From: Blautia sp.
GTDB taxonomy: Bacteria > Bacillota > Clostridia > Lachnospirales > Lachnospiraceae
NCBI GenBank assembly: GCA_029257805.1
Contig: JARIAR010000009.1
Coordinates: 1-64,000 of the forward strand
DNA: 64,000 nt
Direction of reading: 5' to 3'
This document shows positions 1 through 64,000 of this stretch, piece by piece. The position numbers were made by a program, and so were the translations under genes. Below the pieces are notes generated by a model that did not search any database, was not told where the DNA came from, and saw nothing but the letters and a program-made list of their open reading frames with translations. Numbering within the stretch: position 1 is the first letter of the stretch; every line of letters starts with the position of its first letter.

Positions 1-383
1 AAGTTATCTTTCATTGCTTTTACATAATTATTTTGTCCGACAGTTTTGGGACGGATATGGTTGCCTTGGTAATTCATGGTGATAGAATCACCCATTACGC
101 GGCAAGTTTCTTCAAGTATATTGTCGGAAGCTGCTTCCAATAACTGATTTACGATTTCTGCATTTACGACTTCTCCTTTTTCCAGGAGATTTTTCATAGA
201 CATAATAAGTCGATGGGCAGCTTTTATTTGATTTGGATTGCTGCTCTGAATGGTAAGTCCTGTATCTCTGGGTTCTACAGCTACACAAAGTTTTCGTTCT
301 ATTATTTTTATCAGCTCATCCTGAACTCCGAAAATCTCCTGTATTTGAGCAACTTTATCAAATTCTATTTCTACAAAATACAT
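1..383 (-). CDS. PhoH-like ATPase, 5' part only
   Basis: The first 127 codons of a PhoH-family protein; the gene runs off the left edge. The segment ending IRPKTVGQNNYVKAMKDN matches the stretch that directly precedes the P-loop in PhoH proteins (RPKTxGQxxYvxA), and the preceding ~100 residues have the size and helical character of the PhoH N-terminal domain. The Walker motifs themselves lie outside the window. The ATG at 381-383 follows GGAGG with good spacing and has its own consensus promoter. PhoH proteins are ATP-binding and thought to act in RNA metabolism. In chromosomes phoH normally sits beside ybeY and era, so this may be host flank, but an element-borne copy cannot be excluded. Confidence 0.8.
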   Translation of the reverse strand, partial: MYFVEIEFDKVAQIQEIFGVQDELIKIIERKLCVAVEPRDTGLTIQSSNPNQIKAAHRLIMSMKNLLEKGEVVNAEIVNQLLEAASDNILEETCRVMGDSITMNYQGNHIRPKTVGQNNYVKAMKDN

Positions 384-411
384 ATACTTTACCTCCAATT
401 TGCTAGAACCT

Positions 412-440
412 ATTATATATGGTGTATAAGTTATTTTCAA
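412..440 (-). promoter_or_regulatory. Sigma-A promoter of the PhoH-like gene
   Basis: On the minus strand TTGAAA (435-440) and TATAAT (412-417) are separated by exactly 17 bp, about 30 bp upstream of the PhoH-like start. It is a normal housekeeping promoter, unlike the special promoter class used further right. Confidence 0.75.
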
Positions 441-500
441 GGGGAAACTGAAGAGGAAAGAGTAAGCGTCCCCTGATTTGAAGGGGGAGAAATTCTAATA

Positions 501-545
501 TAAAACCCCCTTTTATAAGACTTATCTTATCTAATAAAAGGGGGC
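501..545 (-). terminator. Rho-independent terminator of the surface operon
   Basis: Minus-strand CCCCCTTTTAT / ATAAAAGGGGG stem followed by TTTTAT, about 40 bp after the stop of the last SipW-type gene. Confidence 0.85.
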
Positions 546-584
546 ATATCATATCAATAACGTCATTATTTTGATGTATCTTTT

Positions 585-1748
585 TTATTTTTTTCTAATA
601 TAATAAGTCACTCCTACAATAATACTGCCTACAAGAATCAAACATAACGCAAGAATTGGAGCTTCGTCTCCTGTTCGCACAGCATCTGTCCCTTTCTGCT
701 CGTGTTCCTGTGCCTCTGGAGTAGGCGTTACCTTATCTTCATTGACTGAGAAGATCCACTTGACATCTGCTTCTCGAAGCGCATAGGCATTTTTTAATTC
801 AGCCGGTACTTTTATCGTAAAATCAAGTTTTCCGCTCTGCCCTGCTTGGTATTTACCAAGGGAAATGTCTTTATTTATTTCTTCTGCTTTTAAATTTCCA
901 AAATATAATTCCTGTCCATTCATGGAGATTTTTAACTTAAGTTTATCTAAGAGATCAAGTTGTTCTGCTGTTTGATTTTCAAGGGCAGTTTTGAAAAAGA
1001 TTTCGGCCTCATTATCTGTTGTATTAGATATTTCAACAGAATCGCTGAATTCGTCCCCCGGCATTGCTGTCTGGAAATTTACAAAGAAATCATCCGGAGC
1101 AGAAATTAATTTGTGTGCTTCTCCATTAAATTCCACGGAAAGTTTCACATTTTTATCTTTCGAAATAATTTTTCCTTCAGATTCGTGTACACAAACTTCG
1201 ATTTCTTCATTGCCCCACGGTGACATATCGCTGAAGTTTGGGGTAAAATTTGCCATCTGAATAGCATCAACCTGAATGTCAATTTTTATTTTTTGTCCAG
1301 TGTACTCTTCTGTCCATTCCGTTGGAAAATGTACTTCTTCGAATAAGGTGACTTTTTCGGAATGATCTAGTACATTTGTGAGATAGTAATAATCTCCTTT
1401 TTTCACCCATTCATCCGGCATACCAGAAATATCAGAATCTGATAGCCCTTCCATTTTTCCTGAATTGTTATAAGAGATTTTTGCTCTTATCCAACATGGT
1501 TCTGCATGATTGGTGATACGTGGAATTTTAGATACAGTTTGCCCTGGCACTATCTGTTTGGGATTTAGATAGGCAACTTCCTTTCCGTCCTGTATTTCAT
1601 ACTCTTTCAAATCAATATTTACATCGCCGGTTGAGATATGATTTGTAACAGTAAGTGAATCTGAAAAGTAAGCATATGTGCCGCCAAGTCCTACTATCGC
1701 GAGAGCTGCAAGAGAAATTATCATATTTTTTTTTATATTTTTCTTCAT
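585..1748 (-). CDS. SipW-type secreted protein with C-terminal sorting signal
   Basis: 387 residues. The N-terminus has lysines, a hydrophobic core and GGTYAYFSD followed by a TGDVNIDL-like stretch, the typical SipW-dependent (TasA/camelysin-type) signal region. The middle is a predicted beta-rich extracellular part. The C-terminus has RTGDEAP, a hydrophobic segment and RKK, which resembles the TGD-type cell-wall sorting signals of Clostridia, so the protein is probably anchored by a sortase; a class B sortase is encoded at 26533-27336. It is the last gene of an operon with sipW and two related proteins, and the start follows GAGGAGAGG. It is likely a surface fibre or adhesion component. The exact role is inferred. 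Confidence 0.75.
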   Translation of the reverse strand: MKKNIKKNMIISLAALAIVGLGGTYAYFSDSLTVTNHISTGDVNIDLKEYEIQDGKEVAYLNPKQIVPGQTVSKIPRITNHAEPCWIRAKISYNNSGKMEGLSDSDISGMPDEWVKKGDYYYLTNVLDHSEKVTLFEEVHFPTEWTEEYTGQKIKIDIQVDAIQMANFTPNFSDMSPWGNEEIEVCVHESEGKIISKDKNVKLSVEFNGEAHKLISAPDDFFVNFQTAMPGDEFSDSVEISNTTDNEAEIFFKTALENQTAEQLDLLDKLKLKISMNGQELYFGNLKAEEINKDISLGKYQAGQSGKLDFTIKVPAELKNAYALREADVKWIFSVNEDKVTPTPEAQEHEQKGTDAVRTGDEAPILALCLILVGSIIVGVTYYIRKK

Positions 1749-1763
1749 TTGCCTCTCCTCCTT

Positions 1764-2324
1764 TTAAGGTATGGGATTCAGATAATGATTCCATGCAGAT
1801 TTATAATCCGTATAATTACCGGCCTGTACAGATTCTTCATACACGTCGATTGAAAAGTCCTTGATAAAGTCTGCATTACTTACTTTAGAAGAATCAATGC
1901 TAAATCCAGTGATAAGAGGAGTGGTACGTTCTCCCTCTTTCAGTATTTTATTGTAATAGTAATAACCATCTTCATAAACCCAGTTTGTTTTATCGAGCCC
2001 TTTCAGGATAACTGCATTTCCTACATCACTGTTGGAATAGCTTAAAGAAACACGTATATAACAATCTACGTTATATCCAGAAGCATCTACCGGATTGTTT
2101 GCTACCCATATTTTCTTTTCGTATTCTGGATTCTCGTCTATGGGTTTATCCGGGGGAGTAGGAAAATTTTCCGTAATATCTGTCGTATTATGTCCTACAC
2201 CAATCGTATTGGTTGCTTTATCAAAATCCGAAAAGTATGCTGCTGTACCAGCAATCCCGCTTATACAGATGATACCGGTCAGGATCAAGAGTACAGAAGA
2301 TTTCTTTAATTCTTTTAACTTCAT
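1764..2324 (-). CDS. SipW-type secreted protein (TasA/camelysin-like)
   Basis: 186 residues. N-terminal basic region, hydrophobic helix and the AAYFSD motif mark a SipW-type signal peptide. The mature part is rich in Asn, Ser and Tyr and shares segments with both neighbours (YYYYNKIL, a KILK-GE-TTPL pattern), so the three proteins belong to one family. It lacks a C-terminal anchor and is probably secreted or assembled onto the larger partner. The ATG has no close ribosome site; AAAGGAG lies about 30 nt upstream, and a short ORF there overlaps the start through ATGA, so translation may be coupled. Confidence 0.72.
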   Translation of the reverse strand: MKLKELKKSSVLLILTGIICISGIAGTAAYFSDFDKATNTIGVGHNTTDITENFPTPPDKPIDENPEYEKKIWVANNPVDASGYNVDCYIRVSLSYSNSDVGNAVILKGLDKTNWVYEDGYYYYNKILKEGERTTPLITGFSIDSSKVSNADFIKDFSIDVYEESVQAGNYTDYKSAWNHYLNPIP

Positions 2325-2360
2325 ATCGTTTTTGCGGGTTGCCCCTGCACTCCTTTCTTT

Positions 2361-2421
2361 TTAAAATATTGGGTCCACCTTCTCACATAAATAATGAAGT
2401 AAGTAAGGTGGACCCTTTTTA
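2361..2421 (-). terminator. Terminator between SipW-type genes
   Basis: Minus-strand GGGTCCACCTT / AAGGTGGACCC stem with a long loop, followed by AATATTTTAAA. It sits between the TasA-like gene and the next family member, so downstream genes may be expressed at a lower level. Confidence 0.75.
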
Positions 2422-2437
2422 AACAGTTACATAAAAA

Positions 2438-3220
2438 TTATTTTCCCTGCTTCTGGCTTGCATCTCCAACACCTGATTCTTCCTTATTTCCCGGAACCGT
2501 GAGTTCATCTCCTGCCCCCGGTTCTTCTTTGTTTACTGGGTCAGACGTAATAGTAGTTTGACCTGTAGCGGCTCCAGGCTGGTTAATGTTCTGGTTTACG
2601 TATTTCTTGTACGCATTTTTGGCCTGCTCAATTACGGAACCGCCATTATCACCTGTATTAACTGTCTGGATTGCATAAGCTCTCACCGGAATCTGAAGAG
2701 TCTGAGTATCGAGCTGACCTTCAATTACATTTGCAAAAGTAACCGTATCGAAAAGGGGAGTTGTTGTTTCACCCTTTTTTAAGATTTTATTGTAAGAATA
2801 GGTGTAAACCTGGCTTTTACCCACTTTGCGTTTATCGATTCTTGTCCAATCGTTTTTCGCCGCAAACGAGAAAAGCTCAGTTTCTTTGGCTTCGATTCGT
2901 GTTCCATCTGCATTTGCTGTTGTTACATTTTCTACCGGAATTGATACTTCCAGATAAACAAAAGCATCATTGACTCCATTATTTGTAATCTGAGGATCTT
3001 TTGTGATTACCTGGCTAGGTTCAATTTTTTTATTTTCCTCTGGCTTCCAGTTAGGCTCTGTCAGGTCAATATCTACTTTACCAACCGTAAACTCATTAGT
3101 TGTTTCTGCATGATCTGTTAAATAAGCCATTGTGCCACCCGCTGCAAGTGCACCAACGATAGCTGTTACAGCAATAATATTTAATGTCTTTTTTTTCATT
3201 TTCAATTTTTTTAACTTCAT
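2438..3220 (-). CDS. TasA/camelysin-like protein, SipW substrate
   Basis: 260 residues from the ATG at 3220, which follows AAAGGGGAAAG; a longer frame upstream has no ribosome site and overlaps sipW. The N-terminus MKLKKLKMKKK, the hydrophobic stretch and GGTMAYLTDHAETTNEFTVG are classic for TasA/camelysin proteins processed by SipW. The C-terminus is Pro/Gly/Glu-rich (PGAGDELTVPG, EESGVGD) without a membrane anchor, probably a flexible tail. It lies 13 bp after sipW. TasA-like proteins form extracellular fibres in Bacillus biofilms; a role in cell contact during conjugation is an inference. Confidence 0.82.
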   Translation of the reverse strand: MKLKKLKMKKKTLNIIAVTAIVGALAAGGTMAYLTDHAETTNEFTVGKVDIDLTEPNWKPEENKKIEPSQVITKDPQITNNGVNDAFVYLEVSIPVENVTTANADGTRIEAKETELFSFAAKNDWTRIDKRKVGKSQVYTYSYNKILKKGETTTPLFDTVTFANVIEGQLDTQTLQIPVRAYAIQTVNTGDNGGSVIEQAKNAYKKYVNQNINQPGAATGQTTITSDPVNKEEPGAGDELTVPGNKEESGVGDASQKQGK

Positions 3221-3233
3221 AATCTTTCCCCTT

Positions 3234-3725
3234 TCAGAATTCTTTCTGAGTAAGTATATTTTTCTCTGTTTCTGATTTGTCATCACAGACCATATCCATA
3301 AGGATATGCAATACAAATAAGGCTGCGATAAAAAAGAACGCATATTTTTTATGCAAATAAGATGCTACATATCCCACGTATGGTATTGTAAGGATTACAG
3401 TTCCAACAATTTGCTCTTGAGTTACTAGAGCTGCGTCCACGCCCTCATTTGCATCACCTTTTGTTACATAGCAGCTATCTTCGGTGTCGATTACCCGGTG
3501 TGTAACCTGCTTATTATCAATCCGATATGTAATTACATCTCCGATTTCAGGCTCCAAATCTTTTGTATTTGTAAAAGCTAACCCACCAGTATGCATATAG
3601 GGTTCCATTGATCCAGACAGTACAATGTTTGGTTCAATTCCAAATGCTTTCGGCAGCAATAGAAATAACCCAAATGCCACAATGATGCTAAGAGCAATAT
3701 TTACAAGCGTCTTTAGGACACGCAT
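3234..3725 (-). CDS. sipW: SipW-type signal peptidase I
   Basis: 163 residues, starting at the ATG at 3725, which has GGGAGG upstream. Seen in order: an N-terminal membrane helix, VLSGSMEPYMHTGG with the catalytic Ser of type I signal peptidases, GDVITYRI, TKGDANEGVD, and a C-terminal membrane helix. A His (TQQVTHRVI-like segment) takes the place of the Lys of ordinary enzymes; this Ser-His arrangement is typical of the ER/SipW class. It removes signal peptides of TasA-type proteins on the outer face of the membrane. Substrates are encoded directly downstream. A short upstream ORF overlaps the start. Confidence 0.87.
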   Translation of the reverse strand: MRVLKTLVNIALSIIVAFGLFLLLPKAFGIEPNIVLSGSMEPYMHTGGLAFTNTKDLEPEIGDVITYRIDNKQVTHRVIDTEDSCYVTKGDANEGVDAALVTQEQIVGTVILTIPYVGYVASYLHKKYAFFFIAALFVLHILMDMVCDDKSETEKNILTQKEF

Positions 3726-3795
3726 ATATTTGACACCTCCCATAATAATGATTTAGACATTCCCGGCGGCGGTCGAATTTTTCCTGGATTTCTCA
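3712..3795 (-). CDS. Possible 27-residue leader ORF overlapping sipW start
   Basis: ATG at 3793-3795, stop inside the first codons of sipW. It is preceded by an SD-hairpin-start arrangement homologous to that of the parR-like gene. The peptide (MRNPGKIRPPPGMSK...) is Pro-rich and matches nothing known to me. It may be a translated leader that couples to sipW, or a leftover copy of the regulatory repeat. Confidence 0.35.
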
Positions 3796-3860
3796 TCAAA
3801 TTGTTTAGCGGTGGCTCCCCTGACTTTAGCCATAGGGAGGAGCCGCTTTCCTCCTTCCTT
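3792..3860 (-). promoter_or_regulatory. Hairpin upstream of sipW, homologous to the one before the parR-like gene
   Basis: A GC-rich imperfect palindrome bounded by AGCGG and CCGCT with TAAAGTC near the loop. On the minus strand AAGGAGGAA lies 5' of the stem and AAACAATTTGATG 3' of it. The 60 bp block aligns along its length with 12314-12376, so one was copied from the other. Confidence 0.6.
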
Positions 3861-3897
3861 CTGATTTAAAGTATTTTGAGCTTATTTTTTGACACCT

Positions 3898-3925
3898 ACA
3901 ATATGATAGATTGCAGAGATGTCAA
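3898..3925 (-). promoter_or_regulatory. Sigma-A promoter of the sipW operon
   Basis: Minus-strand TTGACA (3920-3925) and TATTGT (3898-3903) with a 16 bp spacer, located after the end of the 3963-4889 gene and upstream of the sipW leader hairpin. Confidence 0.6.
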
Positions 3926-3962
3926 AAGGAGCTCGGCAATTCAATAACCGAATAATGGCATA

Positions 3963-4889
3963 TTATTCCAAATGTCTGGCAAAAAACAAAACCGTAGCGA
4001 GGAGAATAACCAATAAAGCAATATAAGGAAGTATCTTTAATACAATAGATAAAGGACGGGGTTTCTGGTCAACTTTTTCTTCTGAATTTTTCTTCGAGGT
4101 TTCTTCGTCAAACCGTTTTTCTTTTACCATGTTACTCTGGTCACTGTTTTCTGAACGAGTTTTCGATTTTTCATCCTCAAGGATATTACTATCTCCATAT
4201 AAAATTGCTTCCTGTCGCGCCTGCTCATATGTTTTATCTTCTTCAGACAACTTCTTGGCCAGTTCTTTTCCTTTTTCTGTATAATTTCCATTTTTATCCA
4301 AATATCCTTTTTCTACCATATCCGCAATATACTGTTCCCGTGCTTCATCATCATTGCTAAAAACACTTTCATCGACAAATGGAGACTGAGGATTTGTTTC
4401 GTATTCACTTGGAGTCGTATCTGTTTCGATGCCAGATGTGACGTTGTATTCTTGATACAAGTTTGCAATTCCATAGGTATCCTTTAACTTTTCGATTTCC
4501 TCAGCCCCAATGGCGAATGGGAGCTCTGTAATCTGGTCGTTATAAACGCGTATACTTGCAAACGTACCTACGGGCTGTTTTTTCAGGGCTTTGCTGCTGC
4601 CAATATAGGCAATCCCTGTCACTCGATACTGTCCAGCAGGAAGAGTCCCTATATTTTCAGTTCCAGCATCTATGTCAAAGTGTCCTCGGCTTTTATCCAG
4701 TTCATTAATATATATGACTCGATAAACATTTAAGGCATCTATACCTTCAAGCTCTTTGCTGCAGGTCACCTGTACAGAAAAATTGTGGCTTTCCTGTATT
4801 GCATCCGCAGCAACAGAAAATGGTGTAGATGTCAGAGAGATACTGGATAACCAAAACAAAGAATTTATAAGCAATAATTTTTTTTTCAT
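3963..4889 (-). CDS. Secreted membrane-anchored protein of unknown function
   Basis: 308 residues. A signal peptide is visible at residues 1-28 (ending near SVAAD). Residues 30-135 look like a beta-rich globular domain (FSVQVTCSKELEGIDALNVYRV, PAGQYRVTGIAYIG). Residues 150-280 are charged and low complexity, probably extended or coiled. A single membrane helix lies at about 288-305 with a short basic/His tail, so the globular part faces outside. It follows the 4893-5567 gene by 3 bp and VirB4 is upstream in the same transcript direction, suggesting a surface component of the transfer machine. The ATG follows GGGGAGGAG. Confidence 0.7.
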   Translation of the reverse strand: MKKKLLLINSLFWLSSISLTSTPFSVAADAIQESHNFSVQVTCSKELEGIDALNVYRVIYINELDKSRGHFDIDAGTENIGTLPAGQYRVTGIAYIGSSKALKKQPVGTFASIRVYNDQITELPFAIGAEEIEKLKDTYGIANLYQEYNVTSGIETDTTPSEYETNPQSPFVDESVFSNDDEAREQYIADMVEKGYLDKNGNYTEKGKELAKKLSEEDKTYEQARQEAILYGDSNILEDEKSKTRSENSDQSNMVKEKRFDEETSKKNSEEKVDQKPRPLSIVLKILPYIALLVILLATVLFFARHLE

Positions 4890-4892
4890 TGG

Positions 4893-5567
4893 CTACTCCT
4901 CCCCTGTAAAACGAATTTTGTTATCTTTATCTGGATCTTTTGTGGTATTCCGAACAGAGGAAAGCCCTTGAATAACATTGTCTGTTTTGTCGATTCCCTC
5001 TAGAATTTCTTCCGTAAATTGACTTTCATTTTTGGTCATTTGAAGATAAAGTTCATCATCATCTTCACGTAGTAGTTCTGCTTTTATCTCCTCAATATTT
5101 AAGTCATCCTGTACAGCATAAACCATGTCTATATCAAAAATCACTTGTACGATAACAGGATGTTGCTGTGCATCAATTCCTCTCGCATAGCATATTGGAT
5201 TTAAAAGCGTTAAATGATAGTCTGTATCACCAAACAGGTTTGTAATTTCCATAAGAAAAAACATATTTGCTTTATCAATAATCTGGTAAAATTCGTCTAT
5301 GAGTTCTATAAACCTACGAAGCCATATATTTTCTTCATAGTGGAAATTAATTTGTACCATAACAAATTTTCCTATAACACTGATTCTGTCTATACTCACT
5401 TCCGGAACTGCCGTAAACCCAGTATATTCCTCTATTTTACATTCCTTGTCTTTAGGTACTTCGAGAAGTCCGGCATACATCACAGATTTTGGATCTCCGT
5501 CTGCATCATCTCCTGTTAAATGATATAGAAGTTCTCTAAATGTGAGCTGTTCTTCGTTTTGCTTCAA
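4893..5567 (-). CDS. Conserved-looking cytoplasmic protein, unknown
   Basis: 224 residues, acidic, with no signal peptide or membrane helix. The TTG start at 5565-5567 is preceded by GGGGG with good spacing. Mixed alpha/beta character (GKFVMVQINFHYEENIWLRRFIELIDEFY). It lies between VirB4 and the membrane-anchored protein, 3 bp before the latter, so it is probably in the transfer module, but no family is recognised. Confidence 0.62.
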   Translation of the reverse strand: MKQNEEQLTFRELLYHLTGDDADGDPKSVMYAGLLEVPKDKECKIEEYTGFTAVPEVSIDRISVIGKFVMVQINFHYEENIWLRRFIELIDEFYQIIDKANMFFLMEITNLFGDTDYHLTLLNPICYARGIDAQQHPVIVQVIFDIDMVYAVQDDLNIEEIKAELLREDDDELYLQMTKNESQFTEEILEGIDKTDNVIQGLSSVRNTTKDPDKDNKIRFTGEE

Positions 5568-5630
5568 TATAATTCCCCCTTTTTATTTAAAATCATGCTA
5601 TCAATATGCTGAAACCCGCTTTCTTACTTC

Positions 5631-5665
5631 AAAAAACAGAAGGCGCTAAATACCTTCTGTTTTTG
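5631..5665 (-). terminator. Terminator after virB4
   Basis: Minus-strand AAAACAGAAGG / CCTTCTGTTTTTT stem-loop, 20 bp after the virB4 stop. It closes the T4SS operon. Confidence 0.9.
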
Positions 5666-5685
5666 ATGAACTATGATATTGTAAA

Positions 5686-8157
5686 TTATGTTCTCTCATC
5701 AAATGAGTGTACAATGTCTTCAGGTTTCGTTGTCATGATTCGATATAACTCTGTGTCTTTAGGGAAGTCATCTATAAATGGAACAATGTCCTTACCATTA
5801 TAAATAAGTCCCTGTCCCGGTCCCACATTTGTTATATAATCTAATTCCGTATTGCTTATACCAAGCATTTGCTGTAACTGCATACGACTAAATGGATCCT
5901 GATTAAGTAGCAGCAGAAAATCAGAGTTACTGATAATAGTCCTTCCCTCTGGAGAACGGAGCATATCTTCGATCTGTTGGGTGATTCCTGTCGGAATACC
6001 GTTCCATTTACGGGCACGTTTCCAAATCTGCTGTGTATATTTTGCACTATTTTCGGTCTGAAGAAGGAGGTGGAACTCATCACAATATAACCAGGTTCTT
6101 CTTCCTTTTTGGAAATTATCAATCATTTTGTTCCAGATGTTATCCAAGCAGATCTGGAGCCCCATTGTTTTCATCCCATTTCCAATATCTTTTATATTGT
6201 AAATAGTAAAACGGTTACTGGAATTTATATTTGTTATACGCGAGAAAGAATCCTGCGTGCCAACTGCAAATCGTTCCAGGGTAAGTGCCAGGTTTTGCGC
6301 CTCCGGCTGTGGTTGCCTTTTTAATTCTAAATACAGATCTTTTAATGTAGGCATTAATTCTTTTGCTGTTTTATCAGTATTTGTTTTTAATTCATCTATG
6401 TATGCGTCATAAACATTTTTTACACATCGGTCTAGAATTGATTTTTGGTTCGGTGTAATCTGAAACCGGCTTCCAGCAGCAGCTTCACAAATAGAACTGA
6501 TAAAATCTGCCTTAAATGTAATAGCATCTATATCACCCTGGTCGCTGTCGTAATTCTCCAGATTAATATCCATCGGATTGATATATACTCCAGATCCCGG
6601 GGCTATCCGGACTACTGTTCCTAAAAATCCTTCTGCTAGAAGGCTATATTCGCCTTCCGGATCAATAATAAATACATCATCATCTGTACTCAAAAGAACA
6701 TTTACAATTTCTCTTTTAGCTGCAAAGGACTTTCCACTTCCGGTTGTACCAAAAATACAGCCATTTCCTGATTTTCCCTTTAAGCGATCACATAAGATAA
6801 GCTGTTTGGATACAGCGTTAAGACCGTAATACCGCCCTCTCTCCTGCATTAATTCCTTCACTGAAAACGGAATGAAAATAGCAGCAGCTCTTGTATTTAA
6901 CATACGCTCTATTTTTAAACAATTTTTAGCCAGTGGAAGGCAGGTATTGAAGCCTAACTCCTGCAATCCGGATAATTTTTTGGCCTGACAGATAAAACGT
7001 TCCGCTGTTGCCTGTACGACTTTGGTATTCTTATCAAGCTGTTCTTTTGTACCCGCGAACACACATAAAGTAAGAGTTGTCATAAAGAGCTTTTGATTAT
7101 CCTGTGTTAAATCTGTGATTAGATCTTCCAGCTCTTTTTGATTGTTTTTCAATTCCGGAGATATAAATTCTGAGGAATATCCCTTCCTATAAGCTTTTTT
7201 CTGCTGTTCAATAACATTCGATGTAATATTGGTATTCTGATCTTTTACTTTTTTTAGGGCAATTTCCTGTGGAAGGGAACGATACTGAACGGAAGTCAAC
7301 ATATTAAATGGCATATTCGCCAGTTCCGTAATCACATCACCACGCAGGAAACTTGGCAGATTTGTTAAAAATAAGACCCTTCCGTAAGTATCTCCTAATT
7401 TAAAGTAATCATAATTATAGGTTATTGCCGGAGGGGCAACCACATCTTTTGTTGTAATTCCCCATTTTTTCAATTGCTTCAGATTAAAGGATTCTGTTAC
7501 TTTTCCATTTTGCATTTTTATGTGCTGATAAAATGGCACATCGGAATCCATATTATAGATGCTATACAGAATGGAAAGTCGCTCAATAATTCCCATCGGT
7601 TGGCTTTCAACACCTCCAGTTAGGCGCTGTATACACTTTGATACTTCTGCATCCAGTCTTGAAAAAGTATTTTTGGCAGTTTCAATATCATCAGCTTCTG
7701 TGGATATAACAATGTATTTTTCATGGACGATATTATTTCTGGATTCAGCCATTTTCTCAATTAACATATTATTCATCTCTTCACGAAAGCTATTGAGTTT
7801 ATCATTTTTCATTTCCAACAGTATTTTTTGTTCGAATTCGGCACTGCGTATACTTTTGTTATAAACCAGCATCTGAATTTGTACTTCAGGTCCAAAACTG
7901 CCCAAAAACTCCATAAACCTTCCAAATATTTTTTTCTGTTCATCGTAAGACTCAATCACAAAATTTATTTCCGGAAGTGCATACATTTTCGAATAAGTCC
8001 GAAGATCATTTTGCATGATCCCGTTTTCAAAAGCCCCTAGGTAAGGTATACTCTCCTGAACGGTTTGAGGCGTTTTTATTGGTTCTGCACTTTGCACTTT
8101 GGGTTTCATCCCCAAGAAGCGAAAGATACTTTCTGTTGTCGATAAAACTAATCCCAT
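5686..8157 (-). CDS. virB4: VirB4-type conjugation ATPase
   Basis: 823 residues, the usual length for Gram-positive VirB4/TraE ATPases. Walker A is GTTGSGKS at about residue 465 within GCIFGTTGSGKSFAAKREI. Walker B is TWLYCDEFHLLL, followed by a Q-rich sensor segment (GITQQIEDML). The N-terminal 400 residues form the CagE-type domain. VirB4 powers pilus assembly and substrate movement at the cytoplasmic face of the type IV secretion system. It is preceded by the PrgI-like and VirB6-like genes in the usual order and followed by a terminator. The ATG follows AGGAG. Confidence 0.93.
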   Translation of the reverse strand: MGLVLSTTESIFRFLGMKPKVQSAEPIKTPQTVQESIPYLGAFENGIMQNDLRTYSKMYALPEINFVIESYDEQKKIFGRFMEFLGSFGPEVQIQMLVYNKSIRSAEFEQKILLEMKNDKLNSFREEMNNMLIEKMAESRNNIVHEKYIVISTEADDIETAKNTFSRLDAEVSKCIQRLTGGVESQPMGIIERLSILYSIYNMDSDVPFYQHIKMQNGKVTESFNLKQLKKWGITTKDVVAPPAITYNYDYFKLGDTYGRVLFLTNLPSFLRGDVITELANMPFNMLTSVQYRSLPQEIALKKVKDQNTNITSNVIEQQKKAYRKGYSSEFISPELKNNQKELEDLITDLTQDNQKLFMTTLTLCVFAGTKEQLDKNTKVVQATAERFICQAKKLSGLQELGFNTCLPLAKNCLKIERMLNTRAAAIFIPFSVKELMQERGRYYGLNAVSKQLILCDRLKGKSGNGCIFGTTGSGKSFAAKREIVNVLLSTDDDVFIIDPEGEYSLLAEGFLGTVVRIAPGSGVYINPMDINLENYDSDQGDIDAITFKADFISSICEAAAGSRFQITPNQKSILDRCVKNVYDAYIDELKTNTDKTAKELMPTLKDLYLELKRQPQPEAQNLALTLERFAVGTQDSFSRITNINSSNRFTIYNIKDIGNGMKTMGLQICLDNIWNKMIDNFQKGRRTWLYCDEFHLLLQTENSAKYTQQIWKRARKWNGIPTGITQQIEDMLRSPEGRTIISNSDFLLLLNQDPFSRMQLQQMLGISNTELDYITNVGPGQGLIYNGKDIVPFIDDFPKDTELYRIMTTKPEDIVHSFDERT

Positions 8158-8166
8158 TTTTCTCTC

Positions 8167-8580
8167 CTATTCATACAGTACATAATCTGGATGTTTTTTT
8201 AGTTTCGAGTTACTGAATTTCTTTTTCTTCTTATTTGTTCTTTGTTCCTGTATCTGTTCCGGTGTAAAGAAGTTATTAATTTCGTAAACTCTGGTCTTTG
8301 GTGCGATAAAGCTTAAAAGGAACACATTTTTTAAAAACTTTTCCAAAGGCATGTCATAAGGAAAAATAATAGAAAACGCCAGAATGGGAGCTGCAAAAAG
8401 AACTTCGATTCCAATTAAAGTATCCAGGGTAATTGAAATGTTTGAAATGGATATGATTTTAAATATCAAATAGTCCACGGTAGCTGCAATACAACCACAC
8501 ACAACTTGTCGAGTTGTAAATGGACCAATTAATGTAGGTTTGAATTTTGTAATATCTTTTGGTATAGGAACTTCTACCAT
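8167..8580 (-). CDS. PrgI-family membrane protein (VirB3-like)
   Basis: 137 residues from the ATG at 8580, which has GAAAGGAG upstream; the longer frame has no ribosome site and overlaps the previous gene. It starts MVEVPIPKDITKFKP and has PTLIGPFTTRQVV, the signature opening of PrgI proteins, then two membrane helices, LEKFLKN, and a basic tail. PrgI proteins are thought to be the VirB3 equivalent that joins VirB4 to the membrane. It lies 9 bp before virB4. Confidence 0.85.
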   Translation of the reverse strand: MVEVPIPKDITKFKPTLIGPFTTRQVVCGCIAATVDYLIFKIISISNISITLDTLIGIEVLFAAPILAFSIIFPYDMPLEKFLKNVFLLSFIAPKTRVYEINNFFTPEQIQEQRTNKKKKKFSNSKLKKHPDYVLYE

Positions 8581-8596
8581 GATTGTCTCCTTTCTT

Positions 8597-9514
8597 TTAA
8601 ACGCCAATAATGTCATTGGATACGTTGATAGATTTAATCAAGAGTCCGATCTTGGTAAATGCTAAAGCCAAACATGTCCAATAATGATCACTGGCGAAAA
8701 GTGCATCCAGAAATGCGATACACTGGTCTTTTTTAAAGTACGGACCGCCATGAAAAGCATTTCCCATGGAAAATCCAGCTTCAAAAGCATCCGTCATGGC
8801 AGCAATACTGTCTTCTCCAACAACAGCGGACATAAGTAAGCCGATACAGACTGTAATCATGACCATTAGAGCAAACTGTAGGGCAAGTGCAGCTATTTTT
8901 TTCAGATACCGAATGCCATTACTTCTGCTTCCTTCCACGAAGCAGTCAGAAACGCCAATCGGGGCAAAAACAGCACGGATAGTCAGTTCTACCACTCTGG
9001 AAATGGCAATAAAAATGGTAATGATGTTACATAAGAAAATCACGACATAAGGCAGCAGCCCTTTTATGGCGTATCCGATACCATCTTTCAAGCTGATAAA
9101 AGTAAGTCCGTTTTTAAATGCTTCTACGTTATCTGGATTTTGAAAAAAATCAGAACCAACATTTTCTGTTTGAATATTGCCAGCTAGCTCGGTTCCTATT
9201 TCAACCATAAGCTTTATAAGTTCCATACAATGTGTCATCAAAAAAAAAGCAATAGACAATTTCAAGAAGGAACGCATTATGTACTCAAAAGTAAAATTTT
9301 GGGCGGTTGCTTTATCGGACATATCCAGAAGGAAGTAAATTAAGCAGATGCCCATACCGGCAGAGACTATTGCCGCTACAATATTTTTAAAAATATCGTT
9401 GCTTAAAAATGTCGAAAATAAATCGTTATACTTGGAAAATGTGCTGTACATGCCTTCTGAAGAATAAAGACCTTCAAAAATCGTGATATACCAGTCGTAA
9501 AAAATTTTAACCAT
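8597..9514 (-). CDS. VirB6/TrbL-type multi-pass membrane protein
   Basis: 305 residues from the ATG at 9514 (AAAGGAGGATGAT upstream). At least five hydrophobic segments are visible, with an Arg-bounded segment in the middle (ISRVVELTIRAVFAPIGVSDCFVEG) typical of TrbL/VirB6 proteins of Firmicute elements. It should form part of the inner-membrane channel of the conjugation machine. It lies between the pilin-like and PrgI-like genes. Confidence 0.82.
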   Translation of the reverse strand: MVKIFYDWYITIFEGLYSSEGMYSTFSKYNDLFSTFLSNDIFKNIVAAIVSAGMGICLIYFLLDMSDKATAQNFTFEYIMRSFLKLSIAFFLMTHCMELIKLMVEIGTELAGNIQTENVGSDFFQNPDNVEAFKNGLTFISLKDGIGYAIKGLLPYVVIFLCNIITIFIAISRVVELTIRAVFAPIGVSDCFVEGSRSNGIRYLKKIAALALQFALMVMITVCIGLLMSAVVGEDSIAAMTDAFEAGFSMGNAFHGGPYFKKDQCIAFLDALFASDHYWTCLALAFTKIGLLIKSINVSNDIIGV

Positions 9515-9589
9515 ATCATCCTCCTTTTCTGAGAAACAGCAGGATGAACTGCTAACATGAATGAAGCAGTTTACCCTGCTCACTAAAAC

Positions 9590-10015
9590 TTAAAATTCTA
9601 CGTCTGGAATACTGTCTACAATTCCAAGGCTCGTTACCACAGTCTTAAGACCAATGAGGACGATAGCTGCAATGATAGTCTGGATTGCATCACCTTTTGA
9701 TTCAGAGTCGGAACGCTTCATTGCCATCACAAATTGTGCAACACCCCAAACAAGCAGTACGATACCGACATAACGAAACATTGTAAGGATAATTCCGACA
9801 ATGGTTCCGATTAAAGAATCAACGCTTGTGTCTCCTGCGGCCATTACCGGAGTTGCGGATAGTGCAAAAAACATAAAAGCGATCATTAACATATTCATAG
9901 GTCTTACAAATGTCGCCATACATTTTCTACATTTACATTTTTTCTCCTCCTGCATCATCACAATCTTTCCTGAAATCACATCCAGGCTTCTCTTTGTGTT
10001 TTCAAAGAGTTTCAT
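9590..10015 (-). CDS. VirB2/TrbC-like pilin or small T4SS membrane protein
   Basis: 141 residues. The N-terminal ~45 residues are basic with a CKCRKC cluster. A signal-like helix ending ATPVMAAGD would leave a mature part of about 80 residues with two hydrophobic helices, the layout of VirB2-type pilins. It lies 7 bp upstream of the VirB6-like gene's long frame and heads the T4SS operon. The ATG follows GAAAGGAG. The unusual feature is the Cys-rich cytoplasmic extension before the signal. Confidence 0.72.
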   Translation of the reverse strand: MKLFENTKRSLDVISGKIVMMQEEKKCKCRKCMATFVRPMNMLMIAFMFFALSATPVMAAGDTSVDSLIGTIVGIILTMFRYVGIVLLVWGVAQFVMAMKRSDSESKGDAIQTIIAAIVLIGLKTVVTSLGIVDSIPDVEF

Positions 10016-10061
10016 TTGTTTGTCTCCTTTCTAGTTTTTTCATCATCTGGAGATGATATGT

Positions 10062-10089
10062 TCAATATGCTGTATCGTAAAATTTACAA
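10062..10089 (-). promoter_or_regulatory. Candidate promoter of the T4SS operon
   Basis: Minus-strand TTGTAA (10084-10089) and TATTGA (10062-10067) with 16 bp between them. The AAAACGAATT palindrome at 10141-10164 lies about 52 bp further upstream. Confidence 0.45.
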
Positions 10090-10140
10090 TGGAATATTAA
10101 ATTGGAAGTGTTTTGCGTAAATAGAAATGTATAAGTGATA

Positions 10141-10164
10141 TAAAACGAATTTTAATTCGTTTTA
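10141..10164. repeat. Palindrome copy 1 (TAAAACGAATT - 2 bp - AATTCGTTTTA)
   Basis: Perfect 11-bp arms around a TT centre. It is one of six related palindromes in the window and sits between the terminator of the upstream gene and the T4SS promoter. Confidence 0.85.
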
Positions 10165-10200
10165 TAAAAAATGCTCCAGAAATAAGAACACTGGAGCAGA
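10165..10200 (-). terminator. Terminator after the 10207-11172 gene
   Basis: Minus-strand TGCTCCAG / CTGGAGCA stem with an 11-nt loop and a TTTTTT tail, immediately after the stop codon. Confidence 0.92.
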
Positions 10201-10206
10201 ATAGAA

Positions 10207-11172
10207 TTATTGAATAAAAGATACAATATTTTCATAATAAGGAGAAAGGTACTTATAAATTTCTTCAGCGCGCTTCGCCGGAAAATATTTGCACAATTGC
10301 TTTTGAAATAATTCCAGGGAAATCTTTGCTTGGGAACTTTCCGAAGAAATAAGTAATGACTCAATTACATATGTTGTATCCGATGTAGAGAAGCTATTTC
10401 GCGTCAATTTGCAGAGAAAAGATTGAAAAGTTTCTTCGAAAGTGTGATAGAATTTTTCTTTTTCATCTGCCTTAACTGTTTCTTTTTGATAGCTTTTATT
10501 TTCTATTTTCAGTTCTTTTTTTTGAGAATCCTCATTATCCGTCTTGTTAACACTATGATTTTTGATATTTTTCTGTACATGGACTTTATTTGATACGTTT
10601 TTAGAGACTGGAACAGAAAGCATACTATCTGGTATTGTATTTTCTAAATCTGTCAGGAGCGCTGCAGTGTCAGAAGAATTGAGTGTTGTCTGGATCTGTG
10701 CAGATGTTTCTTTGACAACCGTTTTTTGGAATGCTTGTTTTTGAGTTGCTTCATTACGTTTCTTCTCTTGCGGTTTCTTTGGTGTCTCTTTTGGCAGAAT
10801 CTTTTTTTCTTTCGTTTCAGTTGTAGATTTAAACTTATCAATAGAAAAGCGGATAGCTTCTTCTTCATCATACTGGACAAAGAATTTCATAAGTCCTGTA
10901 AGAATTTCATCGCCCCAAAGGGTATATCGATCGTCAGGAGAAGTTGCCCGCATTTTTCCCAGTTCATACATAACAAGTAGTAAGCATTCCTCTAGTGGAC
11001 CCGGTAATTTTTTTATTCGAACTTTTCCCCGGCTTATGTATTCAAATACTTCATTGGGTAGAGGCTGGTTATTATTAAAAAAAAGCAACAGGCGGTTGCC
11101 TTTGGCAAATTCTGCCGGAAGTCGTTCTTTTATTCTGTCGAAATACGAGACATCCGATATTAATATATGCAA
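10207..11172 (-). CDS. Unknown protein with long charged linker
   Basis: 321 residues. Residues 1-110 look globular (MHILISDVSYFDRIKERLP, NRLLLFFNNNQPLPNEVFEYI). Residues 115-235 are Lys/Glu/Thr-rich and probably disordered. Residues 240-321 form a second helical domain (FYHTFEETFQSFLCKLTRN). The start is TTG at 11170-11172, preceded by GGAGG. It ends the parM transcription unit just before a strong terminator. No family is recognised; a bipartite adaptor is suggested by the layout only. Confidence 0.62.
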   Translation of the reverse strand: MHILISDVSYFDRIKERLPAEFAKGNRLLLFFNNNQPLPNEVFEYISRGKVRIKKLPGPLEECLLLVMYELGKMRATSPDDRYTLWGDEILTGLMKFFVQYDEEEAIRFSIDKFKSTTETKEKKILPKETPKKPQEKKRNEATQKQAFQKTVVKETSAQIQTTLNSSDTAALLTDLENTIPDSMLSVPVSKNVSNKVHVQKNIKNHSVNKTDNEDSQKKELKIENKSYQKETVKADEKEKFYHTFEETFQSFLCKLTRNSFSTSDTTYVIESLLISSESSQAKISLELFQKQLCKYFPAKRAEEIYKYLSPYYENIVSFIQ

Positions 11173-11234
11173 AAAAACACCTCCATTCCATCGCTGTGTA
11201 GATTAATATATTCTACAAATCAGAAATATAATTA

Positions 11235-11546
11235 TTATCGCTCTGTTTCAGAAATATCAATTTCTGGAATGCGAGAAAGATCAAATTCATCATTATTTAT
11301 GGGTGATCTTTTTAAGATTGTCTCAAAACCATTTGCCACATTTATATGTTTCTTGATCTGGTCATCTGTAAGTTTTGTGCCTGTATTATGGGCACTGTTT
11401 AAAACATTTCTGTATGTCGTAGATGTACCATCGTCCTTCACGGCACAGGCTGCAAAAAAAGGAATTCCATTGATTACGCACATCTGATTTATTTGCTCTA
11501 GCATTGGCCTTATTTTTTCTTCATATTCAGTTGTAAAATCAAACAT
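11235..11546 (-). CDS. Small unknown protein of the partition/transfer region
   Basis: 103 residues starting MFDFTTEYEEKI with GGAGG close to the ATG. It has a compact domain with VINGIPFFAACAV and a charged C-terminus. The gene lies between the parR-like gene and the 10207 gene on one transcript. A palindrome copy ends about 60 bp upstream of its start. Function unknown. Confidence 0.62.
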   Translation of the reverse strand: MFDFTTEYEEKIRPMLEQINQMCVINGIPFFAACAVKDDGTSTTYRNVLNSAHNTGTKLTDDQIKKHINVANGFETILKRSPINNDEFDLSRIPEIDISETER

Positions 11547-11607
11547 ATATACCTCCTATTTGTTTGCTTTAAGTTCCCCCGCTTTTTCAGCGAGGGAACA
11601 CTTTGCG

Positions 11608-11629
11608 AAAACGAATTAAAATTCGTTTT
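11608..11629. repeat. Palindrome copy 2 (AAAACGAATT - AA - AATTCGTTTT)
   Basis: Perfect 10-bp arms. It overlaps the stop codon of the parR-like gene. Confidence 0.85.
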
Positions 11630-12317
11630 AAATTCCCATCATATCCATGAACATAGATGTTAAATCCAAGTCATTATTTTCTTTTGGTTCAGTAGTTACG
11701 CTAAATGTGGATTCCATTGGAATTTCCTGCTGTTTGGAATCTGGTACATCATTATAAGGAAGCATTTCTATTTTTTTGGATGCAGAATCCATTTTCTCTA
11801 TTGGACTAAAATCTTGTTCTGTATTTATCTCTATCTTTATTCCTTTATTTTCCGAAAAATTTTTTTCCGGACTTTTTGGTATTACTTCTTTCTTATTTTT
11901 TGATCGTGTTTTTTTCTTTATTAATATGTTCACCTTTTTTCCGGCATACATAATAGAAAAACGCTCATTAAAATATGAAATGTCCTCCTGGGAAATGACA
12001 TATTCAGATGTCATGGTAAAAGGAATGTAATTTCGTAGAACTTCCTTGATAAAGTTGTTTCGACAACCCTTGCTGATTTTATTCAGCATATCTATGACTT
12101 CCTTATCTTCCTGATCATCAAATTTAATTTGAAACCGATAAGTTCTGTGCTGAGCAATATTACGACAAGGTTCTGCAATTTCAAAAACAAAAAACTCTTT
12201 ATTGGCAAATGCTTTCAAAGCTATTTTAGCAGCAGAACAGAAAGAAATATTCCCATGTCGGTACAAATATACAAGATCCAGGTCATGGTAATGATATAAT
12301 TTTACTTCTATAGTCAT
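11628..12317 (-). CDS. ParR-like partition adaptor (candidate)
   Basis: 229 residues from the ATG at 12317. The central part (KEVIDMLNKISKGCRNNFIKEVLRNYI) has the spacing of a ribbon-helix-helix DNA-binding region as in ParR proteins. The N-terminus is beta-rich and the C-terminal 100 residues are charged and disordered, ending LDLTSMFMDMMGI, a hydrophobic tail that could bind the ParM filament as ParR tails do. It directly follows parM, the usual order. The start codon is reached through an SD-hairpin-ATG arrangement. ParR identity rests on position and helix pattern, not on a clear sequence match. Confidence 0.55.
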   Translation of the reverse strand: MTIEVKLYHYHDLDLVYLYRHGNISFCSAAKIALKAFANKEFFVFEIAEPCRNIAQHRTYRFQIKFDDQEDKEVIDMLNKISKGCRNNFIKEVLRNYIPFTMTSEYVISQEDISYFNERFSIMYAGKKVNILIKKKTRSKNKKEVIPKSPEKNFSENKGIKIEINTEQDFSPIEKMDSASKKIEMLPYNDVPDSKQQEIPMESTFSVTTEPKENNDLDLTSMFMDMMGI

Positions 12318-12376
12318 CAAATTGTTAGCGGCAGAAACCCTTGACTTTAATCATGGGGTGAAGCCGCTATCCTCCT
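12314..12376 (-). promoter_or_regulatory. Hairpin between SD and start of the parR-like gene
   Basis: On the minus strand GGAGGA is followed by a stem AGCGGC ... GCCGCT enclosing an inner stem around TAAAGTC, then AACAATTTG and the ATG. If folded, the SD sits about 10 nt from the start codon; unfolded it is far too distant. Confidence 0.55.
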
Positions 12377-12458
12377 ATTTCTTTCCATTTGGTATTGCCT
12401 ATGGCCTTTTTCCTAAAAATATGGATATAAGGCACATTCTGGTAATTCTAATGTATCT

Positions 12459-13616
12459 TCATGACTTTTTTCCATTTTTCAGCGCCATGTAGCGAAGCAT
12501 ATAATATCCGCGTACATTGGCATATAACATGGGCAGTTTATCAGATCGATTGCCGGGAATAATAGTAAGGCTTTTCATATCTTTAAAATAATCTCGGTAA
12601 ATATCAATCCATGTAGTACAAGTGCCACCTGTCGGTATTAAGACATCATAGTCGCGCATATAGTTCGTCATGTTCTTCAACGCTTCGATAGATTCCATAC
12701 ATACTTTCTTATTTGCCTTCTCCAAAAATGGAGCAATTAATACCTGGTTTGTCTTCATGGTTTCTTCGTCCAGCACATTGATATATCCCTTTTCAAGATA
12801 TTTCTGCATAAGTGGAACACGAATGTCTTCACCATATTCCTCATAAATATATCGGGAAGTTTCATGGAGTACTCGACGCATTCCAAGATTCGGAATAGAT
12901 TCCTGCAGCTTAATACTACGGTCTACTAATCCATATGGATCGAATGTGCCAAAACCGACATCAGCTACCAATACGTTTTTGTTGAGAAGCGTCTGTGCAT
13001 CCGGTACATAATTACCGCTGTCATCGATTATGACGGAATACAGTGTGCCGCATGGCTGAGGCATTATAGAAATATTTTCCGGCTTTATCTGAATATCATA
13101 ATCTGACCAGCTTCCTATGCCTACCTTTAATGAAAAATGGAATTTTTTTGAAAATGCTTTTGTCAGAGCGCGGCTGTCACTTTTTAAGTATGCCGTTGGC
13201 AATCCGGTTTGTAATACAATTGGCATTCCTTCTTCTCTTTTTCCATAATTGTTTTCCATAAGTCCAATTGCAAGACCTGTTGCAAGGATAATTTCAAACT
13301 GCTTGCTTCCATAACGGTTTCTTGCAAACAATTCTGCCTCCGAATCACTGGTATCATCTGTACATATTTGATTCTGTGCAGATGTTCCTACAATATAAAG
13401 GCCCGTTTCATCGGAATATAAAATATCTGTTTCACTTCCCATCTGCAGATTTCCTTCCAATTTTTTCACATAAGATGGGATACAAAAAATTTTATTTGGT
13501 GCAAACCCTTTCAAGCTTGAAAATCCCGCATCTATCCCAATCAGCCAGTTGTTTTCAAGACCTGTATTTTTCCTAGGAATAATCTCCTGCGGAGTTCTAA
13601 AATTTCGTACATTCAT
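12459..13616 (-). CDS. parM: ParM/StbA-like actin-family ATPase
   Basis: 385 residues. The phosphate-1 loop appears as WLIGIDAGFSSLKGF, phosphate-2 as LVADVGFGTFDPYGL, and the adenosine loop as VLIPTGGTCTTWI. This is the ParM-type actin fold used for DNA segregation, in which ATP-driven filaments push plasmid copies apart. It is followed by the parR-like gene and preceded by a 27-bp-gap promoter, a palindrome copy and a structured ribosome site. Its presence indicates active partition and argues for a plasmid or a replicating integrative element. Confidence 0.85.
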   Translation of the reverse strand: MNVRNFRTPQEIIPRKNTGLENNWLIGIDAGFSSLKGFAPNKIFCIPSYVKKLEGNLQMGSETDILYSDETGLYIVGTSAQNQICTDDTSDSEAELFARNRYGSKQFEIILATGLAIGLMENNYGKREEGMPIVLQTGLPTAYLKSDSRALTKAFSKKFHFSLKVGIGSWSDYDIQIKPENISIMPQPCGTLYSVIIDDSGNYVPDAQTLLNKNVLVADVGFGTFDPYGLVDRSIKLQESIPNLGMRRVLHETSRYIYEEYGEDIRVPLMQKYLEKGYINVLDEETMKTNQVLIAPFLEKANKKVCMESIEALKNMTNYMRDYDVLIPTGGTCTTWIDIYRDYFKDMKSLTIIPGNRSDKLPMLYANVRGYYMLRYMALKNGKKS

Positions 13617-13625
13617 TTTTGTCTT

Positions 13626-13658
13626 ACAGGAATGATTCTCTTCCTGTATCCTCCTTTC
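13626..13658 (-). promoter_or_regulatory. SD and hairpin in front of parM
   Basis: On the minus strand GAAAGGAGG (13650-13658) is followed by a perfect 7-bp stem ACAGGAA / TTCCTGT and then AAGACAAAA before the ATG. The SD is in range of the start only if the hairpin is folded. Upstream, 13617-13975 contains no gene; it holds the parM promoter, a palindrome and a plus-strand terminator. Confidence 0.6.
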
Positions 13659-13705
13659 TTCTAGCTTTTTTCAACATATAATATGACAAAACACTGCTGC
13701 CTTCC

Positions 13706-13729
13706 TAAAACGAATTAAAATGCGTTTTA
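13706..13729. repeat. Palindrome copy 3, one mismatch
   Basis: TAAAACGAATT - AA - AATGCGTTTTA; one base breaks the symmetry. It lies in the parM leader, downstream of the promoter. Confidence 0.75.
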
Positions 13730-13761
13730 AAGATTACGTCTAATCCCTCCTTTCTGAATTT

Positions 13762-13800
13762 ATTTTAATTTATTTTTGATAAAAATTTTTTCTAGTTGAG
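13762..13800 (-). promoter_or_regulatory. 27-bp-gap promoter of the parM operon
   Basis: Minus-strand CTCAAC (13795-13800), 27 bp, TAAAAT (13762-13767). It is a divergent member of the class. Confidence 0.6.
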
Positions 13801-13884
13801 AAATTTTTCTATGAGGGGATATTGTTAAAAAGCAATATTTCTCAAAACTAATTTTAAATAAGGAATTCAATTTGTAAACCATTT

Positions 13885-13912
13885 GAGGGCATCATATGTT
13901 GCCCTCTTTTTC
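13885..13912 (+). terminator. Plus-strand terminator without an obvious gene
   Basis: GAGGGC / GCCCTC stem followed by TTTTTCG on the plus strand. No plus-strand coding sequence precedes it, so it may end a short RNA made opposite the parM leader. Confidence 0.6.
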
Positions 13913-13920
13913 GTTGTACT

Positions 13921-13970
13921 ACAAAAGAAAAGCTGCTAATAGAAGTCAATATAGACCTTATTAGCAGCTT
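13921..13970 (-). terminator. Terminator of the hydrolase operon
   Basis: Minus-strand AAGCTGCTAATA / TATTAGCAGCTT stem followed by TTCTTTTG, right after the SGNH-NlpC/P60 stop. Confidence 0.9.
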
Positions 13971-13975
13971 GCTTG

Positions 13976-15865
13976 TTACCCACCTAAAATTCCATCTCCT
14001 AGGTTGTCTACGAATGATTTATGGCGGTAAAAGATTTTGAAATTTCCGTAAGTGTTGATATGTATACCGCTAAATCCTTCCGATGTTGTACAGTGTAGCC
14101 AAACATCTTGTCCGGAAGCACTTTTTCCAAGGTAAATTCCTACATGATTGCTACCTCCTGAAGCAATGGTGTTTTTCAACCCTACATCTCCCGGAATCAA
14201 TTCGTCATGGCTGATACTTCGGAAAGAAGATCCATCTACAAAATTACCCGTAGTCCAGTGGGGAAGAACATCTTTTATGCCGGCATAATAGAAGCTCCAT
14301 CCAACAAAACTGGAACAATCCAGATAACGCGGGTTATCCATGCTTGGCTGTAAGCGCTGATCCATACTGTATGTGACTTTTCCGTAAAGGGATACTCCCT
14401 TTTCGATGACTGCCTTTCTGCGCTCATCCATATTAGACGGCCAGGAACCCATAGCTTCCGTAAGAAGCTGTTGCGCACTTCCACTAAGATTTCCATTATT
14501 GATGTCAATAACAGAATAATATTTCAAAACTTTGTCCGGAAATTTCTGATCTCTGTAATCATATTTTCCCTTACTTCGAATTTCTTCTTCATTTGTACGC
14601 AATTTACCATCACATAACCTTGAAGCATATTCTTCAGCATTTTCCAAAGTATAAATATAATCACAAAAGATAATGTAACCCTCGTTTTCGAATTCAAATC
14701 CTTGCAGTACAGCCTTTAATTTTTTGGTATCATTGACTGCCGGAAAATTTGCAGCCCGGATACAACTGGCAAATAGTTTTGCAGCGATGTCTATGGATTC
14801 GTTAGATGTAATCTGCGGTGCTTTTCCTGGTTCTTCATCTTTATACGGATTTAAACCTGTATCTACAATTCGAAATATGTCTGAATCCCCTGGTATATGG
14901 CGGTACTCTGCTATCGCTTTAAACAGTTCTTTGTAAGTTAAAAAACCGTATTTCGATGCCGCATCTTCTATTTTTTTTACATATGGTTTTAAGTCTTCGG
15001 AAATTTTTGCAGTAATTTTAGAATCGGAATATAAAGTAACCCCCATTCCAGTAAAAGCGGTCCAGTTTGTCATCTGATATGTCAACAAGGCAGATTCTCT
15101 ATTCTCAGAACTCCACCACACTTTATTACCAGAGCTGGTGCCACTTCCTCCTGTGCTACTTCCTATCTCTTTTTTTAAATAAGATAATATTTTTTGTGAA
15201 GTGGCGCTGTCATAATGAAGTCCATCCACTGTTTTATAACCATTTCCTTTTAAGTATCCGTATAAGTCGATGAAATCCGCATTTGTTAGATTTTTATGCA
15301 TAGTAGCATTAAAGTCTACAACTTCGGAATCTGTTACATAATCATCATGATCTACAGGTCCTACAGAAGCAAAATATACATTTGCTCCCCTTTCATTCCA
15401 TACAGCTGCTTTTTCATTGATGGCTGAAATGTAATTGTTGATATTGTATACGTCATTCACTCCCATTAATATAATGACTGCTGTTCCGGAAGTGACTTGG
15501 CTGTCCGCAATCGGAAATGCGGTATTGACCATCCAGCTATATCCCATACTACTCAAGCACTGAAAGATACAATTGCTGTCACTATTTATGTCACGTAAAT
15601 CTTCTGTGCGGGAGTCGCCGATAAAAATATACTTATCAATACCTTCCACAGCGGTATCTCCGCCAGAGCCGATAAGGGAATCATCTGTCCTATTCAAAAC
15701 CTTTCGAAGTAATGTATATTCTTTCGAATCAATTTGTGTCATAATATTTTCTATTACTTCATTCAGGTCATCGAATATATTTTTCGCCTGTATATTAGAG
15801 AATATCAGGGAAGCGGATAATATTGAAGTAAGTACAGTTGTTACTATTTTTTTTCTTTTTTTCAA
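13976..15865 (-). CDS. Secreted SGNH hydrolase - NlpC/P60 fusion
   Basis: 629 residues. Signal peptide at 1-27. Residues 78-235 are an SGNH/GDSL esterase: FIGDSRTEDL with the nucleophile Ser, MGVNDVY as block III, and DGLHYDSAT with the Asp-x-x-His pair. Residues 500-620 are an NlpC/P60 (CHAP-like) peptidase: LDCSSFVGW with the catalytic Cys, NHVGIYLG with the His, and VWLHCTTS. The esterase could remove acetyl groups from cell-wall sugars while the peptidase cuts stem peptides, a plausible way to open the wall for conjugation. The TTG start has GGGAGG upstream. It follows the lysozyme gene by 12 bp. Confidence 0.85.
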   Translation of the reverse strand: MKKRKKIVTTVLTSILSASLIFSNIQAKNIFDDLNEVIENIMTQIDSKEYTLLRKVLNRTDDSLIGSGGDTAVEGIDKYIFIGDSRTEDLRDINSDSNCIFQCLSSMGYSWMVNTAFPIADSQVTSGTAVIILMGVNDVYNINNYISAINEKAAVWNERGANVYFASVGPVDHDDYVTDSEVVDFNATMHKNLTNADFIDLYGYLKGNGYKTVDGLHYDSATSQKILSYLKKEIGSSTGGSGTSSGNKVWWSSENRESALLTYQMTNWTAFTGMGVTLYSDSKITAKISEDLKPYVKKIEDAASKYGFLTYKELFKAIAEYRHIPGDSDIFRIVDTGLNPYKDEEPGKAPQITSNESIDIAAKLFASCIRAANFPAVNDTKKLKAVLQGFEFENEGYIIFCDYIYTLENAEEYASRLCDGKLRTNEEEIRSKGKYDYRDQKFPDKVLKYYSVIDINNGNLSGSAQQLLTEAMGSWPSNMDERRKAVIEKGVSLYGKVTYSMDQRLQPSMDNPRYLDCSSFVGWSFYYAGIKDVLPHWTTGNFVDGSSFRSISHDELIPGDVGLKNTIASGGSNHVGIYLGKSASGQDVWLHCTTSEGFSGIHINTYGNFKIFYRHKSFVDNLGDGILGG

Positions 15866-15877
15866 CTTTTCACCTCC

Positions 15878-18800
15878 CTACTTGACCAGAAAAACTTCAG
15901 AATAATGCGAGCCTCCCTGCAAGGTTTCCGCATGGGTATCAACGTATATATCAATATCTTTATTGTTTATAGCACCACCACAATCTTCTGCCGTGTATAC
16001 AATACCATTTATTAGTACCCTGGAACCGTATGGAATAATATTCGGATCAACTGCAATGGTATGATTGGCAGTAGCAAGTGCTCCTGTTGCTGTATTTCTT
16101 CCGTATCCCTCTGAGCATTCATAGCATGGACAGTAATATGTAATATGGTAAATTCCCAGGGATTCCGTTGTTTCTCCCGGTTGTAATCCCACTCCTCCGC
16201 TAGACGAAAGTCCATGATACGCCTGATACACAGTCTGGGCATAACTTACTCTGGTATCCATATGTGCAAGATTGATATTGGGACGCTCAAAACATGCTGC
16301 AAATGTATATGTTGCATCTTCAAGATCTGATATGGATTTGAATTGTTCATAGCTTACGTTATATTTTGGATTCCATCCAGATACACTATCGAAGCTCCAT
16401 TGACCGGAATGAAGTTCGCGGATCATAAATTCAATCTGTGCTTCCGCAGTGCTTGTTTTCAATGTCATACCTTTTGACGCAAGAAAGCTTAAAAATTGTT
16501 GCTTGCGGCTGCCGCTCCACTGACACATACCGACTCCAGGGCCACCGGTTTCTGTTGTATGAAGTAAAATATCATCAGGACCACCGCCGCCTTCTGCCAT
16601 GAGATTTGCCACCACTGCAGCAGCAGCTTCATCTGTACATCCTTCACTTTTCACAGCATTCCATACCTTCTCCACAGTGGAACTGCCCATAATATTTAAC
16701 ATTCCCAGCGCATCAGACCGAGCCTTAATAGAACAGTTAAATAACTGATCAAAATAGTAGGTGGTGACTGTAATAGTAAGATGTTTGTGTCCAGGACAAT
16801 TATAAAAAATATTTCCATCTTTATCTGTAACGGCAACACAGCCACCGCAATAAGTTGTTGTGACATTTTTTTGTACTTCATGAGATCCATTAAACAGACC
16901 AATCAAATAACAGCGTATCAACCACTGATATGTCATATCCGAGTAATCTTCATCGGATTGACCATTTGCTTCGATGAAACTTGCAAGTTTCTCAGCATCC
17001 ATTTCTTTAATGTAATCTTTATCCTCATTTTCTCCGGGGGAATATGCTTCCAGATCAAAATCGAAAAGTGCTGCCATTAAACACATACATTCTTTAATGT
17101 TGTTATCATCATTGGTAATACCTTCTTCATTTTTGTAGTCCGTATATGTCCTGGTATTCTTCTTATCGTTATAATTTACAGTAACTGTTTCATATGTAGG
17201 GTCACTGTAATATTTTTCTATATTCTCCCGAAATTTCACATGACATTGATTAAGGACGTCCACATATTGTTGAGCTGCAAGCTGTTGGGAAGTTTCCATT
17301 GAAGAGCCGTCCAACATATAAACAGATACAAACAGGGCAATAATAACTACTGCAATGATTACTACTACTACAACAGGCCCCATAGCAACAGCAGCGGCGG
17401 CAATAGAGGATACGATTGTGCGCACCACAGAAAATGTAACTTTTATAGCAGCGGCAGCTGCCTTGGCCCCTGCGCGAACCATTTTTGCTCCAGTTTTGGA
17501 AGTCATAACTGCAGCCTTTCTTGCTCCAGCACTTCCCACTTTAACTGCAAGCCTTTCGCCTGAAGCAAATACTTTTCTCGCAGCATGTGTTCCGGTTTTT
17601 GCAGCAGTCTTTCCCGCTTTATAAGAAGCTGTAGCGGCTTTTTTTACTTTTGGAGCGGTTTTTTTTGCTGTCCGAAGTGTTACATTTTTCATATATTTTG
17701 CTACTTTTCCCGTGGATTTAGAAGCCCGGTATACCGTTTTTATTGCAATCCGGGAAATTCTGGTGGAAAATAGTAATCCTTCGGAAGTATAACTTTGCGA
17801 TTCGCGTGACGCTTTTATAATCTGTCTTCGTATTTCAAGAGAAATATTACGCCGCACCACATGGAGAGACCTTAAAGTCCGTTGCTTCGCATAGTTGGTA
17901 TATTTCTCTAAGGAATTTGTTTTTATAAAAGCTTGCGCAATTTTCTCCTCTACTGCGCTTAACGATCTCGTGCGTATTAAATGTCGTAATTCTTTCACAT
18001 TTGAGGAAATCCCTCTATCTTTAAGTGCCTCTTCAAGAGATTTATGCAGAACATGTAAATTTTTCTGCTTTTTAGGATTAAATATCTCATCTTCTACCCC
18101 ATCGTGATATTCTGTTCCCATGACTTTTTCTATATATGGCTGCATAAGCTTTTGGAAACTACCGTCTGCATCTGCGCGTATATAATCGAAATCCACAGAA
18201 TGGTTAAAAGATTTCAACGCTATTTTACCAATTCCTCCTGCGGACTTTCCTATAATCACTCCGACTGCCGGATATACAACATACCGTCCAACAGTTTCAT
18301 GACTTGTTAAGATTCCCTGCCCAGTATAAGTGTTCGAAAGAGTATTCTGGGAATATAGTTTCGCTTCAAATGAAAGCGTTCGAATACCATTTTTGAGAGT
18401 TCTTTTTACATTTACTCCATTTACTCCATTTACTCCGTTTCCATACATAGTACAAAATCTGGCCGCACCATATGTAGAACGATGCTCTGCTTCAGTTTCT
18501 GAATCATTTTCAAGTTTGGCAGATAAGCGCTCTTCTTCATCTGAAATTCCATCGCGCATATCGGAACCTCTGGTATGCGACTGGGCTTTTTCTTCCGTAT
18601 CTTGGATTTTTTCTTCTTGGATATTGGTAAAAGGCATTTCCAGAAACTCTTCAAGACGGTTCTCTACGAAGCTGTCCTGACTTTTCTCAGAATGCAATAG
18701 CAATTCATCTGATTCTGTATCAGATAAATAGTCTTTTTTTTGAGAATCTATTTTGTTATTTTTGACAGTAGATTCAAAATTTGAAATATGTGGAGATATA

Positions 18801-19672
18801 ATGTCTGCTGGAAATTCTCCTTGTGATTCAGAAGAAGGCTTCAGCCCTAATATATCTGTCATTTCTCGAATCCGGAGATTTCGGGAATTTGATGCAAAGG
18901 TTTGAGTATCTGCAGATTCCCGAAGACCTTGATCTACTGTAACAGAGATAGTGTCTTCACTGTCCTTTACACGAAACTCTTCCGGATTGATTTCCTGATT
19001 GGAATTTCCAGCTTTCTCACGAGAAAGAAAAGGAATCTCTGCTTTTTCTGAAAAAGAGGTACGTTCTGAAAATTCATTCATTTCCCGAATTCGGAGATTT
19101 CGGGAATTTGATGCAAAGGTATTAGCATCTGCGGATTCCCGGATGCCTTGATTTATTGATATAGAAGCAGCATCTCCATTGTCTTTTGTATAGATCTTCG
19201 CTGAAGGAATATCCATATTAGAAAGCTCTGATTTTTCATGTATCTCTGTCGTTTGGAAGTATTGTTCTGAGGAAATCGATGCATCTTGAACCAATGAATT
19301 TTCTAACTCATATGGAAAAGTTTGGGCGCTTGAAAGCTGCCACAAGTCTTTACTTTCTACTTGCAATTTTGAAGATTCTTCCTCGGTCTTATCTTCATAT
19401 CTGTTGAATTCTGTATTAATCTGATTCTCTTCTGAAGTCACACTTTTCTGGATATGGTCACACTTTCTTTGCTCTTTAAAGTGTTCTGGAGTACCTATAT
19501 CATTAGGCTGCTGCTTTTCGGAGTCAGACTTTGTTTTATTAAAAATTTTCTGCTTATGCTCAGGAATCGCCCCTTCACTTGATGAGCGAGGTTTTGTACC
19601 AAAGTCAGAGCTACTTCTTGGCTGTCCCCTTACTCTTTGCCCTGTCTTTTTCTCACTTTTATCAGATGCCAC
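15878..19672 (-). CDS. Large membrane protein with lysozyme and 3D domains
   Basis: 1264 residues. Residues 1-420 are charged and probably disordered, with two copies of a ~33-residue repeat containing TFASNSRNLRIREM. NGVNGVNGVN (about residue 415) is a triple 9-bp repeat in the DNA. Residues 500-760 are basic and Ala/Lys-rich. A strong membrane helix lies at about 765-795. Outside it are a phage-tail-lysozyme-type domain (about 1000-1140: AAAVVANLMAEGG, GVGMCQWSGSRKQQF) and a C-terminal 3D domain (about 1180-1264: AVDPNIIPYGSRV, AEDCGGAINNKDIDIY). The large inner part and outer hydrolases fit a VirB1/CD1107-like role in the transfer channel. The GTG start follows AAAGGGG. Confidence 0.83.
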   Translation of the reverse strand: MASDKSEKKTGQRVRGQPRSSSDFGTKPRSSSEGAIPEHKQKIFNKTKSDSEKQQPNDIGTPEHFKEQRKCDHIQKSVTSEENQINTEFNRYEDKTEEESSKLQVESKDLWQLSSAQTFPYELENSLVQDASISSEQYFQTTEIHEKSELSNMDIPSAKIYTKDNGDAASISINQGIRESADANTFASNSRNLRIREMNEFSERTSFSEKAEIPFLSREKAGNSNQEINPEEFRVKDSEDTISVTVDQGLRESADTQTFASNSRNLRIREMTDILGLKPSSESQGEFPADIISPHISNFESTVKNNKIDSQKKDYLSDTESDELLLHSEKSQDSFVENRLEEFLEMPFTNIQEEKIQDTEEKAQSHTRGSDMRDGISDEEERLSAKLENDSETEAEHRSTYGAARFCTMYGNGVNGVNGVNVKRTLKNGIRTLSFEAKLYSQNTLSNTYTGQGILTSHETVGRYVVYPAVGVIIGKSAGGIGKIALKSFNHSVDFDYIRADADGSFQKLMQPYIEKVMGTEYHDGVEDEIFNPKKQKNLHVLHKSLEEALKDRGISSNVKELRHLIRTRSLSAVEEKIAQAFIKTNSLEKYTNYAKQRTLRSLHVVRRNISLEIRRQIIKASRESQSYTSEGLLFSTRISRIAIKTVYRASKSTGKVAKYMKNVTLRTAKKTAPKVKKAATASYKAGKTAAKTGTHAARKVFASGERLAVKVGSAGARKAAVMTSKTGAKMVRAGAKAAAAAIKVTFSVVRTIVSSIAAAAVAMGPVVVVVIIAVVIIALFVSVYMLDGSSMETSQQLAAQQYVDVLNQCHVKFRENIEKYYSDPTYETVTVNYNDKKNTRTYTDYKNEEGITNDDNNIKECMCLMAALFDFDLEAYSPGENEDKDYIKEMDAEKLASFIEANGQSDEDYSDMTYQWLIRCYLIGLFNGSHEVQKNVTTTYCGGCVAVTDKDGNIFYNCPGHKHLTITVTTYYFDQLFNCSIKARSDALGMLNIMGSSTVEKVWNAVKSEGCTDEAAAAVVANLMAEGGGGPDDILLHTTETGGPGVGMCQWSGSRKQQFLSFLASKGMTLKTSTAEAQIEFMIRELHSGQWSFDSVSGWNPKYNVSYEQFKSISDLEDATYTFAACFERPNINLAHMDTRVSYAQTVYQAYHGLSSSGGVGLQPGETTESLGIYHITYYCPCYECSEGYGRNTATGALATANHTIAVDPNIIPYGSRVLINGIVYTAEDCGGAINNKDIDIYVDTHAETLQGGSHYSEVFLVK

Positions 19673-19731
19673 ATTAACACCCCTTTCTTTTTTATAGAAG
19701 AATAAACTGCGTTTACAATATGACAGACAAA

Positions 19732-19766
19732 GAAAAATCCCCAGAGCATTTGCTCTGGGGATTTTA
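19732..19766 (-). terminator. Terminator of the broken surface-protein gene
   Basis: Minus-strand AAAATCCCCAGAGC / GCTCTGGGGATTTTT, perfect stem, AAAT loop. It isolates the hydrolase operon from upstream transcription. Confidence 0.93.
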
Positions 19767-19769
19767 CTG

Positions 19770-20345
19770 TTATTTCAGCTGAAATGTGACCGTGTTGCTG
19801 ATTACATCATTGTGACTGTAATCGTCAAAACGCTGTTTTTCATTTCGGAAAGTGATTTCCGCCTTTAAATCCTTTAAATTCAAAGTTGCATTGCCATACG
19901 TAATCTTTTCTGGCTTCTTGCCATACTCAGCCTTGCCTACCTGTTGGATTTTACCGTCGTACCTGCTTCTCTGTGATTTTGCATGTACCAATCGGCACAT
20001 TTTTAATGGTTACACTCAATCTGGCATATCTATCTGGATCTACGGAGTAGTTATCCTTTTCGAATGTCACGTAGGTTTCATATGTGTGCGCATTGCCCCG
20101 GGTATCTTTTCCATCTATCTTAAACAGAAATGTCGGATTTCCATGCACCCAGGTAATATCCGATTCCTTGATGCGCTTGTTGCTCTTGATCTTTCCTTTA
20201 GACAGACGCTACGGTTCATTTTCAGCTTCGAAAGTCTGATGTAGCAGCGCTTCGAAGCCAGCGGAAAGGGAGACTTCCTGAGACTAGTTTCCAATATAGC
20301 CTTTCGGCGACTGCTCTTCCATTATCTTGAACTTACCGTTGTTTT
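19770..20345 (-). pseudogene. Decayed surface protein, C-terminal fragment
   Basis: Readable protein pieces lie in two frames. FKIMEEQSPKGYIGN is followed by TAG where a Trp is expected. Then come FLFKIDGKDTRGNAHTYETY, TVTEKQ-like text ending at a frameshift near 19965, and SRYDGKIQQVGKAEYG with an FQLK end. The pattern is that of prealbumin/Cna-B-like domains of Lachnospiraceae pilin-type proteins. One nonsense change and one frameshift are visible, and the N-terminal part is missing. The intact terminator shows it was once an expressed gene. Confidence 0.75.
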
Positions 20346-20351
20346 CAGGTT

Positions 20352-20525
20352 TCAGTCTTTCATATGATAGAGTTGTCCATAATTCGCGCCTTTTTCTGTA
20401 ACTCGAATATCACCATCTCCACACACATACCCGATTTTCTTATCGTTTCCATCATAAACGTCTTTATCTTTTACTCTCACACCAGAAAAATCTTCCCGTA
20501 AATCTTTACCATTTTTCCAAGCCAT
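20352..20525 (-). CDS. Small basic protein, unknown
   Basis: 57 residues from the ATG at 20525, which has AAAGGAGG upstream; the longer frame is not supported. It starts MAWKNGKDLREDFSG and has regularly placed Gly/Asp turns (VYDGNDKKIGYVCGDGDIRV), suggesting a small beta-rich fold. It lies upstream of the decayed surface gene. Function unknown. Confidence 0.6.
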   Translation of the reverse strand: MAWKNGKDLREDFSGVRVKDKDVYDGNDKKIGYVCGDGDIRVTEKGANYGQLYHMKD

Positions 20526-20739
20526 ATTTATTTCCTCCTTTTTTAATATCCTCATATTTTTACAACAATAATTACCACCAAGAGAAGAGCTCTGTTTTTG
20601 TACGTACATTTTATAGGAACTTCTTTTCTTGATTCTATCTTAATATGCCCCATATACATTTGCAATCATTAATTTTAGTTCATTTTTATTTTAAAAATTA
20701 TTTATTTTTATTTTTTAAATAGTTTAAATGCATTTAATA

Positions 20740-20767
20740 TTGAAAAAGTTTTTTTGGGGGTTATAAT
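20740..20767 (+). promoter_or_regulatory. Sigma-A promoter of the divergent regulator-like gene
   Basis: Plus-strand TTGAAA (20740-20745) and TATAAT (20762-20767), 16 bp apart, 30 bp upstream of the ATG. Confidence 0.75.
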
Positions 20768-20797
20768 ATTTATTATTGTCGAAACGAGGAATTAATT

Positions 20798-21964
20798 ATG
20801 TCAAAGCTTGAAAACATGGCTCAAAACTGGAAATATTTAATACAAAATACGCATCCCGATTATAAGTCTGGTGAAAAATATTTTAAAAATCATCTGGAGG
20901 ATTCTATTGGTTTTTCATATGGCACATTATATTCTTTAATTAGGCCAAACAACAAAAAATGCTCATCCGAAACTGCAGCAAAAATTGCTCAATACTTTAA
21001 TTCCTATTTAAAAGATCCTTTAAAAAATTTTTCGCCCGAACACCTTAGCTTAGATCCACAAAAATTAAAGTCATCTTTTGTATCAGCTGATTTTAAAAAA
21101 TATGAAATTAATACTTACAAAAACCAATCTCAAAACGATATCTTAAAACGTTTTGCAAATAAATTATATAGGTGCTATTACATGGCACCAAATAGTCCAT
21201 ATTCTGCACACATAGCCTTTTTGAAAATATTTAATAAAAATGAAGCTTGTATGATAAAAGGAATTAGAATAGAAAACCTAAAACCAATACAAGATATTTT
21301 TTATTCAGATAACTTTAGATATTGCAAAACTCTGAATAACATGAAAACTTCTTTTTTAACGGCTGTTGAGTCTATGGAAGATAAGTTCAAACCAGAACAA
21401 ATGCATTTTTATAAAGCACAAAAAATTTCCATTGATACCGACTGTATCAGAATAGATTTCATATCAGAGGAAACTTCACCCTGTTATACTACCATTTTTT
21501 GGAATGTTTCTATAGCAAATAAATTAAGGATTAATCCTTATATCGGTGGCTCCGCATTAGCTATTGATACAAACCAAGGAAATCGCGGAAAAGATATCTG
21601 TTCCTATAAACTCGGAATCGAAACTCTTGAAAATTCCAGACTTAAATGGGACGTGTTAAAAAATCCTTTTGATTGCTCCTCCGTTGAATTAATTAATGAG
21701 TTGTCATTAACTCCACGAAATGGTATTTCTGTAGTTGACAATGCCGATGATAATCGCTTCTTTCGCTTTATAACAGAGAATTATCACAGAGTGCCAGATT
21801 TCGAACATAATATTCTCAGATTGCCTAAAACATATTCGGAGAATGACATTATCAAAATTATAGAACATCTAGCAGAATCACATAAGCTGCTAAAAGATGA
21901 AATTTATGAATTGAAATCCTTAAAAAATGCGGAAACTATTTGTAATCCTATTCAAAACGATTAA
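20798..21964 (+). CDS. Unknown protein with possible HTH N-terminus
   Basis: 388 residues and the only well supported plus-strand gene before the origin region. Residues 20-70 (HLEDSIGFSYGTLYSLIRPNN, SETAAKIAQYF) could form a helix-turn-helix. The middle (120-300) looks like a mixed alpha/beta effector domain without a recognised motif, and the last 70 residues are helical. It has its own promoter and a terminator, and lies between decayed regions. It is more AT-rich than its neighbours, which suggests a separate origin. Candidate roles are a transcription regulator or defence-type protein; neither can be shown. Confidence 0.72.
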   Translation: MSKLENMAQNWKYLIQNTHPDYKSGEKYFKNHLEDSIGFSYGTLYSLIRPNNKKCSSETAAKIAQYFNSYLKDPLKNFSPEHLSLDPQKLKSSFVSADFKKYEINTYKNQSQNDILKRFANKLYRCYYMAPNSPYSAHIAFLKIFNKNEACMIKGIRIENLKPIQDIFYSDNFRYCKTLNNMKTSFLTAVESMEDKFKPEQMHFYKAQKISIDTDCIRIDFISEETSPCYTTIFWNVSIANKLRINPYIGGSALAIDTNQGNRGKDICSYKLGIETLENSRLKWDVLKNPFDCSSVELINELSLTPRNGISVVDNADDNRFFRFITENYHRVPDFEHNILRLPKTYSENDIIKIIEHLAESHKLLKDEIYELKSLKNAETICNPIQND

Positions 21965-22000
21965 TTCAATTTTTACTATACATGATACAATTAACTTTAA

Positions 22001-22046
22001 AAGAGGCTGATAATTGTAATAGTTATTACCATTATCAGTCTCTTTC
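22001..22046 (+). terminator. Terminator of the 20798-21964 gene
   Basis: AAGAGGCTGATAAT / ATTATCAGTCTCTT stem ending in TCTTTCG on the plus strand. Confidence 0.85.
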
Positions 22047-22071
22047 GTCACTTATGCTTATATTACATTAT

Positions 22072-22197
22072 CTATTCTACTACAATATATTTATGGGTAA
22101 TATCCTTTACAGCCAGTAAGGAATTATCCATCTTGTTGCTTAAGCTGTATAATGTTGGAGCAATAGGTATATCGACTTCCTTTCCTGGACTTCGCAT
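22072..22197 (-). pseudogene. 3' remnant of an unidentified gene
   Basis: A 41-codon frame (MRSPGKEVDIPIAPTLYSLS..., ending IVVE) with no ribosome site or promoter. It looks like the C-terminal end of a longer protein cut by the IS110-type remnant next to it. Family not recognised. Confidence 0.4.
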
Positions 22198-22384
22198 AAG
22201 CGGCTCCTCATTCGCAGCGTTCGTTTTATGCAGGTTGAATCGTCATAGGCGGCGCATTCGTGTCACACTACAGTAAATTGAATCGGCAATGAGTAAAACT
22301 GGTATTTATCCATTGCAATATCTCTTAAGGAGTGACAAATTTATGAACGCAGTAGGTATCGATGTTTCTAATATGATATTTTAA
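22198..22384 (+). mobile_element. IS110-family remnant: left non-coding part and transposase start
   Basis: AAGGAG (22327-22332) precedes ATG at 22343 and MNAVGIDVS, the usual N-terminus of IS110-type DEDD transposases; the frame stops after 13 codons. The ~145 bp before it contain no gene and correspond in position to the IS110 left end, which in this family encodes the bridge RNA. The rest of the element is lost. Confidence 0.6.
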
Positions 22385-22574
22385 ATTCCACCGCCATTTC
22401 ATAAAATAATTTATTCATCTTGGAAATATTTTCCGGATTAGAAAAAAAATCGTTGAGCACTGGAAGCAAGATCCAGTAAAAAAACAGGATACATAACATA
22501 AGAGCAGTACAGATTCGAAAAAGCCATTTTTTTCGTCCTAACCATTGTGTGAAAACTGTCATAATAGTCAGCAT
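22368..22574 (-). CDS. Small membrane protein, probably truncated
   Basis: 68 residues with two hydrophobic stretches (residues 1-12 and 20-45, ALMLCILFFYWILLPVL). Its last codons run into the IS110 remnant, so the original C-terminus has probably been replaced. It lies 18 bp after the J-domain gene and may have been co-transcribed with it. Confidence 0.5.
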   Translation of the reverse strand: MLTIMTVFTQWLGRKKWLFRICTALMLCILFFYWILLPVLNDFFSNPENISKMNKLFYEMAVEFKISY

Positions 22575-22592
22575 AGTTCCCCCTCCTCTACC

Positions 22593-23189
22593 TTAAATAT
22601 TAAGAAATCTCTTCAGATATGCTCGCGACACATTCAAGACCTGCATATCTTCCTGCGTCCCGCCGTTATCTGTATGATACATTTTGGCAAGATCATGGTA
22701 TCTCTTTTTTAACTCCAATGAAGTTACCTCGCTTATATCAGAAAAGCCAAACACCTTCAGCGCTTTTTCCAATTCACTTTTTTCCTTTTTTTCTTCTTGA
22801 TAATAATGATAGGTCTCATCTTGTGATTCTGTATGTTCAGAATAATTATAAAATTCTTCCTGATGTTCTTCACGCTCATAATAATCATCATACCATTCTG
22901 CGTGCCGGTCCTGATATTTATAGGAAACATTTTCGAACAGGATATATTCAGAAATTCTTTTTGCGGTTATAGACAAAAGCTGCATGAGCCGCTGAAATAA
23001 GATTGTGAGTATGGGTGCAATAATAAGGTACAAAGGAATACTAAATATCCCTAAGATTCCATACGCTAAAATATTGTATGCTACAATCAGGAATATGCAA
23101 AGTTTTAAACTTTTCTCAGTATCCTTTACCCACTTATACTCTATATGTGTGCTGAGCTTAATCAATGAATTTGCTATTGTTTTTCCCAT
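22593..23189 (-). CDS. Membrane protein with C-terminal J-domain, HPD altered to HTD
   Basis: 198 residues. Two membrane helices at about 28-70, a Tyr/Glu/His-rich linker (100-135), and a C-terminal J-domain (140-198: LKKRYHDLAKMYHTDNGGTQ, VSRAYLKRFL). The HPD motif needed to stimulate DnaK ATPase reads HTD here, so Hsp70 activation may be weak or lost. Similar membrane J-proteins with an intact HPD occur on Firmicute elements. It has a 27-bp-gap promoter 31 bp upstream. Confidence 0.72.
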   Translation of the reverse strand: MGKTIANSLIKLSTHIEYKWVKDTEKSLKLCIFLIVAYNILAYGILGIFSIPLYLIIAPILTILFQRLMQLLSITAKRISEYILFENVSYKYQDRHAEWYDDYYEREEHQEEFYNYSEHTESQDETYHYYQEEKKEKSELEKALKVFGFSDISEVTSLELKKRYHDLAKMYHTDNGGTQEDMQVLNVSRAYLKRFLNI

Positions 23190-23219
23190 AATATATTCTC
23201 TTTCCTTTCTTTTTTCTTT

Positions 23220-23258
23220 ATTTTATCTTGGTTTTCCCTATTTTTCTTTCCAGATGAA
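23220..23258 (-). promoter_or_regulatory. 27-bp-gap promoter of the J-protein gene
   Basis: Minus-strand TTCATCTGG (TTCATC at 23253-23258), 27 bp, TAAAAT (23220-23225). Confidence 0.7.
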
Positions 23259-23302
23259 GAAATGAGTAGCTTTTAACAATATGCCAGAAAATTATGCAGA
23301 AT

Positions 23303-23340
23303 CTAAAAAAGACGCCATGGATTATTTTCCTTAGCGTCGG
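23303..23340 (-). terminator. Terminator of the HsdMS operon
   Basis: Minus-strand GACGC / GCGTC stem with a long loop followed by TTTTTTAG, 10 bp after the 23351 stop. Confidence 0.75.
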
Positions 23341-23350
23341 GGTAGTAAAA

Positions 23351-24013
23351 TTACAATGCACTAGCATGAAAGATAATAATTTCTTCCGTCAGCCAGTATT
23401 CCGGAATGCAGTAATCCCAAAATATTTGCTGCACTTCTGCAAACGAAGCTTTCTCTCTGTTTATTTTCCATCTTCCATTTTCACCAATGATGACCAGTTC
23501 CGAATTTCGATATAATTTTTTGAAGAACAGTCTTTTTTGAGACAAGTCATAGTCTTTCTCAATACAATAAAGTGACTTTTCGTTCATAAAATTTAGATAA
23601 AAACTTCCTATTATGTGTACTATCTTTCCAGATTCTAATGGTAACTGCCATCTGAGCAATATGTATGCTATTTTATGGAATACCTGCATATTGGCAGCCG
23701 AAGCAGGTACAGCATGAGAAGAAACTTTTTCCTCAAAATATCCTGCAATTTCTATAGTGTCCTCTTTATCATATACTTTTCTCACGATACAGTCAGAATT
23801 CCGTAGTCCACGTACAGGTTCCCCTTGAATATTGAAAAAGAGGAGTTCTGCTGTTCCTTCACCGATTTTTTTGTGCGGAATGGAAACCCGTGAAGAAAAT
23901 AGCAGTACCATTGGGTCATATATGCTGGGATATATTTTCTTTTTCTGCTGTTCTTTTGGGGAAGATTCTTCAGCAAAACAATACATTCTATTATCAGGCT
24001 TCACTTCTATCAC
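23351..24013 (-). CDS. Unknown protein coupled to hsdS
   Basis: 220 residues. The GTG start at 24011-24013 overlaps the hsdS stop (GTGA) and has GGAGG 7 nt upstream, so translation is coupled. It has no membrane segment and a mixed alpha/beta composition with several aromatic clusters (YCIPEYWLTEEIIIF). Tight coupling to HsdM/HsdS suggests a role with the methylase, for example an accessory or inhibitor, but no family is recognised. It is too short to be HsdR. Confidence 0.6.
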   Translation of the reverse strand: MIEVKPDNRMYCFAEESSPKEQQKKKIYPSIYDPMVLLFSSRVSIPHKKIGEGTAELLFFNIQGEPVRGLRNSDCIVRKVYDKEDTIEIAGYFEEKVSSHAVPASAANMQVFHKIAYILLRWQLPLESGKIVHIIGSFYLNFMNEKSLYCIEKDYDLSQKRLFFKKLYRNSELVIIGENGRWKINREKASFAEVQQIFWDYCIPEYWLTEEIIIFHASAL

Positions 24014-25020
24014 ACTTTATTTCCTCCATAAACATAATTTAGAATGGCTTTATGCTGTTTGATATATGCTTCAAGCAGTTGGCGCTCGGCATCCACCTGT
24101 TTCTGTGCCATTTTAGCTCCAGTAATATCCATACCTCGCACGTAATGCACCGGAATCTTCTGGATATTATCAAACTTCAAATGGGGAACAGAACTGCCTA
24201 CCAAATAGTTCTTAAGATTTAATGCTGCCAACATGATTTTCATTTCCTCTGCAGGAATTTCGTTCATTTGAAGCCATAATAGTGACTTGTCTGCTACAGT
24301 ACCTGCGGGAATAACATGAATTTCAGCTGTTCCCCCATTTTTTTGAATTGCAATAGAATCTACCCCCAATCCTTGTTTATCCGTATATCCCGTAGGTCCA
24401 GAAGCACTATACACAATAGTGCCTCCCTTCAATCCGTCTATTGCATTGATAGCATGTGCAGGCTTGACCAGTTCACCAAGACACACATTGGGATTTGACA
24501 AATATGTTTCTTTCCATATCGCTTTCTGTAACCTTTCAACTACGCGTATTACCTCATATTGATTACGAATAATAGACTCAGAAAAATGCAGTACACATAA
24601 ATCCTGAGAAATATTCAGAAGAAACGGATATTCCGATAGGGCGTCTTTTGTCACATTTCTTCCTTTTAATTTTCTGCTTATGTAGTTTTTAAAACGAGGA
24701 GACTGAAGCTGATAATAAATGCTGTCTGTTAAAATGTCCCCTTTAGAATGAATCCGGTAAAAAAAGTTGGAAAATGTACATATTTTTTCATAACCACGGA
24801 ATAAAAATGGTTCAAAGAAACTTCCTGTCCTTGCCAACAGTATGTCATCTGGGTATAATCTGTTTTCATTTGTAGAGGAAGAAACTTTTTCATCTCCAAG
24901 GATACTATAGCTTTTCACATCTGTAATCCGCAGCATTCGAATTCCATTATAAGGTATTGTCTTGCTTTTTTTGCCGTAACATATATCCGCAATGTTACCA
25001 AGAGGTGTTGTGTTTTCCAA
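24010..25020 (-). CDS. hsdS: Type I specificity subunit (HsdS-like)
   Basis: 336 residues with two target-recognition-like halves and two conserved helical parts. LGNIADICYGKKSKTIPY and RLYPDDILLARTGS are typical of HsdS. The first coiled part is about 140-165. A second half begins with VCLGELVKPAHAINAIDGLKGG, and the end is KQVDAERQLLEAYIKQHKAIL. It sets the DNA sequence methylated by HsdM. The TTG start lies inside the end of hsdM with AAGGAG 9 nt upstream. Confidence 0.8.
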   Translation of the reverse strand: MENTTPLGNIADICYGKKSKTIPYNGIRMLRITDVKSYSILGDEKVSSSTNENRLYPDDILLARTGSFFEPFLFRGYEKICTFSNFFYRIHSKGDILTDSIYYQLQSPRFKNYISRKLKGRNVTKDALSEYPFLLNISQDLCVLHFSESIIRNQYEVIRVVERLQKAIWKETYLSNPNVCLGELVKPAHAINAIDGLKGGTIVYSASGPTGYTDKQGLGVDSIAIQKNGGTAEIHVIPAGTVADKSLLWLQMNEIPAEEMKIMLAALNLKNYLVGSSVPHLKFDNIQKIPVHYVRGMDITGAKMAQKQVDAERQLLEAYIKQHKAILNYVYGGNKV

Positions 25021-26488
25021 TTTTTTTCAGCTCCTTTTCTATTATATAATCGTATTTTTCTATTTGGGATTTTAATATTTTTTTCTGGTTCAATAAACCT
25101 TTAATATCAATTTCTTCCTCTTTGGAAGACTGACTTACAGCTTTCCAAAATAAAAAACCATCTGAGATTTCATCAGATTTTATCACTTGTGATATGTCAT
25201 CAGAATATGCTCCATCAGTTATACGCTTCTGCATTCTTTTCAAAATCTCATCTATGTGCTGTATTTTCATAATATTTCTGTTTTTTTGTTTGTTATACAG
25301 GTTTGAGGTGTCTATCATTTGCACATATTCCGAGTTTGGTTTTAACACCAGACAACACACTTCGATCGCAGTATTCATAAACAGATTTTTGGGAAGCATA
25401 ATAACCGTATGTACTAATTTTCTGTTTAATAGCCATTTTCGTATTTGGGCCTCTTTCCCTTTTCGGTAAAGAACACCGGAAGGCAATAAAATTACGGCCA
25501 GCTCTCCCATATGATACACAACATGTTGTACAAATGCATAATCTGCCCTTGACTTCGGTGCTGGTATTGGATACTTCTCTGTTTTCTGTGGATTCCATTC
25601 CAAGGAAAAGGGTGGATTGGTTACCTGGACCTGATAAATTTCTCTTCCATTATCTAATAGTGTATCTCCTATTTTATAATTTACTTTGCGGTAATCTAAG
25701 CCATGGATGAGAGTATTGAGCAAGGCTAGCCTGTGCGACGTCGCATTTGTGTCGCAACCGTATAATTGCTCTACTGGCATATGGCTTGTAATCTCCAAAA
25801 GCATCGAACCTGATCCCAGACAGGGATCGCTCAAGCTTTGGATTCTATCAAAAAACAGAGAAACAATATTACAGATCAAAACACATAAACAGTGTGGTGT
25901 GTAAAACTCTCCTGATTTTTTACCGGTGCCAGATTCAAAAAGGTTAAGAAGCTGCATGTACTGTTTGCCAATGAAATCCCCTGACTCCACAGAACAGGTT
26001 TCATTTACTGCTTTTATCACATTGCATAGAACTTCATTTTCCAGATCTTGCAGATCAACTCGGAAAATTGTTGTCAGCATATCCCGAATTTTATTATCAA
26101 AAGCAGAAGAGATGATGCGAAGAAAAATATTTTCCAAGTCTTCGGTAGTAAAAGAGATATCTTCCGCTTTTTTCAATACCACTGAAAATAAATCCTCTGG
26201 AAGAACATAATAGCCAATCGCAGAAAAACACTTCAAAAGCACAGCTTTTTTTTGTGGATTTTCCCATTGTACTACATAATCTTCTCCCAGTCCGACCGCA
26301 ATGGAATTGATCTTTTTAGATATGTACCAATAAAATTCCAAAGTAAAAAATATGTCTTTGTACTTGTGGGTTTCAACATGTCCCCTTAATGCAGTTGCTG
26401 TTTTCCATACTGGATCCATGATTTTTTTTTGCTTGGCAGTATCAGGTGTTTTGTTTTTACTGCCAGCTTCTCCTTTCGTACCTTTCAC
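24995..26488 (-). CDS. hsdM: Type I-like N6-adenine DNA methyltransferase
   Basis: Up to 497 residues. The S-adenosylmethionine motif appears as SDPCLGSGSMLLEI and the catalytic motif as VTNPPFSLEW (NPPF). The GTG at 26486-26488 overlaps the -10 box of the upstream promoter and can hardly be transcribed, so the true start may be the ATG at 26419 (codon 24). No restriction subunit lies nearby, so the pair is a modification-only system. It probably protects the element from host restriction or changes host methylation. Confidence 0.83.
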   Translation of the reverse strand: MKGTKGEAGSKNKTPDTAKQKKIMDPVWKTATALRGHVETHKYKDIFFTLEFYWYISKKINSIAVGLGEDYVVQWENPQKKAVLLKCFSAIGYYVLPEDLFSVVLKKAEDISFTTEDLENIFLRIISSAFDNKIRDMLTTIFRVDLQDLENEVLCNVIKAVNETCSVESGDFIGKQYMQLLNLFESGTGKKSGEFYTPHCLCVLICNIVSLFFDRIQSLSDPCLGSGSMLLEITSHMPVEQLYGCDTNATSHRLALLNTLIHGLDYRKVNYKIGDTLLDNGREIYQVQVTNPPFSLEWNPQKTEKYPIPAPKSRADYAFVQHVVYHMGELAVILLPSGVLYRKGKEAQIRKWLLNRKLVHTVIMLPKNLFMNTAIEVCCLVLKPNSEYVQMIDTSNLYNKQKNRNIMKIQHIDEILKRMQKRITDGAYSDDISQVIKSDEISDGFLFWKAVSQSSKEEEIDIKGLLNQKKILKSQIEKYDYIIEKELKKIGKHNTSW

Positions 26489-26525
26489 TATAATCTTTCC
26501 TGTTTTTTCTTGCCGCCCAGATGAA
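26487..26525 (-). promoter_or_regulatory. 27-bp-gap promoter of hsdM
   Basis: Minus-strand TTCATCTGG (TTCATC at 26520-26525), 27 bp, TATAGT (26487-26492). The upstream box lies within 10 bp of the end of the sortase gene. Confidence 0.65.
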
Positions 26526-26532
26526 GGAAAAA

Positions 26533-27336
26533 TTATGGCTCTATTCTTACGGCCTGAACAACAAATCTTGTGGATTCGTTTCCGGTGCAGGTACTCAAGG
26601 TAATAATCTTATCTGTTTCTTTAAATGCTGGCGTAGCCACTTCTGAAATTGCATTTAGCTGCTGCATATGCTGCGCATATTCTATAAATTCCTGTCCTGG
26701 TCCCTTTATAAGAGTATATGTCTCCGAATTGATTTTAGCGGTATAGCCGGAAAAGATTTCATATTTATAATTGCCTTCTGGAGTAAGTACCCATATATAT
26801 CGGCTTTTCTGCATGGTTTCTGGAAATTTAAACTGCTTTAACTTTCCAAACATTGTACCATTTTTCATGTTGTGTCCATAAATAATCGTATTACAGCTAT
26901 TCATTTCTTTGCCACAATCGCTATCTATAAAGACTGAACCGGCAAAATTATCATTTTTTTCAAAAGTTCTGTGCAAGTAATAAGCATTGTCTTTTCCTTT
27001 TACCATCGGATAGCTGATTTCAGGGATACCTTCCACATATAGCCAACCCACATAATCCGAATTAATTTTCAAAAGCTTCTGATGGTCAATTTCTATCGGA
27101 GCCTGCCATGCTTTTGCAGTAGTTATTTTATATTCTTCTTTTGGACTTTCCTTCGGCTCTTGCTCGTTTATAACCATTTCTTTTATTTGATTATACTCGT
27201 CACTACCTTTTTTATATTCCGAGAAAATAGACCATAAATTACCTGCCGCATAAAGACATACAACAATGGCAACGCAAAGAACAAACGAAGAGAATACTGG
27301 AAAGGGTTTCTTTTTTTCACGGATTTTCAGCTCCAC
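26533..27336 (-). CDS. srtB: Class B sortase
   Basis: 267 residues from the GTG at 27336 (AGGAGG 7 nt upstream). N-terminal membrane helix at about 12-35. The sortase core carries IIYGHNMKNGTMFG with the catalytic His, ITLSTCTGN with the catalytic Cys (TLSTC, class B) and the Arg of STRFVVQ. It joins cell-wall substrates with a C-terminal sorting signal; the protein at 585-1748 is the best candidate in this window. It overlaps the upstream gene by a few bases. Confidence 0.88.
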   Translation of the reverse strand: MELKIREKKKPFPVFSSFVLCVAIVVCLYAAGNLWSIFSEYKKGSDEYNQIKEMVINEQEPKESPKEEYKITTAKAWQAPIEIDHQKLLKINSDYVGWLYVEGIPEISYPMVKGKDNAYYLHRTFEKNDNFAGSVFIDSDCGKEMNSCNTIIYGHNMKNGTMFGKLKQFKFPETMQKSRYIWVLTPEGNYKYEIFSGYTAKINSETYTLIKGPGQEFIEYAQHMQQLNAISEVATPAFKETDKIITLSTCTGNESTRFVVQAVRIEP

Positions 27337-27668
27337 GGACAATCCTCCTCTTCTTCCAGCTCTTCTTTTTTCTCTTTTTTAGTAAAAAATTCCGGATACA
27401 ACTCTGCTGAAGCGATGACCAATGCCACTTTTACCGGATTATCTAAAATTTCGGAAGCAATCTGATCAATATCCCATCCAGCTTTCCAAAGAGCAATGAT
27501 TTTTCCAGTCTCTCTCAACTGACTTAATTCTCTTGCTTCCATGCTATTAGATGGTAACACTTGATATAGAATTCCTTTTTGTGCTGCTTTTTTCAAATTT
27601 CCTTTATTCGTATCGTACTGAAGGACAAAGCCAAATTCTTTTTCTTTTTTACATTTCTTTAATCTCAC
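27327..27668 (-). CDS. Small unknown protein, possibly DNA-binding
   Basis: 113 residues, GTG start with AGGAG upstream. Residues 55-85 (KIIALWKAGWDIDQIASEILDNPVKVALVIA) read like a helix-turn-helix; the C-terminus is acidic (KKEKKEELEEEEDCP). Its end overlaps the sortase start, so translation is coupled. Function unknown. Confidence 0.6.
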   Translation of the reverse strand: MRLKKCKKEKEFGFVLQYDTNKGNLKKAAQKGILYQVLPSNSMEARELSQLRETGKIIALWKAGWDIDQIASEILDNPVKVALVIASAELYPEFFTKKEKKEELEEEEDCPWS

Positions 27669-27687
27669 TTTTAAACGTCTCCTTTGT

Positions 27688-28131
27688 TTAATTTTTTTCG
27701 GGTGCGTAGCGATAAATCAATGCGATAATATCTGCTACTTGATTCAGCCAAGAAAAATCATCGGAATCGACAGAATATGTACACTGATGATAAGGACAGG
27801 AGAACTCGCCTTCCAGTGGTTTGTCAGAACATACCCTTTGTGATTCGCTCGCATTATACATCGCCACTTTTTTTAGATTGCATTGGCCGTCAGGTGTTCG
27901 GTTACCAAGGCAGCGCAGCGCCTTTTCCAAATCCGGGCAATCTTTTACATCTGGTACGTCAACTGGTTCTTCCGTCATGACAACACGGAGTTGTCTCTCC
28001 ATCCATCTCAATTCTGCTATTTTTGTTTCAAGATTTTTCAGATCTTTTGTACGCATTTTAGGACACATGGCTGAAATGTATGTGTTTTCTCTCTGCAGAA
28101 CTTTTTTCAACAACTTACTAATTTGTTCCAT
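27688..28131 (-). CDS. Cys-rich unknown protein
   Basis: 147 residues from the ATG at 28131 (GGAGG upstream). The N-terminal 50 residues are helical and basic. The second half has Cys residues in CPDLEKALRCLGN, GQCNLKK, RVCSDK and FSCPYHQCTYS, which could bind a metal. Similar small proteins are common on Clostridial elements. Function unknown. Confidence 0.6.
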   Translation of the reverse strand: MEQISKLLKKVLQRENTYISAMCPKMRTKDLKNLETKIAELRWMERQLRVVMTEEPVDVPDVKDCPDLEKALRCLGNRTPDGQCNLKKVAMYNASESQRVCSDKPLEGEFSCPYHQCTYSVDSDDFSWLNQVADIIALIYRYAPEKN

Positions 28132-28174
28132 TTCACACCTCCGCAATTCCTATTCATATTCATGCTATGAAAAT

Positions 28175-28208
28175 ATGAAGAAAAGGCGGTTTCTCTCCGC
28201 CCTTTCTT
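28175..28208 (-). terminator. Terminator of the HD-domain gene
   Basis: Minus-strand AAGGGCGG / CCGCCTTTTC stem with a short loop and T-rich tail. Confidence 0.85.
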
Positions 28209-28228
28209 ATATCGAAATTATTATGCTG

Positions 28229-29143
28229 TTATCTGTATACTCTGGTTCCAAGTCCGAAAATCTTGTCTGATAACTCCTCACCTTCCATCATGTTTTCTCT
28301 GGTGCTGATAAATTGATACATACAAGCGTCTATGCAATCCAAGTGATGTAAAATACAAGCTTCAGGTATCGCCGGCAATTTAACAGCGCCGTGTTCAATC
28401 GTCCCGTGATGTGCCAATACCATATGTTGAAGCATATTTGCTTCTTTTTCTGGAACATCGTATTTTACTGCGTATTCCCTCACCATAACCGCACCGATAT
28501 AAGGATGTCCGAAAAGGGTTCCATCTGCAGTGTATTCTGCCCCACCGAAACCGTCACAGGAAAGTTCTTTTATTTTCCCTATATCGTGCAGGACAATCCC
28601 GCTTAATAGAAGTTCCCGGTTCACAGATTCAGAATAAACTTTTAAGATAGTGCAAGCAGAACGTACCATTGTCCATATATGGTAGAGCAAGCCGCCGCGA
28701 ATGTTATGGTGAATAATTTTGGCGGCGCCCCATACCATAAGTTTATCTTTATTATCTAAAAGAATGTTTCCTACCAGTGGCGCGTAAACACCTAATGTTG
28801 TAGAAAGATTATATATATCATCAAACATTTTCTCAGAAGGAAGTGGTGCGGATATAACAAATTCTTCTGGATTTCCATCTGCAACCAATTCGCAGCTATT
28901 GATACTATAGGAACGGGTATCATTGTACATTTTTACAAAAATAACCGCTTCTACAACATTTCCACGTTCAATCTCAAAATTTTCTTTTGCAGTATCCCAT
29001 AAATTTGCAGATATAATAGTTTCGCCATCTGAAAGTGACATATTAAGGTAAAGTGTATTGTTTTTTGTCCGTTTTTCTTCTACGTTTAAAAGTAATGCTT
29101 TTATCTTTGTAGCTTTGTTAAGTTCTAATTCTGTAAATCTCAT
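28229..29143 (-). CDS. YhaM-like OB-fold/HD-domain nuclease
   Basis: 304 residues. Residues 1-100 form an OB-fold nucleic-acid domain (IKALLLNVEEKRTKN, ANLWDT). Residues 145-290 form an HD domain: H in GGLLYHIWTM, then GIVLHDIGKI with the HD pair, and MVLAHHGTIEHG. This matches the YhaM 3'-5' exoribonuclease family. On the element it may trim RNA or process single-stranded DNA. AAAGGAG precedes the ATG, and a 27-bp-gap promoter and a palindrome copy are upstream. Confidence 0.83.
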   Translation of the reverse strand: MRFTELELNKATKIKALLLNVEEKRTKNNTLYLNMSLSDGETIISANLWDTAKENFEIERGNVVEAVIFVKMYNDTRSYSINSCELVADGNPEEFVISAPLPSEKMFDDIYNLSTTLGVYAPLVGNILLDNKDKLMVWGAAKIIHHNIRGGLLYHIWTMVRSACTILKVYSESVNRELLLSGIVLHDIGKIKELSCDGFGGAEYTADGTLFGHPYIGAVMVREYAVKYDVPEKEANMLQHMVLAHHGTIEHGAVKLPAIPEACILHHLDCIDACMYQFISTRENMMEGEELSDKIFGLGTRVYR

Positions 29144-29188
29144 AAAAAATTGCTCCTTTCCAAGACACTTGTTTGTTTTGTTACTGAA

Positions 29189-29227
29189 AGTATAACATTT
29201 CCCATTTATTTAATTTTTTCAAATGAA
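29189..29227 (-). promoter_or_regulatory. 27-bp-gap promoter of the YhaM-like gene
   Basis: Minus-strand TTCATTTG (TTCATT at 29222-29227), 27 bp, TATACT (29189-29194). Confidence 0.65.
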
Positions 29228-29263
29228 GAAAACCGTTATGAGGTCTGTTAGAAGTTGCGTGTG

Positions 29264-29287
29264 AAAAACGAATTTTAATTCGCTTTT
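29264..29287. repeat. Palindrome copy 4, imperfect
   Basis: AAAACGAATT - TT - AATTCGCTTT: one arm carries CG-C instead of CG-T. It lies about 40 bp upstream of the 27-bp-gap promoter. Confidence 0.75.
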
Positions 29288-29299
29288 TGCTTTTTTTAT

Positions 29300-29360
29300 A
29301 AAAGAAGTGCCCATATGCTACTCGAAAGAGAGGAAATATAGCAGCACATCGGGCACTCTA
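29300..29360 (-). terminator. Terminator of the Dcm-Dam-LDT-like operon
   Basis: Minus-strand AGTGCCC / GGGCACT with an inner stem, followed by TCTTTTAT. Confidence 0.8.
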
Positions 29361-29424
29361 TGTTAATTGCAGACAATGTTTTTAATGATTGTCTACTGAT
29401 TACAATATGCTAAATCCTAATTCA

Positions 29425-30738
29425 CTAATAAATCACTACAGCCATGCCGGGTTTGCATTTTTTTGAAAGTATATCTGCATACTCTTTCGTAATAAGCAGA
29501 TACGACTCATCAGATTCTACTTCAGGATACTGTTCAATAGATACTAATTCAACTGCCTTTGCAGACATATTGCCTGTTATATTTTCTGAACTGGAACGAA
29601 TTTCCATGTCCTGTCCGAAGGCGAGAGAAAATTCATCTCCTTCCTGTATATCTTTTAACATATAACAACCCGACTCCAAAGCACCGAAAACCCCAGAAGT
29701 TTGTATAATGGGTTTTCCATTTACATAACATATCATCTGTTTATTTTTCTTATCGATTTCTAAGTATGTGTATCCAATGTCATTAGAAATCCGACTCTGA
29801 GCACTTTGGATATATGCCGGTTTATGTACTTCCACAGCCCCCTTTTTTATTAACTCTTCTAGTTCTTTTATCTCCTTTTCCTGATTTATTACCCATCCAT
29901 AATCACCTCCGCTTATCTGTACTTTGCGGTCATCATAGGTAAGGAACTCTCTTGTAATACCTCTTGTATCATATTTTTTACCAAGTTCGTATACATAAGA
30001 GGCAATTTTTTCCTTGTCCAAAACATAATCTGTAAGAAAATCCTGAATCTTTTTGGCATCTACCCGTTCTGTTCGGTCCCCAAAATCATAGGTTATAATG
30101 GCGTCTTCGTATTTCTTGATTGTTTTATATTCTTTTTCCAATTCAGAAGCAGTTACCTGTGGTTCATCATAACAGCTTTCTAAATCTACAGACGCACTTC
30201 TTTTTCGTACAGCTGTTTCTATCGCTTCCATTGTTTTTACCTTATCAAGTTTTGTGCCTTCTTTTTCCGGAAAAATTTGGTATCCTTTATCCTTTGTATA
30301 AACGATACGGGCATCTATCGGTGTTTCCATGTCCCGGAAGCACTTTAAATTCGAAACAGATTCTTCCAGTTTTTTTGTATCTACAATGTCATTAATACCT
30401 TCATATTCTATAACCCGTTTGCAAGGACGGAACCAGAGTTTTTTATCCTGACTTTGGAGTATCTGCTGTAATTCATGAGATGCATCACAGGTAATCCCTA
30501 TTTCATCAGCTCCAAGTGCTTCTACGCCACCATTTCGGTATTGTACTGCCAGAGCATAAGATTTTGCCTGCTTATTCAATAATACTTCTACTTCCGGAAC
30601 TGTTTCCATGCCGATATTAAATTCTTGTACATAGGTATCTGGAAGAAAATGACTGGAAAAAAAATGGTAGCCATATCCATACACAATAATTACAAGACCG
30701 ACTCCCATTGCCAAAAGCATTTTTATTTTTTTATTCAT
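29425..30738 (-). CDS. L,D-transpeptidase-like protein without catalytic motif
   Basis: 437 residues from the ATG at 30738 (GAGGAGAG upstream). An N-terminal membrane helix is followed by two peptidoglycan-binding-4-like regions (about 40-330). A shortened YkuD-like domain begins at YTYLEIDKKNKQMICYVNGK and ends KPGMAVVIY. The ends align with the family, but the SHGC-x-x active-site segment is absent; where it should be the text reads NITGNMSAKAVEL. It is probably not an enzyme; cell-wall binding is plausible. The last gene after Dcm and Dam. Confidence 0.72.
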   Translation of the reverse strand: MNKKIKMLLAMGVGLVIIVYGYGYHFFSSHFLPDTYVQEFNIGMETVPEVEVLLNKQAKSYALAVQYRNGGVEALGADEIGITCDASHELQQILQSQDKKLWFRPCKRVIEYEGINDIVDTKKLEESVSNLKCFRDMETPIDARIVYTKDKGYQIFPEKEGTKLDKVKTMEAIETAVRKRSASVDLESCYDEPQVTASELEKEYKTIKKYEDAIITYDFGDRTERVDAKKIQDFLTDYVLDKEKIASYVYELGKKYDTRGITREFLTYDDRKVQISGGDYGWVINQEKEIKELEELIKKGAVEVHKPAYIQSAQSRISNDIGYTYLEIDKKNKQMICYVNGKPIIQTSGVFGALESGCYMLKDIQEGDEFSLAFGQDMEIRSSSENITGNMSAKAVELVSIEQYPEVESDESYLLITKEYADILSKKCKPGMAVVIY

Positions 30739-30770
30739 TTCTCTCCTCAATCCTCCTCAGTTTATTCCAA

Positions 30771-30806
30771 TGCAGCTAAGACTCCCGACTTTAGTCGAGG
30801 GTTATT
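30771..30806 (-). other. Hairpin with TAAAGTC loop upstream of the LDT-like gene
   Basis: Minus-strand CCCTCGACTAAAGTCGGGAG. It resembles the inner stem of the sipW and parR-like leader hairpins, and also the terminal hairpins of IS200/IS605 elements. Whether it is a regulator or a remnant is open. Confidence 0.4.
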
Positions 30807-30828
30807 GCCCCTTCTTTCTGAAGCTGCG

Positions 30829-31629
30829 TTACAACGGCAGCAGTTGTTGATAATTAACTGGTTTAAAATTCATCCACAAAATTTCTCTTTTTTTCGTACT
30901 TACCTGCGAATAACATATAGTTTCTTCTTTGTGCCAACCATGTAGCATTTCGTTATATAGGTCTGAATCATACCCACTTATAAGAACAGGACCTTTATGA
31001 GAAAGTAGCGCATCTAACAATTCCTCATGTTCCTCATCGGTCATCTCTTTTGCATACTGTCTGCCACGACGAGTCTGTAACATGTACGGTGGATCAGCGT
31101 AAATCAGAACATTTTCAAAATTATGATTCTTTATTGTATCTATTGCAGGGCGACACTCTATTTGTACGTTTCGTAAGCGTTCGGCAGTATTTATGAGTCT
31201 ATCTGGCAAGGTGCACCAATCTCTCACAGCATAAGCCTTTTCCCTGCCTTGTACATCATGTTTCCAGCCTACCTTATCTCCTGTTGTCCGAAAACCGTGC
31301 CCCATTTGGAGTTTGATAAGAAAGCAAACTGCTTTTTCAAAACTATCTTCCGGAACTTTTAAAAAAGCTTTTTCGTAAACTTGTCTGGAATATGGTGTGA
31401 AGAACACCTCATTTGCAAGCTTTTCAGGGGCTTTTTTAACCCATTCGAAAAAATTGACTACTTCTCCATCCAAGTCGTTTACTGTTTCAATATTACTTCG
31501 AGGCTTGTTGAAGAGTACCGCTCCGGAACCAAAGAATGGTTCGAGATAACTATGATGCTCCGGAAAAAATCCTATAATCCATTGTGCAATGGACCATTTG
31601 CTCCCAGGATATTTAATTATTGATTTCAT
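30829..31629 (-). CDS. dam: DNA adenine methyltransferase (Dam/D12 class)
   Basis: 266 residues. Motif I is PFFGSGAVLFNK, the catalytic motif DPPY lies in VLIYADPPYMLQTRRG, and the N-terminus KYPGSKWSIA is characteristic of D12-class N6-adenine methyltransferases. No cognate restriction enzyme is present. Together with Dcm and HsdMS it gives the element several methylation activities. AAAGGA precedes the ATG. It is in one operon with dcm. Confidence 0.88.
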   Translation of the reverse strand: MKSIIKYPGSKWSIAQWIIGFFPEHHSYLEPFFGSGAVLFNKPRSNIETVNDLDGEVVNFFEWVKKAPEKLANEVFFTPYSRQVYEKAFLKVPEDSFEKAVCFLIKLQMGHGFRTTGDKVGWKHDVQGREKAYAVRDWCTLPDRLINTAERLRNVQIECRPAIDTIKNHNFENVLIYADPPYMLQTRRGRQYAKEMTDEEHEELLDALLSHKGPVLISGYDSDLYNEMLHGWHKEETICYSQVSTKKREILWMNFKPVNYQQLLPL

Positions 31630-31677
31630 AAAAAATCCTTTCTCTTGTTATAGGTGATCTCCCACCGTTTTGCGCCG

Positions 31678-33384
31678 TTAAGCAAATCGTAGCTGCCCTG
31701 TTTCTTCCTGGTGCAGCCGGTCTGGTCTGCATATAGGGACTCTTTTTGATATACACATTTCCGGAAGGTTCGCTTTAACTAAAGCGGCAGGAAGTGGTGG
31801 ACATACCGCATTTCCACATCTTTTTACTTGCTCTGTTCTTCCATACTTTTTTCCTTCAGAATCGTGATCAATAATGTAATCTTCGGGGAAACCCTGGCAG
31901 CCGTAAAGTTCTTTGGGTTCTAACATACGCAAACCGATGTCTACTATTTTATAGTCCACACCATGAATTGATACCAATCCAAATCGGTCATGCGTAGGAA
32001 TTGTATCCAGTGGAGAAGATACACTCTGCCCTGTTCCATTTCCGTAATATTTGATTAAAAAGGTTCGGACTTCCCCAAAGTGTCCGTCTCCGGCTGTTAT
32101 TGTTGGAAGAGGAGCAAAAATATCTTTTCCGTCACAATGATTGTTCATCTGAATTAAATTAGATGTCACTAAAATATTTTTCTCATGCTTTCTACTATGG
32201 ATCTTTGAATTCTTCCGTTCATTTTGAATATTGTGTTCCTTCAGAAAAGAAGTTACTAATGCGTATCGGTTTGAAGAATCTATTGTCAAAAGTGGCCTAT
32301 CTACTTTTTGCCCACGCACTTCATTCCCTCCAACTTCGGAATGGTACTGAACCAGATATGGCTGGACAATTCCATAACCATGTTTCCCAGTAATGGTTGG
32401 AAGAGGCTCATTGATATTATTCGGCCTGCGTTCTCCACCGTGATTGCATTGTATAATAAATGGTTCTGGATTTTCTAAAACAAATTTCTGCAATCCCTTT
32501 GCAATGCGCTGCATCGTTTTATATGCCAAAGGACGTACTGCACGTATTCCATATTTTTCTTTGATTTCTTCCGCTGTATCAAATATAGACGGGCACGGTC
32601 GGCTGAAATCAATCTGTGTATAAGCTCCAACATAGGGTTCTAAAATCCCCTTTTTGACATTTATACTCTCTTTCGGTCCATGAGTAGGTTCTGGAAATAC
32701 AATAGGTTTTCCATCACACCGGGCAATCATGAAAAATCGTTTCCGCATAGTTGGTGCTCCATAATCCGCAGCAATTAATTCTTTCGTTTCGATTTTGTAA
32801 CCAAGTGCAACTAACTGCTTATGCCATTTTTGATATGTTTCCCCCTTCCTTTGGGAATCTGGCTGAAAAATTTGACGGTTTGCTGGGATCACTTCACCTG
32901 GCTGCGCAATTCTTGTTTTTGGCATTCCTACCTTATAATCAGACGATTTTGTCATATCTACAATCACACGTCTTGTTTTATTATCCCTAAGTGGAATACA
33001 TGGTCCCCATGTCTGAAATTCTTCCACATTTTCCAACATAATTACTCGCGGACGTACCATAGCTGCCCATTTCAGTACAATCCACGCAAGTCCTCGTATT
33101 TTCTTTTCTACAGGTTTTCCACCCTTCGCCTTACTGAAATGTTTACAGTCTGGTGAAAACCATGCTAATCCTACAGGATGTCCCCCACACGCTTTAATTG
33201 GATCAACATCCCAGACAGATTCGCAATAGTGTTTGGTATTGGGGTGATTTGTTTTGTGCATTCGAATTGCTTCCGGATCATGGTTAATTGCAATATCCGG
33301 ACTATATCCAGTTGCAAGTTCGATTCCTGTCGATGCACCTCCTCCGCCTGCAAAATTATCTACAATTAATTCTCCATTAATCAT
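31678..33384 (-). CDS. dcm: C5-cytosine DNA methyltransferase
   Basis: 568 residues from the ATG at 33384 (AGGAGG upstream). Motif I is NFAGGGGASTGIELATG, the catalytic Cys lies in WFSPDCKHFSKAKGG, motif VI is MLENVEEF, and the C-terminal motifs include RMLEPKELYGCQGFP. A long insertion contains several PLPTI/PLLTID-type repeats, as in phage and mobile-element Dcm proteins. It has a 27-bp-gap promoter. It likely protects transferred DNA from restriction. Confidence 0.9.
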   Translation of the reverse strand: MINGELIVDNFAGGGGASTGIELATGYSPDIAINHDPEAIRMHKTNHPNTKHYCESVWDVDPIKACGGHPVGLAWFSPDCKHFSKAKGGKPVEKKIRGLAWIVLKWAAMVRPRVIMLENVEEFQTWGPCIPLRDNKTRRVIVDMTKSSDYKVGMPKTRIAQPGEVIPANRQIFQPDSQRKGETYQKWHKQLVALGYKIETKELIAADYGAPTMRKRFFMIARCDGKPIVFPEPTHGPKESINVKKGILEPYVGAYTQIDFSRPCPSIFDTAEEIKEKYGIRAVRPLAYKTMQRIAKGLQKFVLENPEPFIIQCNHGGERRPNNINEPLPTITGKHGYGIVQPYLVQYHSEVGGNEVRGQKVDRPLLTIDSSNRYALVTSFLKEHNIQNERKNSKIHSRKHEKNILVTSNLIQMNNHCDGKDIFAPLPTITAGDGHFGEVRTFLIKYYGNGTGQSVSSPLDTIPTHDRFGLVSIHGVDYKIVDIGLRMLEPKELYGCQGFPEDYIIDHDSEGKKYGRTEQVKRCGNAVCPPLPAALVKANLPEMCISKRVPICRPDRLHQEETGQLRFA

Positions 33385-33429
33385 TACCAAACCTCCTGAT
33401 GCAAATATGCAAAATTTACTTATGCATAT

Positions 33430-33468
33430 ATTCTATCTAAAAAGAAAATTTTCCTCTTTCCAGATGAA
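33430..33468 (-). promoter_or_regulatory. 27-bp-gap promoter of dcm
   Basis: Minus-strand TTCATCTGG (TTCATC at 33463-33468), 27 bp, TAGAAT (33430-33435). The upstream box directly abuts the T-run of the previous terminator. Confidence 0.75.
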
Positions 33469-33500
33469 AAAAGAGATGCTCCCGCACCTCTTTTCCAAAA
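33465..33500 (-). terminator. Terminator of the PARP-like gene
   Basis: Minus-strand AAAAGAGGTGC / GCATCTCTTTT stem with TTTTTT tail. Nearly identical to the terminator at 39250-39285, so terminator plus promoter was duplicated as a block. Confidence 0.85.
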
Positions 33501-33503
33501 CTC

Positions 33504-34784
33504 TTATTTTTTCATTTCAATTAAATATTCGATTGTGCTTTGACAATCCTGATACACAATCACCTCATCATTTCGTAACGCAACGCCTGACTTCGCCCAA
33601 GTACAATGTGCGCCCGGACATTTTGCCTGTAATATTTTCTGGTTAAGGCTGCTATCGGCGCAGTTTACTTCATATTTTTTACCAGTTGCAACTTTATAAA
33701 CACCTAAAAATCCGGTGTCCATATTCCCAGAAGCCCAATAAGAGTCACTTCGTGATGTGTACCCAAGAGATTTTTGAGCAAGTGGAGCAAAATAGGTTCC
33801 GTTTCCAAACATTTTTCCTGTAATAACTACATTCATAGGATTAATAGTTAAACCATTAGAGATGATGGACCAGAAGTTTTCACTTCGGGAACCATGGAAT
33901 AAGTGACTGATTCCCTGATCTTCTGTAAGATTTTCAGAAGAACAAAAATTATTAAAGCGTTTTTCTGTAGTTTGATTCACAATCCTCCATGCCTGTACAT
34001 ATTCAGAAGCGTTTTTTCTAAGTATTTTTCTGATATGGCTTTCCTCTTCCGGAGTTACACATCTCCACAGAAGGTTATAGGCCTCCAATATAGTAGGTTT
34101 TACCGTATAGCTATTTAATTTCTCTCCGGATCGTACTTGCGAAACCATTGTGTCAAAAAGCTCCTGTTCATTGGCTACAATGTCATTAAAATCAAGCTTT
34201 CTTTGTGCCAGAAAGTTTGATAGTTTATCCATACGTCTGGGAATTGCAGAATAAAGCACCTTGAGTTTATTATTAAACTCAGCCACACTCATTTTGGAAA
34301 AATCAGAAGCTAAAGAATTCAGTATTTCTCTTCCGAAAGAAATCATTTCATCTGAAATATCTTCCACTTTAACGGTGTAATTCGTATCCAGATAAGTTTT
34401 CGTATAATTTATTAGTCGGCTAACAATTTCACGAACTTTTTCATCATCAATTACACGGTAGTCCTCACCGTCCACGGTAATTCCCTGCTTTTTGATAACT
34501 TTTTGCTCCATTTTCTGCTTTTTAGTCAGAAGGTACCCTCTTTGAATTTTCTGGCGGTAGGTATTATCCCATTCTTCCATGCTGAGAATATAACTTCGGG
34601 GTTTATGACGGCCTACAGTAATCCCTACTCTGGCATTTGTTGCCCGAAAAGTACCGTCTTGGAGATTTTCCATGATAAATTTCTGATTATTTCCTCTTCC
34701 AGTGGCTGTTTCCCCTACAAAGTTTAATTCTAAATATTCTCTATTCGGAGCCTCTATTGATGTTTGTATAGTTGCATTTTGCAT
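33504..34784 (-). CDS. PARP-like ADP-ribosyltransferase with WGR-like N-terminus
   Basis: 426 residues from the ATG at 34784; a second ATG two codons earlier is too close to the SD. Residues 1-100 resemble a WGR domain. The middle (120-270) is helical like the PARP regulatory domain. The C-terminal 130 residues are the catalytic domain: HGSR (His 297), GNGTYFAP (Tyr 331) and NDEVIVY (Glu 407), the H-Y-E triad of poly-ADP-ribose polymerases. It would transfer ADP-ribose from NAD+ to protein or DNA. PARPs are rare in bacteria. It may modify host factors, act in repair, or serve defence. Confidence 0.85.
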   Translation of the reverse strand: MQNATIQTSIEAPNREYLELNFVGETATGRGNNQKFIMENLQDGTFRATNARVGITVGRHKPRSYILSMEEWDNTYRQKIQRGYLLTKKQKMEQKVIKKQGITVDGEDYRVIDDEKVREIVSRLINYTKTYLDTNYTVKVEDISDEMISFGREILNSLASDFSKMSVAEFNNKLKVLYSAIPRRMDKLSNFLAQRKLDFNDIVANEQELFDTMVSQVRSGEKLNSYTVKPTILEAYNLLWRCVTPEEESHIRKILRKNASEYVQAWRIVNQTTEKRFNNFCSSENLTEDQGISHLFHGSRSENFWSIISNGLTINPMNVVITGKMFGNGTYFAPLAQKSLGYTSRSDSYWASGNMDTGFLGVYKVATGKKYEVNCADSSLNQKILQAKCPGAHCTWAKSGVALRNDEVIVYQDCQSTIEYLIEMKK

Positions 34785-34789
34785 AGCCA

Positions 34790-34917
34790 TTTCTCCCTTC
34801 GTTTTTTATTTACGAAAAAATTATGATTTATGCCGTCATATGATAAAACACCCGCAGCAAATGCCACGGGTGTCAAAACGAAAGGATTCTGGAAGGTTTG
34901 CTCCCTTCCATGAATAT
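34790..34917 (-). promoter_or_regulatory. Structured leader of the PARP-like gene
   Basis: From the promoter: stem TGGAAGG / CCTTCCA (34890-34910), then CCTTTCGTTTT, a GC-rich stem ACACCCG ... CGGGTGT followed by TTTT (34848-34873), and the SD in AAAACGAAGGGAG. CCTTTCGTTTT can pair with AAAACGAAGGG over 11 bases with one G-U, which would hide the SD. Confidence 0.65.
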
Positions 34918-34956
34918 ATAGTACCCTTCTGTAAGGATAAGTTTTTTCCAGATGAA
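34918..34956 (-). promoter_or_regulatory. 27-bp-gap promoter of the PARP-like gene
   Basis: Minus-strand TTCATCTGG (TTCATC at 34951-34956), 27 bp, TACTAT (34918-34923). Confidence 0.8.
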
Positions 34957-34968
34957 GATTTTGCCTCT

Positions 34969-37047
34969 TTACCTTTTTGGAAAAACAAATTTTATCTGGC
35001 CGTTTTCCAGACTCAGGGCTGCATCGAATTTCGTTCCTTTTTTACTGACAAAACCTTTAAGAACAGAAGTTTTTCCTTTTTGAATTAGATTTTTCATCTG
35101 ATTATCCGTTAATTTCTTTGAACAAACTATGTGTGGAACAGAAAATCGACAATCTGGATAACCGCTGCAGGCATATCCAAACTGCAGCTGACGCATAGGA
35201 TTTCCACACCAAGGGCAATTTAATCCTTCTATAAAATTGTTATTATTGTTCTGTCGGATAGAAGAAAAATCTTTGTACTCCAGCTCCTTTAGCGATTCAT
35301 CTACATACTTCAGTATCATAGCGTGTACATTATTATAGGATTCATTTCCTTCTCTTATATTTTGCATATGGAGTTCCCAAGAAGCTGTGAGTTCTGGATT
35401 AAGAATGGAATGCCCGTCTAATGCTTCAATATATTTCTTGCCTTTTTCTGTAATATACAGACCATTTTTCTTTTTCTCCATATAGCCAGTGTCGATTAGA
35501 TCCTTAATAATGGTAGCTCTTGAAGAAGGTTTCCCAATTCCCTTTGCCTTTTTCATAATATCTTTTAATTCACCTTTTTGCATATAGCGCTGAATATTTT
35601 CCATTGCCGATACAAGTAAAGCTTCTGAAAAACGTTTGGGAGGTTTTGTTTCAATTTCTTTAATTCCCTTTCTGTTGATATTGAGTTTTTCATTTTGCGA
35701 AACGTTCGGAAGCACATATTCTTTGACTTGACGTTCATAAATCACGGAAAATCCAGGTTCCAACACTTTGGAGCCTTTTGCCACATACAGATTTCCATTT
35801 GCATTTAGAACATATTTTGATTTTTCTTGTTTGAGTGTCGGCAAAAACATAGATACAAACCGCCGGTAAATCATGGATAAAATATTTATTTCCTTTTCAT
35901 TCATTTTTCCCCAGTCAGGAATTTTACCCGTGGGGATAAGGGCATCATGCGATGTTTTCTCTACCTCTTCATTATTGATAAAGCGTTTGTCCGAACGTAC
36001 CCGTGAAAAATCGTCTTTTGTAATAGTTACCGGATACAGTTCTGGTATTGTTTGTGCCGCCTGTAATAACATTGGAAATTCCATACTTTTTTCAGTAGAT
36101 AGATACCTTCCTTCCGTTCTTGGATAAGAAAGAACTTTATAGTGCTCATAAAGCTTCTGTGTTGTTTCAGACACAACAGAAGGAGAATATCCATATTTCT
36201 GCCCGGCTTCTACTTGTATATCCGTGAGATTGTAAAGTTGGGGGGCTGGTGTTTTTTTTATTTTTTTCTCTTTACGAATAATCTCTGCATATTCTCCCGA
36301 ATCCTTTAAAACCAGATCTGCTTTTTCTCTATCCTGAAAGAAAAGATCCATTCCCTTTTCATCTACTAAAGAAGCTATTATCTGCGGATTTTCTGTCTGT
36401 ATCACTGGTAAATAGGACATTCTTTTTACAAAACAATCTATTTCCCGGCAGTTATCATATACCAACTTAAGTGTAGGGGCCTTTACACGACCAATCCGAA
36501 GTAGCATATTTGCTTTGACAGTGTATCCAATCGTCAAATTCATTCCGATCAACCAATCAAAATGACTTCTTATCCTAAATGCCTCCGTCATCCCAACGTC
36601 ACGCTTATTGGTGTGAAAATCGGTTAATTTTCCAAAAGATTTCATAATCTCTGCGTCTGTCAGCCCGGTTTCAAAAAATCGCAGAGCCCTGTATTTTTCC
36701 AAATGCAGAGTTTCTTCCAATAAAGCATATATGCCGTTACCCTCAACATCACTATCCGTTCCTACAATAATTCCTTCAAAATGATTCGTTGTTAAAGCAT
36801 CTGAAATACGTTTTACAATATCAGGGCGAAGAACTTTAATCTCAAAGTGTTCCGGTTTTAAAGGTAAAGGTAAATCTCCCCATTTTTTTCCACTCCATTC
36901 TGGATATTCATTGGGAAGTTTCAGTCCACTGACATGTCCTGACAACGCCATAAATACAATGTCCCCTAGAGGTTTATCTGATTTTTCATAAGCAGCTTTA
37001 ACTGCCAGCATCGTACTTGGTTTTTCTGCTAAATATAAGTAACTCAT
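34969..37047 (-). CDS. topB: Topoisomerase III-like type IA topoisomerase
   Basis: 692 residues. Toprim residues are in YLAEKPS and GTDSDVEGNGI. The catalytic Tyr is in VLSYPRTEGRYL. A C-terminal zinc-ribbon-like region (LNCPWCGNPMRQLQFGYACSGYPDC) is followed by a short tail. It relaxes or decatenates DNA and is standard on Clostridial conjugative elements. The ATG has no nearby SD; the SD about 34 nt upstream would start a short out-of-frame ORF overlapping topB. Confidence 0.92.
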   Translation of the reverse strand: MSYLYLAEKPSTMLAVKAAYEKSDKPLGDIVFMALSGHVSGLKLPNEYPEWSGKKWGDLPLPLKPEHFEIKVLRPDIVKRISDALTTNHFEGIIVGTDSDVEGNGIYALLEETLHLEKYRALRFFETGLTDAEIMKSFGKLTDFHTNKRDVGMTEAFRIRSHFDWLIGMNLTIGYTVKANMLLRIGRVKAPTLKLVYDNCREIDCFVKRMSYLPVIQTENPQIIASLVDEKGMDLFFQDREKADLVLKDSGEYAEIIRKEKKIKKTPAPQLYNLTDIQVEAGQKYGYSPSVVSETTQKLYEHYKVLSYPRTEGRYLSTEKSMEFPMLLQAAQTIPELYPVTITKDDFSRVRSDKRFINNEEVEKTSHDALIPTGKIPDWGKMNEKEINILSMIYRRFVSMFLPTLKQEKSKYVLNANGNLYVAKGSKVLEPGFSVIYERQVKEYVLPNVSQNEKLNINRKGIKEIETKPPKRFSEALLVSAMENIQRYMQKGELKDIMKKAKGIGKPSSRATIIKDLIDTGYMEKKKNGLYITEKGKKYIEALDGHSILNPELTASWELHMQNIREGNESYNNVHAMILKYVDESLKELEYKDFSSIRQNNNNNFIEGLNCPWCGNPMRQLQFGYACSGYPDCRFSVPHIVCSKKLTDNQMKNLIQKGKTSVLKGFVSKKGTKFDAALSLENGQIKFVFPKR

Positions 37048-37216
37048 TTAAAATATGCCGTGTAAGATTTAGCATCTCCTTTCTATGTTTTCTTATTCAT
37101 AATATGACAAAGCTCTTTTTCACAAAGTAGAGCACCCACAGCAGTTGCTGTGGGTGTCAAAGAAAATGCTATGGAAAACGAAAAGAGTCTGGAAAGTTGT
37201 TTTCCTTCCATGAATA
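37048..37216 (-). promoter_or_regulatory. Structured leader of topB
   Basis: It shares the layout of the 34790-34917 leader: stem TGGAAGG / CTTTCCA, TTTTCGTTTT, stem GACACCCACAGC / GCTGTGGGTGC, then TTGTCATATTATG and an SD. The second stem lacks a good T-run, unlike the other two leaders. Confidence 0.55.
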
Positions 37217-37255
37217 TATAATACCATTTTGGAACGCTATGTTTTCTCCAGATGA
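37217..37255 (-). promoter_or_regulatory. 27-bp-gap promoter of topB
   Basis: Minus-strand TTCATCTGG (TTCATC at 37250-37255), 27 bp, TATTAT (37217-37222). Confidence 0.8.
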
Positions 37256-37274
37256 AGAATTTGGAAATAAATCG

Positions 37275-37305
37275 AATACAAATACCGGAGATTTCTCTCC
37301 GGCAT
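37275..37305 (-). terminator. Terminator of the toxin-antitoxin operon
   Basis: Minus-strand GCCGGAGA / TCTCCGGT stem followed by ATTTGTATTC; the T-run is weak. Confidence 0.6.
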
Positions 37306-37307
37306 CC

Positions 37308-37688
37308 TTACATTTTTGCATCATTTATGAGTTTCTTTTGAAATTCTTTCACAAGATTAATAATTTCTGCATATACTCTAGGAAAATCATGCTTTAAGTC
37401 CAAAACTTGTTTTGTTATTTTTCCAGAATTCAAAACGGCCCGTTTATGTGTACGAACATATGAAACTGTTGATAATTGTAGAGAGGTTTCTGAATAAGTC
37501 TCTGGTCTCATTTCATAATCATAATGAAGATTTAAGTTTTCTTTTTTAGTTACCCTCGAAATGGGAAGTACAACATAGTCGCTATTATCAGCTTGTCCAA
37601 TAATACGAACTGGACGTCCCTTAAAAGCCATTCTATGCTTTACATTATCGTAATATTTAAAAGCTGAGATACAGATTGTGCCAATCAT
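37308..37688 (-). CDS. MazF/PemK-like toxin (candidate)
   Basis: 126 residues. RPVRIIGQADNSDYVVLPISRVT has the beta-barrel pattern of MazF/PemK endoribonucleases. The C-terminal helix is longer than in classical MazF. The ATG overlaps the stop of the upstream small gene (TAATG), the usual antitoxin-toxin coupling. It would cleave mRNA when free of antitoxin and help keep the element. The family call rests on this one region plus gene order. Confidence 0.62.
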   Translation of the reverse strand: MIGTICISAFKYYDNVKHRMAFKGRPVRIIGQADNSDYVVLPISRVTKKENLNLHYDYEMRPETYSETSLQLSTVSYVRTHKRAVLNSGKITKQVLDLKHDFPRVYAEIINLVKEFQKKLINDAKM

Positions 37689-37912
37689 TAAACTACCTCC
37701 AGCTCTTCAAATTCATCATAGTACATATCCCACACGGAATCATAAGGTCTTACTTTCTCAGCATCTTTGCGAATATCTTCTAATTTTAATAAAACATTTC
37801 CATTCGCACCTTCCGGAAGACCTTTTCGTGAATTAAGCCATGAAATTAATTCTTTGTATTGCTCAAAACGAATTAAAATTCGTTTTGCCCATATGACAGC
37901 ATATATTGGCAA
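37688..37912 (-). CDS. Antitoxin candidate
   Basis: Up to 74 residues, acidic C-terminus (DSVWDMYYDEFEELEVV). The frame opens with TTG at 37910-37912 without a good SD, and a perfect palindrome copy lies within codons 10-16, so the true start may be downstream of the palindrome. It precedes and overlaps the toxin-like gene. The palindrome may be an operator for autoregulation. Confidence 0.5.
   Translation of the reverse strand: MPIYAVIWAKRILIRFEQYKELISWLNSRKGLPEGANGNVLLKLEDIRKDAEKVRPYDSVWDMYYDEFEELEVV
37865..37886. repeat. Palindrome copy 5 (AAAACGAATT - AA - AATTCGTTTT)
   Basis: Perfect 10-bp arms, at the 5' end of the antitoxin frame, preceded by GTCATATGGGC on the minus strand. Confidence 0.85.
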
Positions 37913-37948
37913 AAGGGGACTGCATTTAGCGCAGCCCCCCCTTCTAAA

Positions 37949-39016
37949 TTAAAATTCACAGGAATAATCATGTACGGTAACGATTTCGCCTCTATCGTAA
38001 GTTTTTACGACTTTGACAAATTTCAGATTGTAATCCTGATCTGATAAAACCAGACCATAAGCCTTCCGGCCTTCACGCAAAGTCTTAAAGTCTACAAGAT
38101 AGTCGTAATCCTCCAATTCTTTCAAAACTTCTGCATTAGAAAATGTAAATGTCCCGTAAGAACTATCAAAAATCATCAGCTTTTTGTGAGATTTCAGAGT
38201 TAAGCCTTGGTCGAAATGATTTTCCGTTACAGAGACAATCGGATACATATTAATGATTTCCGGCTCACTGTCATTTACATTTAACCAAAGTGTGTATGGA
38301 GTAATTTCCTGTACACTTCCATCTTCCTTTTCCTTATGTCCGACAGAAAGTAAAATGCTATCTTTTGTAAAATGTGGTTCTTCTGAAATAAAAGGAACAT
38401 TACTTACATAACTGCTCAATGTATGCGTTCCATCTACTGCAAATTCAATAGTGATTACTCCAGCATTAGAAACATATTCCTTTGAAACTTTAACACCATT
38501 TTCTTCGTATTCTTTATGATGCACTTCAGAATATACGCAATAGACTCTATTATCTATGCAATAAACTGCTGGCATTGTTATTCCAAAAGATAATAATTTG
38601 AAAAAGCGATCCCTCTTAGGCTCGTAAGTGTATAAATACACCCAATTCCTTTCTTTTTCCGGTGCCATATCATTGGCTTTGACAGCAAGCAGTAATTTTC
38701 CAGGGAAAGATGCAAGAATTTTGCAGATAACAAGCTCTCCCTGCTCTGTTACCTTTTCATTTGACTGCATCAAAAACCCGTTCTCTACATAATATCCTTC
38801 CGGAATAATAGGTAAATTCGGATTACAAAGGAATCGGAAACAGATTGCATTTGCTTCTGTGATCACAACCTTTTCCTCTGCCAGTTTCTGTTCAGGTTCT
38901 TTTTCAAGGATTTCCTGGGCATATGCTTTTCCATCTTCCACTGATGTAATGCAATACATCGATCCGTTAATCTTGTTCATTACCTCTACATTTTTTTCTG
39001 CCATTTTCATTCTCAT
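37949..39016 (-). CDS. Unknown soluble protein
   Basis: 355 residues with AAAGGAG before the ATG. No signal or membrane helix. Repeating short beta strands with acidic turns (KMAEKNVEVMNKINGSMYCI, GELVICKILASFPGKLLLAVK, NWVYLYTYEPKRDRFF) suggest a beta-propeller-like or repeat beta fold. It is expressed from its own 27-bp-gap promoter and structured leader, the same control as topB and the PARP-like gene. Function unknown. Confidence 0.65.
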   Translation of the reverse strand: MRMKMAEKNVEVMNKINGSMYCITSVEDGKAYAQEILEKEPEQKLAEEKVVITEANAICFRFLCNPNLPIIPEGYYVENGFLMQSNEKVTEQGELVICKILASFPGKLLLAVKANDMAPEKERNWVYLYTYEPKRDRFFKLLSFGITMPAVYCIDNRVYCVYSEVHHKEYEENGVKVSKEYVSNAGVITIEFAVDGTHTLSSYVSNVPFISEEPHFTKDSILLSVGHKEKEDGSVQEITPYTLWLNVNDSEPEIINMYPIVSVTENHFDQGLTLKSHKKLMIFDSSYGTFTFSNAEVLKELEDYDYLVDFKTLREGRKAYGLVLSDQDYNLKFVKVVKTYDRGEIVTVHDYSCEF

Positions 39017-39021
39017 TATTT

Positions 39022-39214
39022 TTTCTCCTTTCGTGATATGAAATTTTTGACATAGTTAATATGTATTTTCTGTGTAAATAATGAAGTTCCTAGGTAGATT
39101 CATATACTTTTTTTATATTTTGGGCATTAGACTGATACACCAAAACACCCGCAGCCAATACTGCGGGTGTCAAAACGAAAGGATTCTGGAAGGCTTTCTC
39201 CCTTCCATGTATAC
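39022..39214 (-). promoter_or_regulatory. Structured leader of the 37949-39016 gene
   Basis: Stem TGGAAGG / CCTTCCA, CCTTTCGTTTT, then a GC-rich stem GACACCCGCAG / CTGCGGGTGT followed by TTTTGG (terminator-like). The SD region CACGAAAGGAG can pair with CCTTTCGT over 8 bases. AGAAAATACATATTAA near 39060 is repeated at about 59780. Confidence 0.6.
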
Positions 39215-39253
39215 ATAATACTACTCTTTAAGGATTAGCATTTCCCAGATGAA
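39215..39253 (-). promoter_or_regulatory. 27-bp-gap promoter of the 37949-39016 gene
   Basis: Minus-strand TTCATCTGG (TTCATC at 39248-39253), 27 bp, TATTAT (39215-39220). Confidence 0.8.
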
Positions 39254-39285
39254 AAAAAGAGATGCTTCCGCACCTCTTTTCCATA
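39250..39285 (-). terminator. Terminator of the helicase-nuclease gene
   Basis: Minus-strand AAAAGAGGTGC / GCATCTCTTTT with a TTTTTTT tail; near-copy of 33465-33500. Confidence 0.85.
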
Positions 39286-39296
39286 ACATATTTCGA

Positions 39297-42152
39297 TTAA
39301 ATAACATCTGTAAGAGAAAGCTGATGGGCATTCCGCACCATTTTGGCATACTCCTTTTTTTCTTCTGGAGTCATTTCTCCGCGCAGTTTTCTTTTTCGTG
39401 AAGCAGCTTTTTCTTTTCTCTGTTCTAATTTTAAAGAAGCTGATAGATCTACAGGCTGGTATTCCTCACCCAATGCTTCGAAAACTTCTTCCAAGAATTG
39501 ATTATACATAGGATCTTCTTTCGAGCTGTGAAGAAGATACTGACCAGTCACATACAGAACATCTCTTGCTCTGGTGAAAGAAACAAATAATAACCTTCGC
39601 GTTTCTTCAATGTCCTCATTTCTTTTCGGTCCACCACCATGCAGGGACTTACTATCATATCCGCTTATGGTGTTAAATACTGCCTTCCATTCCAGACCTT
39701 TTGAACTATGAGCAGTCGTAAGAACCACTCCCTGGTATGTCTGGAGCATTCTTTTTTCTACTTTTTCGCCAAATATAGAGAAATTGTGAATATACTCTAG
39801 CTCTGACTGCAGGTCTTCGTTCTGGTACACCATTTCAAGAAATCCTTCATAAATTTCATCGCTTTCTTTCAAACTTTCCAGATATTCATGAAAGATATGT
39901 CTCTGATAGTTCATATCCAACAAATCAATGCGCATAAATTCCTGCTTCATTTTCTGGATTGCCGCTTTAATGTCATCTATCTGTAACTTTTCAAATATTT
40001 CTCCCCTGTATTTTGCATTAAGGTAATTGAAATACAATTCTTCAGCTTCTGGCTGATAAAAAGCTTCTGCCAATGATACAGCAGCCTGCACATTCGAATT
40101 ATCCATAAGTCGTAAAGGATTCATCATAATCCACGGTATATCTTGCCTTGTAAGTTCGGCTCCTATTGCCGCCAATTCTGATTTTTTATAAGCGATGCAC
40201 GCTATATCTTCCGGCTGCATTCCGTCCTCTATAAAGAGTTTAATTTGTTTAGCAATATACTCGTATTCATCTTTCTTGGAATGAAATCCTTTTACTACTG
40301 GTCTTGTACCAGACTCTCGTACAGGAACCATATCTTTATCAACACGCTTTTTATTGAGTTTGTTTATTTTATTGGAAAGTTCCAGAATCTCCGGAGTTGA
40401 CCTACGGTTTTCTACCAGATACAAATCGGTTCCGTGCATTTCCATTTTTTCAAAAAAATTAAGAATATTGTCCACGGAAGTATGCCGGAAACCATAAATA
40501 CTCTGGGCATCGTCGCCAACTACCATAAGGGATTCAAATGTGCTGCATTCCGTGAAGCGCTTTATTGTCGCAAGCTGAATATCATTGCTATCCTGGAACT
40601 CATCAACTATGATATGCCGGAATCCATACTGCTCCAAGTATCCTGGATACAGTTCCAGAATATGTTCCATCAACGGCTCCTGATCTGTAAACTGTACAAG
40701 ATTTTCTTCTTTTAAACGCCTATCATAGTGCTGATAAAGTGTTAATAAAGAGAAAATTGAGCCGTTTCCATAGAAACGCAAGACTTTATCCTCTTCAAGT
40801 GCAGCGGCAAGCTCTTTGTCTGCGTTCGCATCTTCAGGATTTATTTGATTGACCTTAATGAGTTCAAAAGCTTTTTTTGTACAGGTAAGAGCGCCTTTAC
40901 AGTTTGGCATGTCCATAGAATAATTCATATAATCCAAACCTGGCACAGGACTTTCATCCAGCAATTGAGTAATAATGACTGAATTCCGTACATCATCTAC
41001 AACTAATGGCGGTTTGGTGAATCCGCAATCTTCATATTCTTTTTTCACAATTTCGTAAGCAAAAGAGTTAAATGTCATTGCCTGAATGTCAGCACAGTTG
41101 ATAGAAAGGTTTCTCGCTTCGCATTTTTTCTTTATACGCTGTTTCATTTCATTTGCTCCTGCATTTGTAAATGTGATAAACAGCACTTCCGAAGATTTAA
41201 CGCCTTCCATAAACATTCGAACACCGCGTTCCGTCATACACTCTGTTTTTCCGGAACCGGCAGCTGCGTTTACCCTACAGATACCTTTTCGGAAATCAAT
41301 AATACTTTGTTGTGCATCAGACGGAATGATTTTAGTGTTTTTTTTCGTAGTTCCCATTGGCTGATAAGGTTCTGGCATACGGATATAATTACAGGATGGA
41401 TTCCAAATACATTTTTTGCACTCTTCCTCCGTACATTCTGTACCTATATCATATTCCTCCAAAAGTTTTTTGAACTGTATGTCCATTGGAGTTTGTACAT
41501 CTTTCCCTCCAATCCAAGCCTGCTCCAGGTAAACAACATTGCCTCCCTTTTCTGAAAAAAAATCATTATCCCAGGAAGAATTATCAAACGTATCTGTTGT
41601 CTTCCGTAGATAATAGTAATTGGCCCGCAGAGTCATTACCTCTCCTTCAGCTAGCAATGTCTTTCCATATTGCAATAAAAAGTAAAGTTCAAGGCACTGG
41701 TTTACAGATGTATCTCTTCCTCTTCCTTTCATTTTTATATTCGGCTTTCCGATTCTGTAAATTACAAGGTCAATGGAATCCCCGTTATAAAAAACTGCAT
41801 CTGGCTTTACAGTAACAAGATAATCTCCCATTTCAATTTCTTTTGGATCTGGAAACTCAGCTTTCCTATGCTCACACATACAGGCACGGGTAAGACATTT
41901 TACAAGTCTATTATTTCTGGCTTTTCCTGCTTCCTGCATAAGGTAATCATCCTCAATTCCCTGATTTACCAAATCAGCAAACTCAGAAATTTCAAATTCA
42001 CCCCGCAGATAGCCCTTAATAATGTCTTTGACGATAATCGCATTATCATAGTGTACATTTTTTACCCGTTCGAGGTTTAATTCGTCATAATCTCTTGCCT
42101 TTGCACACCAGTTACGTCCTCGAAATTCACCACTTCTTTTTTTGATTTTCAT
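39297..42152 (-). CDS. UvrD-like helicase fused to a Cas4-type nuclease domain
   Basis: 951 residues from the ATG at 42152 (GAAGGGAG upstream). The longer frame reaching 42296 runs through the leader hairpins and has no ribosome site. Residues 1-260 look like a PD-(D/E)XK nuclease: VKPDAVFYNGDSIDLVIY, CLELYFLLQYG, and a Cys set (C91/C93 region plus C240, C245, C248, C254) as in iron-sulfur Cas4/AddB nucleases. Residues 280-920 are a superfamily 1 helicase: AAAGSGKT (297-303), VDEFQDSN, VGDDAQSIYGFR, and VSFTRARDVLYV. It likely processes DNA ends. A hairpin can mask the SD. Confidence 0.82.
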   Translation of the reverse strand: MKIKKRSGEFRGRNWCAKARDYDELNLERVKNVHYDNAIIVKDIIKGYLRGEFEISEFADLVNQGIEDDYLMQEAGKARNNRLVKCLTRACMCEHRKAEFPDPKEIEMGDYLVTVKPDAVFYNGDSIDLVIYRIGKPNIKMKGRGRDTSVNQCLELYFLLQYGKTLLAEGEVMTLRANYYYLRKTTDTFDNSSWDNDFFSEKGGNVVYLEQAWIGGKDVQTPMDIQFKKLLEEYDIGTECTEEECKKCIWNPSCNYIRMPEPYQPMGTTKKNTKIIPSDAQQSIIDFRKGICRVNAAAGSGKTECMTERGVRMFMEGVKSSEVLFITFTNAGANEMKQRIKKKCEARNLSINCADIQAMTFNSFAYEIVKKEYEDCGFTKPPLVVDDVRNSVIITQLLDESPVPGLDYMNYSMDMPNCKGALTCTKKAFELIKVNQINPEDANADKELAAALEEDKVLRFYGNGSIFSLLTLYQHYDRRLKEENLVQFTDQEPLMEHILELYPGYLEQYGFRHIIVDEFQDSNDIQLATIKRFTECSTFESLMVVGDDAQSIYGFRHTSVDNILNFFEKMEMHGTDLYLVENRRSTPEILELSNKINKLNKKRVDKDMVPVRESGTRPVVKGFHSKKDEYEYIAKQIKLFIEDGMQPEDIACIAYKKSELAAIGAELTRQDIPWIMMNPLRLMDNSNVQAAVSLAEAFYQPEAEELYFNYLNAKYRGEIFEKLQIDDIKAAIQKMKQEFMRIDLLDMNYQRHIFHEYLESLKESDEIYEGFLEMVYQNEDLQSELEYIHNFSIFGEKVEKRMLQTYQGVVLTTAHSSKGLEWKAVFNTISGYDSKSLHGGGPKRNEDIEETRRLLFVSFTRARDVLYVTGQYLLHSSKEDPMYNQFLEEVFEALGEEYQPVDLSASLKLEQRKEKAASRKRKLRGEMTPEEKKEYAKMVRNAHQLSLTDVI

Positions 42153-42162
42153 TTTATTTTCT

Positions 42163-42190
42163 CCCTTCGTTTTAATAACTTTACGAAGGG
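42163..42190 (-). promoter_or_regulatory. SD-masking hairpin of the helicase-nuclease gene
   Basis: Minus-strand CCCTTCGT and ACGAAGGG form a perfect 8-bp stem with a 12-nt loop; the second arm contains the SD. Confidence 0.7.
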
Positions 42191-42211
42191 AATATGATGG
42201 TTTTCGATAGG

Positions 42212-42246
42212 AAACAAAACACCCACAGCCAAAGCTGTGGGTGCGG
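42212..42246 (-). terminator. Terminator of the ABC operon / leader hairpin of the helicase gene
   Basis: Minus-strand CACCCACAGC / GCTGTGGGTG followed by TTTTGTTT. It closely matches the second stem of the three 27-bp-gap leaders. Confidence 0.75.
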
Positions 42247-42258
42247 ATATAATTCATT

Positions 42259-42903
42259 TCATAAAATCCTGCGTAACACGCCAAGTTCCATTTCACATAC
42301 GGTATCGCACAATGTTTCTATATCTACTCGGTTATGGCTGACAAGTAAAATGGTGCGATGTTCATTTTTTAAGTCCTGAATGATCTGATACACTTCCTGA
42401 ACTCCGTTTTTATCAAGCCCGTTAAATGGTTCGTCCAGAATGATAATATGCGGGTCTTCCATGATTGCCTGGGCAATTCCAAGGCGTTCCCGCATTCCAA
42501 GGGAATAATTTTTTACCGGTTTTTTGGAAGAAAAATCAAGTCCTACTTTTTCCATAGCAGCTTCTATTTCCTTTTTTCCTATTTTTCCTCTTAAAGATGC
42601 TAGGATTTTTAAATTCTCCTTTCCGGACAGATTAGGAAGAAATCCTGGGTTTTCAATGATCATTCCAAGAGATTCTGGAAAGTCCGTTTCTTTTCCAATC
42701 CACTTTCCTTCCACGAGGATTTTCCCCTCTGAAGGGTGAAGAAAACCACAGATGCACTTTAAAAGAACCGTTTTCCCGGATCCGTTCATTCCCACAATAC
42801 CGTGAATCTTTCCTGACTCAAATGTGTGGGTAATATTTTTTAAAATCATTTCTTCCCCGAAATATTTTGTAATCCCCTGTATTTCAATGGCTGCTTTTCC
42901 CAT
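42259..42903 (-). CDS. ABC transporter ATP-binding protein
   Basis: 214 residues. Walker A GMNGSGKT, signature NYSLGMRERLG, Walker B HIIILDEPFNGLD, and the switch His in LLVSHNR. It is short and of the LanF/BcrA/NatA type. It pairs with the two permeases directly upstream. Given the neighbouring peptide cluster it may give self-protection against, or export of, the peptide. The ATG follows GAAGGGAG. Confidence 0.88.
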   Translation of the reverse strand: MGKAAIEIQGITKYFGEEMILKNITHTFESGKIHGIVGMNGSGKTVLLKCICGFLHPSEGKILVEGKWIGKETDFPESLGMIIENPGFLPNLSGKENLKILASLRGKIGKKEIEAAMEKVGLDFSSKKPVKNYSLGMRERLGIAQAIMEDPHIIILDEPFNGLDKNGVQEVYQIIQDLKNEHRTILLVSHNRVDIETLCDTVCEMELGVLRRIL

Positions 42904-42927
42904 ATATCCCTCTCCCTTCTTTGCTGA

Positions 42928-43824
42928 CTATTCGCTTCTTTGCACAAATAAAAATTCAAAATGCTTCATCTCATGTTTTATGACCATAATATTTATTCCA
43001 ATCATCACACAGAAGAAAAAAAGACTCGTCCCAATCCTTGGAAGATAATCATACCCGAAATTGTGCATATAATAGGTAGCATGATTTAATGGAGAAATCC
43101 ACCCGGTAATGACCTGTGCCTTATATTCTACCGTACCTGGAAAGTGAAACAATTTCATAAAGATCTCCGGATTTAAAAACAATCCGAACAAATTAAAGAG
43201 AAATACACTGACACTTCCAAGCGCCGGACGTTTTCCAAGGCGAAAGGCAAGCAACATAGTAGCATTTACAAGAGCATATCCGGCAATCAGAAGAAAAATC
43301 ATAGTAGCACAGGGATATGGCGAAGTTGCTTCCAGTGTTTTTAAGGAGGCAGGAAGGGCGATCTTCTGTCCCGCTCCGGAATAACCGAGAAGCGCCATTG
43401 TCTCACTCCACATATTTCCTACAAAAGAAATATTCCCGCAGATGATGCAAGTTACAAGAAGCAGGAACAGTACATAAAAAACTGTGATAAGAAATACATA
43501 TAAAATCTGTCCCCAGATCCATATATTTTTTGTGATCCTTGTGAGATAGTAAGGGGTAAGCTGGTTGTTTACCGGAAGATCTGCAAAAAGGAAAATCAAA
43601 AGCAAGGTCGAAATCATAATAGATTTCCCATCCCCAAAAGCAAGGATAAAGGTTTCAAGCACCTGCATGGAAGTTCCGTAGCTTTCCGCAAAAAATACCG
43701 CCTTATCAGAAAGCATCAGGCAAAGCACAAATGCCAGGACAAAGGACAAAAGAAACCTTGGATTTCTCATTTCCTGCCGCATATGAAACATGGCAGATTT
43801 CCACACCAATTTCCATTTACACAT
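42928..43824 (-). CDS. ABC transporter permease (ABC-2 type)
   Basis: 298 residues from the ATG at 43824 (GGAGG upstream), about six hydrophobic segments, a cytoplasmic N-terminus and a large loop after helix 2. It overlaps the preceding permease by 8 bp and lies 24 bp before the ATPase, so the three form one complex. Confidence 0.8.
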   Translation of the reverse strand: MCKWKLVWKSAMFHMRQEMRNPRFLLSFVLAFVLCLMLSDKAVFFAESYGTSMQVLETFILAFGDGKSIMISTLLLIFLFADLPVNNQLTPYYLTRITKNIWIWGQILYVFLITVFYVLFLLLVTCIICGNISFVGNMWSETMALLGYSGAGQKIALPASLKTLEATSPYPCATMIFLLIAGYALVNATMLLAFRLGKRPALGSVSVFLFNLFGLFLNPEIFMKLFHFPGTVEYKAQVITGWISPLNHATYYMHNFGYDYLPRIGTSLFFFCVMIGINIMVIKHEMKHFEFLFVQRSE

Positions 43825-44590
43825 GAGCAACCCTCCTTCTCATCACTGCTGCATATATGCCACCTGCCAGACATACAGCAGTTATTAAAATCCCATACCG
43901 GACACCCACAGAAAGATATTTAGATACCACCCATTCTTTTGGACTTAAAAAATACAGTTCCGGATAATATCGGCTCTGAAATTCAGAGAAAATATAATAC
44001 AGAATAAACGGCGCCATATATGCCATATAGCGGCTTTTCATCACTACAGCAGAAATTCCACCTGTCACTGCCCAGAAAGCCCCGCTTAATGCGGCAAGGC
44101 CTGCCCACTGTACCAGAGAAAGAAGCATATGCTGTCCCAGATACCCCATAAACTCTCCAAAAAACTCGCTGGATGAAAACGCAGCAAAAATACAGAAAAT
44201 TATCTGAAGACAAAAGGCACATATGACGCAACATCCCCCGGAAACAGCTGTCACAAACACTTTCGTTCCAATATATGATTTATAACTGGTGCGGGAAAGG
44301 CTCATCAGCACAAATCGATTTTCTGCCTCCTCGTAAAATACAGAGGCATACGAAAAAGCGACTGTCATGGATACTGCTATCAGAAACAGATTCGACTGAG
44401 AAGTTCCCTGCAAAAGGATCCAACCTGCCTGTTTCAGTCCGTCCAACGAACCATCTATTTGAAGATACGGCTCTGCCACAGAAAAACTCTCTCCTGCACC
44501 CGCCAGTCCCATAAGCAAAATCAGTACTACACTCCCTGCAAATTTCCAGGAACAAATTCCGCGTCTCATTTCTGTTTTCAGGACATTCAT
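43817..44590 (-). CDS. ABC transporter permease, second subunit
   Basis: 257 residues from the ATG at 44590, just after GGGGGAGGGG. Six hydrophobic segments; layout like LanE/LanG or NatB permeases. It overlaps the next permease and follows the lipoprotein gene by 34 bp. Confidence 0.8.
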   Translation of the reverse strand: MNVLKTEMRRGICSWKFAGSVVLILLMGLAGAGESFSVAEPYLQIDGSLDGLKQAGWILLQGTSQSNLFLIAVSMTVAFSYASVFYEEAENRFVLMSLSRTSYKSYIGTKVFVTAVSGGCCVICAFCLQIIFCIFAAFSSSEFFGEFMGYLGQHMLLSLVQWAGLAALSGAFWAVTGGISAVVMKSRYMAYMAPFILYYIFSEFQSRYYPELYFLSPKEWVVSKYLSVGVRYGILITAVCLAGGIYAAVMRRRVAHV

Positions 44591-44624
44591 TCCCCTCCCC
44601 CTTTCTCTGTTCATTCATTACGAA

Positions 44625-46160
44625 TCAGCTAAAAAAATCCATTTCCTGTACAGGACTTACATATCCGCCGTCTATTGCGTTTAATACTATCGTCTCATTT
44701 TTTACCTGTCCTTTCCGATCACCGTCTAAATGATTGATGGTACAACCTTCCAGTTCAAACACCCATACAGGAACAAGCCAGGCGTTCTGAGGTTTTTCAT
44801 AAGCAGGAACATAAGAGCTTTGAAGCTGTACACTTTTTACTTTCCATTCATTAGAAGTTTCTTTTCCATCAAACCCATTGATGCTGTCTACTGCCACTTT
44901 TACAGTAAGCATATGGCTCCCCAGCTTTTCTGTAATCTCTTCAAAAGGAAGAAGATTTGTATTTTCTGCGATTACCTGTCCTTTTTCTGACATATTTTTC
45001 CATAAAAAACTTTTTACTCCATCTTCTGTTACTACAACCTGAATCTCTTCCGGAGCAAAAGAAGGTTTATATACCGCCTCACTTAAATCCTGATAAAAGG
45101 TTCCGCCAGACTGACTGTAGGAAACAAGGCCTTCATTATCCATACCCATGTAAAATTTATAACCTGCCCGTCCATTTTCCCAGTCTGGATCCATAAAGTC
45201 CCATCTCGTATCTGTAGGACTCCAGAAAACTTTTTCTACTGTCCGTATCTGCATATTTTTGATTTCCAAATCTTCCAACAATTTTCTTACTTCTTCCTCT
45301 GCATTTTCTTCTGTAAGAGGCAGCTCTTCTGTTTCTTCTTCAAACTTCACGGAAAAATCTGCAAATTCCGATTTCCATTTTTCCGGAGCTACTTCTTGCA
45401 ATCCTGCCGCCTTCTGTATCTGATCTTCTGTAACCACACCGCCTTCTATGTAAAAGAATCCTCCGTTCAATCCTTTCTCCGCATCGTATTTTACAGCAGA
45501 TATTCTCGCTTTTTTGTCATCTTTTCCTGGAACCTCCCCTGAGAAAAAAGAGTCTCCAAAGGTCTCCTGCATATATTCCTCATTTCCACCGCTCAACATA
45601 GCTTCGTATGTATTCTCTTTATAAGGACCAAATATCGGCTCTTTTATTTCCGCTGTCTGCATATCCTCTGCATGAAGTGTTTCCAGAACCTTTTTCATAT
45701 TCGACAAGCGGTCTGTGGCATTCATGCCCTCTTCCAGAGAAGGGTTACCATAAGCACCTTCCCTGTTTTTAATTTTTTCCATATACGCACTGCCCTCATC
45801 TTTTGTCAAAGGAGAAGGTTCCTGAAGGGGATTGTCACCCCGGAAGTAATCTGTAAGTTTTTTTAACTGTTCCTCCCCAAATGCTGTCCTCTTTACCTCT
45901 GTTATTGGTGTATTTTTTATTTCCGGTACAGAAATACTTATCCCGTTTGCTTCAACTGTTACTGCCCCATCATTTTTAGAAATAGTTTCTTTCCAATTTT
46001 CCGGAACAGAAATTTCTTTTACTTCTTTTGATTTTTCTACTACAGCACTTTCCGGAAGCCCATCTACTTTGGATATAACAACCTCTTTTTCTGGTGTTTT
46101 TTCACAAGCACACAATAATCCGGAAAATAAAAACAATAAACAAACTAAAGCTTTTTTCAT
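44625..46160 (-). CDS. Lipoprotein of the ABC operon
   Basis: 511 residues from the ATG at 46160 (AAGGAGG upstream). Lipoprotein signal with the lipobox at LLCAC (Cys about residue 19). The mature part is large, acidic and without a recognised domain. It is the first gene of the transporter operon and should sit on the outer membrane face beside the permeases, perhaps as a receptor or immunity protein. A bidirectional terminator separates it from the peptide gene. Confidence 0.75.
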   Translation of the reverse strand: MKKALVCLLFLFSGLLCACEKTPEKEVVISKVDGLPESAVVEKSKEVKEISVPENWKETISKNDGAVTVEANGISISVPEIKNTPITEVKRTAFGEEQLKKLTDYFRGDNPLQEPSPLTKDEGSAYMEKIKNREGAYGNPSLEEGMNATDRLSNMKKVLETLHAEDMQTAEIKEPIFGPYKENTYEAMLSGGNEEYMQETFGDSFFSGEVPGKDDKKARISAVKYDAEKGLNGGFFYIEGGVVTEDQIQKAAGLQEVAPEKWKSEFADFSVKFEEETEELPLTEENAEEEVRKLLEDLEIKNMQIRTVEKVFWSPTDTRWDFMDPDWENGRAGYKFYMGMDNEGLVSYSQSGGTFYQDLSEAVYKPSFAPEEIQVVVTEDGVKSFLWKNMSEKGQVIAENTNLLPFEEITEKLGSHMLTVKVAVDSINGFDGKETSNEWKVKSVQLQSSYVPAYEKPQNAWLVPVWVFELEGCTINHLDGDRKGQVKNETIVLNAIDGGYVSPVQEMDFFS

Positions 46161-46188
46161 GGCAATGATACCTCCTTCAATCAAATCA

Positions 46189-46233
46189 ATTCACAAAAAG
46201 CAGTCATTAAAATGACTGCTTTTTGTGAATTAA
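46189..46233. terminator. Bidirectional terminator after the peptide gene
   Basis: AAAAAGCAGTCATT / AATGACTGCTTTTT, perfect stem with A and T runs on both sides. It closes the maturation operon just after the precursor peptide. Confidence 0.9.
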
Positions 46234-46236
46234 TTG

Positions 46237-46413
46237 TTATACCAAATATGGGAAATCATGAACATTATCATTGGCATTCCCTCGTATCTGTGTTGAATTC
46301 CATTCACCAGCAGAGCAATAGCACATACATTTTCCTATGCAGCTCTTACACACAGCATACTGTTCCAGATTTGTTGGATTACTCCGAAACTTCTTGTTCA
46401 ACTTTTTTTTCAT
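46237..46413 (-). CDS. Cys-rich RiPP precursor peptide (CLI_3235-like)
   Basis: 58 residues from the ATG at 46413 (GGAGGTGAGC upstream). The basic leader (MKKKLNKKFRSNPTNLEQY) is followed by a core with five Cys in C-x2-C-x3-C-x-C-x-C order, then a Trp and a polar Asn/Asp tail. It matches the pattern of the CLI_3235 family of bacteriocin-like precursors that accompany the radical SAM enzyme CcpM. It is the last gene of the maturation operon, 41 bp after the protease stop. Confidence 0.82.
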   Translation of the reverse strand: MKKKLNKKFRSNPTNLEQYAVCKSCIGKCMCYCSAGEWNSTQIRGNANDNVHDFPYLV

Positions 46414-46454
46414 AAGCTCACCTCCATTCATTTTTATTTGAATATTCATCTCTT

Positions 46455-47534
46455 TTATAAAAAGATGCTATTTCCTAGTTTTTCTAAACATTTCGCTATT
46501 ATATGAGCCAAACGTTTAACACTAAGCGTATTTGTATGGTCTTTTAATTTGTTTAACGTATCATATATGATTATTTTATCATTTTTTTTATATACATACA
46601 AAATACAATTATCTTTTTTTAACTCTGTTTCAAATAAAATTCTATAATCACTGTATAAATACTTTTGTGTATTTCTAACTGGACACGTTACAACTCTTAA
46701 ATCATTTATCGTTCTATTCGTCCATATTGTACCTTCCCAAAAATATTTTTTACTTATCAATGACAACACCTTCAATAAATATGTTTCATCAATTCCAATT
46801 TTTGTACTGACGAATATGCTTGGAATATATCGTGTATTCTTTTCACATAATATATCTGTATCTTTTACTTGAAAAATGTCACTTTCTCTTTTTAAAATAT
46901 CTTTTATATGTATAGTATTATGAATTTTTGTTTTTTCTACTATTCTAGCACATTTGGATGCTAAAACAGGAACGACAAGGCTATTTCCCCTACAGTACAT
47001 TGAATCATAAAAATCAGTTTTTTTATACCCTGTTATAAAATCAATTCCTAACGGATTATCAGATACTTTATAAATCTTTTCTGTTTCTAAAAATATTTGA
47101 TTATTAAAAGCAGATACTCCTATTACACAGTCTAAAGATGCGGGAATTGTAAAATACCCTTTATTACTGATTGCCGCTATCAATACTGTTTTCTCTGAAA
47201 GTCTTTTTAATAAAGAGGATAATAAGTTGGAATTTGATAAACATATAGTCCCTATACTCATACAAATAATATCAAACTCCATTTTAGTACACATTATTAG
47301 CGCAAATTTTAATTTCTTTATGTTATCATTACCATTTCCTATTACATCAAAATTATAAAGTTCGTATGGCTGATTTAACAAACTTGTTTCCAAAATTTTT
47401 GCGCATAATGTAGCATGTGTCATATACCGTTTGCAATTTTTCAAAGTTCTTTTCGAAAAATAAATTTTTACCAATCTTTCAGGATAGTGTAAAAAAGAGC
47501 TATTTATTTTATCATCAATAATTGCGATTTTCAT
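46455..47534 (-). CDS. Subtilisin-like (S8) protease of the RiPP cluster
   Basis: About 359 residues; ATG at 47534, overlapping the end of the upstream gene. The Asp is in KIAIIDDKIN, the His in THATLCAKIL, the oxyanion Asn in AAISNKGY, and the Ser in CRGNSLVVPVLASK, in the normal S8 order. There is no signal peptide, so it acts inside the cell and probably cuts the leader of the precursor. The exporter in this cluster lacks a peptidase domain, which fits. Confidence 0.8.
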   Translation of the reverse strand: MKIAIIDDKINSSFLHYPERLVKIYFSKRTLKNCKRYMTHATLCAKILETSLLNQPYELYNFDVIGNGNDNIKKLKFALIMCTKMEFDIICMSIGTICLSNSNLLSSLLKRLSEKTVLIAAISNKGYFTIPASLDCVIGVSAFNNQIFLETEKIYKVSDNPLGIDFITGYKKTDFYDSMYCRGNSLVVPVLASKCARIVEKTKIHNTIHIKDILKRESDIFQVKDTDILCEKNTRYIPSIFVSTKIGIDETYLLKVLSLISKKYFWEGTIWTNRTINDLRVVTCPVRNTQKYLYSDYRILFETELKKDNCILYVYKKNDKIIIYDTLNKLKDHTNTLSVKRLAHIIAKCLEKLGNSIFL

Positions 47535-47766
47535 CACGTTCAAGCCACTTTCCTAAATTTTCTAAAGTGAACATCTGAGCATCATTCTCTTTTATAAATG
47601 AAAGAATTGGTAAGTGATAAGTATCTTCCAGTTCCAAAATAACATATAGATAATCTTCTGTATGTATTTTATATTCAATCAACATTTTATTGTCATCATC
47701 TATTGCTACCCCGGTCCATTTTTTTATAACACTACGTATAATTTCCTTTATTTCTTTTTCTTTCAT
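47515..47766 (-). CDS. Acyl-carrier-related protein of the RiPP cluster
   Basis: 83 residues, helical, acidic, with the overall shape of an acyl carrier protein. The phosphopantetheine Ser of a DSL motif is missing; the matching spot reads HTEDYLYVILELED. It fits the known acyl-carrier-related protein of CLI_3235-type clusters. It probably acts as a scaffold. It overlaps the protease gene. Confidence 0.72.
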   Translation of the reverse strand: MKEKEIKEIIRSVIKKWTGVAIDDDNKMLIEYKIHTEDYLYVILELEDTYHLPILSFIKENDAQMFTLENLGKWLERDENRNY

Positions 47767-47775
47767 TTTTACCTC

Positions 47776-48834
47776 TCAAATAGTTTCTATATTATTTTCC
47801 AAACTTTTAATAGCCTTATCAAATATCATTTCTCTTTTTTCTATGTCTGAAACAGCAAAAATATCAACATTCTTTATACTTTTATATAAAGTTTCATAGT
47901 CCGGTTGCATAAAGCGATATGTGATTTTTTTTGTTCCATAACCCTGTCTATATTGTTGTCCACATATTCCAAATGCCTCTACAGACACGTTAAATTTATT
48001 TTTACATATTTCAATTAAGCCATTGAAAAAGTCCTCATTTGCGTTTTCATAAAAATAGGAATTTAAAATTGCCACATCGATTATAACAGCATTTGTTATT
48101 GCTAATGTCACTTCAGCAAAAAAATTATGTTCATATTCGTTTATGGGCATAATCCCCCCTGGGCATTCTAAAATTACTAAATCGGGACTTTCTTTTTCTA
48201 CTATTTGTGCCAAATAATGATTGAACATTAAAATTTTATTTGGTAAGCATATATTGTCATCAAATAAAAATTCAGGAAGTATTTTTACATTTATGAATTT
48301 TCCACAGTAATTCGATACAAAGCAAAGCGTATTATATCCCTTTACTTTTGCATATTCATTTAATGCAATTGCCGTAGAAAACTTATCACAGTTTCTTCCC
48401 ATGCCCATAATTGTTACAACCGGAACTTCAATATCCTCGCAAGTATCCGATTTAAAAGATTTATCGTTCCATTTTGGCTCTATAGTTTCAATAAACGAAT
48501 CATCTATTTCGTACTTATTTCTCAAATCTTTTAATAAATTGATACTAAGCATTACTTTCTTTTTAGCGTTTTTAACACATTTATAAACTTCATAGTAAAA
48601 ATCCAAATTAAAATTTTGAATATTTTCACACATCAACATATAATCATATTCAAATTCTGTAGCTTTAAAATCTGTAAAAAACTTAATATGTGGAAATTTG
48701 TTCCTGGTTTCTTGATCTACATCATTTATCTGGTTCATAAGTATTCCTATAATTTCTATGTCTTTTAGGAATTCTTGATTCATAAGAAGCCATTTTGCAT
48801 CATTATTATACGGATATATTAAAATCTTTTTCAT
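47776..48834 (-). CDS. Peptide maturation system protein (TIGR04066-like)
   Basis: 352 residues from the ATG at 48834, which overlaps the stop of the radical SAM gene (ATGA). It contains GMGRNCDKFST, a P-loop-like segment, followed by ALNEYAKVKGYNTLCFVSN and LVILECPGGIMPINEY, similar to SIMIBI-type NTPases. It corresponds to the conserved partner protein of CcpM clusters. The exact reaction is unknown. Confidence 0.72.
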   Translation of the reverse strand: MKKILIYPYNNDAKWLLMNQEFLKDIEIIGILMNQINDVDQETRNKFPHIKFFTDFKATEFEYDYMLMCENIQNFNLDFYYEVYKCVKNAKKKVMLSINLLKDLRNKYEIDDSFIETIEPKWNDKSFKSDTCEDIEVPVVTIMGMGRNCDKFSTAIALNEYAKVKGYNTLCFVSNYCGKFINVKILPEFLFDDNICLPNKILMFNHYLAQIVEKESPDLVILECPGGIMPINEYEHNFFAEVTLAITNAVIIDVAILNSYFYENANEDFFNGLIEICKNKFNVSVEAFGICGQQYRQGYGTKKITYRFMQPDYETLYKSIKNVDIFAVSDIEKREMIFDKAIKSLENNIETI

Positions 48835-50252
48835 ATATCTTTTTCTCCTATTTTTATGTGATACCCATTTTCTAATAAAACACATAACCTTCTAAATGTA
48901 TTCCATGTATTTATTTTGGATCTTTGACAACTTTCTAATTTAGAATTTTTCGTAATTTGATTATCAACTGGATCTATATTTCCAATGCAAATGGAGCAAT
49001 GGACTAAGTTCCAACATTTTTTGCATTCTTCTTCCGTGATTTTTCCGCAATTTAAAATTTTTGAAATAGCAACTTCATCAAATCCATGTTCAATAGTTCC
49101 TATTTTAGCACATTCCAAACATTCACTAACCCGTTCACAGGGAAAAATATCTCCTGTTGTTGTTACCATTACTCTTCTTACGCCTGGAACACATGGCCCA
49201 CTATGGTGGATAAGACACTGTATTTCATCATGATTTTTTAATTCTTTATACTTTTCTTTTAAAGGGCTTTCGTATTGCAACATTAACGGATTTATATCTT
49301 GAATTTCTAATCTTCCTATCATATATAAAAGTAATCTTAAGTATTCATACTTCCAATCGTTCCAAAATTTTGTATCAAACTTCACATCATTTTTATTTTT
49401 TATTCCTGTAGGCGAAACTTCGTTTAATGTGACTCTGTTTTTTTTAAATCTGTAATCTGAACTAAAATATTTTAATACATTTTTAACATTGACTTTGGGA
49501 TTGAGAACTGTGTTAAATCCAACATAACTTTCATAATAATCGACGTCATAATTAATAAGAAAATCTAAATTTTTTAATATTGTAGCAAATGTTCCAGTAC
49601 CATTTCTGAATTTCCGATTTCTATCGTGCTCAGTTTCATCCCCATCCAGACTAATTGTGATATAAAAATTATGATTTATTAAATATTTGCATATTTCATC
49701 AGTAAGCAGAGTGCCATTTGTTGTCATATGAAATTCCACTTGTTTATTGTTAGCTTTTTGATGTGCATAAGTTACACATTCTTTTATTAAATTAAATTCT
49801 AATAACGGTTCTCCGCCATAAAAACTAATTATAAATTTGTCAGTTTCCTTTGAATGTTGATAATAAAAATCTATTGATTTTTTGGCAATATCCCAATTCA
49901 TTCTCTGAGTAGTATGCTTTCGATTATAATAATTTCCAGAATAAGCACAATATTCACATCTTAAATTGCATTGCTGTGTAACCTGTAAAATAAGTTGAGA
50001 CATATTATAATTGGTTAAATAATGTATATTTTTAGTTTCCGGATGCTGAATCTTTTCTACAATATTACATTTTAAAAGATTCTGGACTGTAAATTTTTCT
50101 AATAGCTTTTGTTTTTCAATGGGAAGATTTTTTTCAATATTCAATAATTCTAGATATTCATCTTCATTTACTTTAATTATTGAATTCGTATGTCTATCAT
50201 AAAAATATTTTCCGCCTGGTGTTTCAAAACATTTTATAATTATTTCTCCCAT
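48831..50252 (-). CDS. ccpM: Radical SAM/SPASM peptide maturase (CcpM-like)
   Basis: 473 residues. The radical SAM cluster motif C-x3-C-x2-C is TQQCNLRCEYCAYSG, with GGEPLLEF and TTNGTLL downstream. C-terminal SPASM Cys are in CERVSECLECAK, CKKCWNLVHCSIC. The N-terminal 70 residues are a likely leader-binding region. Such enzymes form thioether or other cross-links on Cys of precursors. GGGAGGG precedes the ATG. Confidence 0.87.
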   Translation of the reverse strand: MGEIIIKCFETPGGKYFYDRHTNSIIKVNEDEYLELLNIEKNLPIEKQKLLEKFTVQNLLKCNIVEKIQHPETKNIHYLTNYNMSQLILQVTQQCNLRCEYCAYSGNYYNRKHTTQRMNWDIAKKSIDFYYQHSKETDKFIISFYGGEPLLEFNLIKECVTYAHQKANNKQVEFHMTTNGTLLTDEICKYLINHNFYITISLDGDETEHDRNRKFRNGTGTFATILKNLDFLINYDVDYYESYVGFNTVLNPKVNVKNVLKYFSSDYRFKKNRVTLNEVSPTGIKNKNDVKFDTKFWNDWKYEYLRLLLYMIGRLEIQDINPLMLQYESPLKEKYKELKNHDEIQCLIHHSGPCVPGVRRVMVTTTGDIFPCERVSECLECAKIGTIEHGFDEVAISKILNCGKITEEECKKCWNLVHCSICIGNIDPVDNQITKNSKLESCQRSKINTWNTFRRLCVLLENGYHIKIGEKDI

Positions 50253-50269
50253 ACTATAGCCCTCCCAAT

Positions 50270-51901
50270 TTAGATTCTGCCATTTTTTATTTCATATATT
50301 TTATCGCATTTCTTTGTATACTGTAACTGATGAGTGATTAAAATGACCAGTCGGTCTCCTAACATCTCCAAGCCTTTTGTAAAGAACCATTCTTCCGATT
50401 CTCTATCTAAATTAGAAGTACATTCATCAAAAATAAAAATCGGCGCAGGATGAAGCAGTGCCCGAAGAAATGCAAGTTTCTGCTTTTCCCCTCCTGACAA
50501 ATTGGTACTGTTCACTCCTACGATGGTATCTAATCCGTCCGGAAAATGTGTCAAAAGTTCTTCCATTCCAACTACGGAAAATACAGCTTTCAGTTCTTCC
50601 TCCCTATATTTATTCTCATAATCCAAATTTTTTCGAATCGTTTCCTGAAAAAGATAAGGAAACTGAGAAACAACGGAAAAAAGAGAGCGGTATTCTGTCA
50701 AAACAATATCCTCTGCTTCCTGTCCATTTATAAAAATCTTTCCGCTGTCCGGCTGAAAAAAACGAAGCAAAATCTGAATCAATGTGCTTTTTCCACTTCC
50801 ATTCTCCCCTATGATAGCGATTTTTTGTCCGCGGTATAACTTCATTGACACATCTCTCAGAACACACTTTCCATCGTATCCAAAACAAACTTTACATAAT
50901 TCCAGCGAATGAAACTCCTGTTGGAGAGTTTTCCCCTTCTGCGGCTCTATTTCCAGGCGCCAGAACTCTTCAAGTCTCCGAAATGAGGGGCGGATCTGGG
51001 CAATAATCATTTTAATGTTCATCAGCATGGAAATAGGCCCTGTTACATTTCCACTGTAAGAAATAAAAGCAAGAACACTTCCCATGCTCATAGATCCATT
51101 ACAGACAAAGAAACCACCTAAAAGGTAATAAATGCTTGTCATAATTCCCTGTATTCCCGTTTCCACTGTCATATTGCATATATCGAGAAAGCTGATTTTC
51201 TGTTGTTGATGCAGTAGCTCTTTTTTATACCAGGAAAAATACTGTTCTTCTGTTTCATAACGATTTTGAAGCTTCACCTCCCGAATCCCGGTAATCCGGT
51301 CGGACATCCAGGCATAGAAACTCTGATTTCTTTTGATATAATCCTGAAAAAAATGCTCTTTTTTTCTGCTTAATATCTGTAAAAGTAAAAATTTTACCGG
51401 GATACACGCAAGAATACAAAAAGCCATTTTCCAGTTAATATAAAACAGTCCGATAAAACCGCTGATAATACGAAGTGTATATGTAAACATATACAGAATC
51501 CCTTTGTCCAACAGCATTCCTGCGCTTTCAATGTCCATATTCAACTGATTGATAATCTCTGTACTATTCTGTTTAGTAAATTGATCCATTTTTAGGCGAA
51601 GCACCTTCTGGAATGCCTGCACATGCAACTTATGCAACACATCATTGCGTATTTTGAGTAACAACCAGTCCTGAAGCGATTCCAAAGCCTGAACAGCTAT
51701 AATAAGAACGATTAAAATGTAGGCATATGTACAGATGGCTTTATAATTTTTCTGAACAAGCCCACTGTCTGTAAGCTTCTGTACAACCAGAGGATGAAAA
51801 AAACTCTCTATCATACATAGCATACAGGCTCCTAACATTACAATTAAAGCTGCTGTATGCTTTTTCATAATCTGTAAAATCTGTTTTAAAACATACTTCA
51901 T
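50270..51901 (-). CDS. ABC exporter (membrane and ATPase domains fused)
   Basis: 543 residues from the ATG at 51901 (TGAGG upstream). Six membrane helices at the N-terminus, then Walker A GENGSGKST, signature NLSGGEKQ and Walker B IFIFDECTS. No C39 peptidase domain. It probably exports the matured peptide. It begins 9 bp past the stop of the 118-residue protein. Confidence 0.88.
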   Translation of the reverse strand: MKYVLKQILQIMKKHTAALIVMLGACMLCMIESFFHPLVVQKLTDSGLVQKNYKAICTYAYILIVLIIAVQALESLQDWLLLKIRNDVLHKLHVQAFQKVLRLKMDQFTKQNSTEIINQLNMDIESAGMLLDKGILYMFTYTLRIISGFIGLFYINWKMAFCILACIPVKFLLLQILSRKKEHFFQDYIKRNQSFYAWMSDRITGIREVKLQNRYETEEQYFSWYKKELLHQQQKISFLDICNMTVETGIQGIMTSIYYLLGGFFVCNGSMSMGSVLAFISYSGNVTGPISMLMNIKMIIAQIRPSFRRLEEFWRLEIEPQKGKTLQQEFHSLELCKVCFGYDGKCVLRDVSMKLYRGQKIAIIGENGSGKSTLIQILLRFFQPDSGKIFINGQEAEDIVLTEYRSLFSVVSQFPYLFQETIRKNLDYENKYREEELKAVFSVVGMEELLTHFPDGLDTIVGVNSTNLSGGEKQKLAFLRALLHPAPIFIFDECTSNLDRESEEWFFTKGLEMLGDRLVILITHQLQYTKKCDKIYEIKNGRI

Positions 51902-51909
51902 AAAATTCC

Positions 51910-52266
51910 TCAGCTCAATGTTTGTATCAAAATTTTGCAAATATCGGATTTTATATCAGAAGATGCCGGCACTGCACACATAAACTTTCCGTCTTCATAA
52001 AATTCGACATCTGTTTCTTTGCAAAAGACTTCCACATCATAGAAATTTTCTTTTTGTTTTATGTGATCTTCCTCATAAAAAGAAAGTAATAAAAAAACGC
52101 CAAGATAAGAATCCATATCTGCAAGTAGTTCCTGTCTGCAGACACCATAATCATTTTTACTTAATATCTGAAAATGATTCCCGGAATCTTCTTCAACAAG
52201 TGCGGCGGTTTCCAGACGGAATTCCTTTGAAAATATAGATAGCAATGCTTCTGGAACGTAATGCAT
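51910..52266 (-). CDS. Unknown first gene of the RiPP operon
   Basis: 118 residues, acidic, no membrane helix. The ATG at 52264-52266 has no clear SD. The operon promoter lies 60 bp upstream. By position it may be a recognition, immunity or regulatory protein, but no family is recognised. Confidence 0.6.
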   Translation of the reverse strand: MHYVPEALLSIFSKEFRLETAALVEEDSGNHFQILSKNDYGVCRQELLADMDSYLGVFLLLSFYEEDHIKQKENFYDVEVFCKETDVEFYEDGKFMCAVPASSDIKSDICKILIQTLS

Positions 52267-52325
52267 TTTAGATGTAGATTGTGCATTTATATGTATTTTT
52301 TGTTTTCTACGATATTTATATTAGC

Positions 52326-52354
52326 ATTATACACTATCTATGTGCGATTTACAA
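52326..52354 (-). promoter_or_regulatory. Sigma-A promoter of the RiPP operon
   Basis: Minus-strand TTGTAA (52349-52354), 17 bp, TATAAT (52326-52331). It is a housekeeping type and not the 27-bp-gap class, which supports the view that this island is foreign to the element's own control. Confidence 0.8.
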
Positions 52355-52433
52355 TTATTTTTTCGCTATATTCACAAATAAATTCTGGTATTTTATATTA
52401 TAAATATCAATCATACACAAATTACCATAAAAA

Positions 52434-52464
52434 AATACCCACAGACTGATCTGTGGATATTCTT
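52434..52464 (-). terminator. Terminator upstream of the RiPP island
   Basis: Minus-strand ATCCACAGAT / CTGTGGGTATTTTTTT; imperfect stem with a strong T-run. Confidence 0.75.
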
Positions 52465-52499
52465 TGGGAGACCTTTTGATTACAATTGATTTTCCATTT

Positions 52500-52604
52500 T
52501 TAGACTTCTGTAATAAAGATTCTTCCAGCATTATCTTTCCCGATAAATTCAGTTCTAAAGTTGTTACTTTTTGCTTTAAAATCTTCAATTTTAGCAATTA
52601 TCAT
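52500..52604 (-). CDS. Small unknown protein
   Basis: 34 residues from ATG at 52604 (AGGAG 8 nt upstream); a longer frame to 52706 overlaps the previous gene without an SD. Composition beta-like (FRTEFIGKDNAGRIFITEV). Function unknown. Confidence 0.4.
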   Translation of the reverse strand: MIIAKIEDFKAKSNNFRTEFIGKDNAGRIFITEV

Positions 52605-52672
52605 AACATTTTCTCCTATGACATCTGCTTGTCCTGCTCGTTCCAATCTAAATCTATCCGTCTGGTTCCTTC

Positions 52673-53197
52673 CTAGCGGATTTCTCTGAGAATTTTCCAC
52701 AACCATTCAACATCCGGAGATCTCCAAGAACACATACAGTAGGTGTGCGCATCATCAGCATTCCTTTGCAGGGGCTCTCGTGCTGCCTTTTCAGTAAGAA
52801 ACATGGTATTCGAATAGATAACAGATCTTACAGAAATACCTATAACCTCTACTTCCGGATATCCATTCTCAGAAAGAGATTCATTAAGTTCTTCCCTGGT
52901 AAGGTGGTCGCAATCTTCGTTTCCGTCAAAATCTTTGTAATTGAGAATAAACTCATGGGACGGATAAATCGGATTTTCAGGCTCAATGGATAACTCTCTC
53001 TTTTCCAGATCCCCGCAATGCGGAAGCAAATTCTCATTCAGATATTTAATAGTCTCTTCTGTCATGCTGCTAGCCGGTTCTGTTCCGTCATAAAATAATC
53101 CATATTCGTCTGGTTCGAGATCATTCCGGTATGTCTTGCTACATTTGATTACCCAATAGCGCGGATCTGCTGTTCCGGTGATGTCTTGTGTGTTCAT
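52673..53197 (-). CDS. Unknown accessory protein
   Basis: 174 residues, acidic, soluble. Text such as PRYWVIKCSKTYRNDLEPDEYG and HTYCMCSWRSPDVEWLWKIL is reminiscent of small accessory proteins on Lachnospiraceae elements. It follows a 31-residue ORF by 6 bp, so the two are co-translated. Function unknown. Confidence 0.6.
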   Translation of the reverse strand: MNTQDITGTADPRYWVIKCSKTYRNDLEPDEYGLFYDGTEPASSMTEETIKYLNENLLPHCGDLEKRELSIEPENPIYPSHEFILNYKDFDGNEDCDHLTREELNESLSENGYPEVEVIGISVRSVIYSNTMFLTEKAAREPLQRNADDAHTYCMCSWRSPDVEWLWKILREIR

Positions 53198-53203
53198 TTC
53201 TTT

Positions 53204-53299
53204 CTATAGCTCCAAAAGGAATTGTATGTCCTCCTGTGTGAGATCTCTTTTCTGAGTCTCGTCCTCATGGTATTTAAGTGTTTTATGGTACATTGCCAT
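53204..53299 (-). CDS. 31-residue small protein
   Basis: ATG at 53297-53299 with AGGAGG at ideal spacing; MAMYHKTLKYHEDETQKR... ending FLLEL. Charged, helical. It leads the 52673-53197 gene. The strong SD supports expression. Confidence 0.6.
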   Translation of the reverse strand: MAMYHKTLKYHEDETQKRDLTQEDIQFLLEL

Positions 53300-53372
53300 T
53301 TTAATCCTCCTCGTCATAAATTTTGATACCAAGATACAATTTATCGGGTGTATTGCGGACATAGAAAAAATT

Positions 53373-53783
53373 ATGGACGGAATTAGTAAAAATTACTATA
53401 GAAACGAATTATTCACCGGGAAATACGCTCTATTAAATCTGGCAGAATACTTATGCACAACAAATTGTAAATCGTGGTTACTTAATGATTCATTTAAGTA
53501 TGAACTTATTATCTCACGGCACAAACGACTTAAAATGAATTTGCTTAATTATAGTAACAAATTACTCCCCTACAATCTTAATACTATAATATCATCACTT
53601 GATCTCCTCATTCATAAATGGGGTACTGTAAAATATTTTGTAATGAAATATCAAACAACATTTGACGAGAAAATACTTTTTAGAATTTCAAATATTCTGA
53701 TAAATGAAATTATTAAAATAATGGAAAATATGTTAAAATATTTTCCAAAGCAGAAAACATACAATATAATAAAAAGCGAATAA
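53373..53783 (+). CDS. Possible plus-strand gene, unknown
   Basis: 136 residues, basic and helical (KMNLLNYSNKLLPYNLN), opposite in direction to its neighbours. No SD is visible. It might be a real, horizontally gained gene or chance. It lies next to a region that looks like mobile-element debris. Confidence 0.35.
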   Translation: MDGISKNYYRNELFTGKYALLNLAEYLCTTNCKSWLLNDSFKYELIISRHKRLKMNLLNYSNKLLPYNLNTIISSLDLLIHKWGTVKYFVMKYQTTFDEKILFRISNILINEIIKIMENMLKYFPKQKTYNIIKSE

Positions 53784-53862
53784 AAAACGCATTGGGAATG
53801 TCAAGTTTTTTATGTAAGTTTTTGAAAAAATATTTGGGGAGGGATACCTCCTCAGTCTTGAG

Positions 53863-54035
53863 CTAATGTGCTTCTATAAACTGCTTTGGGATATTCCCGT
53901 GATTATTATCTGGACAGTATTTGGGTATTTTTCCCTTCCTTGAATTTATCCAGTTATATGCAGAATGCACTTTAGAAGTTAGACAACTTCTTGATCCGAT
54001 TCTTGCCAAAGTATAACAGGCTTTTAGAAAGATTC
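53863..54035 (-). pseudogene. Possible 3' end of a transposase
   Basis: A frame without start reads ...GSRSCLTSKVHSAYNWIN... and ends KQFIEAH. The motif style resembles C-terminal ends of transposases, and the downstream DNA has no gene. The rest of 53784-54075 shows no other gene. Family uncertain. Confidence 0.25.
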
Positions 54036-54075
54036 CCAAAAACCTAATTAAAAATCATATTTGTACATATTTTAA

Positions 54076-54486
54076 TTACTCTTTTTTCCGATTAATAAAT
54101 ACCAAAACAACTCCGAGTATAAAAGACATTCCTCCAATTGCAATAGCCCCAAGTATCGTCATTTCAAGGTTCGTATAACCGAGTATTCGAGACGGAGTAT
54201 TCACATCTATCCGAATTTCTTCCTCGATTCCAGTTCTTAATATTCTTGTTCCAAATTCTATTTTTTTTGACTCATAAGATTTACCATCTATTTGATACTG
54301 ATATGTGATGCAGATTCTACCAGATTGATAGCCTGTTCCTGTTTGTACAATTTCAATATCTTTAACTTTTGCTGAAACAATTTTTGACTCTGTAGACATC
54401 ACAGTAAAAACTGTCATCATCGCAAGAAATGGAATTATAACTAAGAACAATATATTCATAATTATTTTTGTAACTTTATTCATCAT
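54076..54486 (-). CDS. Membrane protein with two helices (DUF3592-like)
   Basis: 136 residues. Helices at about 8-28 and 110-132 enclose a beta-rich extracytoplasmic part (ICITYQYQIDGKSYESKKIEFG, EEIRIDVNTPSRILGY), the layout of DUF3592 proteins. AAAGGAGAG precedes the start. It has its own 27-bp-gap promoter. Function unknown. Confidence 0.65.
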   Translation of the reverse strand: MMNKVTKIIMNILFLVIIPFLAMMTVFTVMSTESKIVSAKVKDIEIVQTGTGYQSGRICITYQYQIDGKSYESKKIEFGTRILRTGIEEEIRIDVNTPSRILGYTNLEMTILGAIAIGGMSFILGVVLVFINRKKE

Positions 54487-54560
54487 TTTTCGCTCTCTCC
54501 TTTTTATTCTTTTTCGTTTGGGGCTTTTAATGAATTGCTAAAATGCTCCTTTATAAATAG

Positions 54561-54599
54561 ATCCTACCATTTTACAATATAAAACTTTTCTCAGATGAA
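54561..54599 (-). promoter_or_regulatory. 27-bp-gap promoter of the DUF3592-like gene
   Basis: Minus-strand TTCATCTGA (TTCATC at 54594-54599), 27 bp, TAGGAT (54561-54566). Confidence 0.65.
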
Positions 54600-54611
54600 G
54601 GTTTGGGGCTT

Positions 54612-54650
54612 ACTCAAAAAAGGATCCCCCTGTAGGACCCCTTTTTGAGT
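54612..54650 (-). terminator. Terminator of the zinc-ribbon gene
   Basis: Minus-strand ACTCAAAAAGGGG ... CCTTTTTTGAGT, long stem with T-run. Confidence 0.8.
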
Positions 54651-54658
54651 GATATTTT

Positions 54659-54883
54659 TCATGCAACACTCATACTCTCTCCCAGCAATTCAAAAACCTC
54701 TTCCGGACTCATTTCCTTGATACAGTCTAAGCAAATCGGACCTTGTGGTCCTGGAAAATATCTACTGCCTTCATAGATTCCTTCTTTACATTCTGAGCAA
54801 ATATGTACTGGTTCTGGATCTGGGGCATTTGGACATCCTGCTGCACATGGATCATGACGACATACCTCACACATATTCTGCAT
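54659..54883 (-). CDS. Small zinc-ribbon protein
   Basis: 74 residues with CEVCRHDPCAAGCPNAP, HICSECKEGI and ICLDCIKEM: two or three Cys knuckles that should bind zinc. Proteins of this kind recur on phages and conjugative elements of Clostridia. It overlaps the upstream gene, whose end (GAGGAGG) supplies the SD. Confidence 0.72.
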   Translation of the reverse strand: MQNMCEVCRHDPCAAGCPNAPDPEPVHICSECKEGIYEGSRYFPGPQGPICLDCIKEMSPEEVFELLGESMSVA

Positions 54884-55073
54884 CCTCCTCTTCTTTTTCT
54901 TTCTTCACGAGTCTTGTCCCAATTTCCATTAAGATTATTCCTAACAAAACTCCACAAAAAGATACAATCCAATCTGCGCCATCCAATCCAGCTCCGGAAA
55001 TTAAAAATACCATAAATCCAAGGCCTTCCAGTTTTTCTCCTGGAAGGAGTTTTTCTTTTTCAGTTTTTGACAT
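54867..55073 (-). CDS. Small membrane protein
   Basis: 68 residues. A hydrophobic stretch FMVFLISGAG and a helix IVSFCGVLLGIILMEIG give one or two membrane passes; the ends are Lys/Glu-rich. The ATG follows ACGAAAGGAG, the same SD type as the element's leader-controlled genes. Coupled to the zinc-ribbon gene. Confidence 0.62.
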   Translation of the reverse strand: MSKTEKEKLLPGEKLEGLGFMVFLISGAGLDGADWIVSFCGVLLGIILMEIGTRLVKKEKEEEDAEYV

Positions 55074-55304
55074 TTATTGTTTCTCCTTTCGTTTTTATTT
55101 TCGAGTGAAATATGCCTTTTGAAAGGAGAATATAAGAAAACTCTTATGTTACAACACAGGATCTATAATATTGCTATTTTTCTTCCAGCAACCTTCTTTT
55201 TTTCGTTTTGGAATATTATGCCGGTCTTTCACCTGTATCTTCCGTAAAAACGATTTTTACATATTCCAAGAGCGATTCGACCGTTTCCACTGTATTAATT
55301 CTTT

Positions 55305-55871
55305 CTATCGATTCTGTTTCGGCATTTTCTGTTGATTTTCCTCATGTTCTTGGACTATTTGCCCATCACATAGAAGGATATGGTCAGTACATTGATATAT
55401 GTGCCCTTTTTCGTCAATAACAAAATACATTTTTTTCTGCACTTGGTACTTGTCTATGCTTTCTTGGAACGGGAATTTCTCCTTTACTATTTCCCCATTG
55501 ACAACAATTCGTAACTTATCATTATTATCTTTTAATAAATGTACCTGATTATCTTCTATAATCTTGCAATTTTTTTTCATAATAGTATTTAGATAATCTA
55601 CTGTATCTTTATCTATCACAGGGTCTAAATTAATTGTATATATTCTAAATACAATATATATAAACATAACCATTTCATTTATAACCCAAATTTTGGTGTA
55701 CCAGCCTATACACATAAGCAAAATGTATATTGGGATTCCCACTATAGGTGCAAAGTAACATATATCCATTTGAACAGAAGATTTGTATGTGTGCCATAAT
55801 ATGTCTTGATAAGTAGCATCATCGCTGAAGGTGCTCATTATTTTATATAGCTGTTTTCTTGTAGTCATCAT
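55305..55871 (-). CDS. Membrane protein, unknown
   Basis: 188 residues with two helices at about 38-85 and a soluble C-terminal part (MKKNCKIIEDNQVHLLKDN...). AAAGGAG precedes the start. It lies in a series of small accessory genes. Between 55141 and 55304 nothing else is clear except a short frame ending VFTEDTGERPA. Confidence 0.6.
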   Translation of the reverse strand: MMTTRKQLYKIMSTFSDDATYQDILWHTYKSSVQMDICYFAPIVGIPIYILLMCIGWYTKIWVINEMVMFIYIVFRIYTINLDPVIDKDTVDYLNTIMKKNCKIIEDNQVHLLKDNNDKLRIVVNGEIVKEKFPFQESIDKYQVQKKMYFVIDEKGHIYQCTDHILLCDGQIVQEHEENQQKMPKQNR

Positions 55872-55896
55872 TATACAACTTGACTCCTTTCTTTTC

Positions 55897-56283
55897 TTAA
55901 TATCTTTTCTTCGCTTTGCTCAGGCTAGCCATATGTTTCTCTGAAAAATCATGAAAAAAACTATCTGGTGCATCTGATACCATATAGCATGGCCTGTCCC
56001 CAAAACATACTACATACGAATCAGTAAGTAATTCATGGAATACCGTGGTGTATTCTTTGGTCATCGCACATCCTGAAAGAACAGACTCTCCTCCGGATGT
56101 TACATCGAAACCCGTACAAGTGCTGCCCCAGATTTGCGAAAACATTGTTACATCGAATTCTATTTTTGCATAGCTGTTTCTATTTTTTTGTTTCTCCATT
56201 GTATTCACAAAAACTTCTTCCTTACTGAGTAACTGTCTTACTTTGTATTCTAACAATTCCAAATTCGGATATTTTGCATCCAT
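55897..56283 (-). CDS. Unknown soluble protein
   Basis: 128 residues from the ATG at 56283 (GGAGAGG 11 nt upstream); the frame extends to a TTG at 56304 which contains that SD. Mixed alpha/beta with a Gly/Ser-rich stretch (FDVTSGGESVLSG). Function unknown. Confidence 0.55.
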   Translation of the reverse strand: MDAKYPNLELLEYKVRQLLSKEEVFVNTMEKQKNRNSYAKIEFDVTMFSQIWGSTCTGFDVTSGGESVLSGCAMTKEYTTVFHELLTDSYVVCFGDRPCYMVSDAPDSFFHDFSEKHMASLSKAKKRY

Positions 56284-56356
56284 CAAGATCACTGTCCTCT
56301 CCAAACTTTCAATAATTCTCCGGCTGTGAAATCCGGATTCAAGCTGCTTTCTTTGA

Positions 56357-56617
56357 TTATTTTTTCACGAATTTCGCATTAAACTTATCATCCGGTCCAC
56401 AGGAACCTTTTGCAATTTTAAAAGCATAAGTATCCATCACTTTCACAAAAGACTTATGTTCTTTCATCCATTTCTGAATATGCTTTTTCTTTACAACCCG
56501 CCCATGCTCCTTACTTCTATCTCTATTCTTATATGCCCATGCTGCATAAGCTTTTTGAATGGTTTTGTAGCCGTATCCTTGGGCATCATCAAGGGTTTCT
56601 CCAGTCTCTCTATTCAC
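56357..56617 (-). CDS. Small basic protein; 5' end interrupted by a stop codon
   Basis: 86 residues from a GTG at 56617. TGETLDDAQGYGYKTIQKAY is a pattern known from small proteins of Clostridial elements, usually preceded by KYVVVN. That text (YDKRYVVV) is present upstream in frame but follows a TAA at 56645-56647. A good ATG with GGGGAG at 56683 is also in frame. So either a nonsense mutation splits the gene, or translation restarts at the GTG. Confidence 0.6.
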   Translation of the reverse strand: MNRETGETLDDAQGYGYKTIQKAYAAWAYKNRDRSKEHGRVVKKKHIQKWMKEHKSFVKVMDTYAFKIAKGSCGPDDKFNAKFVKK

Positions 56618-56698
56618 AACTACATATCTTTTATCATAAACACTTTATAAAAACGGGATTTCCTGTACTATTATGTTTGACATATTTTCTCCCCTTCC

Positions 56699-57634
56699 TC
56701 ACTGCCCTGCACCAGTCCGATTTCTCTCCTGGTGCTCTAACGCAATTTTAAATTCATGCTTATAATACATATCATAAAAACAATCTATTTGTCGTTTCAT
56801 TTCCGAAACACATTCTATCAGATCATCTGCCCCGATATAATGTATGTTCTTTTTATAGCTGTTCTCTTTTGCAGCAGAAACAGTAATGGTTACCGTGCCG
56901 TCTTCTTTTTTCTGTATTGGAGCAATTACATTTTCCATCACAATGCTGTATGCAGACTGGCTGTTGCGCTGAAAATAAATCCCCATACGGCTTCCTTTGT
57001 AGTATGTATTACCATTTTCCTTTATCGGATGATAAATGTCTGCTTTCCATTCCTGTACATATACTGGAATTTCTGATACCAATGCAGGTTGCGCACTGGA
57101 TAACTGCCCATTTCGATAAAGTACCAACGCTTCCTTACAAGCATTAATGAGAGTTTGATTTTGCGGATATTGCTGCAAGTGCTGTGTAAGCCAATTTATT
57201 TGGCTTTCAATAACAGATACCCCATCTGAAGACTCCAAGAGGACTGTTGCGGGAGTTTTCCCTTTCAATTTCCCAGCACGGAAAGTCATTGTCTGGCAAG
57301 GCGGAAGGGAATCATTTTGCTCCTGTACAGGTTCTGAAAGCGCTTTTATTTTTTCCGACATATATAGATTATTAAAAAAGCGTATTTTTTCCAGTAGCGT
57401 ATCTATTTTCTGAGGTTTCAAGTTTACGAACATTCCGTTGCAATTATGAATAATGGAACATTTGAAAACGGAATAGGGTGAAAAAATTTTAAGTGGAAAA
57501 CATTCTTTACCTTCCCTCTCGTTTTCTCCTATTTTTTCAGGCGACAATGCAGAAAATAAAGCTTCTATAGAAAAAACAGATTTTCCGTTTTTCGTATTGA
57601 TAATATGAGAGTAAATCTCCATTGGATATTTCAT
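56699..57634 (-). CDS. Unknown protein
   Basis: 311 residues, soluble. AGAAAGGAG precedes the ATG. The middle has an Ala/Thr segment (RAGKLKGKTPATVLLE) and the C-terminus a helical region (ECVSEMKRQIDCFYDMYYKH). It is expressed from a 27-bp-gap promoter. Function unknown. Confidence 0.62.
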   Translation of the reverse strand: MKYPMEIYSHIINTKNGKSVFSIEALFSALSPEKIGENEREGKECFPLKIFSPYSVFKCSIIHNCNGMFVNLKPQKIDTLLEKIRFFNNLYMSEKIKALSEPVQEQNDSLPPCQTMTFRAGKLKGKTPATVLLESSDGVSVIESQINWLTQHLQQYPQNQTLINACKEALVLYRNGQLSSAQPALVSEIPVYVQEWKADIYHPIKENGNTYYKGSRMGIYFQRNSQSAYSIVMENVIAPIQKKEDGTVTITVSAAKENSYKKNIHYIGADDLIECVSEMKRQIDCFYDMYYKHEFKIALEHQERNRTGAGQ

Positions 57635-57667
57635 GATTTTTTCTCCTTTCTTTTTCTTTGTAAATTT

Positions 57668-57706
57668 ATTTTATCGTATTGGAGAAAAACATTTTTTTCA
57701 GTTGAA
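57668..57706 (-). promoter_or_regulatory. 27-bp-gap promoter of the 56699-57634 gene
   Basis: Minus-strand TTCAACTG (TTCAAC at 57701-57706), 27 bp, TAAAAT (57668-57673). Confidence 0.65.
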
Positions 57707-57857
57707 GAATTTTAAGCATTTGTGATATGACCATAAAAATCTATTTTATAAACAGTATTTTCGACATCAACAGTTATTCTTGTTCCGTACTGATCTGCCA
57801 AAAAATTTAAGAGAAATATGACCAATATAGGAATCCAAGAACCATGACCTTTTTTCC

Positions 57858-57883
57858 AAAAAGCGAATTTTAATTCGCTTTTT
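57858..57883. repeat. Palindrome copy 6 (AAAAAGCGAATT - TT - AATTCGCTTTTT)
   Basis: Perfect 12-bp arms, with GCG where most other copies have ACG. The gap 57635-57938 also contains the promoter above and a short minus-strand frame (HGSWIPILVIFLLNFLADQY, ending HITNA) without a start codon that crosses the palindrome; it may be a gene remnant. Confidence 0.85.
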
Positions 57884-57938
57884 AATTTTACAATGGTATT
57901 TATATGTAGTTGACTACTATTTCCTGTAATACAGTTTC

Positions 57939-58550
57939 TTATTTTCCCAGTAGATTATTGATAGCCTCTAGTATATCTCCTATTTTCATTACCTCATCCA
58001 TCGTACAATAGTCTGTTTCCGATGAGACTACACTGATAGTATCGGGATTATGTCCTGCCAAGCGTATACATCTCGTACATGACATTGGCAGCAGATAGAT
58101 CCGATCTGAACTATCACATTCATTAAATACGGATAAAAGGAATTTTAAAGCACGTTCCATCTTCTTTATATCCCCGCACTTTTCTACTATCTCAACATAA
58201 TCCATATCTCCAATTATTTTCGGATAAGTTTCAATAGTTTTCAATTCCTTGGCTTCTATATATCGGATTAATTCCAGCGTTTCTCCTCTTTGAAGAACAG
58301 CAAATCCTTTAAGTGTTTCAAATTCTGGCACAAGGCATATATCAATATATGAATCATTAACTTTTCCAGATAGATACAGCTCCGGATTTAGTATTTTAAA
58401 CTTTAGTCCATGAATCTTTTTTTTCAATACACATAATACAGAAAATTTGTGACACACTTTTTCTAACTCTTCTTCTGTAATCTTTACAAGAACAGAACGG
58501 CATAAATCTTTTAGTTCCTCTTGTACATCTAAATTTTCTTTATAGTTCAT
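57939..58550 (-). CDS. Unknown soluble protein
   Basis: 203 residues. AAGGGGG precedes the ATG. Mixed alpha/beta with helical ends and a Cys pair in MSCTRCIRLAG. Expressed from a 27-bp-gap promoter only 32 bp upstream. Function unknown. Confidence 0.62.
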   Translation of the reverse strand: MNYKENLDVQEELKDLCRSVLVKITEEELEKVCHKFSVLCVLKKKIHGLKFKILNPELYLSGKVNDSYIDICLVPEFETLKGFAVLQRGETLELIRYIEAKELKTIETYPKIIGDMDYVEIVEKCGDIKKMERALKFLLSVFNECDSSDRIYLLPMSCTRCIRLAGHNPDTISVVSSETDYCTMDEVMKIGDILEAINNLLGK

Positions 58551-58581
58551 TTATAAGCCCCCTTTTTTCTTTGGCGATTAT

Positions 58582-58620
58582 ATTTTAGCAACGATCAGCT
58601 TTTACTGCTATCCAGATGAT
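58582..58620 (-). promoter_or_regulatory. 27-bp-gap promoter of the 57939-58550 gene
   Basis: Minus-strand ATCATCTGG (ATCATC at 58615-58620), 27 bp, TAAAAT (58582-58587). It overlaps the stop codon of the gene before. Confidence 0.65.
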
Positions 58621-58934
58621 TAATCCAAGTCAATATCCTGAACATCATTAGAATCGAACAAACTCAACTGCCCTGGAAATGCATCACCGCAATCCCGGAC
58701 CTTTTTTCCGCCAGTTATGATTAATGGAAGTTTAGGGACGGGCTTATTAAAGTGCTTACAGGCAATACAGGATTCCTTCCAATCTGTATCACTATTTGCA
58801 GTGTTTCCGTATACAAGGCACTTATATACTTTTCGTTTTCCATTTTCTACCCGGACAAGATTTTTACATTCTCGACAGGTATGGCACCGATTAGTCCCTC
58901 CAGACCACTTATACATTACTTGCATTTTTGTCAT
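58620..58934 (-). CDS. Cys-rich metal-binding protein
   Basis: 104 residues from the ATG at 58934 (AGGAGG 8 nt upstream). CHTCRECKNLVRVENGKRKVYKC-like text and CIACKHF place six Cys in two knuckles, a probable zinc site. The C-terminus GQLSLFD... is acidic. Function unknown. Confidence 0.62.
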   Translation of the reverse strand: MTKMQVMYKWSGGTNRCHTCRECKNLVRVENGKRKVYKCLVYGNTANSDTDWKESCIACKHFNKPVPKLPLIITGGKKVRDCGDAFPGQLSLFDSNDVQDIDLD

Positions 58935-58952
58935 AAACATATCCTCCTGCGC

Positions 58953-59045
58953 TTACGTTACAATTAGAGCAACCCAAAATAGAACAAACAACACCAATGG
59001 AACCGCCCAAAAAAACATGGTTTCAATCCAATAGCTTTTCTTCAT
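58953..59045 (-). CDS. 30-residue membrane peptide
   Basis: MKKSYWIETMFFWAVPLVLF... is almost wholly hydrophobic after the first eight residues. AAAGG touches the ATG, so the SD spacing is poor. It lies between the promoter at 59251-59289 and the Cys-rich gene. The stretch 59046-59383 holds that promoter, a hairpin (59059-59080) and a terminator, and no other gene. Confidence 0.35.
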   Translation of the reverse strand: MKKSYWIETMFFWAVPLVLFVLFWVALIVT

Positions 59046-59250
59046 CCTTTTCGTCTAACTCACGACTGGAAGTCACGAGTGTGCGATAAATTGTTATCAA
59101 ATGTAACTAAAATCCCTGGAACATAGAATACCGGACCAAAGTATGAATCATCCCATTATTTCTGCTCATACCCAATATGCTCTTTTTCTAAGAACTCCAT
59201 TATTTTTTTTCATAAACGTCCTTCCTGCTTTTTCTGTTCTTTATGACTAT

Positions 59251-59289
59251 ATTCTACTATACAAGCGGAATACTATTTTTTTAGATGAG
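59251..59289 (-). promoter_or_regulatory. 27-bp-gap promoter near the end of the accessory region
   Basis: Minus-strand CTCATCTA (CTCATC at 59284-59289), 27 bp, TAGAAT (59251-59256). It should drive the 30-residue peptide and the Cys-rich gene. Confidence 0.65.
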
Positions 59290-59303
59290 ATTTTTTCATA
59301 AAC

Positions 59304-59353
59304 AAAGAGCTACTACTCTGGTAGATCAATTTTCTACCTTTTGTAGTAGCTCT
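59304..59353 (-). terminator. Terminator of the 59384-59737 gene
   Basis: Minus-strand AGAGCTACTAC ... GTAGTAGCTCT with an inner GGTAGA / TCTACC stem, then TTGTTT. Confidence 0.85.
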
Positions 59354-59383
59354 AACTTATGTTTGACATTTAGTGATATATCA

Positions 59384-59737
59384 TTAATTTTTCGAAGCTT
59401 CTTTGATAAATTCTAAATCATCAATCCGATCACATAAATTTTCAAATGTAGATTTGAGGATATTACTGTTATTGAGCTTCTTAAGTTCCTTATACAAAGT
59501 TTCCTCGCCCTCTTTCCGATATTCTTCGTCATCGTAGCCATCTGATAAATGGTCGCAAATTCTAGTTGCAAGTAATAAGGTCTGTTCTTCTTCCTCTAAA
59601 TCATCAATTTTCTCAACCAACTTATCACACAGACAAAGGATTTCATTTGTATTATCCGTATCCTCTATTTCTTCACTTGCCTGATTGCACAAACTTGCGA
59701 TTTCTTTTAATAACTCCTGACTCTCTTTTCTTATCAT
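59384..59737 (-). CDS. Acidic helical protein, unknown
   Basis: 117 residues, very acidic and helical (IDDLEEEEQTLLLATRICDHLSDGYDDEEY), with ACGAAAGGAG before the ATG. Its charge resembles that of DNA-mimic anti-restriction proteins, but no specific match is seen. The upstream AGAAAATACATATTAA is shared with the leader at about 39060. Confidence 0.6.
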   Translation of the reverse strand: MIRKESQELLKEIASLCNQASEEIEDTDNTNEILCLCDKLVEKIDDLEEEEQTLLLATRICDHLSDGYDDEEYRKEGEETLYKELKKLNNSNILKSTFENLCDRIDDLEFIKEASKN

Positions 59738-59964
59738 AGTATTTCTCCTTTCGTTGTATAAAATATTATTACAAATTTAATATGTATTTTCTAGGCAAAT
59801 ATTAAAAATGTATACGTAGTACACTTTAGGAGCAGGGCATTGACAGCACTGAAATACTACGTATTTCTAGTAATTATATCTCTGCTAGATTGTCATTGTA
59901 AAGATGTATACCCTTAATATATATACATTATTTCTTCTATCCACAGCCGTCTAGAGCAAAATAT

Positions 59965-60135
59965 GTATACCTTAACCAATACATAAGAACTATTCTTGCT
60001 TTGGATTCTATGTATACCTTTACTTATACACTAATTCCTATTTCAACAGCTTTCTACGGCAGTTAATGTATACCTTTACCTGTCCATTTTTTCCACGGCC
60101 ATTCTCTGCACCATGTATACCTTTATCTATACATT
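59965..60135 (+). repeat. 171-bp direct repeat, copy 1
   Basis: It matches 60208-60378 at an offset of 243 bp with four visible differences. It contains four iterons. Confidence 0.9.
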
Positions 60136-60207
60136 AATTTCATACTTTATAGCACATAATGTATATATTAATCTGTACATGGAATCTCCATATATTTACC
60201 TTTCTAA

Positions 60208-60378
60208 GTATACCTTAACCAATACATAAGAACTATTCTTGCTTTGGATTCCATGTATACCTTTACTTATACACTAATTCCTATTTCCACAGCTTTCTAT
60301 GGCAGTTAATGTATACCTTTACCTGTCCATTTTTTCCACGGCCATCCTCTGCACCATGTATACCTTTATCTATACATT
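60208..60378 (+). repeat. 171-bp direct repeat, copy 2
   Basis: Second copy of 59965-60135. A recent duplication of half the iteron array. Confidence 0.9.
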
Positions 60379-60795
60379 TTTTCCACAGTCATTGTTTTAA
60401 CAACCTTTTTGTATATCTTTATCTATACATTAAATCTTTTATTTTGCTTTGGTGGGCTTTGGATTACTGTGGATCACCCTGGATTCTCTACTGTAGAGCT
60501 TCCGCTGTGGAGGGAGAGTTTTCTCTGGAACGCTTTGGAGTTTTCGCTGTGGAATTTTCCATTTCCCTTCTCTTCTGCCTTCCACGGTTCTTTTCTATTC
60601 ATCTCTCCATTTCTTTCGCCCCCTTTTTTTCTTTCTTTTTCTTCACCTCCCTCTTTCTTCCCCGAACTTATTCCCGGTATCTTTTCCTCTTTGCTGTGGA
60701 ACTTCCTGCTGTGGAAGATTGATTCTTTTCCCTTTAACTTCTTTCCTACTCCTTTTAAGGCAGCAGGACTTGTATCAGCTTCTATGACTTTCCAT

Positions 60796-60923
60796 AGCCA
60801 CCCACGGCGGACAAATGAGACTTTTTGTTAAAATAAAAACTTTTTCATCACAGCCATCCACGGCGGCGCAGCAATAAAAGTTATTTAATGAATTCAATTT
60901 TTCTCAATAGCCATCCACGGCGG
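60796..60923 (+). repeat. Three AGCCAYCCACGGCGG repeats
   Basis: Copies at 60796-60810, 60852-60866 and 60909-60923, spaced 56 and 57 bp. Confidence 0.85.
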
Positions 60924-60934
60924 TCTTAGGATAG

Positions 60935-61292
60935 TTCCTGTATACAGGGTTAACCTATTAACTATCTTTAAGCGAATATAAATTAAAACATAAAGATTCA
61001 AAAAGTTTCTGTATTACTTATTACAGGAAGCACCCTGCTACATCTTGAAACCATTATATTTTTTTCGATATTTCTAGTTCCTATATACAGGAAGTTTTTA
61101 AATGAAGTTTTGGTATTTTGGCATTTATTGGAAAGTTTCTGTATTACTTATTACAGGAAAGGCATTTATATAATTTTCCCTGTATAAAAGTTCCTGTATA
61201 CAGCAAAGTTTCTGTATACAGGAAGTTGATTTCCTGTATTACTTATTACAGGAAGCATAATTTTCTCACAAAAAGTTTCCTGTATACAGGAA
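60935..61292. repeat. Array of TTCCTGTATACAGGAA palindromes before the relaxase
   Basis: About eight units. Short units near 60935, 61078, 61191, 61209 and 61277 (the last a perfect 16-bp palindrome). Long units near 61006, 61136 and 61231 keep TTTCTGTATT / TTACAGGAA arms with ACTTA between them. Candidate relaxase operator or part of oriT. Confidence 0.85.
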
Positions 61293-61356
61293 GTTTGATA
61301 AATTTTATGGAAATCTCTCATATTTTTAGGGAAATTATTTGGGAGGTATTTTTATC

Positions 61357-62508
61357 ATGGGCTACTGTTTTATAACCACACAAAAGATTACAGACTCCGC
61401 TACATTAGTTAGAAAATATGAACATAATTATCGGACCGAAAATGTCCCTAATGCAATTCCAGAATTAAAAAATAACAATCAGGAACTCGTCCCGCTCCTG
61501 GACCGCAACGGGAATCCTACCACTTATCTTGATGCGTTCAAAGAAAGAAAAAATTCGCTTGAATATTACAAAGATCACAAAATACGAAAGGATCAGGTAA
61601 AGGCGATCGAAGTCCTGACAACTTTTTCTCCGAAAGATCAGGAACGCATAGATATAGAACAATGGAAAAAAGATAATGTACAATGGTTAAAAGATACGTT
61701 TGACCGCAACACAGAAAAATATGGCAGCAATGTCATCAGCGTTGTATTTCATGGAGACGAATGTGGAAATGTCCATTGTCATGCTTTGGTTCTTCCGGTA
61801 TCAGAAGACGGTCACTTCAGAGCTACCGAATTTACTGGGGGAAGAAAGAAAATGCGCGACCTGCAGACTTCATACGCAAATGCCATGAAAAAGCACGGAT
61901 TACAAAGAGGATTGGAAGGATCTTCTGCAAAACACCAGGATATAAAGAAATTTTATACTCGTTTAAACCAACGTATGGATATTCCAATGCCCAAAGAAAA
62001 TGAAACGGCTTTAGAATACCGTACACGAATCACAGAGTTCGTACAAACAGAACGTGCTGCTTCCTTACGGGAATTATTGGTAAAAGAAGCGAATGTTCGC
62101 AGAAAATTAGATCAGACACGCATTACCATAACAGAAGAGGCAAAAAAACAAGGAGATTCATATATAAAAGAGAAACAAAAAGAAGCTCAGCATCTCATTA
62201 ACATCGCACAGAATAAATCTCAAGAAGTGCAGGAATTGATAGCAAAACAGCAACAACTTGAAAAACTTCTCCGGGAACAAAACCAATCATATGAAGAGAC
62301 TCTCTCTAAAACGCAACAGATTACAAAAGATCTACATTCCCTCGGCAATATTCGCAAGATTGTAGAAACATCAAAATATCAAAAAGAAGTCTTGGAATAT
62401 ACAGAACATGCTTATCCAGAACTCGGGGAACGTATCCGGCAGAATTACGCTGCTGCCGAGCAGTTATTCCAAAATCGGGAACTTGAACATTTTCAGCCGT
62501 TTAAATAA
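61357..62508 (+). CDS. MobV/Pre-type relaxase
   Basis: 383 residues from the ATG at 61357 (GGGAGG 10 nt upstream). The metal-binding motif HGDECGNVHCHALVLP matches the HxDE...HxH motif of MobV relaxases; the N-terminal ~200 residues are the nicking domain with TYLDAFKERKNS. The C-terminal 180 residues are coiled coil, rich in Gln, Glu and Lys. It should nick the element at oriT and lead the strand into the T4SS. The palindrome array lies directly upstream. Confidence 0.88.
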   Translation: MGYCFITTQKITDSATLVRKYEHNYRTENVPNAIPELKNNNQELVPLLDRNGNPTTYLDAFKERKNSLEYYKDHKIRKDQVKAIEVLTTFSPKDQERIDIEQWKKDNVQWLKDTFDRNTEKYGSNVISVVFHGDECGNVHCHALVLPVSEDGHFRATEFTGGRKKMRDLQTSYANAMKKHGLQRGLEGSSAKHQDIKKFYTRLNQRMDIPMPKENETALEYRTRITEFVQTERAASLRELLVKEANVRRKLDQTRITITEEAKKQGDSYIKEKQKEAQHLINIAQNKSQEVQELIAKQQQLEKLLREQNQSYEETLSKTQQITKDLHSLGNIRKIVETSKYQKEVLEYTEHAYPELGERIRQNYAAAEQLFQNRELEHFQPFK

Positions 62509-62560
62509 TTGATAGGAAAAGCATATTCTCTCTGTAATAAAAAACGAAGGGAGAAAAAAT

Positions 62561-64000
62561 ATGAATAACATTAATGACTATGGTCAAAAGATAGGTGGGG
62601 CAAGAAAGGACTTATGGCAGCTCCGCGGTTTGTTTACACATGACATTCTAAACATGAATGAGGTTGAGAAAACAAAATATGTTTGTAAAAACAACATTTG
62701 GCTGAAGCCAGATATACCAACACTACTGGACAATGGTATTCCGCGCTTTGTGGTATACTGGAGAAATGAAATACGAAAAACAATTTATCCAACACCAAGA
62801 AATAATATTTCATTTGAAGCTTATATAGATGGGGTCCGTAAGATTAAAGAACTGGTAAACACAGTCATTTCAGAAAAAGGTATTCCGGACTGTATAGCAA
62901 AAATCATTTCCATTACTATGTACAAAGTATCGACTTACCGTTATAACTACTCTGATTCCTATGTAGGTATAATAAACGGAAATAAAATCCTCAAAATGAA
63001 AAGTGCCTATAGGCTTGCCTGTTTAAAAGCTAAAATGGAAAAAGAAGACTTTGGATTGTCTGAATTGGAGGCAATATCAAGAAAATATACCGTTGTGTCA
63101 ATTTCAGATACTTTTTCTATTACAGAGCAATGTGGAAAGATAGCCCTTGTTCAGTCAGCGGCTGATTCAAAAACTTTCTTTTATCCCGCTCCTGATGTAA
63201 TATTGCAAAAAGAGTCATATGTGCTTATTAACAGCGTATCACACAGAATATTGCTCTGTTCTGCTTCTGAAAAAGAATGTACAGATATGAAAAACAGCTT
63301 AATTTCTGAAACTCTTACAAAATCAAAAGGCGAAAAGAAACAGAAAAAGACATGGCTTCCCAAGCAGTTTACCAATCTCCAAAAAACAGGAATAGATTTC
63401 CGCAATGGGAAAAACATATCTGGAAAGGACATATTGGAAAACTTTGGAATCCGGGGAGGAGAATTTGGTAATTGGACAAATGACAAAGAACGTCAGACAA
63501 GCCTCAATATGGCTTTTGATGCATTTGCTGACCTTGCAAATGCCCTGGGTATCGCATACAAAGATGTGGCGCTTCCCCCTCTTCAGAACGGTGGTCTCGG
63601 CATCGCTATCGGTGCGAGGGGACGCGGAAACGCAGCGGCTCATTATGAACCTGAACTTGAAGTGATTAATCTTACCAAAAACAGAGGCGCCGGAGCACTC
63701 TCACATGAGTGGGGTCATGCTTTGGATAATATGATTGCCAAAGTATATTTACCTTTGGAAGGAGTCATGTCATCAGAAGTATATTCCAGAAACCGACATA
63801 TTCTTCCATCCGGTTTTTGTGATGTAATGGACAGAATTTACAAAAATTCAGATTGTTCCTACACTGACTACTATATACAATCTGAAAAGTTTGATGCCTC
63901 TTACAAAAAATCTGGAAACGGATATTGGGCATCCCCCTGCGAATTATTTGCCAGAGCCTTTGCCTGTTACGTTCTGGATCGGACACAGGGAATTAATGAT
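62561..64000 (+). CDS. LPD1-type zincin-like protein, 5' part
   Basis: 480 codons, open to the right edge. The ATG follows ACGAAGGGAG, the SD type of the leader-controlled genes. Residues 382-386 form HEWGH in ALSHEWGHALDNMIAK, a metalloprotease-like HExxH motif. GGEFGNWTNDKERQ and ELFARAFACYV are typical of LPD1, a domain carried by very large polyvalent proteins that enter recipient cells with phage or conjugative DNA. The rest of the protein is unseen. No frameshift is visible. Confidence 0.75.
   Translation, partial: MNNINDYGQKIGGARKDLWQLRGLFTHDILNMNEVEKTKYVCKNNIWLKPDIPTLLDNGIPRFVVYWRNEIRKTIYPTPRNNISFEAYIDGVRKIKELVNTVISEKGIPDCIAKIISITMYKVSTYRYNYSDSYVGIINGNKILKMKSAYRLACLKAKMEKEDFGLSELEAISRKYTVVSISDTFSITEQCGKIALVQSAADSKTFFYPAPDVILQKESYVLINSVSHRILLCSASEKECTDMKNSLISETLTKSKGEKKQKKTWLPKQFTNLQKTGIDFRNGKNISGKDILENFGIRGGEFGNWTNDKERQTSLNMAFDAFADLANALGIAYKDVALPPLQNGGLGIAIGARGRGNAAAHYEPELEVINLTKNRGAGALSHEWGHALDNMIAKVYLPLEGVMSSEVYSRNRHILPSGFCDVMDRIYKNSDCSYTDYYIQSEKFDASYKKSGNGYWASPCELFARAFACYVLDRTQGIND

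Follow-up and report, generated by a model that had tools for sequence, protein, structure and literature searches.

The regulation of conjugative elements is generally attributed to a small number of repressors and local activators. The middle promoters of phage T4 form a temporal class in which a phage activator, MotA, binds a box, centred near -30, that replaces the -35 element upstream of a host -10. In class II activation of extended -10, -35-less sigma-70 promoters, the activator site is centred near -41 and stands in fixed phase to the -10; classical sites of this type are mostly dimeric palindromes. A further comparison is provided by SigN (ZpdN), a sigma factor of the Bacillus subtilis plasmid pBS32. 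As reported, sigN has sigma-A promoters and a self-activated one and is released from LexA, and the promoters read by SigN have -35 and -10 regions (PMC6751061).

The window, i.e., the whole 64,000-nucleotide stretch of the Blautia sp. contig analysed here, belongs to what appears to be a large mobile DNA element and contains twelve sites, all on the minus strand, in which a TTCATCTGG-like box is followed by 24 nt and then TAnnnT (class A). All twelve sites of the original prediction were recovered, with one start moved from 37217 to 37218, and the exact 27-bp gap that it described held in every case, counted from TTCATC (24 nt after the 9-mer TTCATCTGG). The box letters are exact in six sites and looser in the other six (e.g., CTCAACTAG, TTCATTTGA, TTCAACTGA, CTCATCTAA). 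The sites are as follows:

13762..13800, minus strand: CTCAACTAG-N24-TAAAAT, upstream of the ParM-like partition gene 12459-13442
23220..23258, minus strand: TTCATCTGG-N24-TAAAAT, upstream of gene 22593-23189
26487..26525, minus strand: TTCATCTGG-N24-TATAGT, upstream of the N6 DNA methylase gene about 24995-26488, whose called start overlaps the -10
29189..29227, minus strand: TTCATTTGA-N24-TATACT, upstream of the HD-domain gene 28229-29143
33430..33468, minus strand: TTCATCTGG-N24-TAGAAT, upstream of the C5 DNA methylase gene 31678-33384
34918..34956, minus strand: TTCATCTGG-N24-TACTAT, upstream of the PARP-domain gene 33504-34790
37218..37256, minus strand: TTCATCTGG-N24-TATTAT, upstream of the topoisomerase (TopB-like) gene 34969-36951
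39215..39253, minus strand: TTCATCTGG-N24-TATTAT, upstream of gene 37949-39016
54561..54599, minus strand: TTCATCTGA-N24-TAGGAT, upstream of gene 54076-54486
57668..57706, minus strand: TTCAACTGA-N24-TAAAAT, upstream of gene 56699-57634
58582..58620, minus strand: ATCATCTGG-N24-TAAAAT, upstream of gene 57939-58550
59251..59289, minus strand: CTCATCTAA-N24-TAGAAT, upstream of gene 58620-58934

As had been claimed, partition, methylation, PARP, and topoisomerase genes each have a site upstream, and the RiPP island would have none: the interval from 39.3 to 54.5 kb, where the island should lie, is free of class A sites.

On the minus strand, all six exact copies of TTCATCTGG have TAnnnT at gap 24; the plus strand holds no exact copy, and shuffles gave a chance level of 0.15 exact boxes per strand. 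When contig bases 1-114,000 were scanned without bias for words plus gaps, TCATCTGG at gap 24 came first among ~1.3 million 8-mer tests (p = 4.5e-11); the 6-mer version of the scan placed an unrelated word first and ATCTGG at 24 second. In general motif discovery on the element, class A came after a stem-loop, a palindrome, and a ribosome-site motif. Near-duplicate upstream regions were removed before motif and word tests, since repeats can mimic fixed gaps (157 regions became 149 in one set).

A scoring matrix trained on the 12 window sites, which themselves scored 9.5 to 33.4 bits when left out in turn, was applied with a main cut-off of 19 bits. It returned 16 matches of at least 19 bits in 114 kb, all on the minus strand, four of which lie beyond the window and were absent from the training set; lower scores bring background matches (16, 4 and 4 at 12 bits). 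A fifth site beyond the window, at 104326, shows CATAAT with the class A spacing. The two-box scan called for by the original prediction thus added five sites on the same contig, bringing the class to 17, and matches in coding regions were not as common as intergenic ones. Called coding sequence makes up 87% of the element. Of the 17 sites, 15 are clear of called genes of at least 60 aa. The site ending at 58620 overlaps a stop codon by one base, the one ending at 26525 overlaps only a doubtful GTG start, and three more touch doubtful ORFs of 49-52 aa. Every one of the 17 lies on the same strand as the next gene, as expected of promoters.

The class was confined to the element within the DNA sampled. 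Host DNA outside the element (334 kb of about 2.5 Mb) yielded no match of at least 19 bits in the 105 kb of adjoining chromosome that make up the rest of the contig and one in 229 kb from 19 other contig stretches, where it lies antisense inside a gene. A protein scan of genome contigs for close relatives, the nearest of which within the genus by coupling protein is 46-49% identical (genome G403), revealed none with the same box. At 12 bits or above, no match occurred in two G403 contigs (C268 and C246, 20 kb) or in the fetched stretches of genomes G394, G398, G336, and G345. Likewise, a blind word test gave no significant class A-like word in six other elements, of which three are short, with 19, 30, and 60 upstream regions.

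The original prediction had also stated that no normal -35 box lies at 17 bp, and this was borne out: at 16-18 nt none of the 17 sites matches TTGACA at more than three of six positions, a level exceeded by 14% of background sites. TAnnnT occupies the -10 position in 16 of the 17 sites, and CATATT was therefore rejected as the class A -10. A G at -14 is present in 11 of 17 sites compared to 22% of background. From the start of the box to the -10 is a distance of 33 nt, some 10 nt beyond the usual -35 spacing of 23; in the blind word test, one host sample showed TTGACA at 23 and a second showed nothing notable. If TAnnnT is the -10, the box spans about -45 to -37 and is centred near -41, so that site position, fixed phase, and missing -35 all agree with class II activation. 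The class A box differs from classical class II sites in being a single asymmetric box of 7-9 bp instead of a dimeric palindrome. In common with T4 MotA, a putative activator of the mobile element itself would supply a box in place of the -35; in contrast to MotA, that box would lie near -41 (again with TAnnnT as -10) and not near -30. Together, these features support the view that the TTCATCTGG sites are a putative element-wide, -35-less promoter class.

The rumen plasmid pCY360 (NC_014389) of Butyrivibrio proteoclasticus B316 encodes homologs of 24 of the 102 called element proteins and carries a comparable arrangement, TGTGCAG-N26-TAnnnT, in which the box likewise starts 33 nt before the -10. 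Six of its eight stretches, covering 300 of 361 kb, contain 99 near-exact TGTGCAGAAA boxes; 22 of these are followed by TAnnnT at gap 26, and no other gap accounts for more than eight. Among the 36 exact boxes, TAnnnT lies at 25-27 in 21, and 27 are intergenic. A single blind test placed the top words of both the element and pCY360 in the 33-nt register. The two plasmid-scale systems share the geometry but not the box letters. In a scan of related elements, as the original prediction had proposed, the TTCATCTGG matrix gave no match of at least 19 bits across ~317 kb of these elements and their neighbouring DNA. Class A retention at orthologs was at chance, with both partners carrying a site in 2 of 23 pairs, six having one in each replicon alone, and 1.6 expected (23 of the 24 pairs were used; the MobV pair 61357 was left out). 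On pCY186 (186 kb), from the same strain as pCY360, none of four TGTGCAGA words had TAnnnT at 26 and one had it at 25, compared to 23 of 64 with TAnnnT at 26 on pCY360. The best blind word of pCY186, GCGATGT at 32 nt before the -10, was dismissed (four sites, p = 3e-4 among thousands of words). A pRUMAL01 class (190-390 kb), TTTTAT..TTTTC..TATAAT, has a normal -35 distance and hence is not class A.

The original prediction had proposed a search for an element-encoded sigma factor, and one was found 25 kb outside the window. The divergent sigma-70 protein at contig 88921-89859 matches region 2 (Pfam Sigma70_r2, 40.2 bits where the cut-off is 24, E = 3e-10) and scores 38.8 bits against NCBIfam sigma70-ECF, below the cut-off of 42.9. 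Region 4 gave no Pfam match; the pCY360, G398, and G394 homologs have long sigma matches, and an alignment over this region is suggestive. Homologs occur in pCY360 and in five further relatives (G394, G398, G336, G345, and G403). In addition, CATATT is the top upstream hexamer of the element (19 of 66 regions against 3.2 expected; 300 shuffles gave a mean of 1.8 and a maximum of 7), while TATAAT is the top one in two host samples. CATATT is also present in G398 and G394, which have homologous sigma factors and showed no class A; the G336 and G403 contigs showed no CATATT enrichment. The sigma-70 factor of the element is, in our view, the probable reader of this second class (class B), whose candidate sites in the window follow.

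10064..10069, minus strand: -10-like class B candidate (CATATT), upstream of gene 9590-10015
19717..19722, minus strand: class B candidate (CATATT), upstream of gene 15878-19672
28172..28177, minus strand: class B candidate (CATATT), upstream of gene 27688-28131
33404..33409, minus strand: class B candidate (CATATT), downstream of class A site 33430-33468
39058..39063, minus strand: class B candidate (CATATT), downstream of class A site 39215-39253
59779..59784, minus strand: class B candidate (CATATT), upstream of gene 59384-59737

The proposed pairing of element sigma factor and class B would resemble SigN, a plasmid sigma factor with a plasmid regulon whose own gene combines sigma-A promoters with a self-activated one, and the available part of that report describes no counterpart to a class A box with a 33-nt phase (PMC6751061). 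Counting same-strand genes from the class A site 95060, the sigma gene comes sixth. A 12-pair hairpin with a T run lies between them, in the gap 92088-92218, and could stop or attenuate transcripts; a terminator scan flagged none in the gaps, but its count was no more than chance. On pCY360, the sigma gene is the third gene after site 266960, which has GATAAT instead of TAnnnT, and the genes overlap or lie 10 nt apart. pCY360 resembles the element in that its sigma-70 gene follows a class A-type site, that it has two promoter classes, and that its box stands in the same register; it differs in the box itself (TGTGCAG versus TTCATCTGG) and in its class B, which has a TTATTTT box upstream and CATAAT.

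We regard it as fairly probable that class A sites are -35-less, partly extended -10 promoters of host sigma-A, switched on by a putative element-encoded activator. Host sigma-A RNA polymerase would read the -10, and the sequence-specific activator would bind the box in class II fashion. Small proteins common to the element and pCY360 include no obvious transcription factor, and no activator gene was singled out; a small HTH_3-like protein at contig 81733-81966 scores below the Pfam cut-off. The original prediction had named an activator or a special sigma factor; the former fits better, while the latter exists in the element but appears to have CATATT as its class. That the element's sigma-70 reads class A directly, with the box as a displaced -35 element, is unlikely, even if the factor is encoded by the element downstream of a class A site, site 104326 combines the class B-like CATAAT with the class A gap, and region 4 may be too diverged for Pfam. 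The activator is preferred because a box that begins 33 nt ahead of the -10 is some 10 nt too far away for a usual -35, and because the -10 is host-like, with TAnnnT and the frequent G at -14; moreover, G398 and G394 have sigma homologs and CATATT but showed no class A.

The box might also be that of a host transcription factor borrowed by the element, as the chromosome was covered by a 334-kb sample; that sample contained no intergenic match at 19 bits, the box differs between the element and pCY360, and pCY186 lacks the pCY360 class in the very same strain, all of which makes a host factor improbable. Whether a site activates or represses cannot be read from its position alone, and the box might instead be a repressor or nucleoid-protein site that keeps class A repressed. 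This we consider highly improbable, as promoters without a -35 would be weak unaided and the box lacks symmetry and keeps a fixed phase to the -10. Under the favoured reading, activation by an element-encoded protein, the element's sigma-70 may be made from the class A site upstream of its gene and would probably read the CATATT class.

In both the element and pCY360 a sigma gene lies downstream of a box site, a hint of a cascade like that of phages. More broadly, a family of large conjugative plasmids and integrated elements of Clostridia might run a phage-like two-stage programme, in which an element-specific activator with a fast-diverging box directs host polymerase to class A (early or establishment), one product of which is the sigma factor that turns on CATATT/CATAAT (late); a fixed register with a changing box would then mark each element's private circuit. 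We put this forward tentatively and with some doubt; the hairpin that separates site 95060 from the sigma gene lowers its odds slightly. If true, a whole-element promoter class with its own activator, together with a sigma factor with its own class, would constitute a host-independent programme, as in large phages, and the regulons of unnamed genes would become readable from sequence. The idea can be tested directly, since a named type strain harbours pCY360. That the element and the distantly related pCY360 have one layout but different boxes suggests that such elements carry their own gene-control programme.

The twelve minus-strand two-box sites originally predicted in the window (here class A) were all recovered, each consisting of a TTCATCTGG-like box and TAnnnT separated by 24 nt; the claimed 27-nt gap, which counted from TTCATC, is the same spacing. 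On the minus strand, exact TTCATCTGG was followed by TAnnnT at gap 24 in 6/6 cases, and the plus strand held no exact copy. A relaxed pattern drawn from the 12 sites matched only those 12 within 64 kb. When the large mobile element that carries the sites was scanned without a motif, TCATCTGG at gap 24 ranked first of ~1.3 million 8-mer-gap tests; the 6-mer version put ATCTGG at gap 24 in second place, behind an unrelated word. Applied to other host contigs, the 6-mer scan ranked TTGACA at gap 17 third, which serves as a positive control. When a matrix was built from the 12 window sites, their leave-one-out scores ranged from 9.5 to 33.4 bits, and thus the case for the weakest sites (26525, 29227) depends chiefly on their exact spacing and position. 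The leaders of three sites (window 34848-34923, 37147-37223 and 39145-39220) resemble one another over a long stretch, CATGGAAGG..TTCCAGA.TC.TTTCGTTTT, that comes with a small hairpin.

The contig, C13, is 218,856 bases long, and the window covers its bases 1-64,000. The left end of the element lies beyond the end of C13, and genes after ~114.5 kb look chromosomal from their translations. Five further class A sites were found past the window:

73359, 81548, 95060, 98141 and 104326, all minus strand: class A sites on C13, 104326 with CATAAT

At a threshold of at least 19 bits, the matrix had 16 matches in the 114 kb of the element, none in the other 105 kb of C13, and one in 229 kb (19 other contig stretches), antisense within a gene. 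At 12 bits the corresponding counts were 16, 4 and 4.

If TAnnnT is the -10 element, the box would lie at about -45 to -37. The claimed absence of a -35 element held for all 17 sites, none of which matched TTGACA at 16-18 nt in more than 3/6 positions (14% of background sites matched in at least 4/6). G at -14 occurred in 11/17 sites versus 22% of background, and TG in 5/17 versus 7%. Checked against coding sequence, 15/17 sites were clear of called genes of at least 60 aa; three touched doubtful ORFs of 49-52 aa. The genes downstream include those for partition (ParM-like), DNA methylation, PARP and topoisomerase (TopB-like), together with an HD domain gene, a UvrD-like helicase gene and many genes without assigned function.

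Two other repeats were observed on the element. A 22-bp palindrome, AAAACGAATTwwAATTCGTTTT, is present in 11 copies at up to 2 mismatches, several of them close to class A promoters:

10142, 11608, 13707, 29265, 37865 and 57860: palindrome copies in the window, 22 bp each
71855, 77603, 84299, 98167 and 104622: palindrome copies on C13 past the window, with weaker copies at 108490 and 111497

At up to 4 mismatches it was absent from 229 kb of other contigs and from C13 after 111.5 kb; it is possibly a partition or operator site. A stem-loop around GACTAAAGTC or similar, upstream of the C13 genes at 103684, 12266, 30738 and 3725, is probably a small repeat or terminator.

Through the UvrD helicase homolog we reached pCY360 (NC_014389), a plasmid of Butyrivibrio proteoclasticus B316. 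Homologs in pCY360 at E<=1e-4 were found for 24 of 102 called element proteins of at least 60 aa, including matches to its VirB4, VirD4, ParM, SSB, RecD2-like, PARP, topoisomerase and DUF4317 genes. Once the commonest class of the plasmid had been masked, motif discovery returned TTTGTGCAGAAAAATA, then TATAAT. With up to one mismatch, six of the eight stretches of pCY360 held TGTGCAGAAA at 99 places, 22 of them with TAnnnT at gap 26 and at most 8 at any other gap. Among the 36 exact boxes, 21 had TAnnnT at 25-27 and 27 were intergenic. In both the element and pCY360 the box begins 33 nt before the -10, and this register was the top result for both in a blind word-gap test. In that test the leading words of one host sample centred on TTGACA at 23, and a second host sample returned nothing remarkable. 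Six other elements yielded no significant class A-like word; in three of them, with 19, 30 and 60 regions, no word reached four sites, which is weak evidence of absence. On pCY186, a second plasmid of the same strain, TAnnnT at gap 26 followed 0/4 copies of TGTGCAGA (at 25 after one), compared with 23/64 on pCY360. The element and pCY360 thus share the geometry but have different boxes, and the box follows the element rather than the host. Class A sites were common to 2 of 23 orthologous element-pCY360 gene pairs, no more than chance. A different plasmid-wide class, TTTTAT..TTTTC..TATAAT, was seen on pRUMAL01 (NC_014824; 190-390 kb; 36 sites, 119 upstream regions).

Hexamers counted 14-75 nt before start codons and ranked against expectation revealed a second class. 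CATATT was the element's commonest hexamer relative to expectation (19/66 regions, expected 3.2; shuffled regions, mean 1.8, maximum 7):

20 places in those 19 of 66 C13 upstream regions, e.g. 68708, 84265, 85519, 88760, 101688 and 110112: CATATT, 25-68 nt before start codons
61319, plus strand: CATATT in the window, in addition to minus-strand copies there

On C13, CATATT is followed by AAAACGAAAGGAG in several cases, and it lies within the leader of 7 of the 15 class A sites with a properly defined leader, 95060 included. Among genomes with related elements, CATATT was also the top hexamer in G398 (17/50, expected 2.3); in G394, CCATAT was first and CATATT third (7/16 each). CATAAT was third in pCY360 (38/202, expected 7.8). 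Enrichment of CATATT was absent from G336 (3/29) and G403 contigs (2/16), and the top hexamer of host DNA was TATAAT (13/42 and 26/111 in two samples). Motif discovery returned CATATTT in G398 (23 sites in 58 regions), TCTTATATATTT in G336 (17 in 30) and TTTTATTTT..CATAAT in pCY360 (47 in 149). On one G394 contig (C18), in a related element, a repeated leader resembling CCATATT-N6-TGTAACTATTCACA..ATGGAG stands directly before the ribosome site of the genes at 404, 3323, 13744, 14786, 25388, 33768 and 36170.

The element encodes a divergent sigma-70 protein (C13 88921-89859; Pfam region 2, E=3e-10); pCY360, G394, G398, G336, G345 and G403 have homologs of it. A single-sequence search of 397 genomes of the family found a homolog in only two, the host's own counted. 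A three-row profile at 1e-6 matched 60/64 genus members, most of them via ordinary sigma factors, as scores close to 1e-11 and frames of about 386 aa suggest. Counting from class A site 95060, the sigma gene comes sixth among the same-strand genes (gaps of 98, 7, 131, -4 and 60 nt), with no other class A site between. Terminator prediction, whose four finds equal the chance number, placed none in these gaps and one directly after the sigma gene. The 131-nt one of these gaps contains a 12-pair hairpin plus a T run (-13.5 kcal/mol), and transcripts could stop or be attenuated there. The pCY360 sigma gene comes third past a class A-type site at 266960, which has GATAAT as the -10.

The original prediction left the reader of class A as an activator or a special sigma factor. 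The position of the box, the missing -35, G at -14 and the host-like -10 are what a class II activator acting on host sigma-A polymerase would be expected to show, and a box that changes between elements is in keeping with an activator encoded by the element. The special sigma factor is the less likely option; on correlative grounds, we infer that the element's own sigma factor likely reads the CATATT class. Class II activation and MotA are the general comparisons for such a promoter. Among 7 small element proteins with pCY360 relatives (loose search, E 0.5), which include SSB and a CHC2 primase-like protein, there was no obvious transcription factor. By title and start of abstract, none of the papers found on plasmid- or element-encoded sigma factors, pCY360, Butyrivibrio megaplasmids and early/late promoters of conjugative elements covers class A; the closest known kind is SigN of plasmid pBS32 (PMC6751061). 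Together, the positions of the sigma genes downstream of class A-type sites in both the element and pCY360 suggest a cascade in which the activator would drive the sigma factor and the sigma factor, in turn, the CATATT class.
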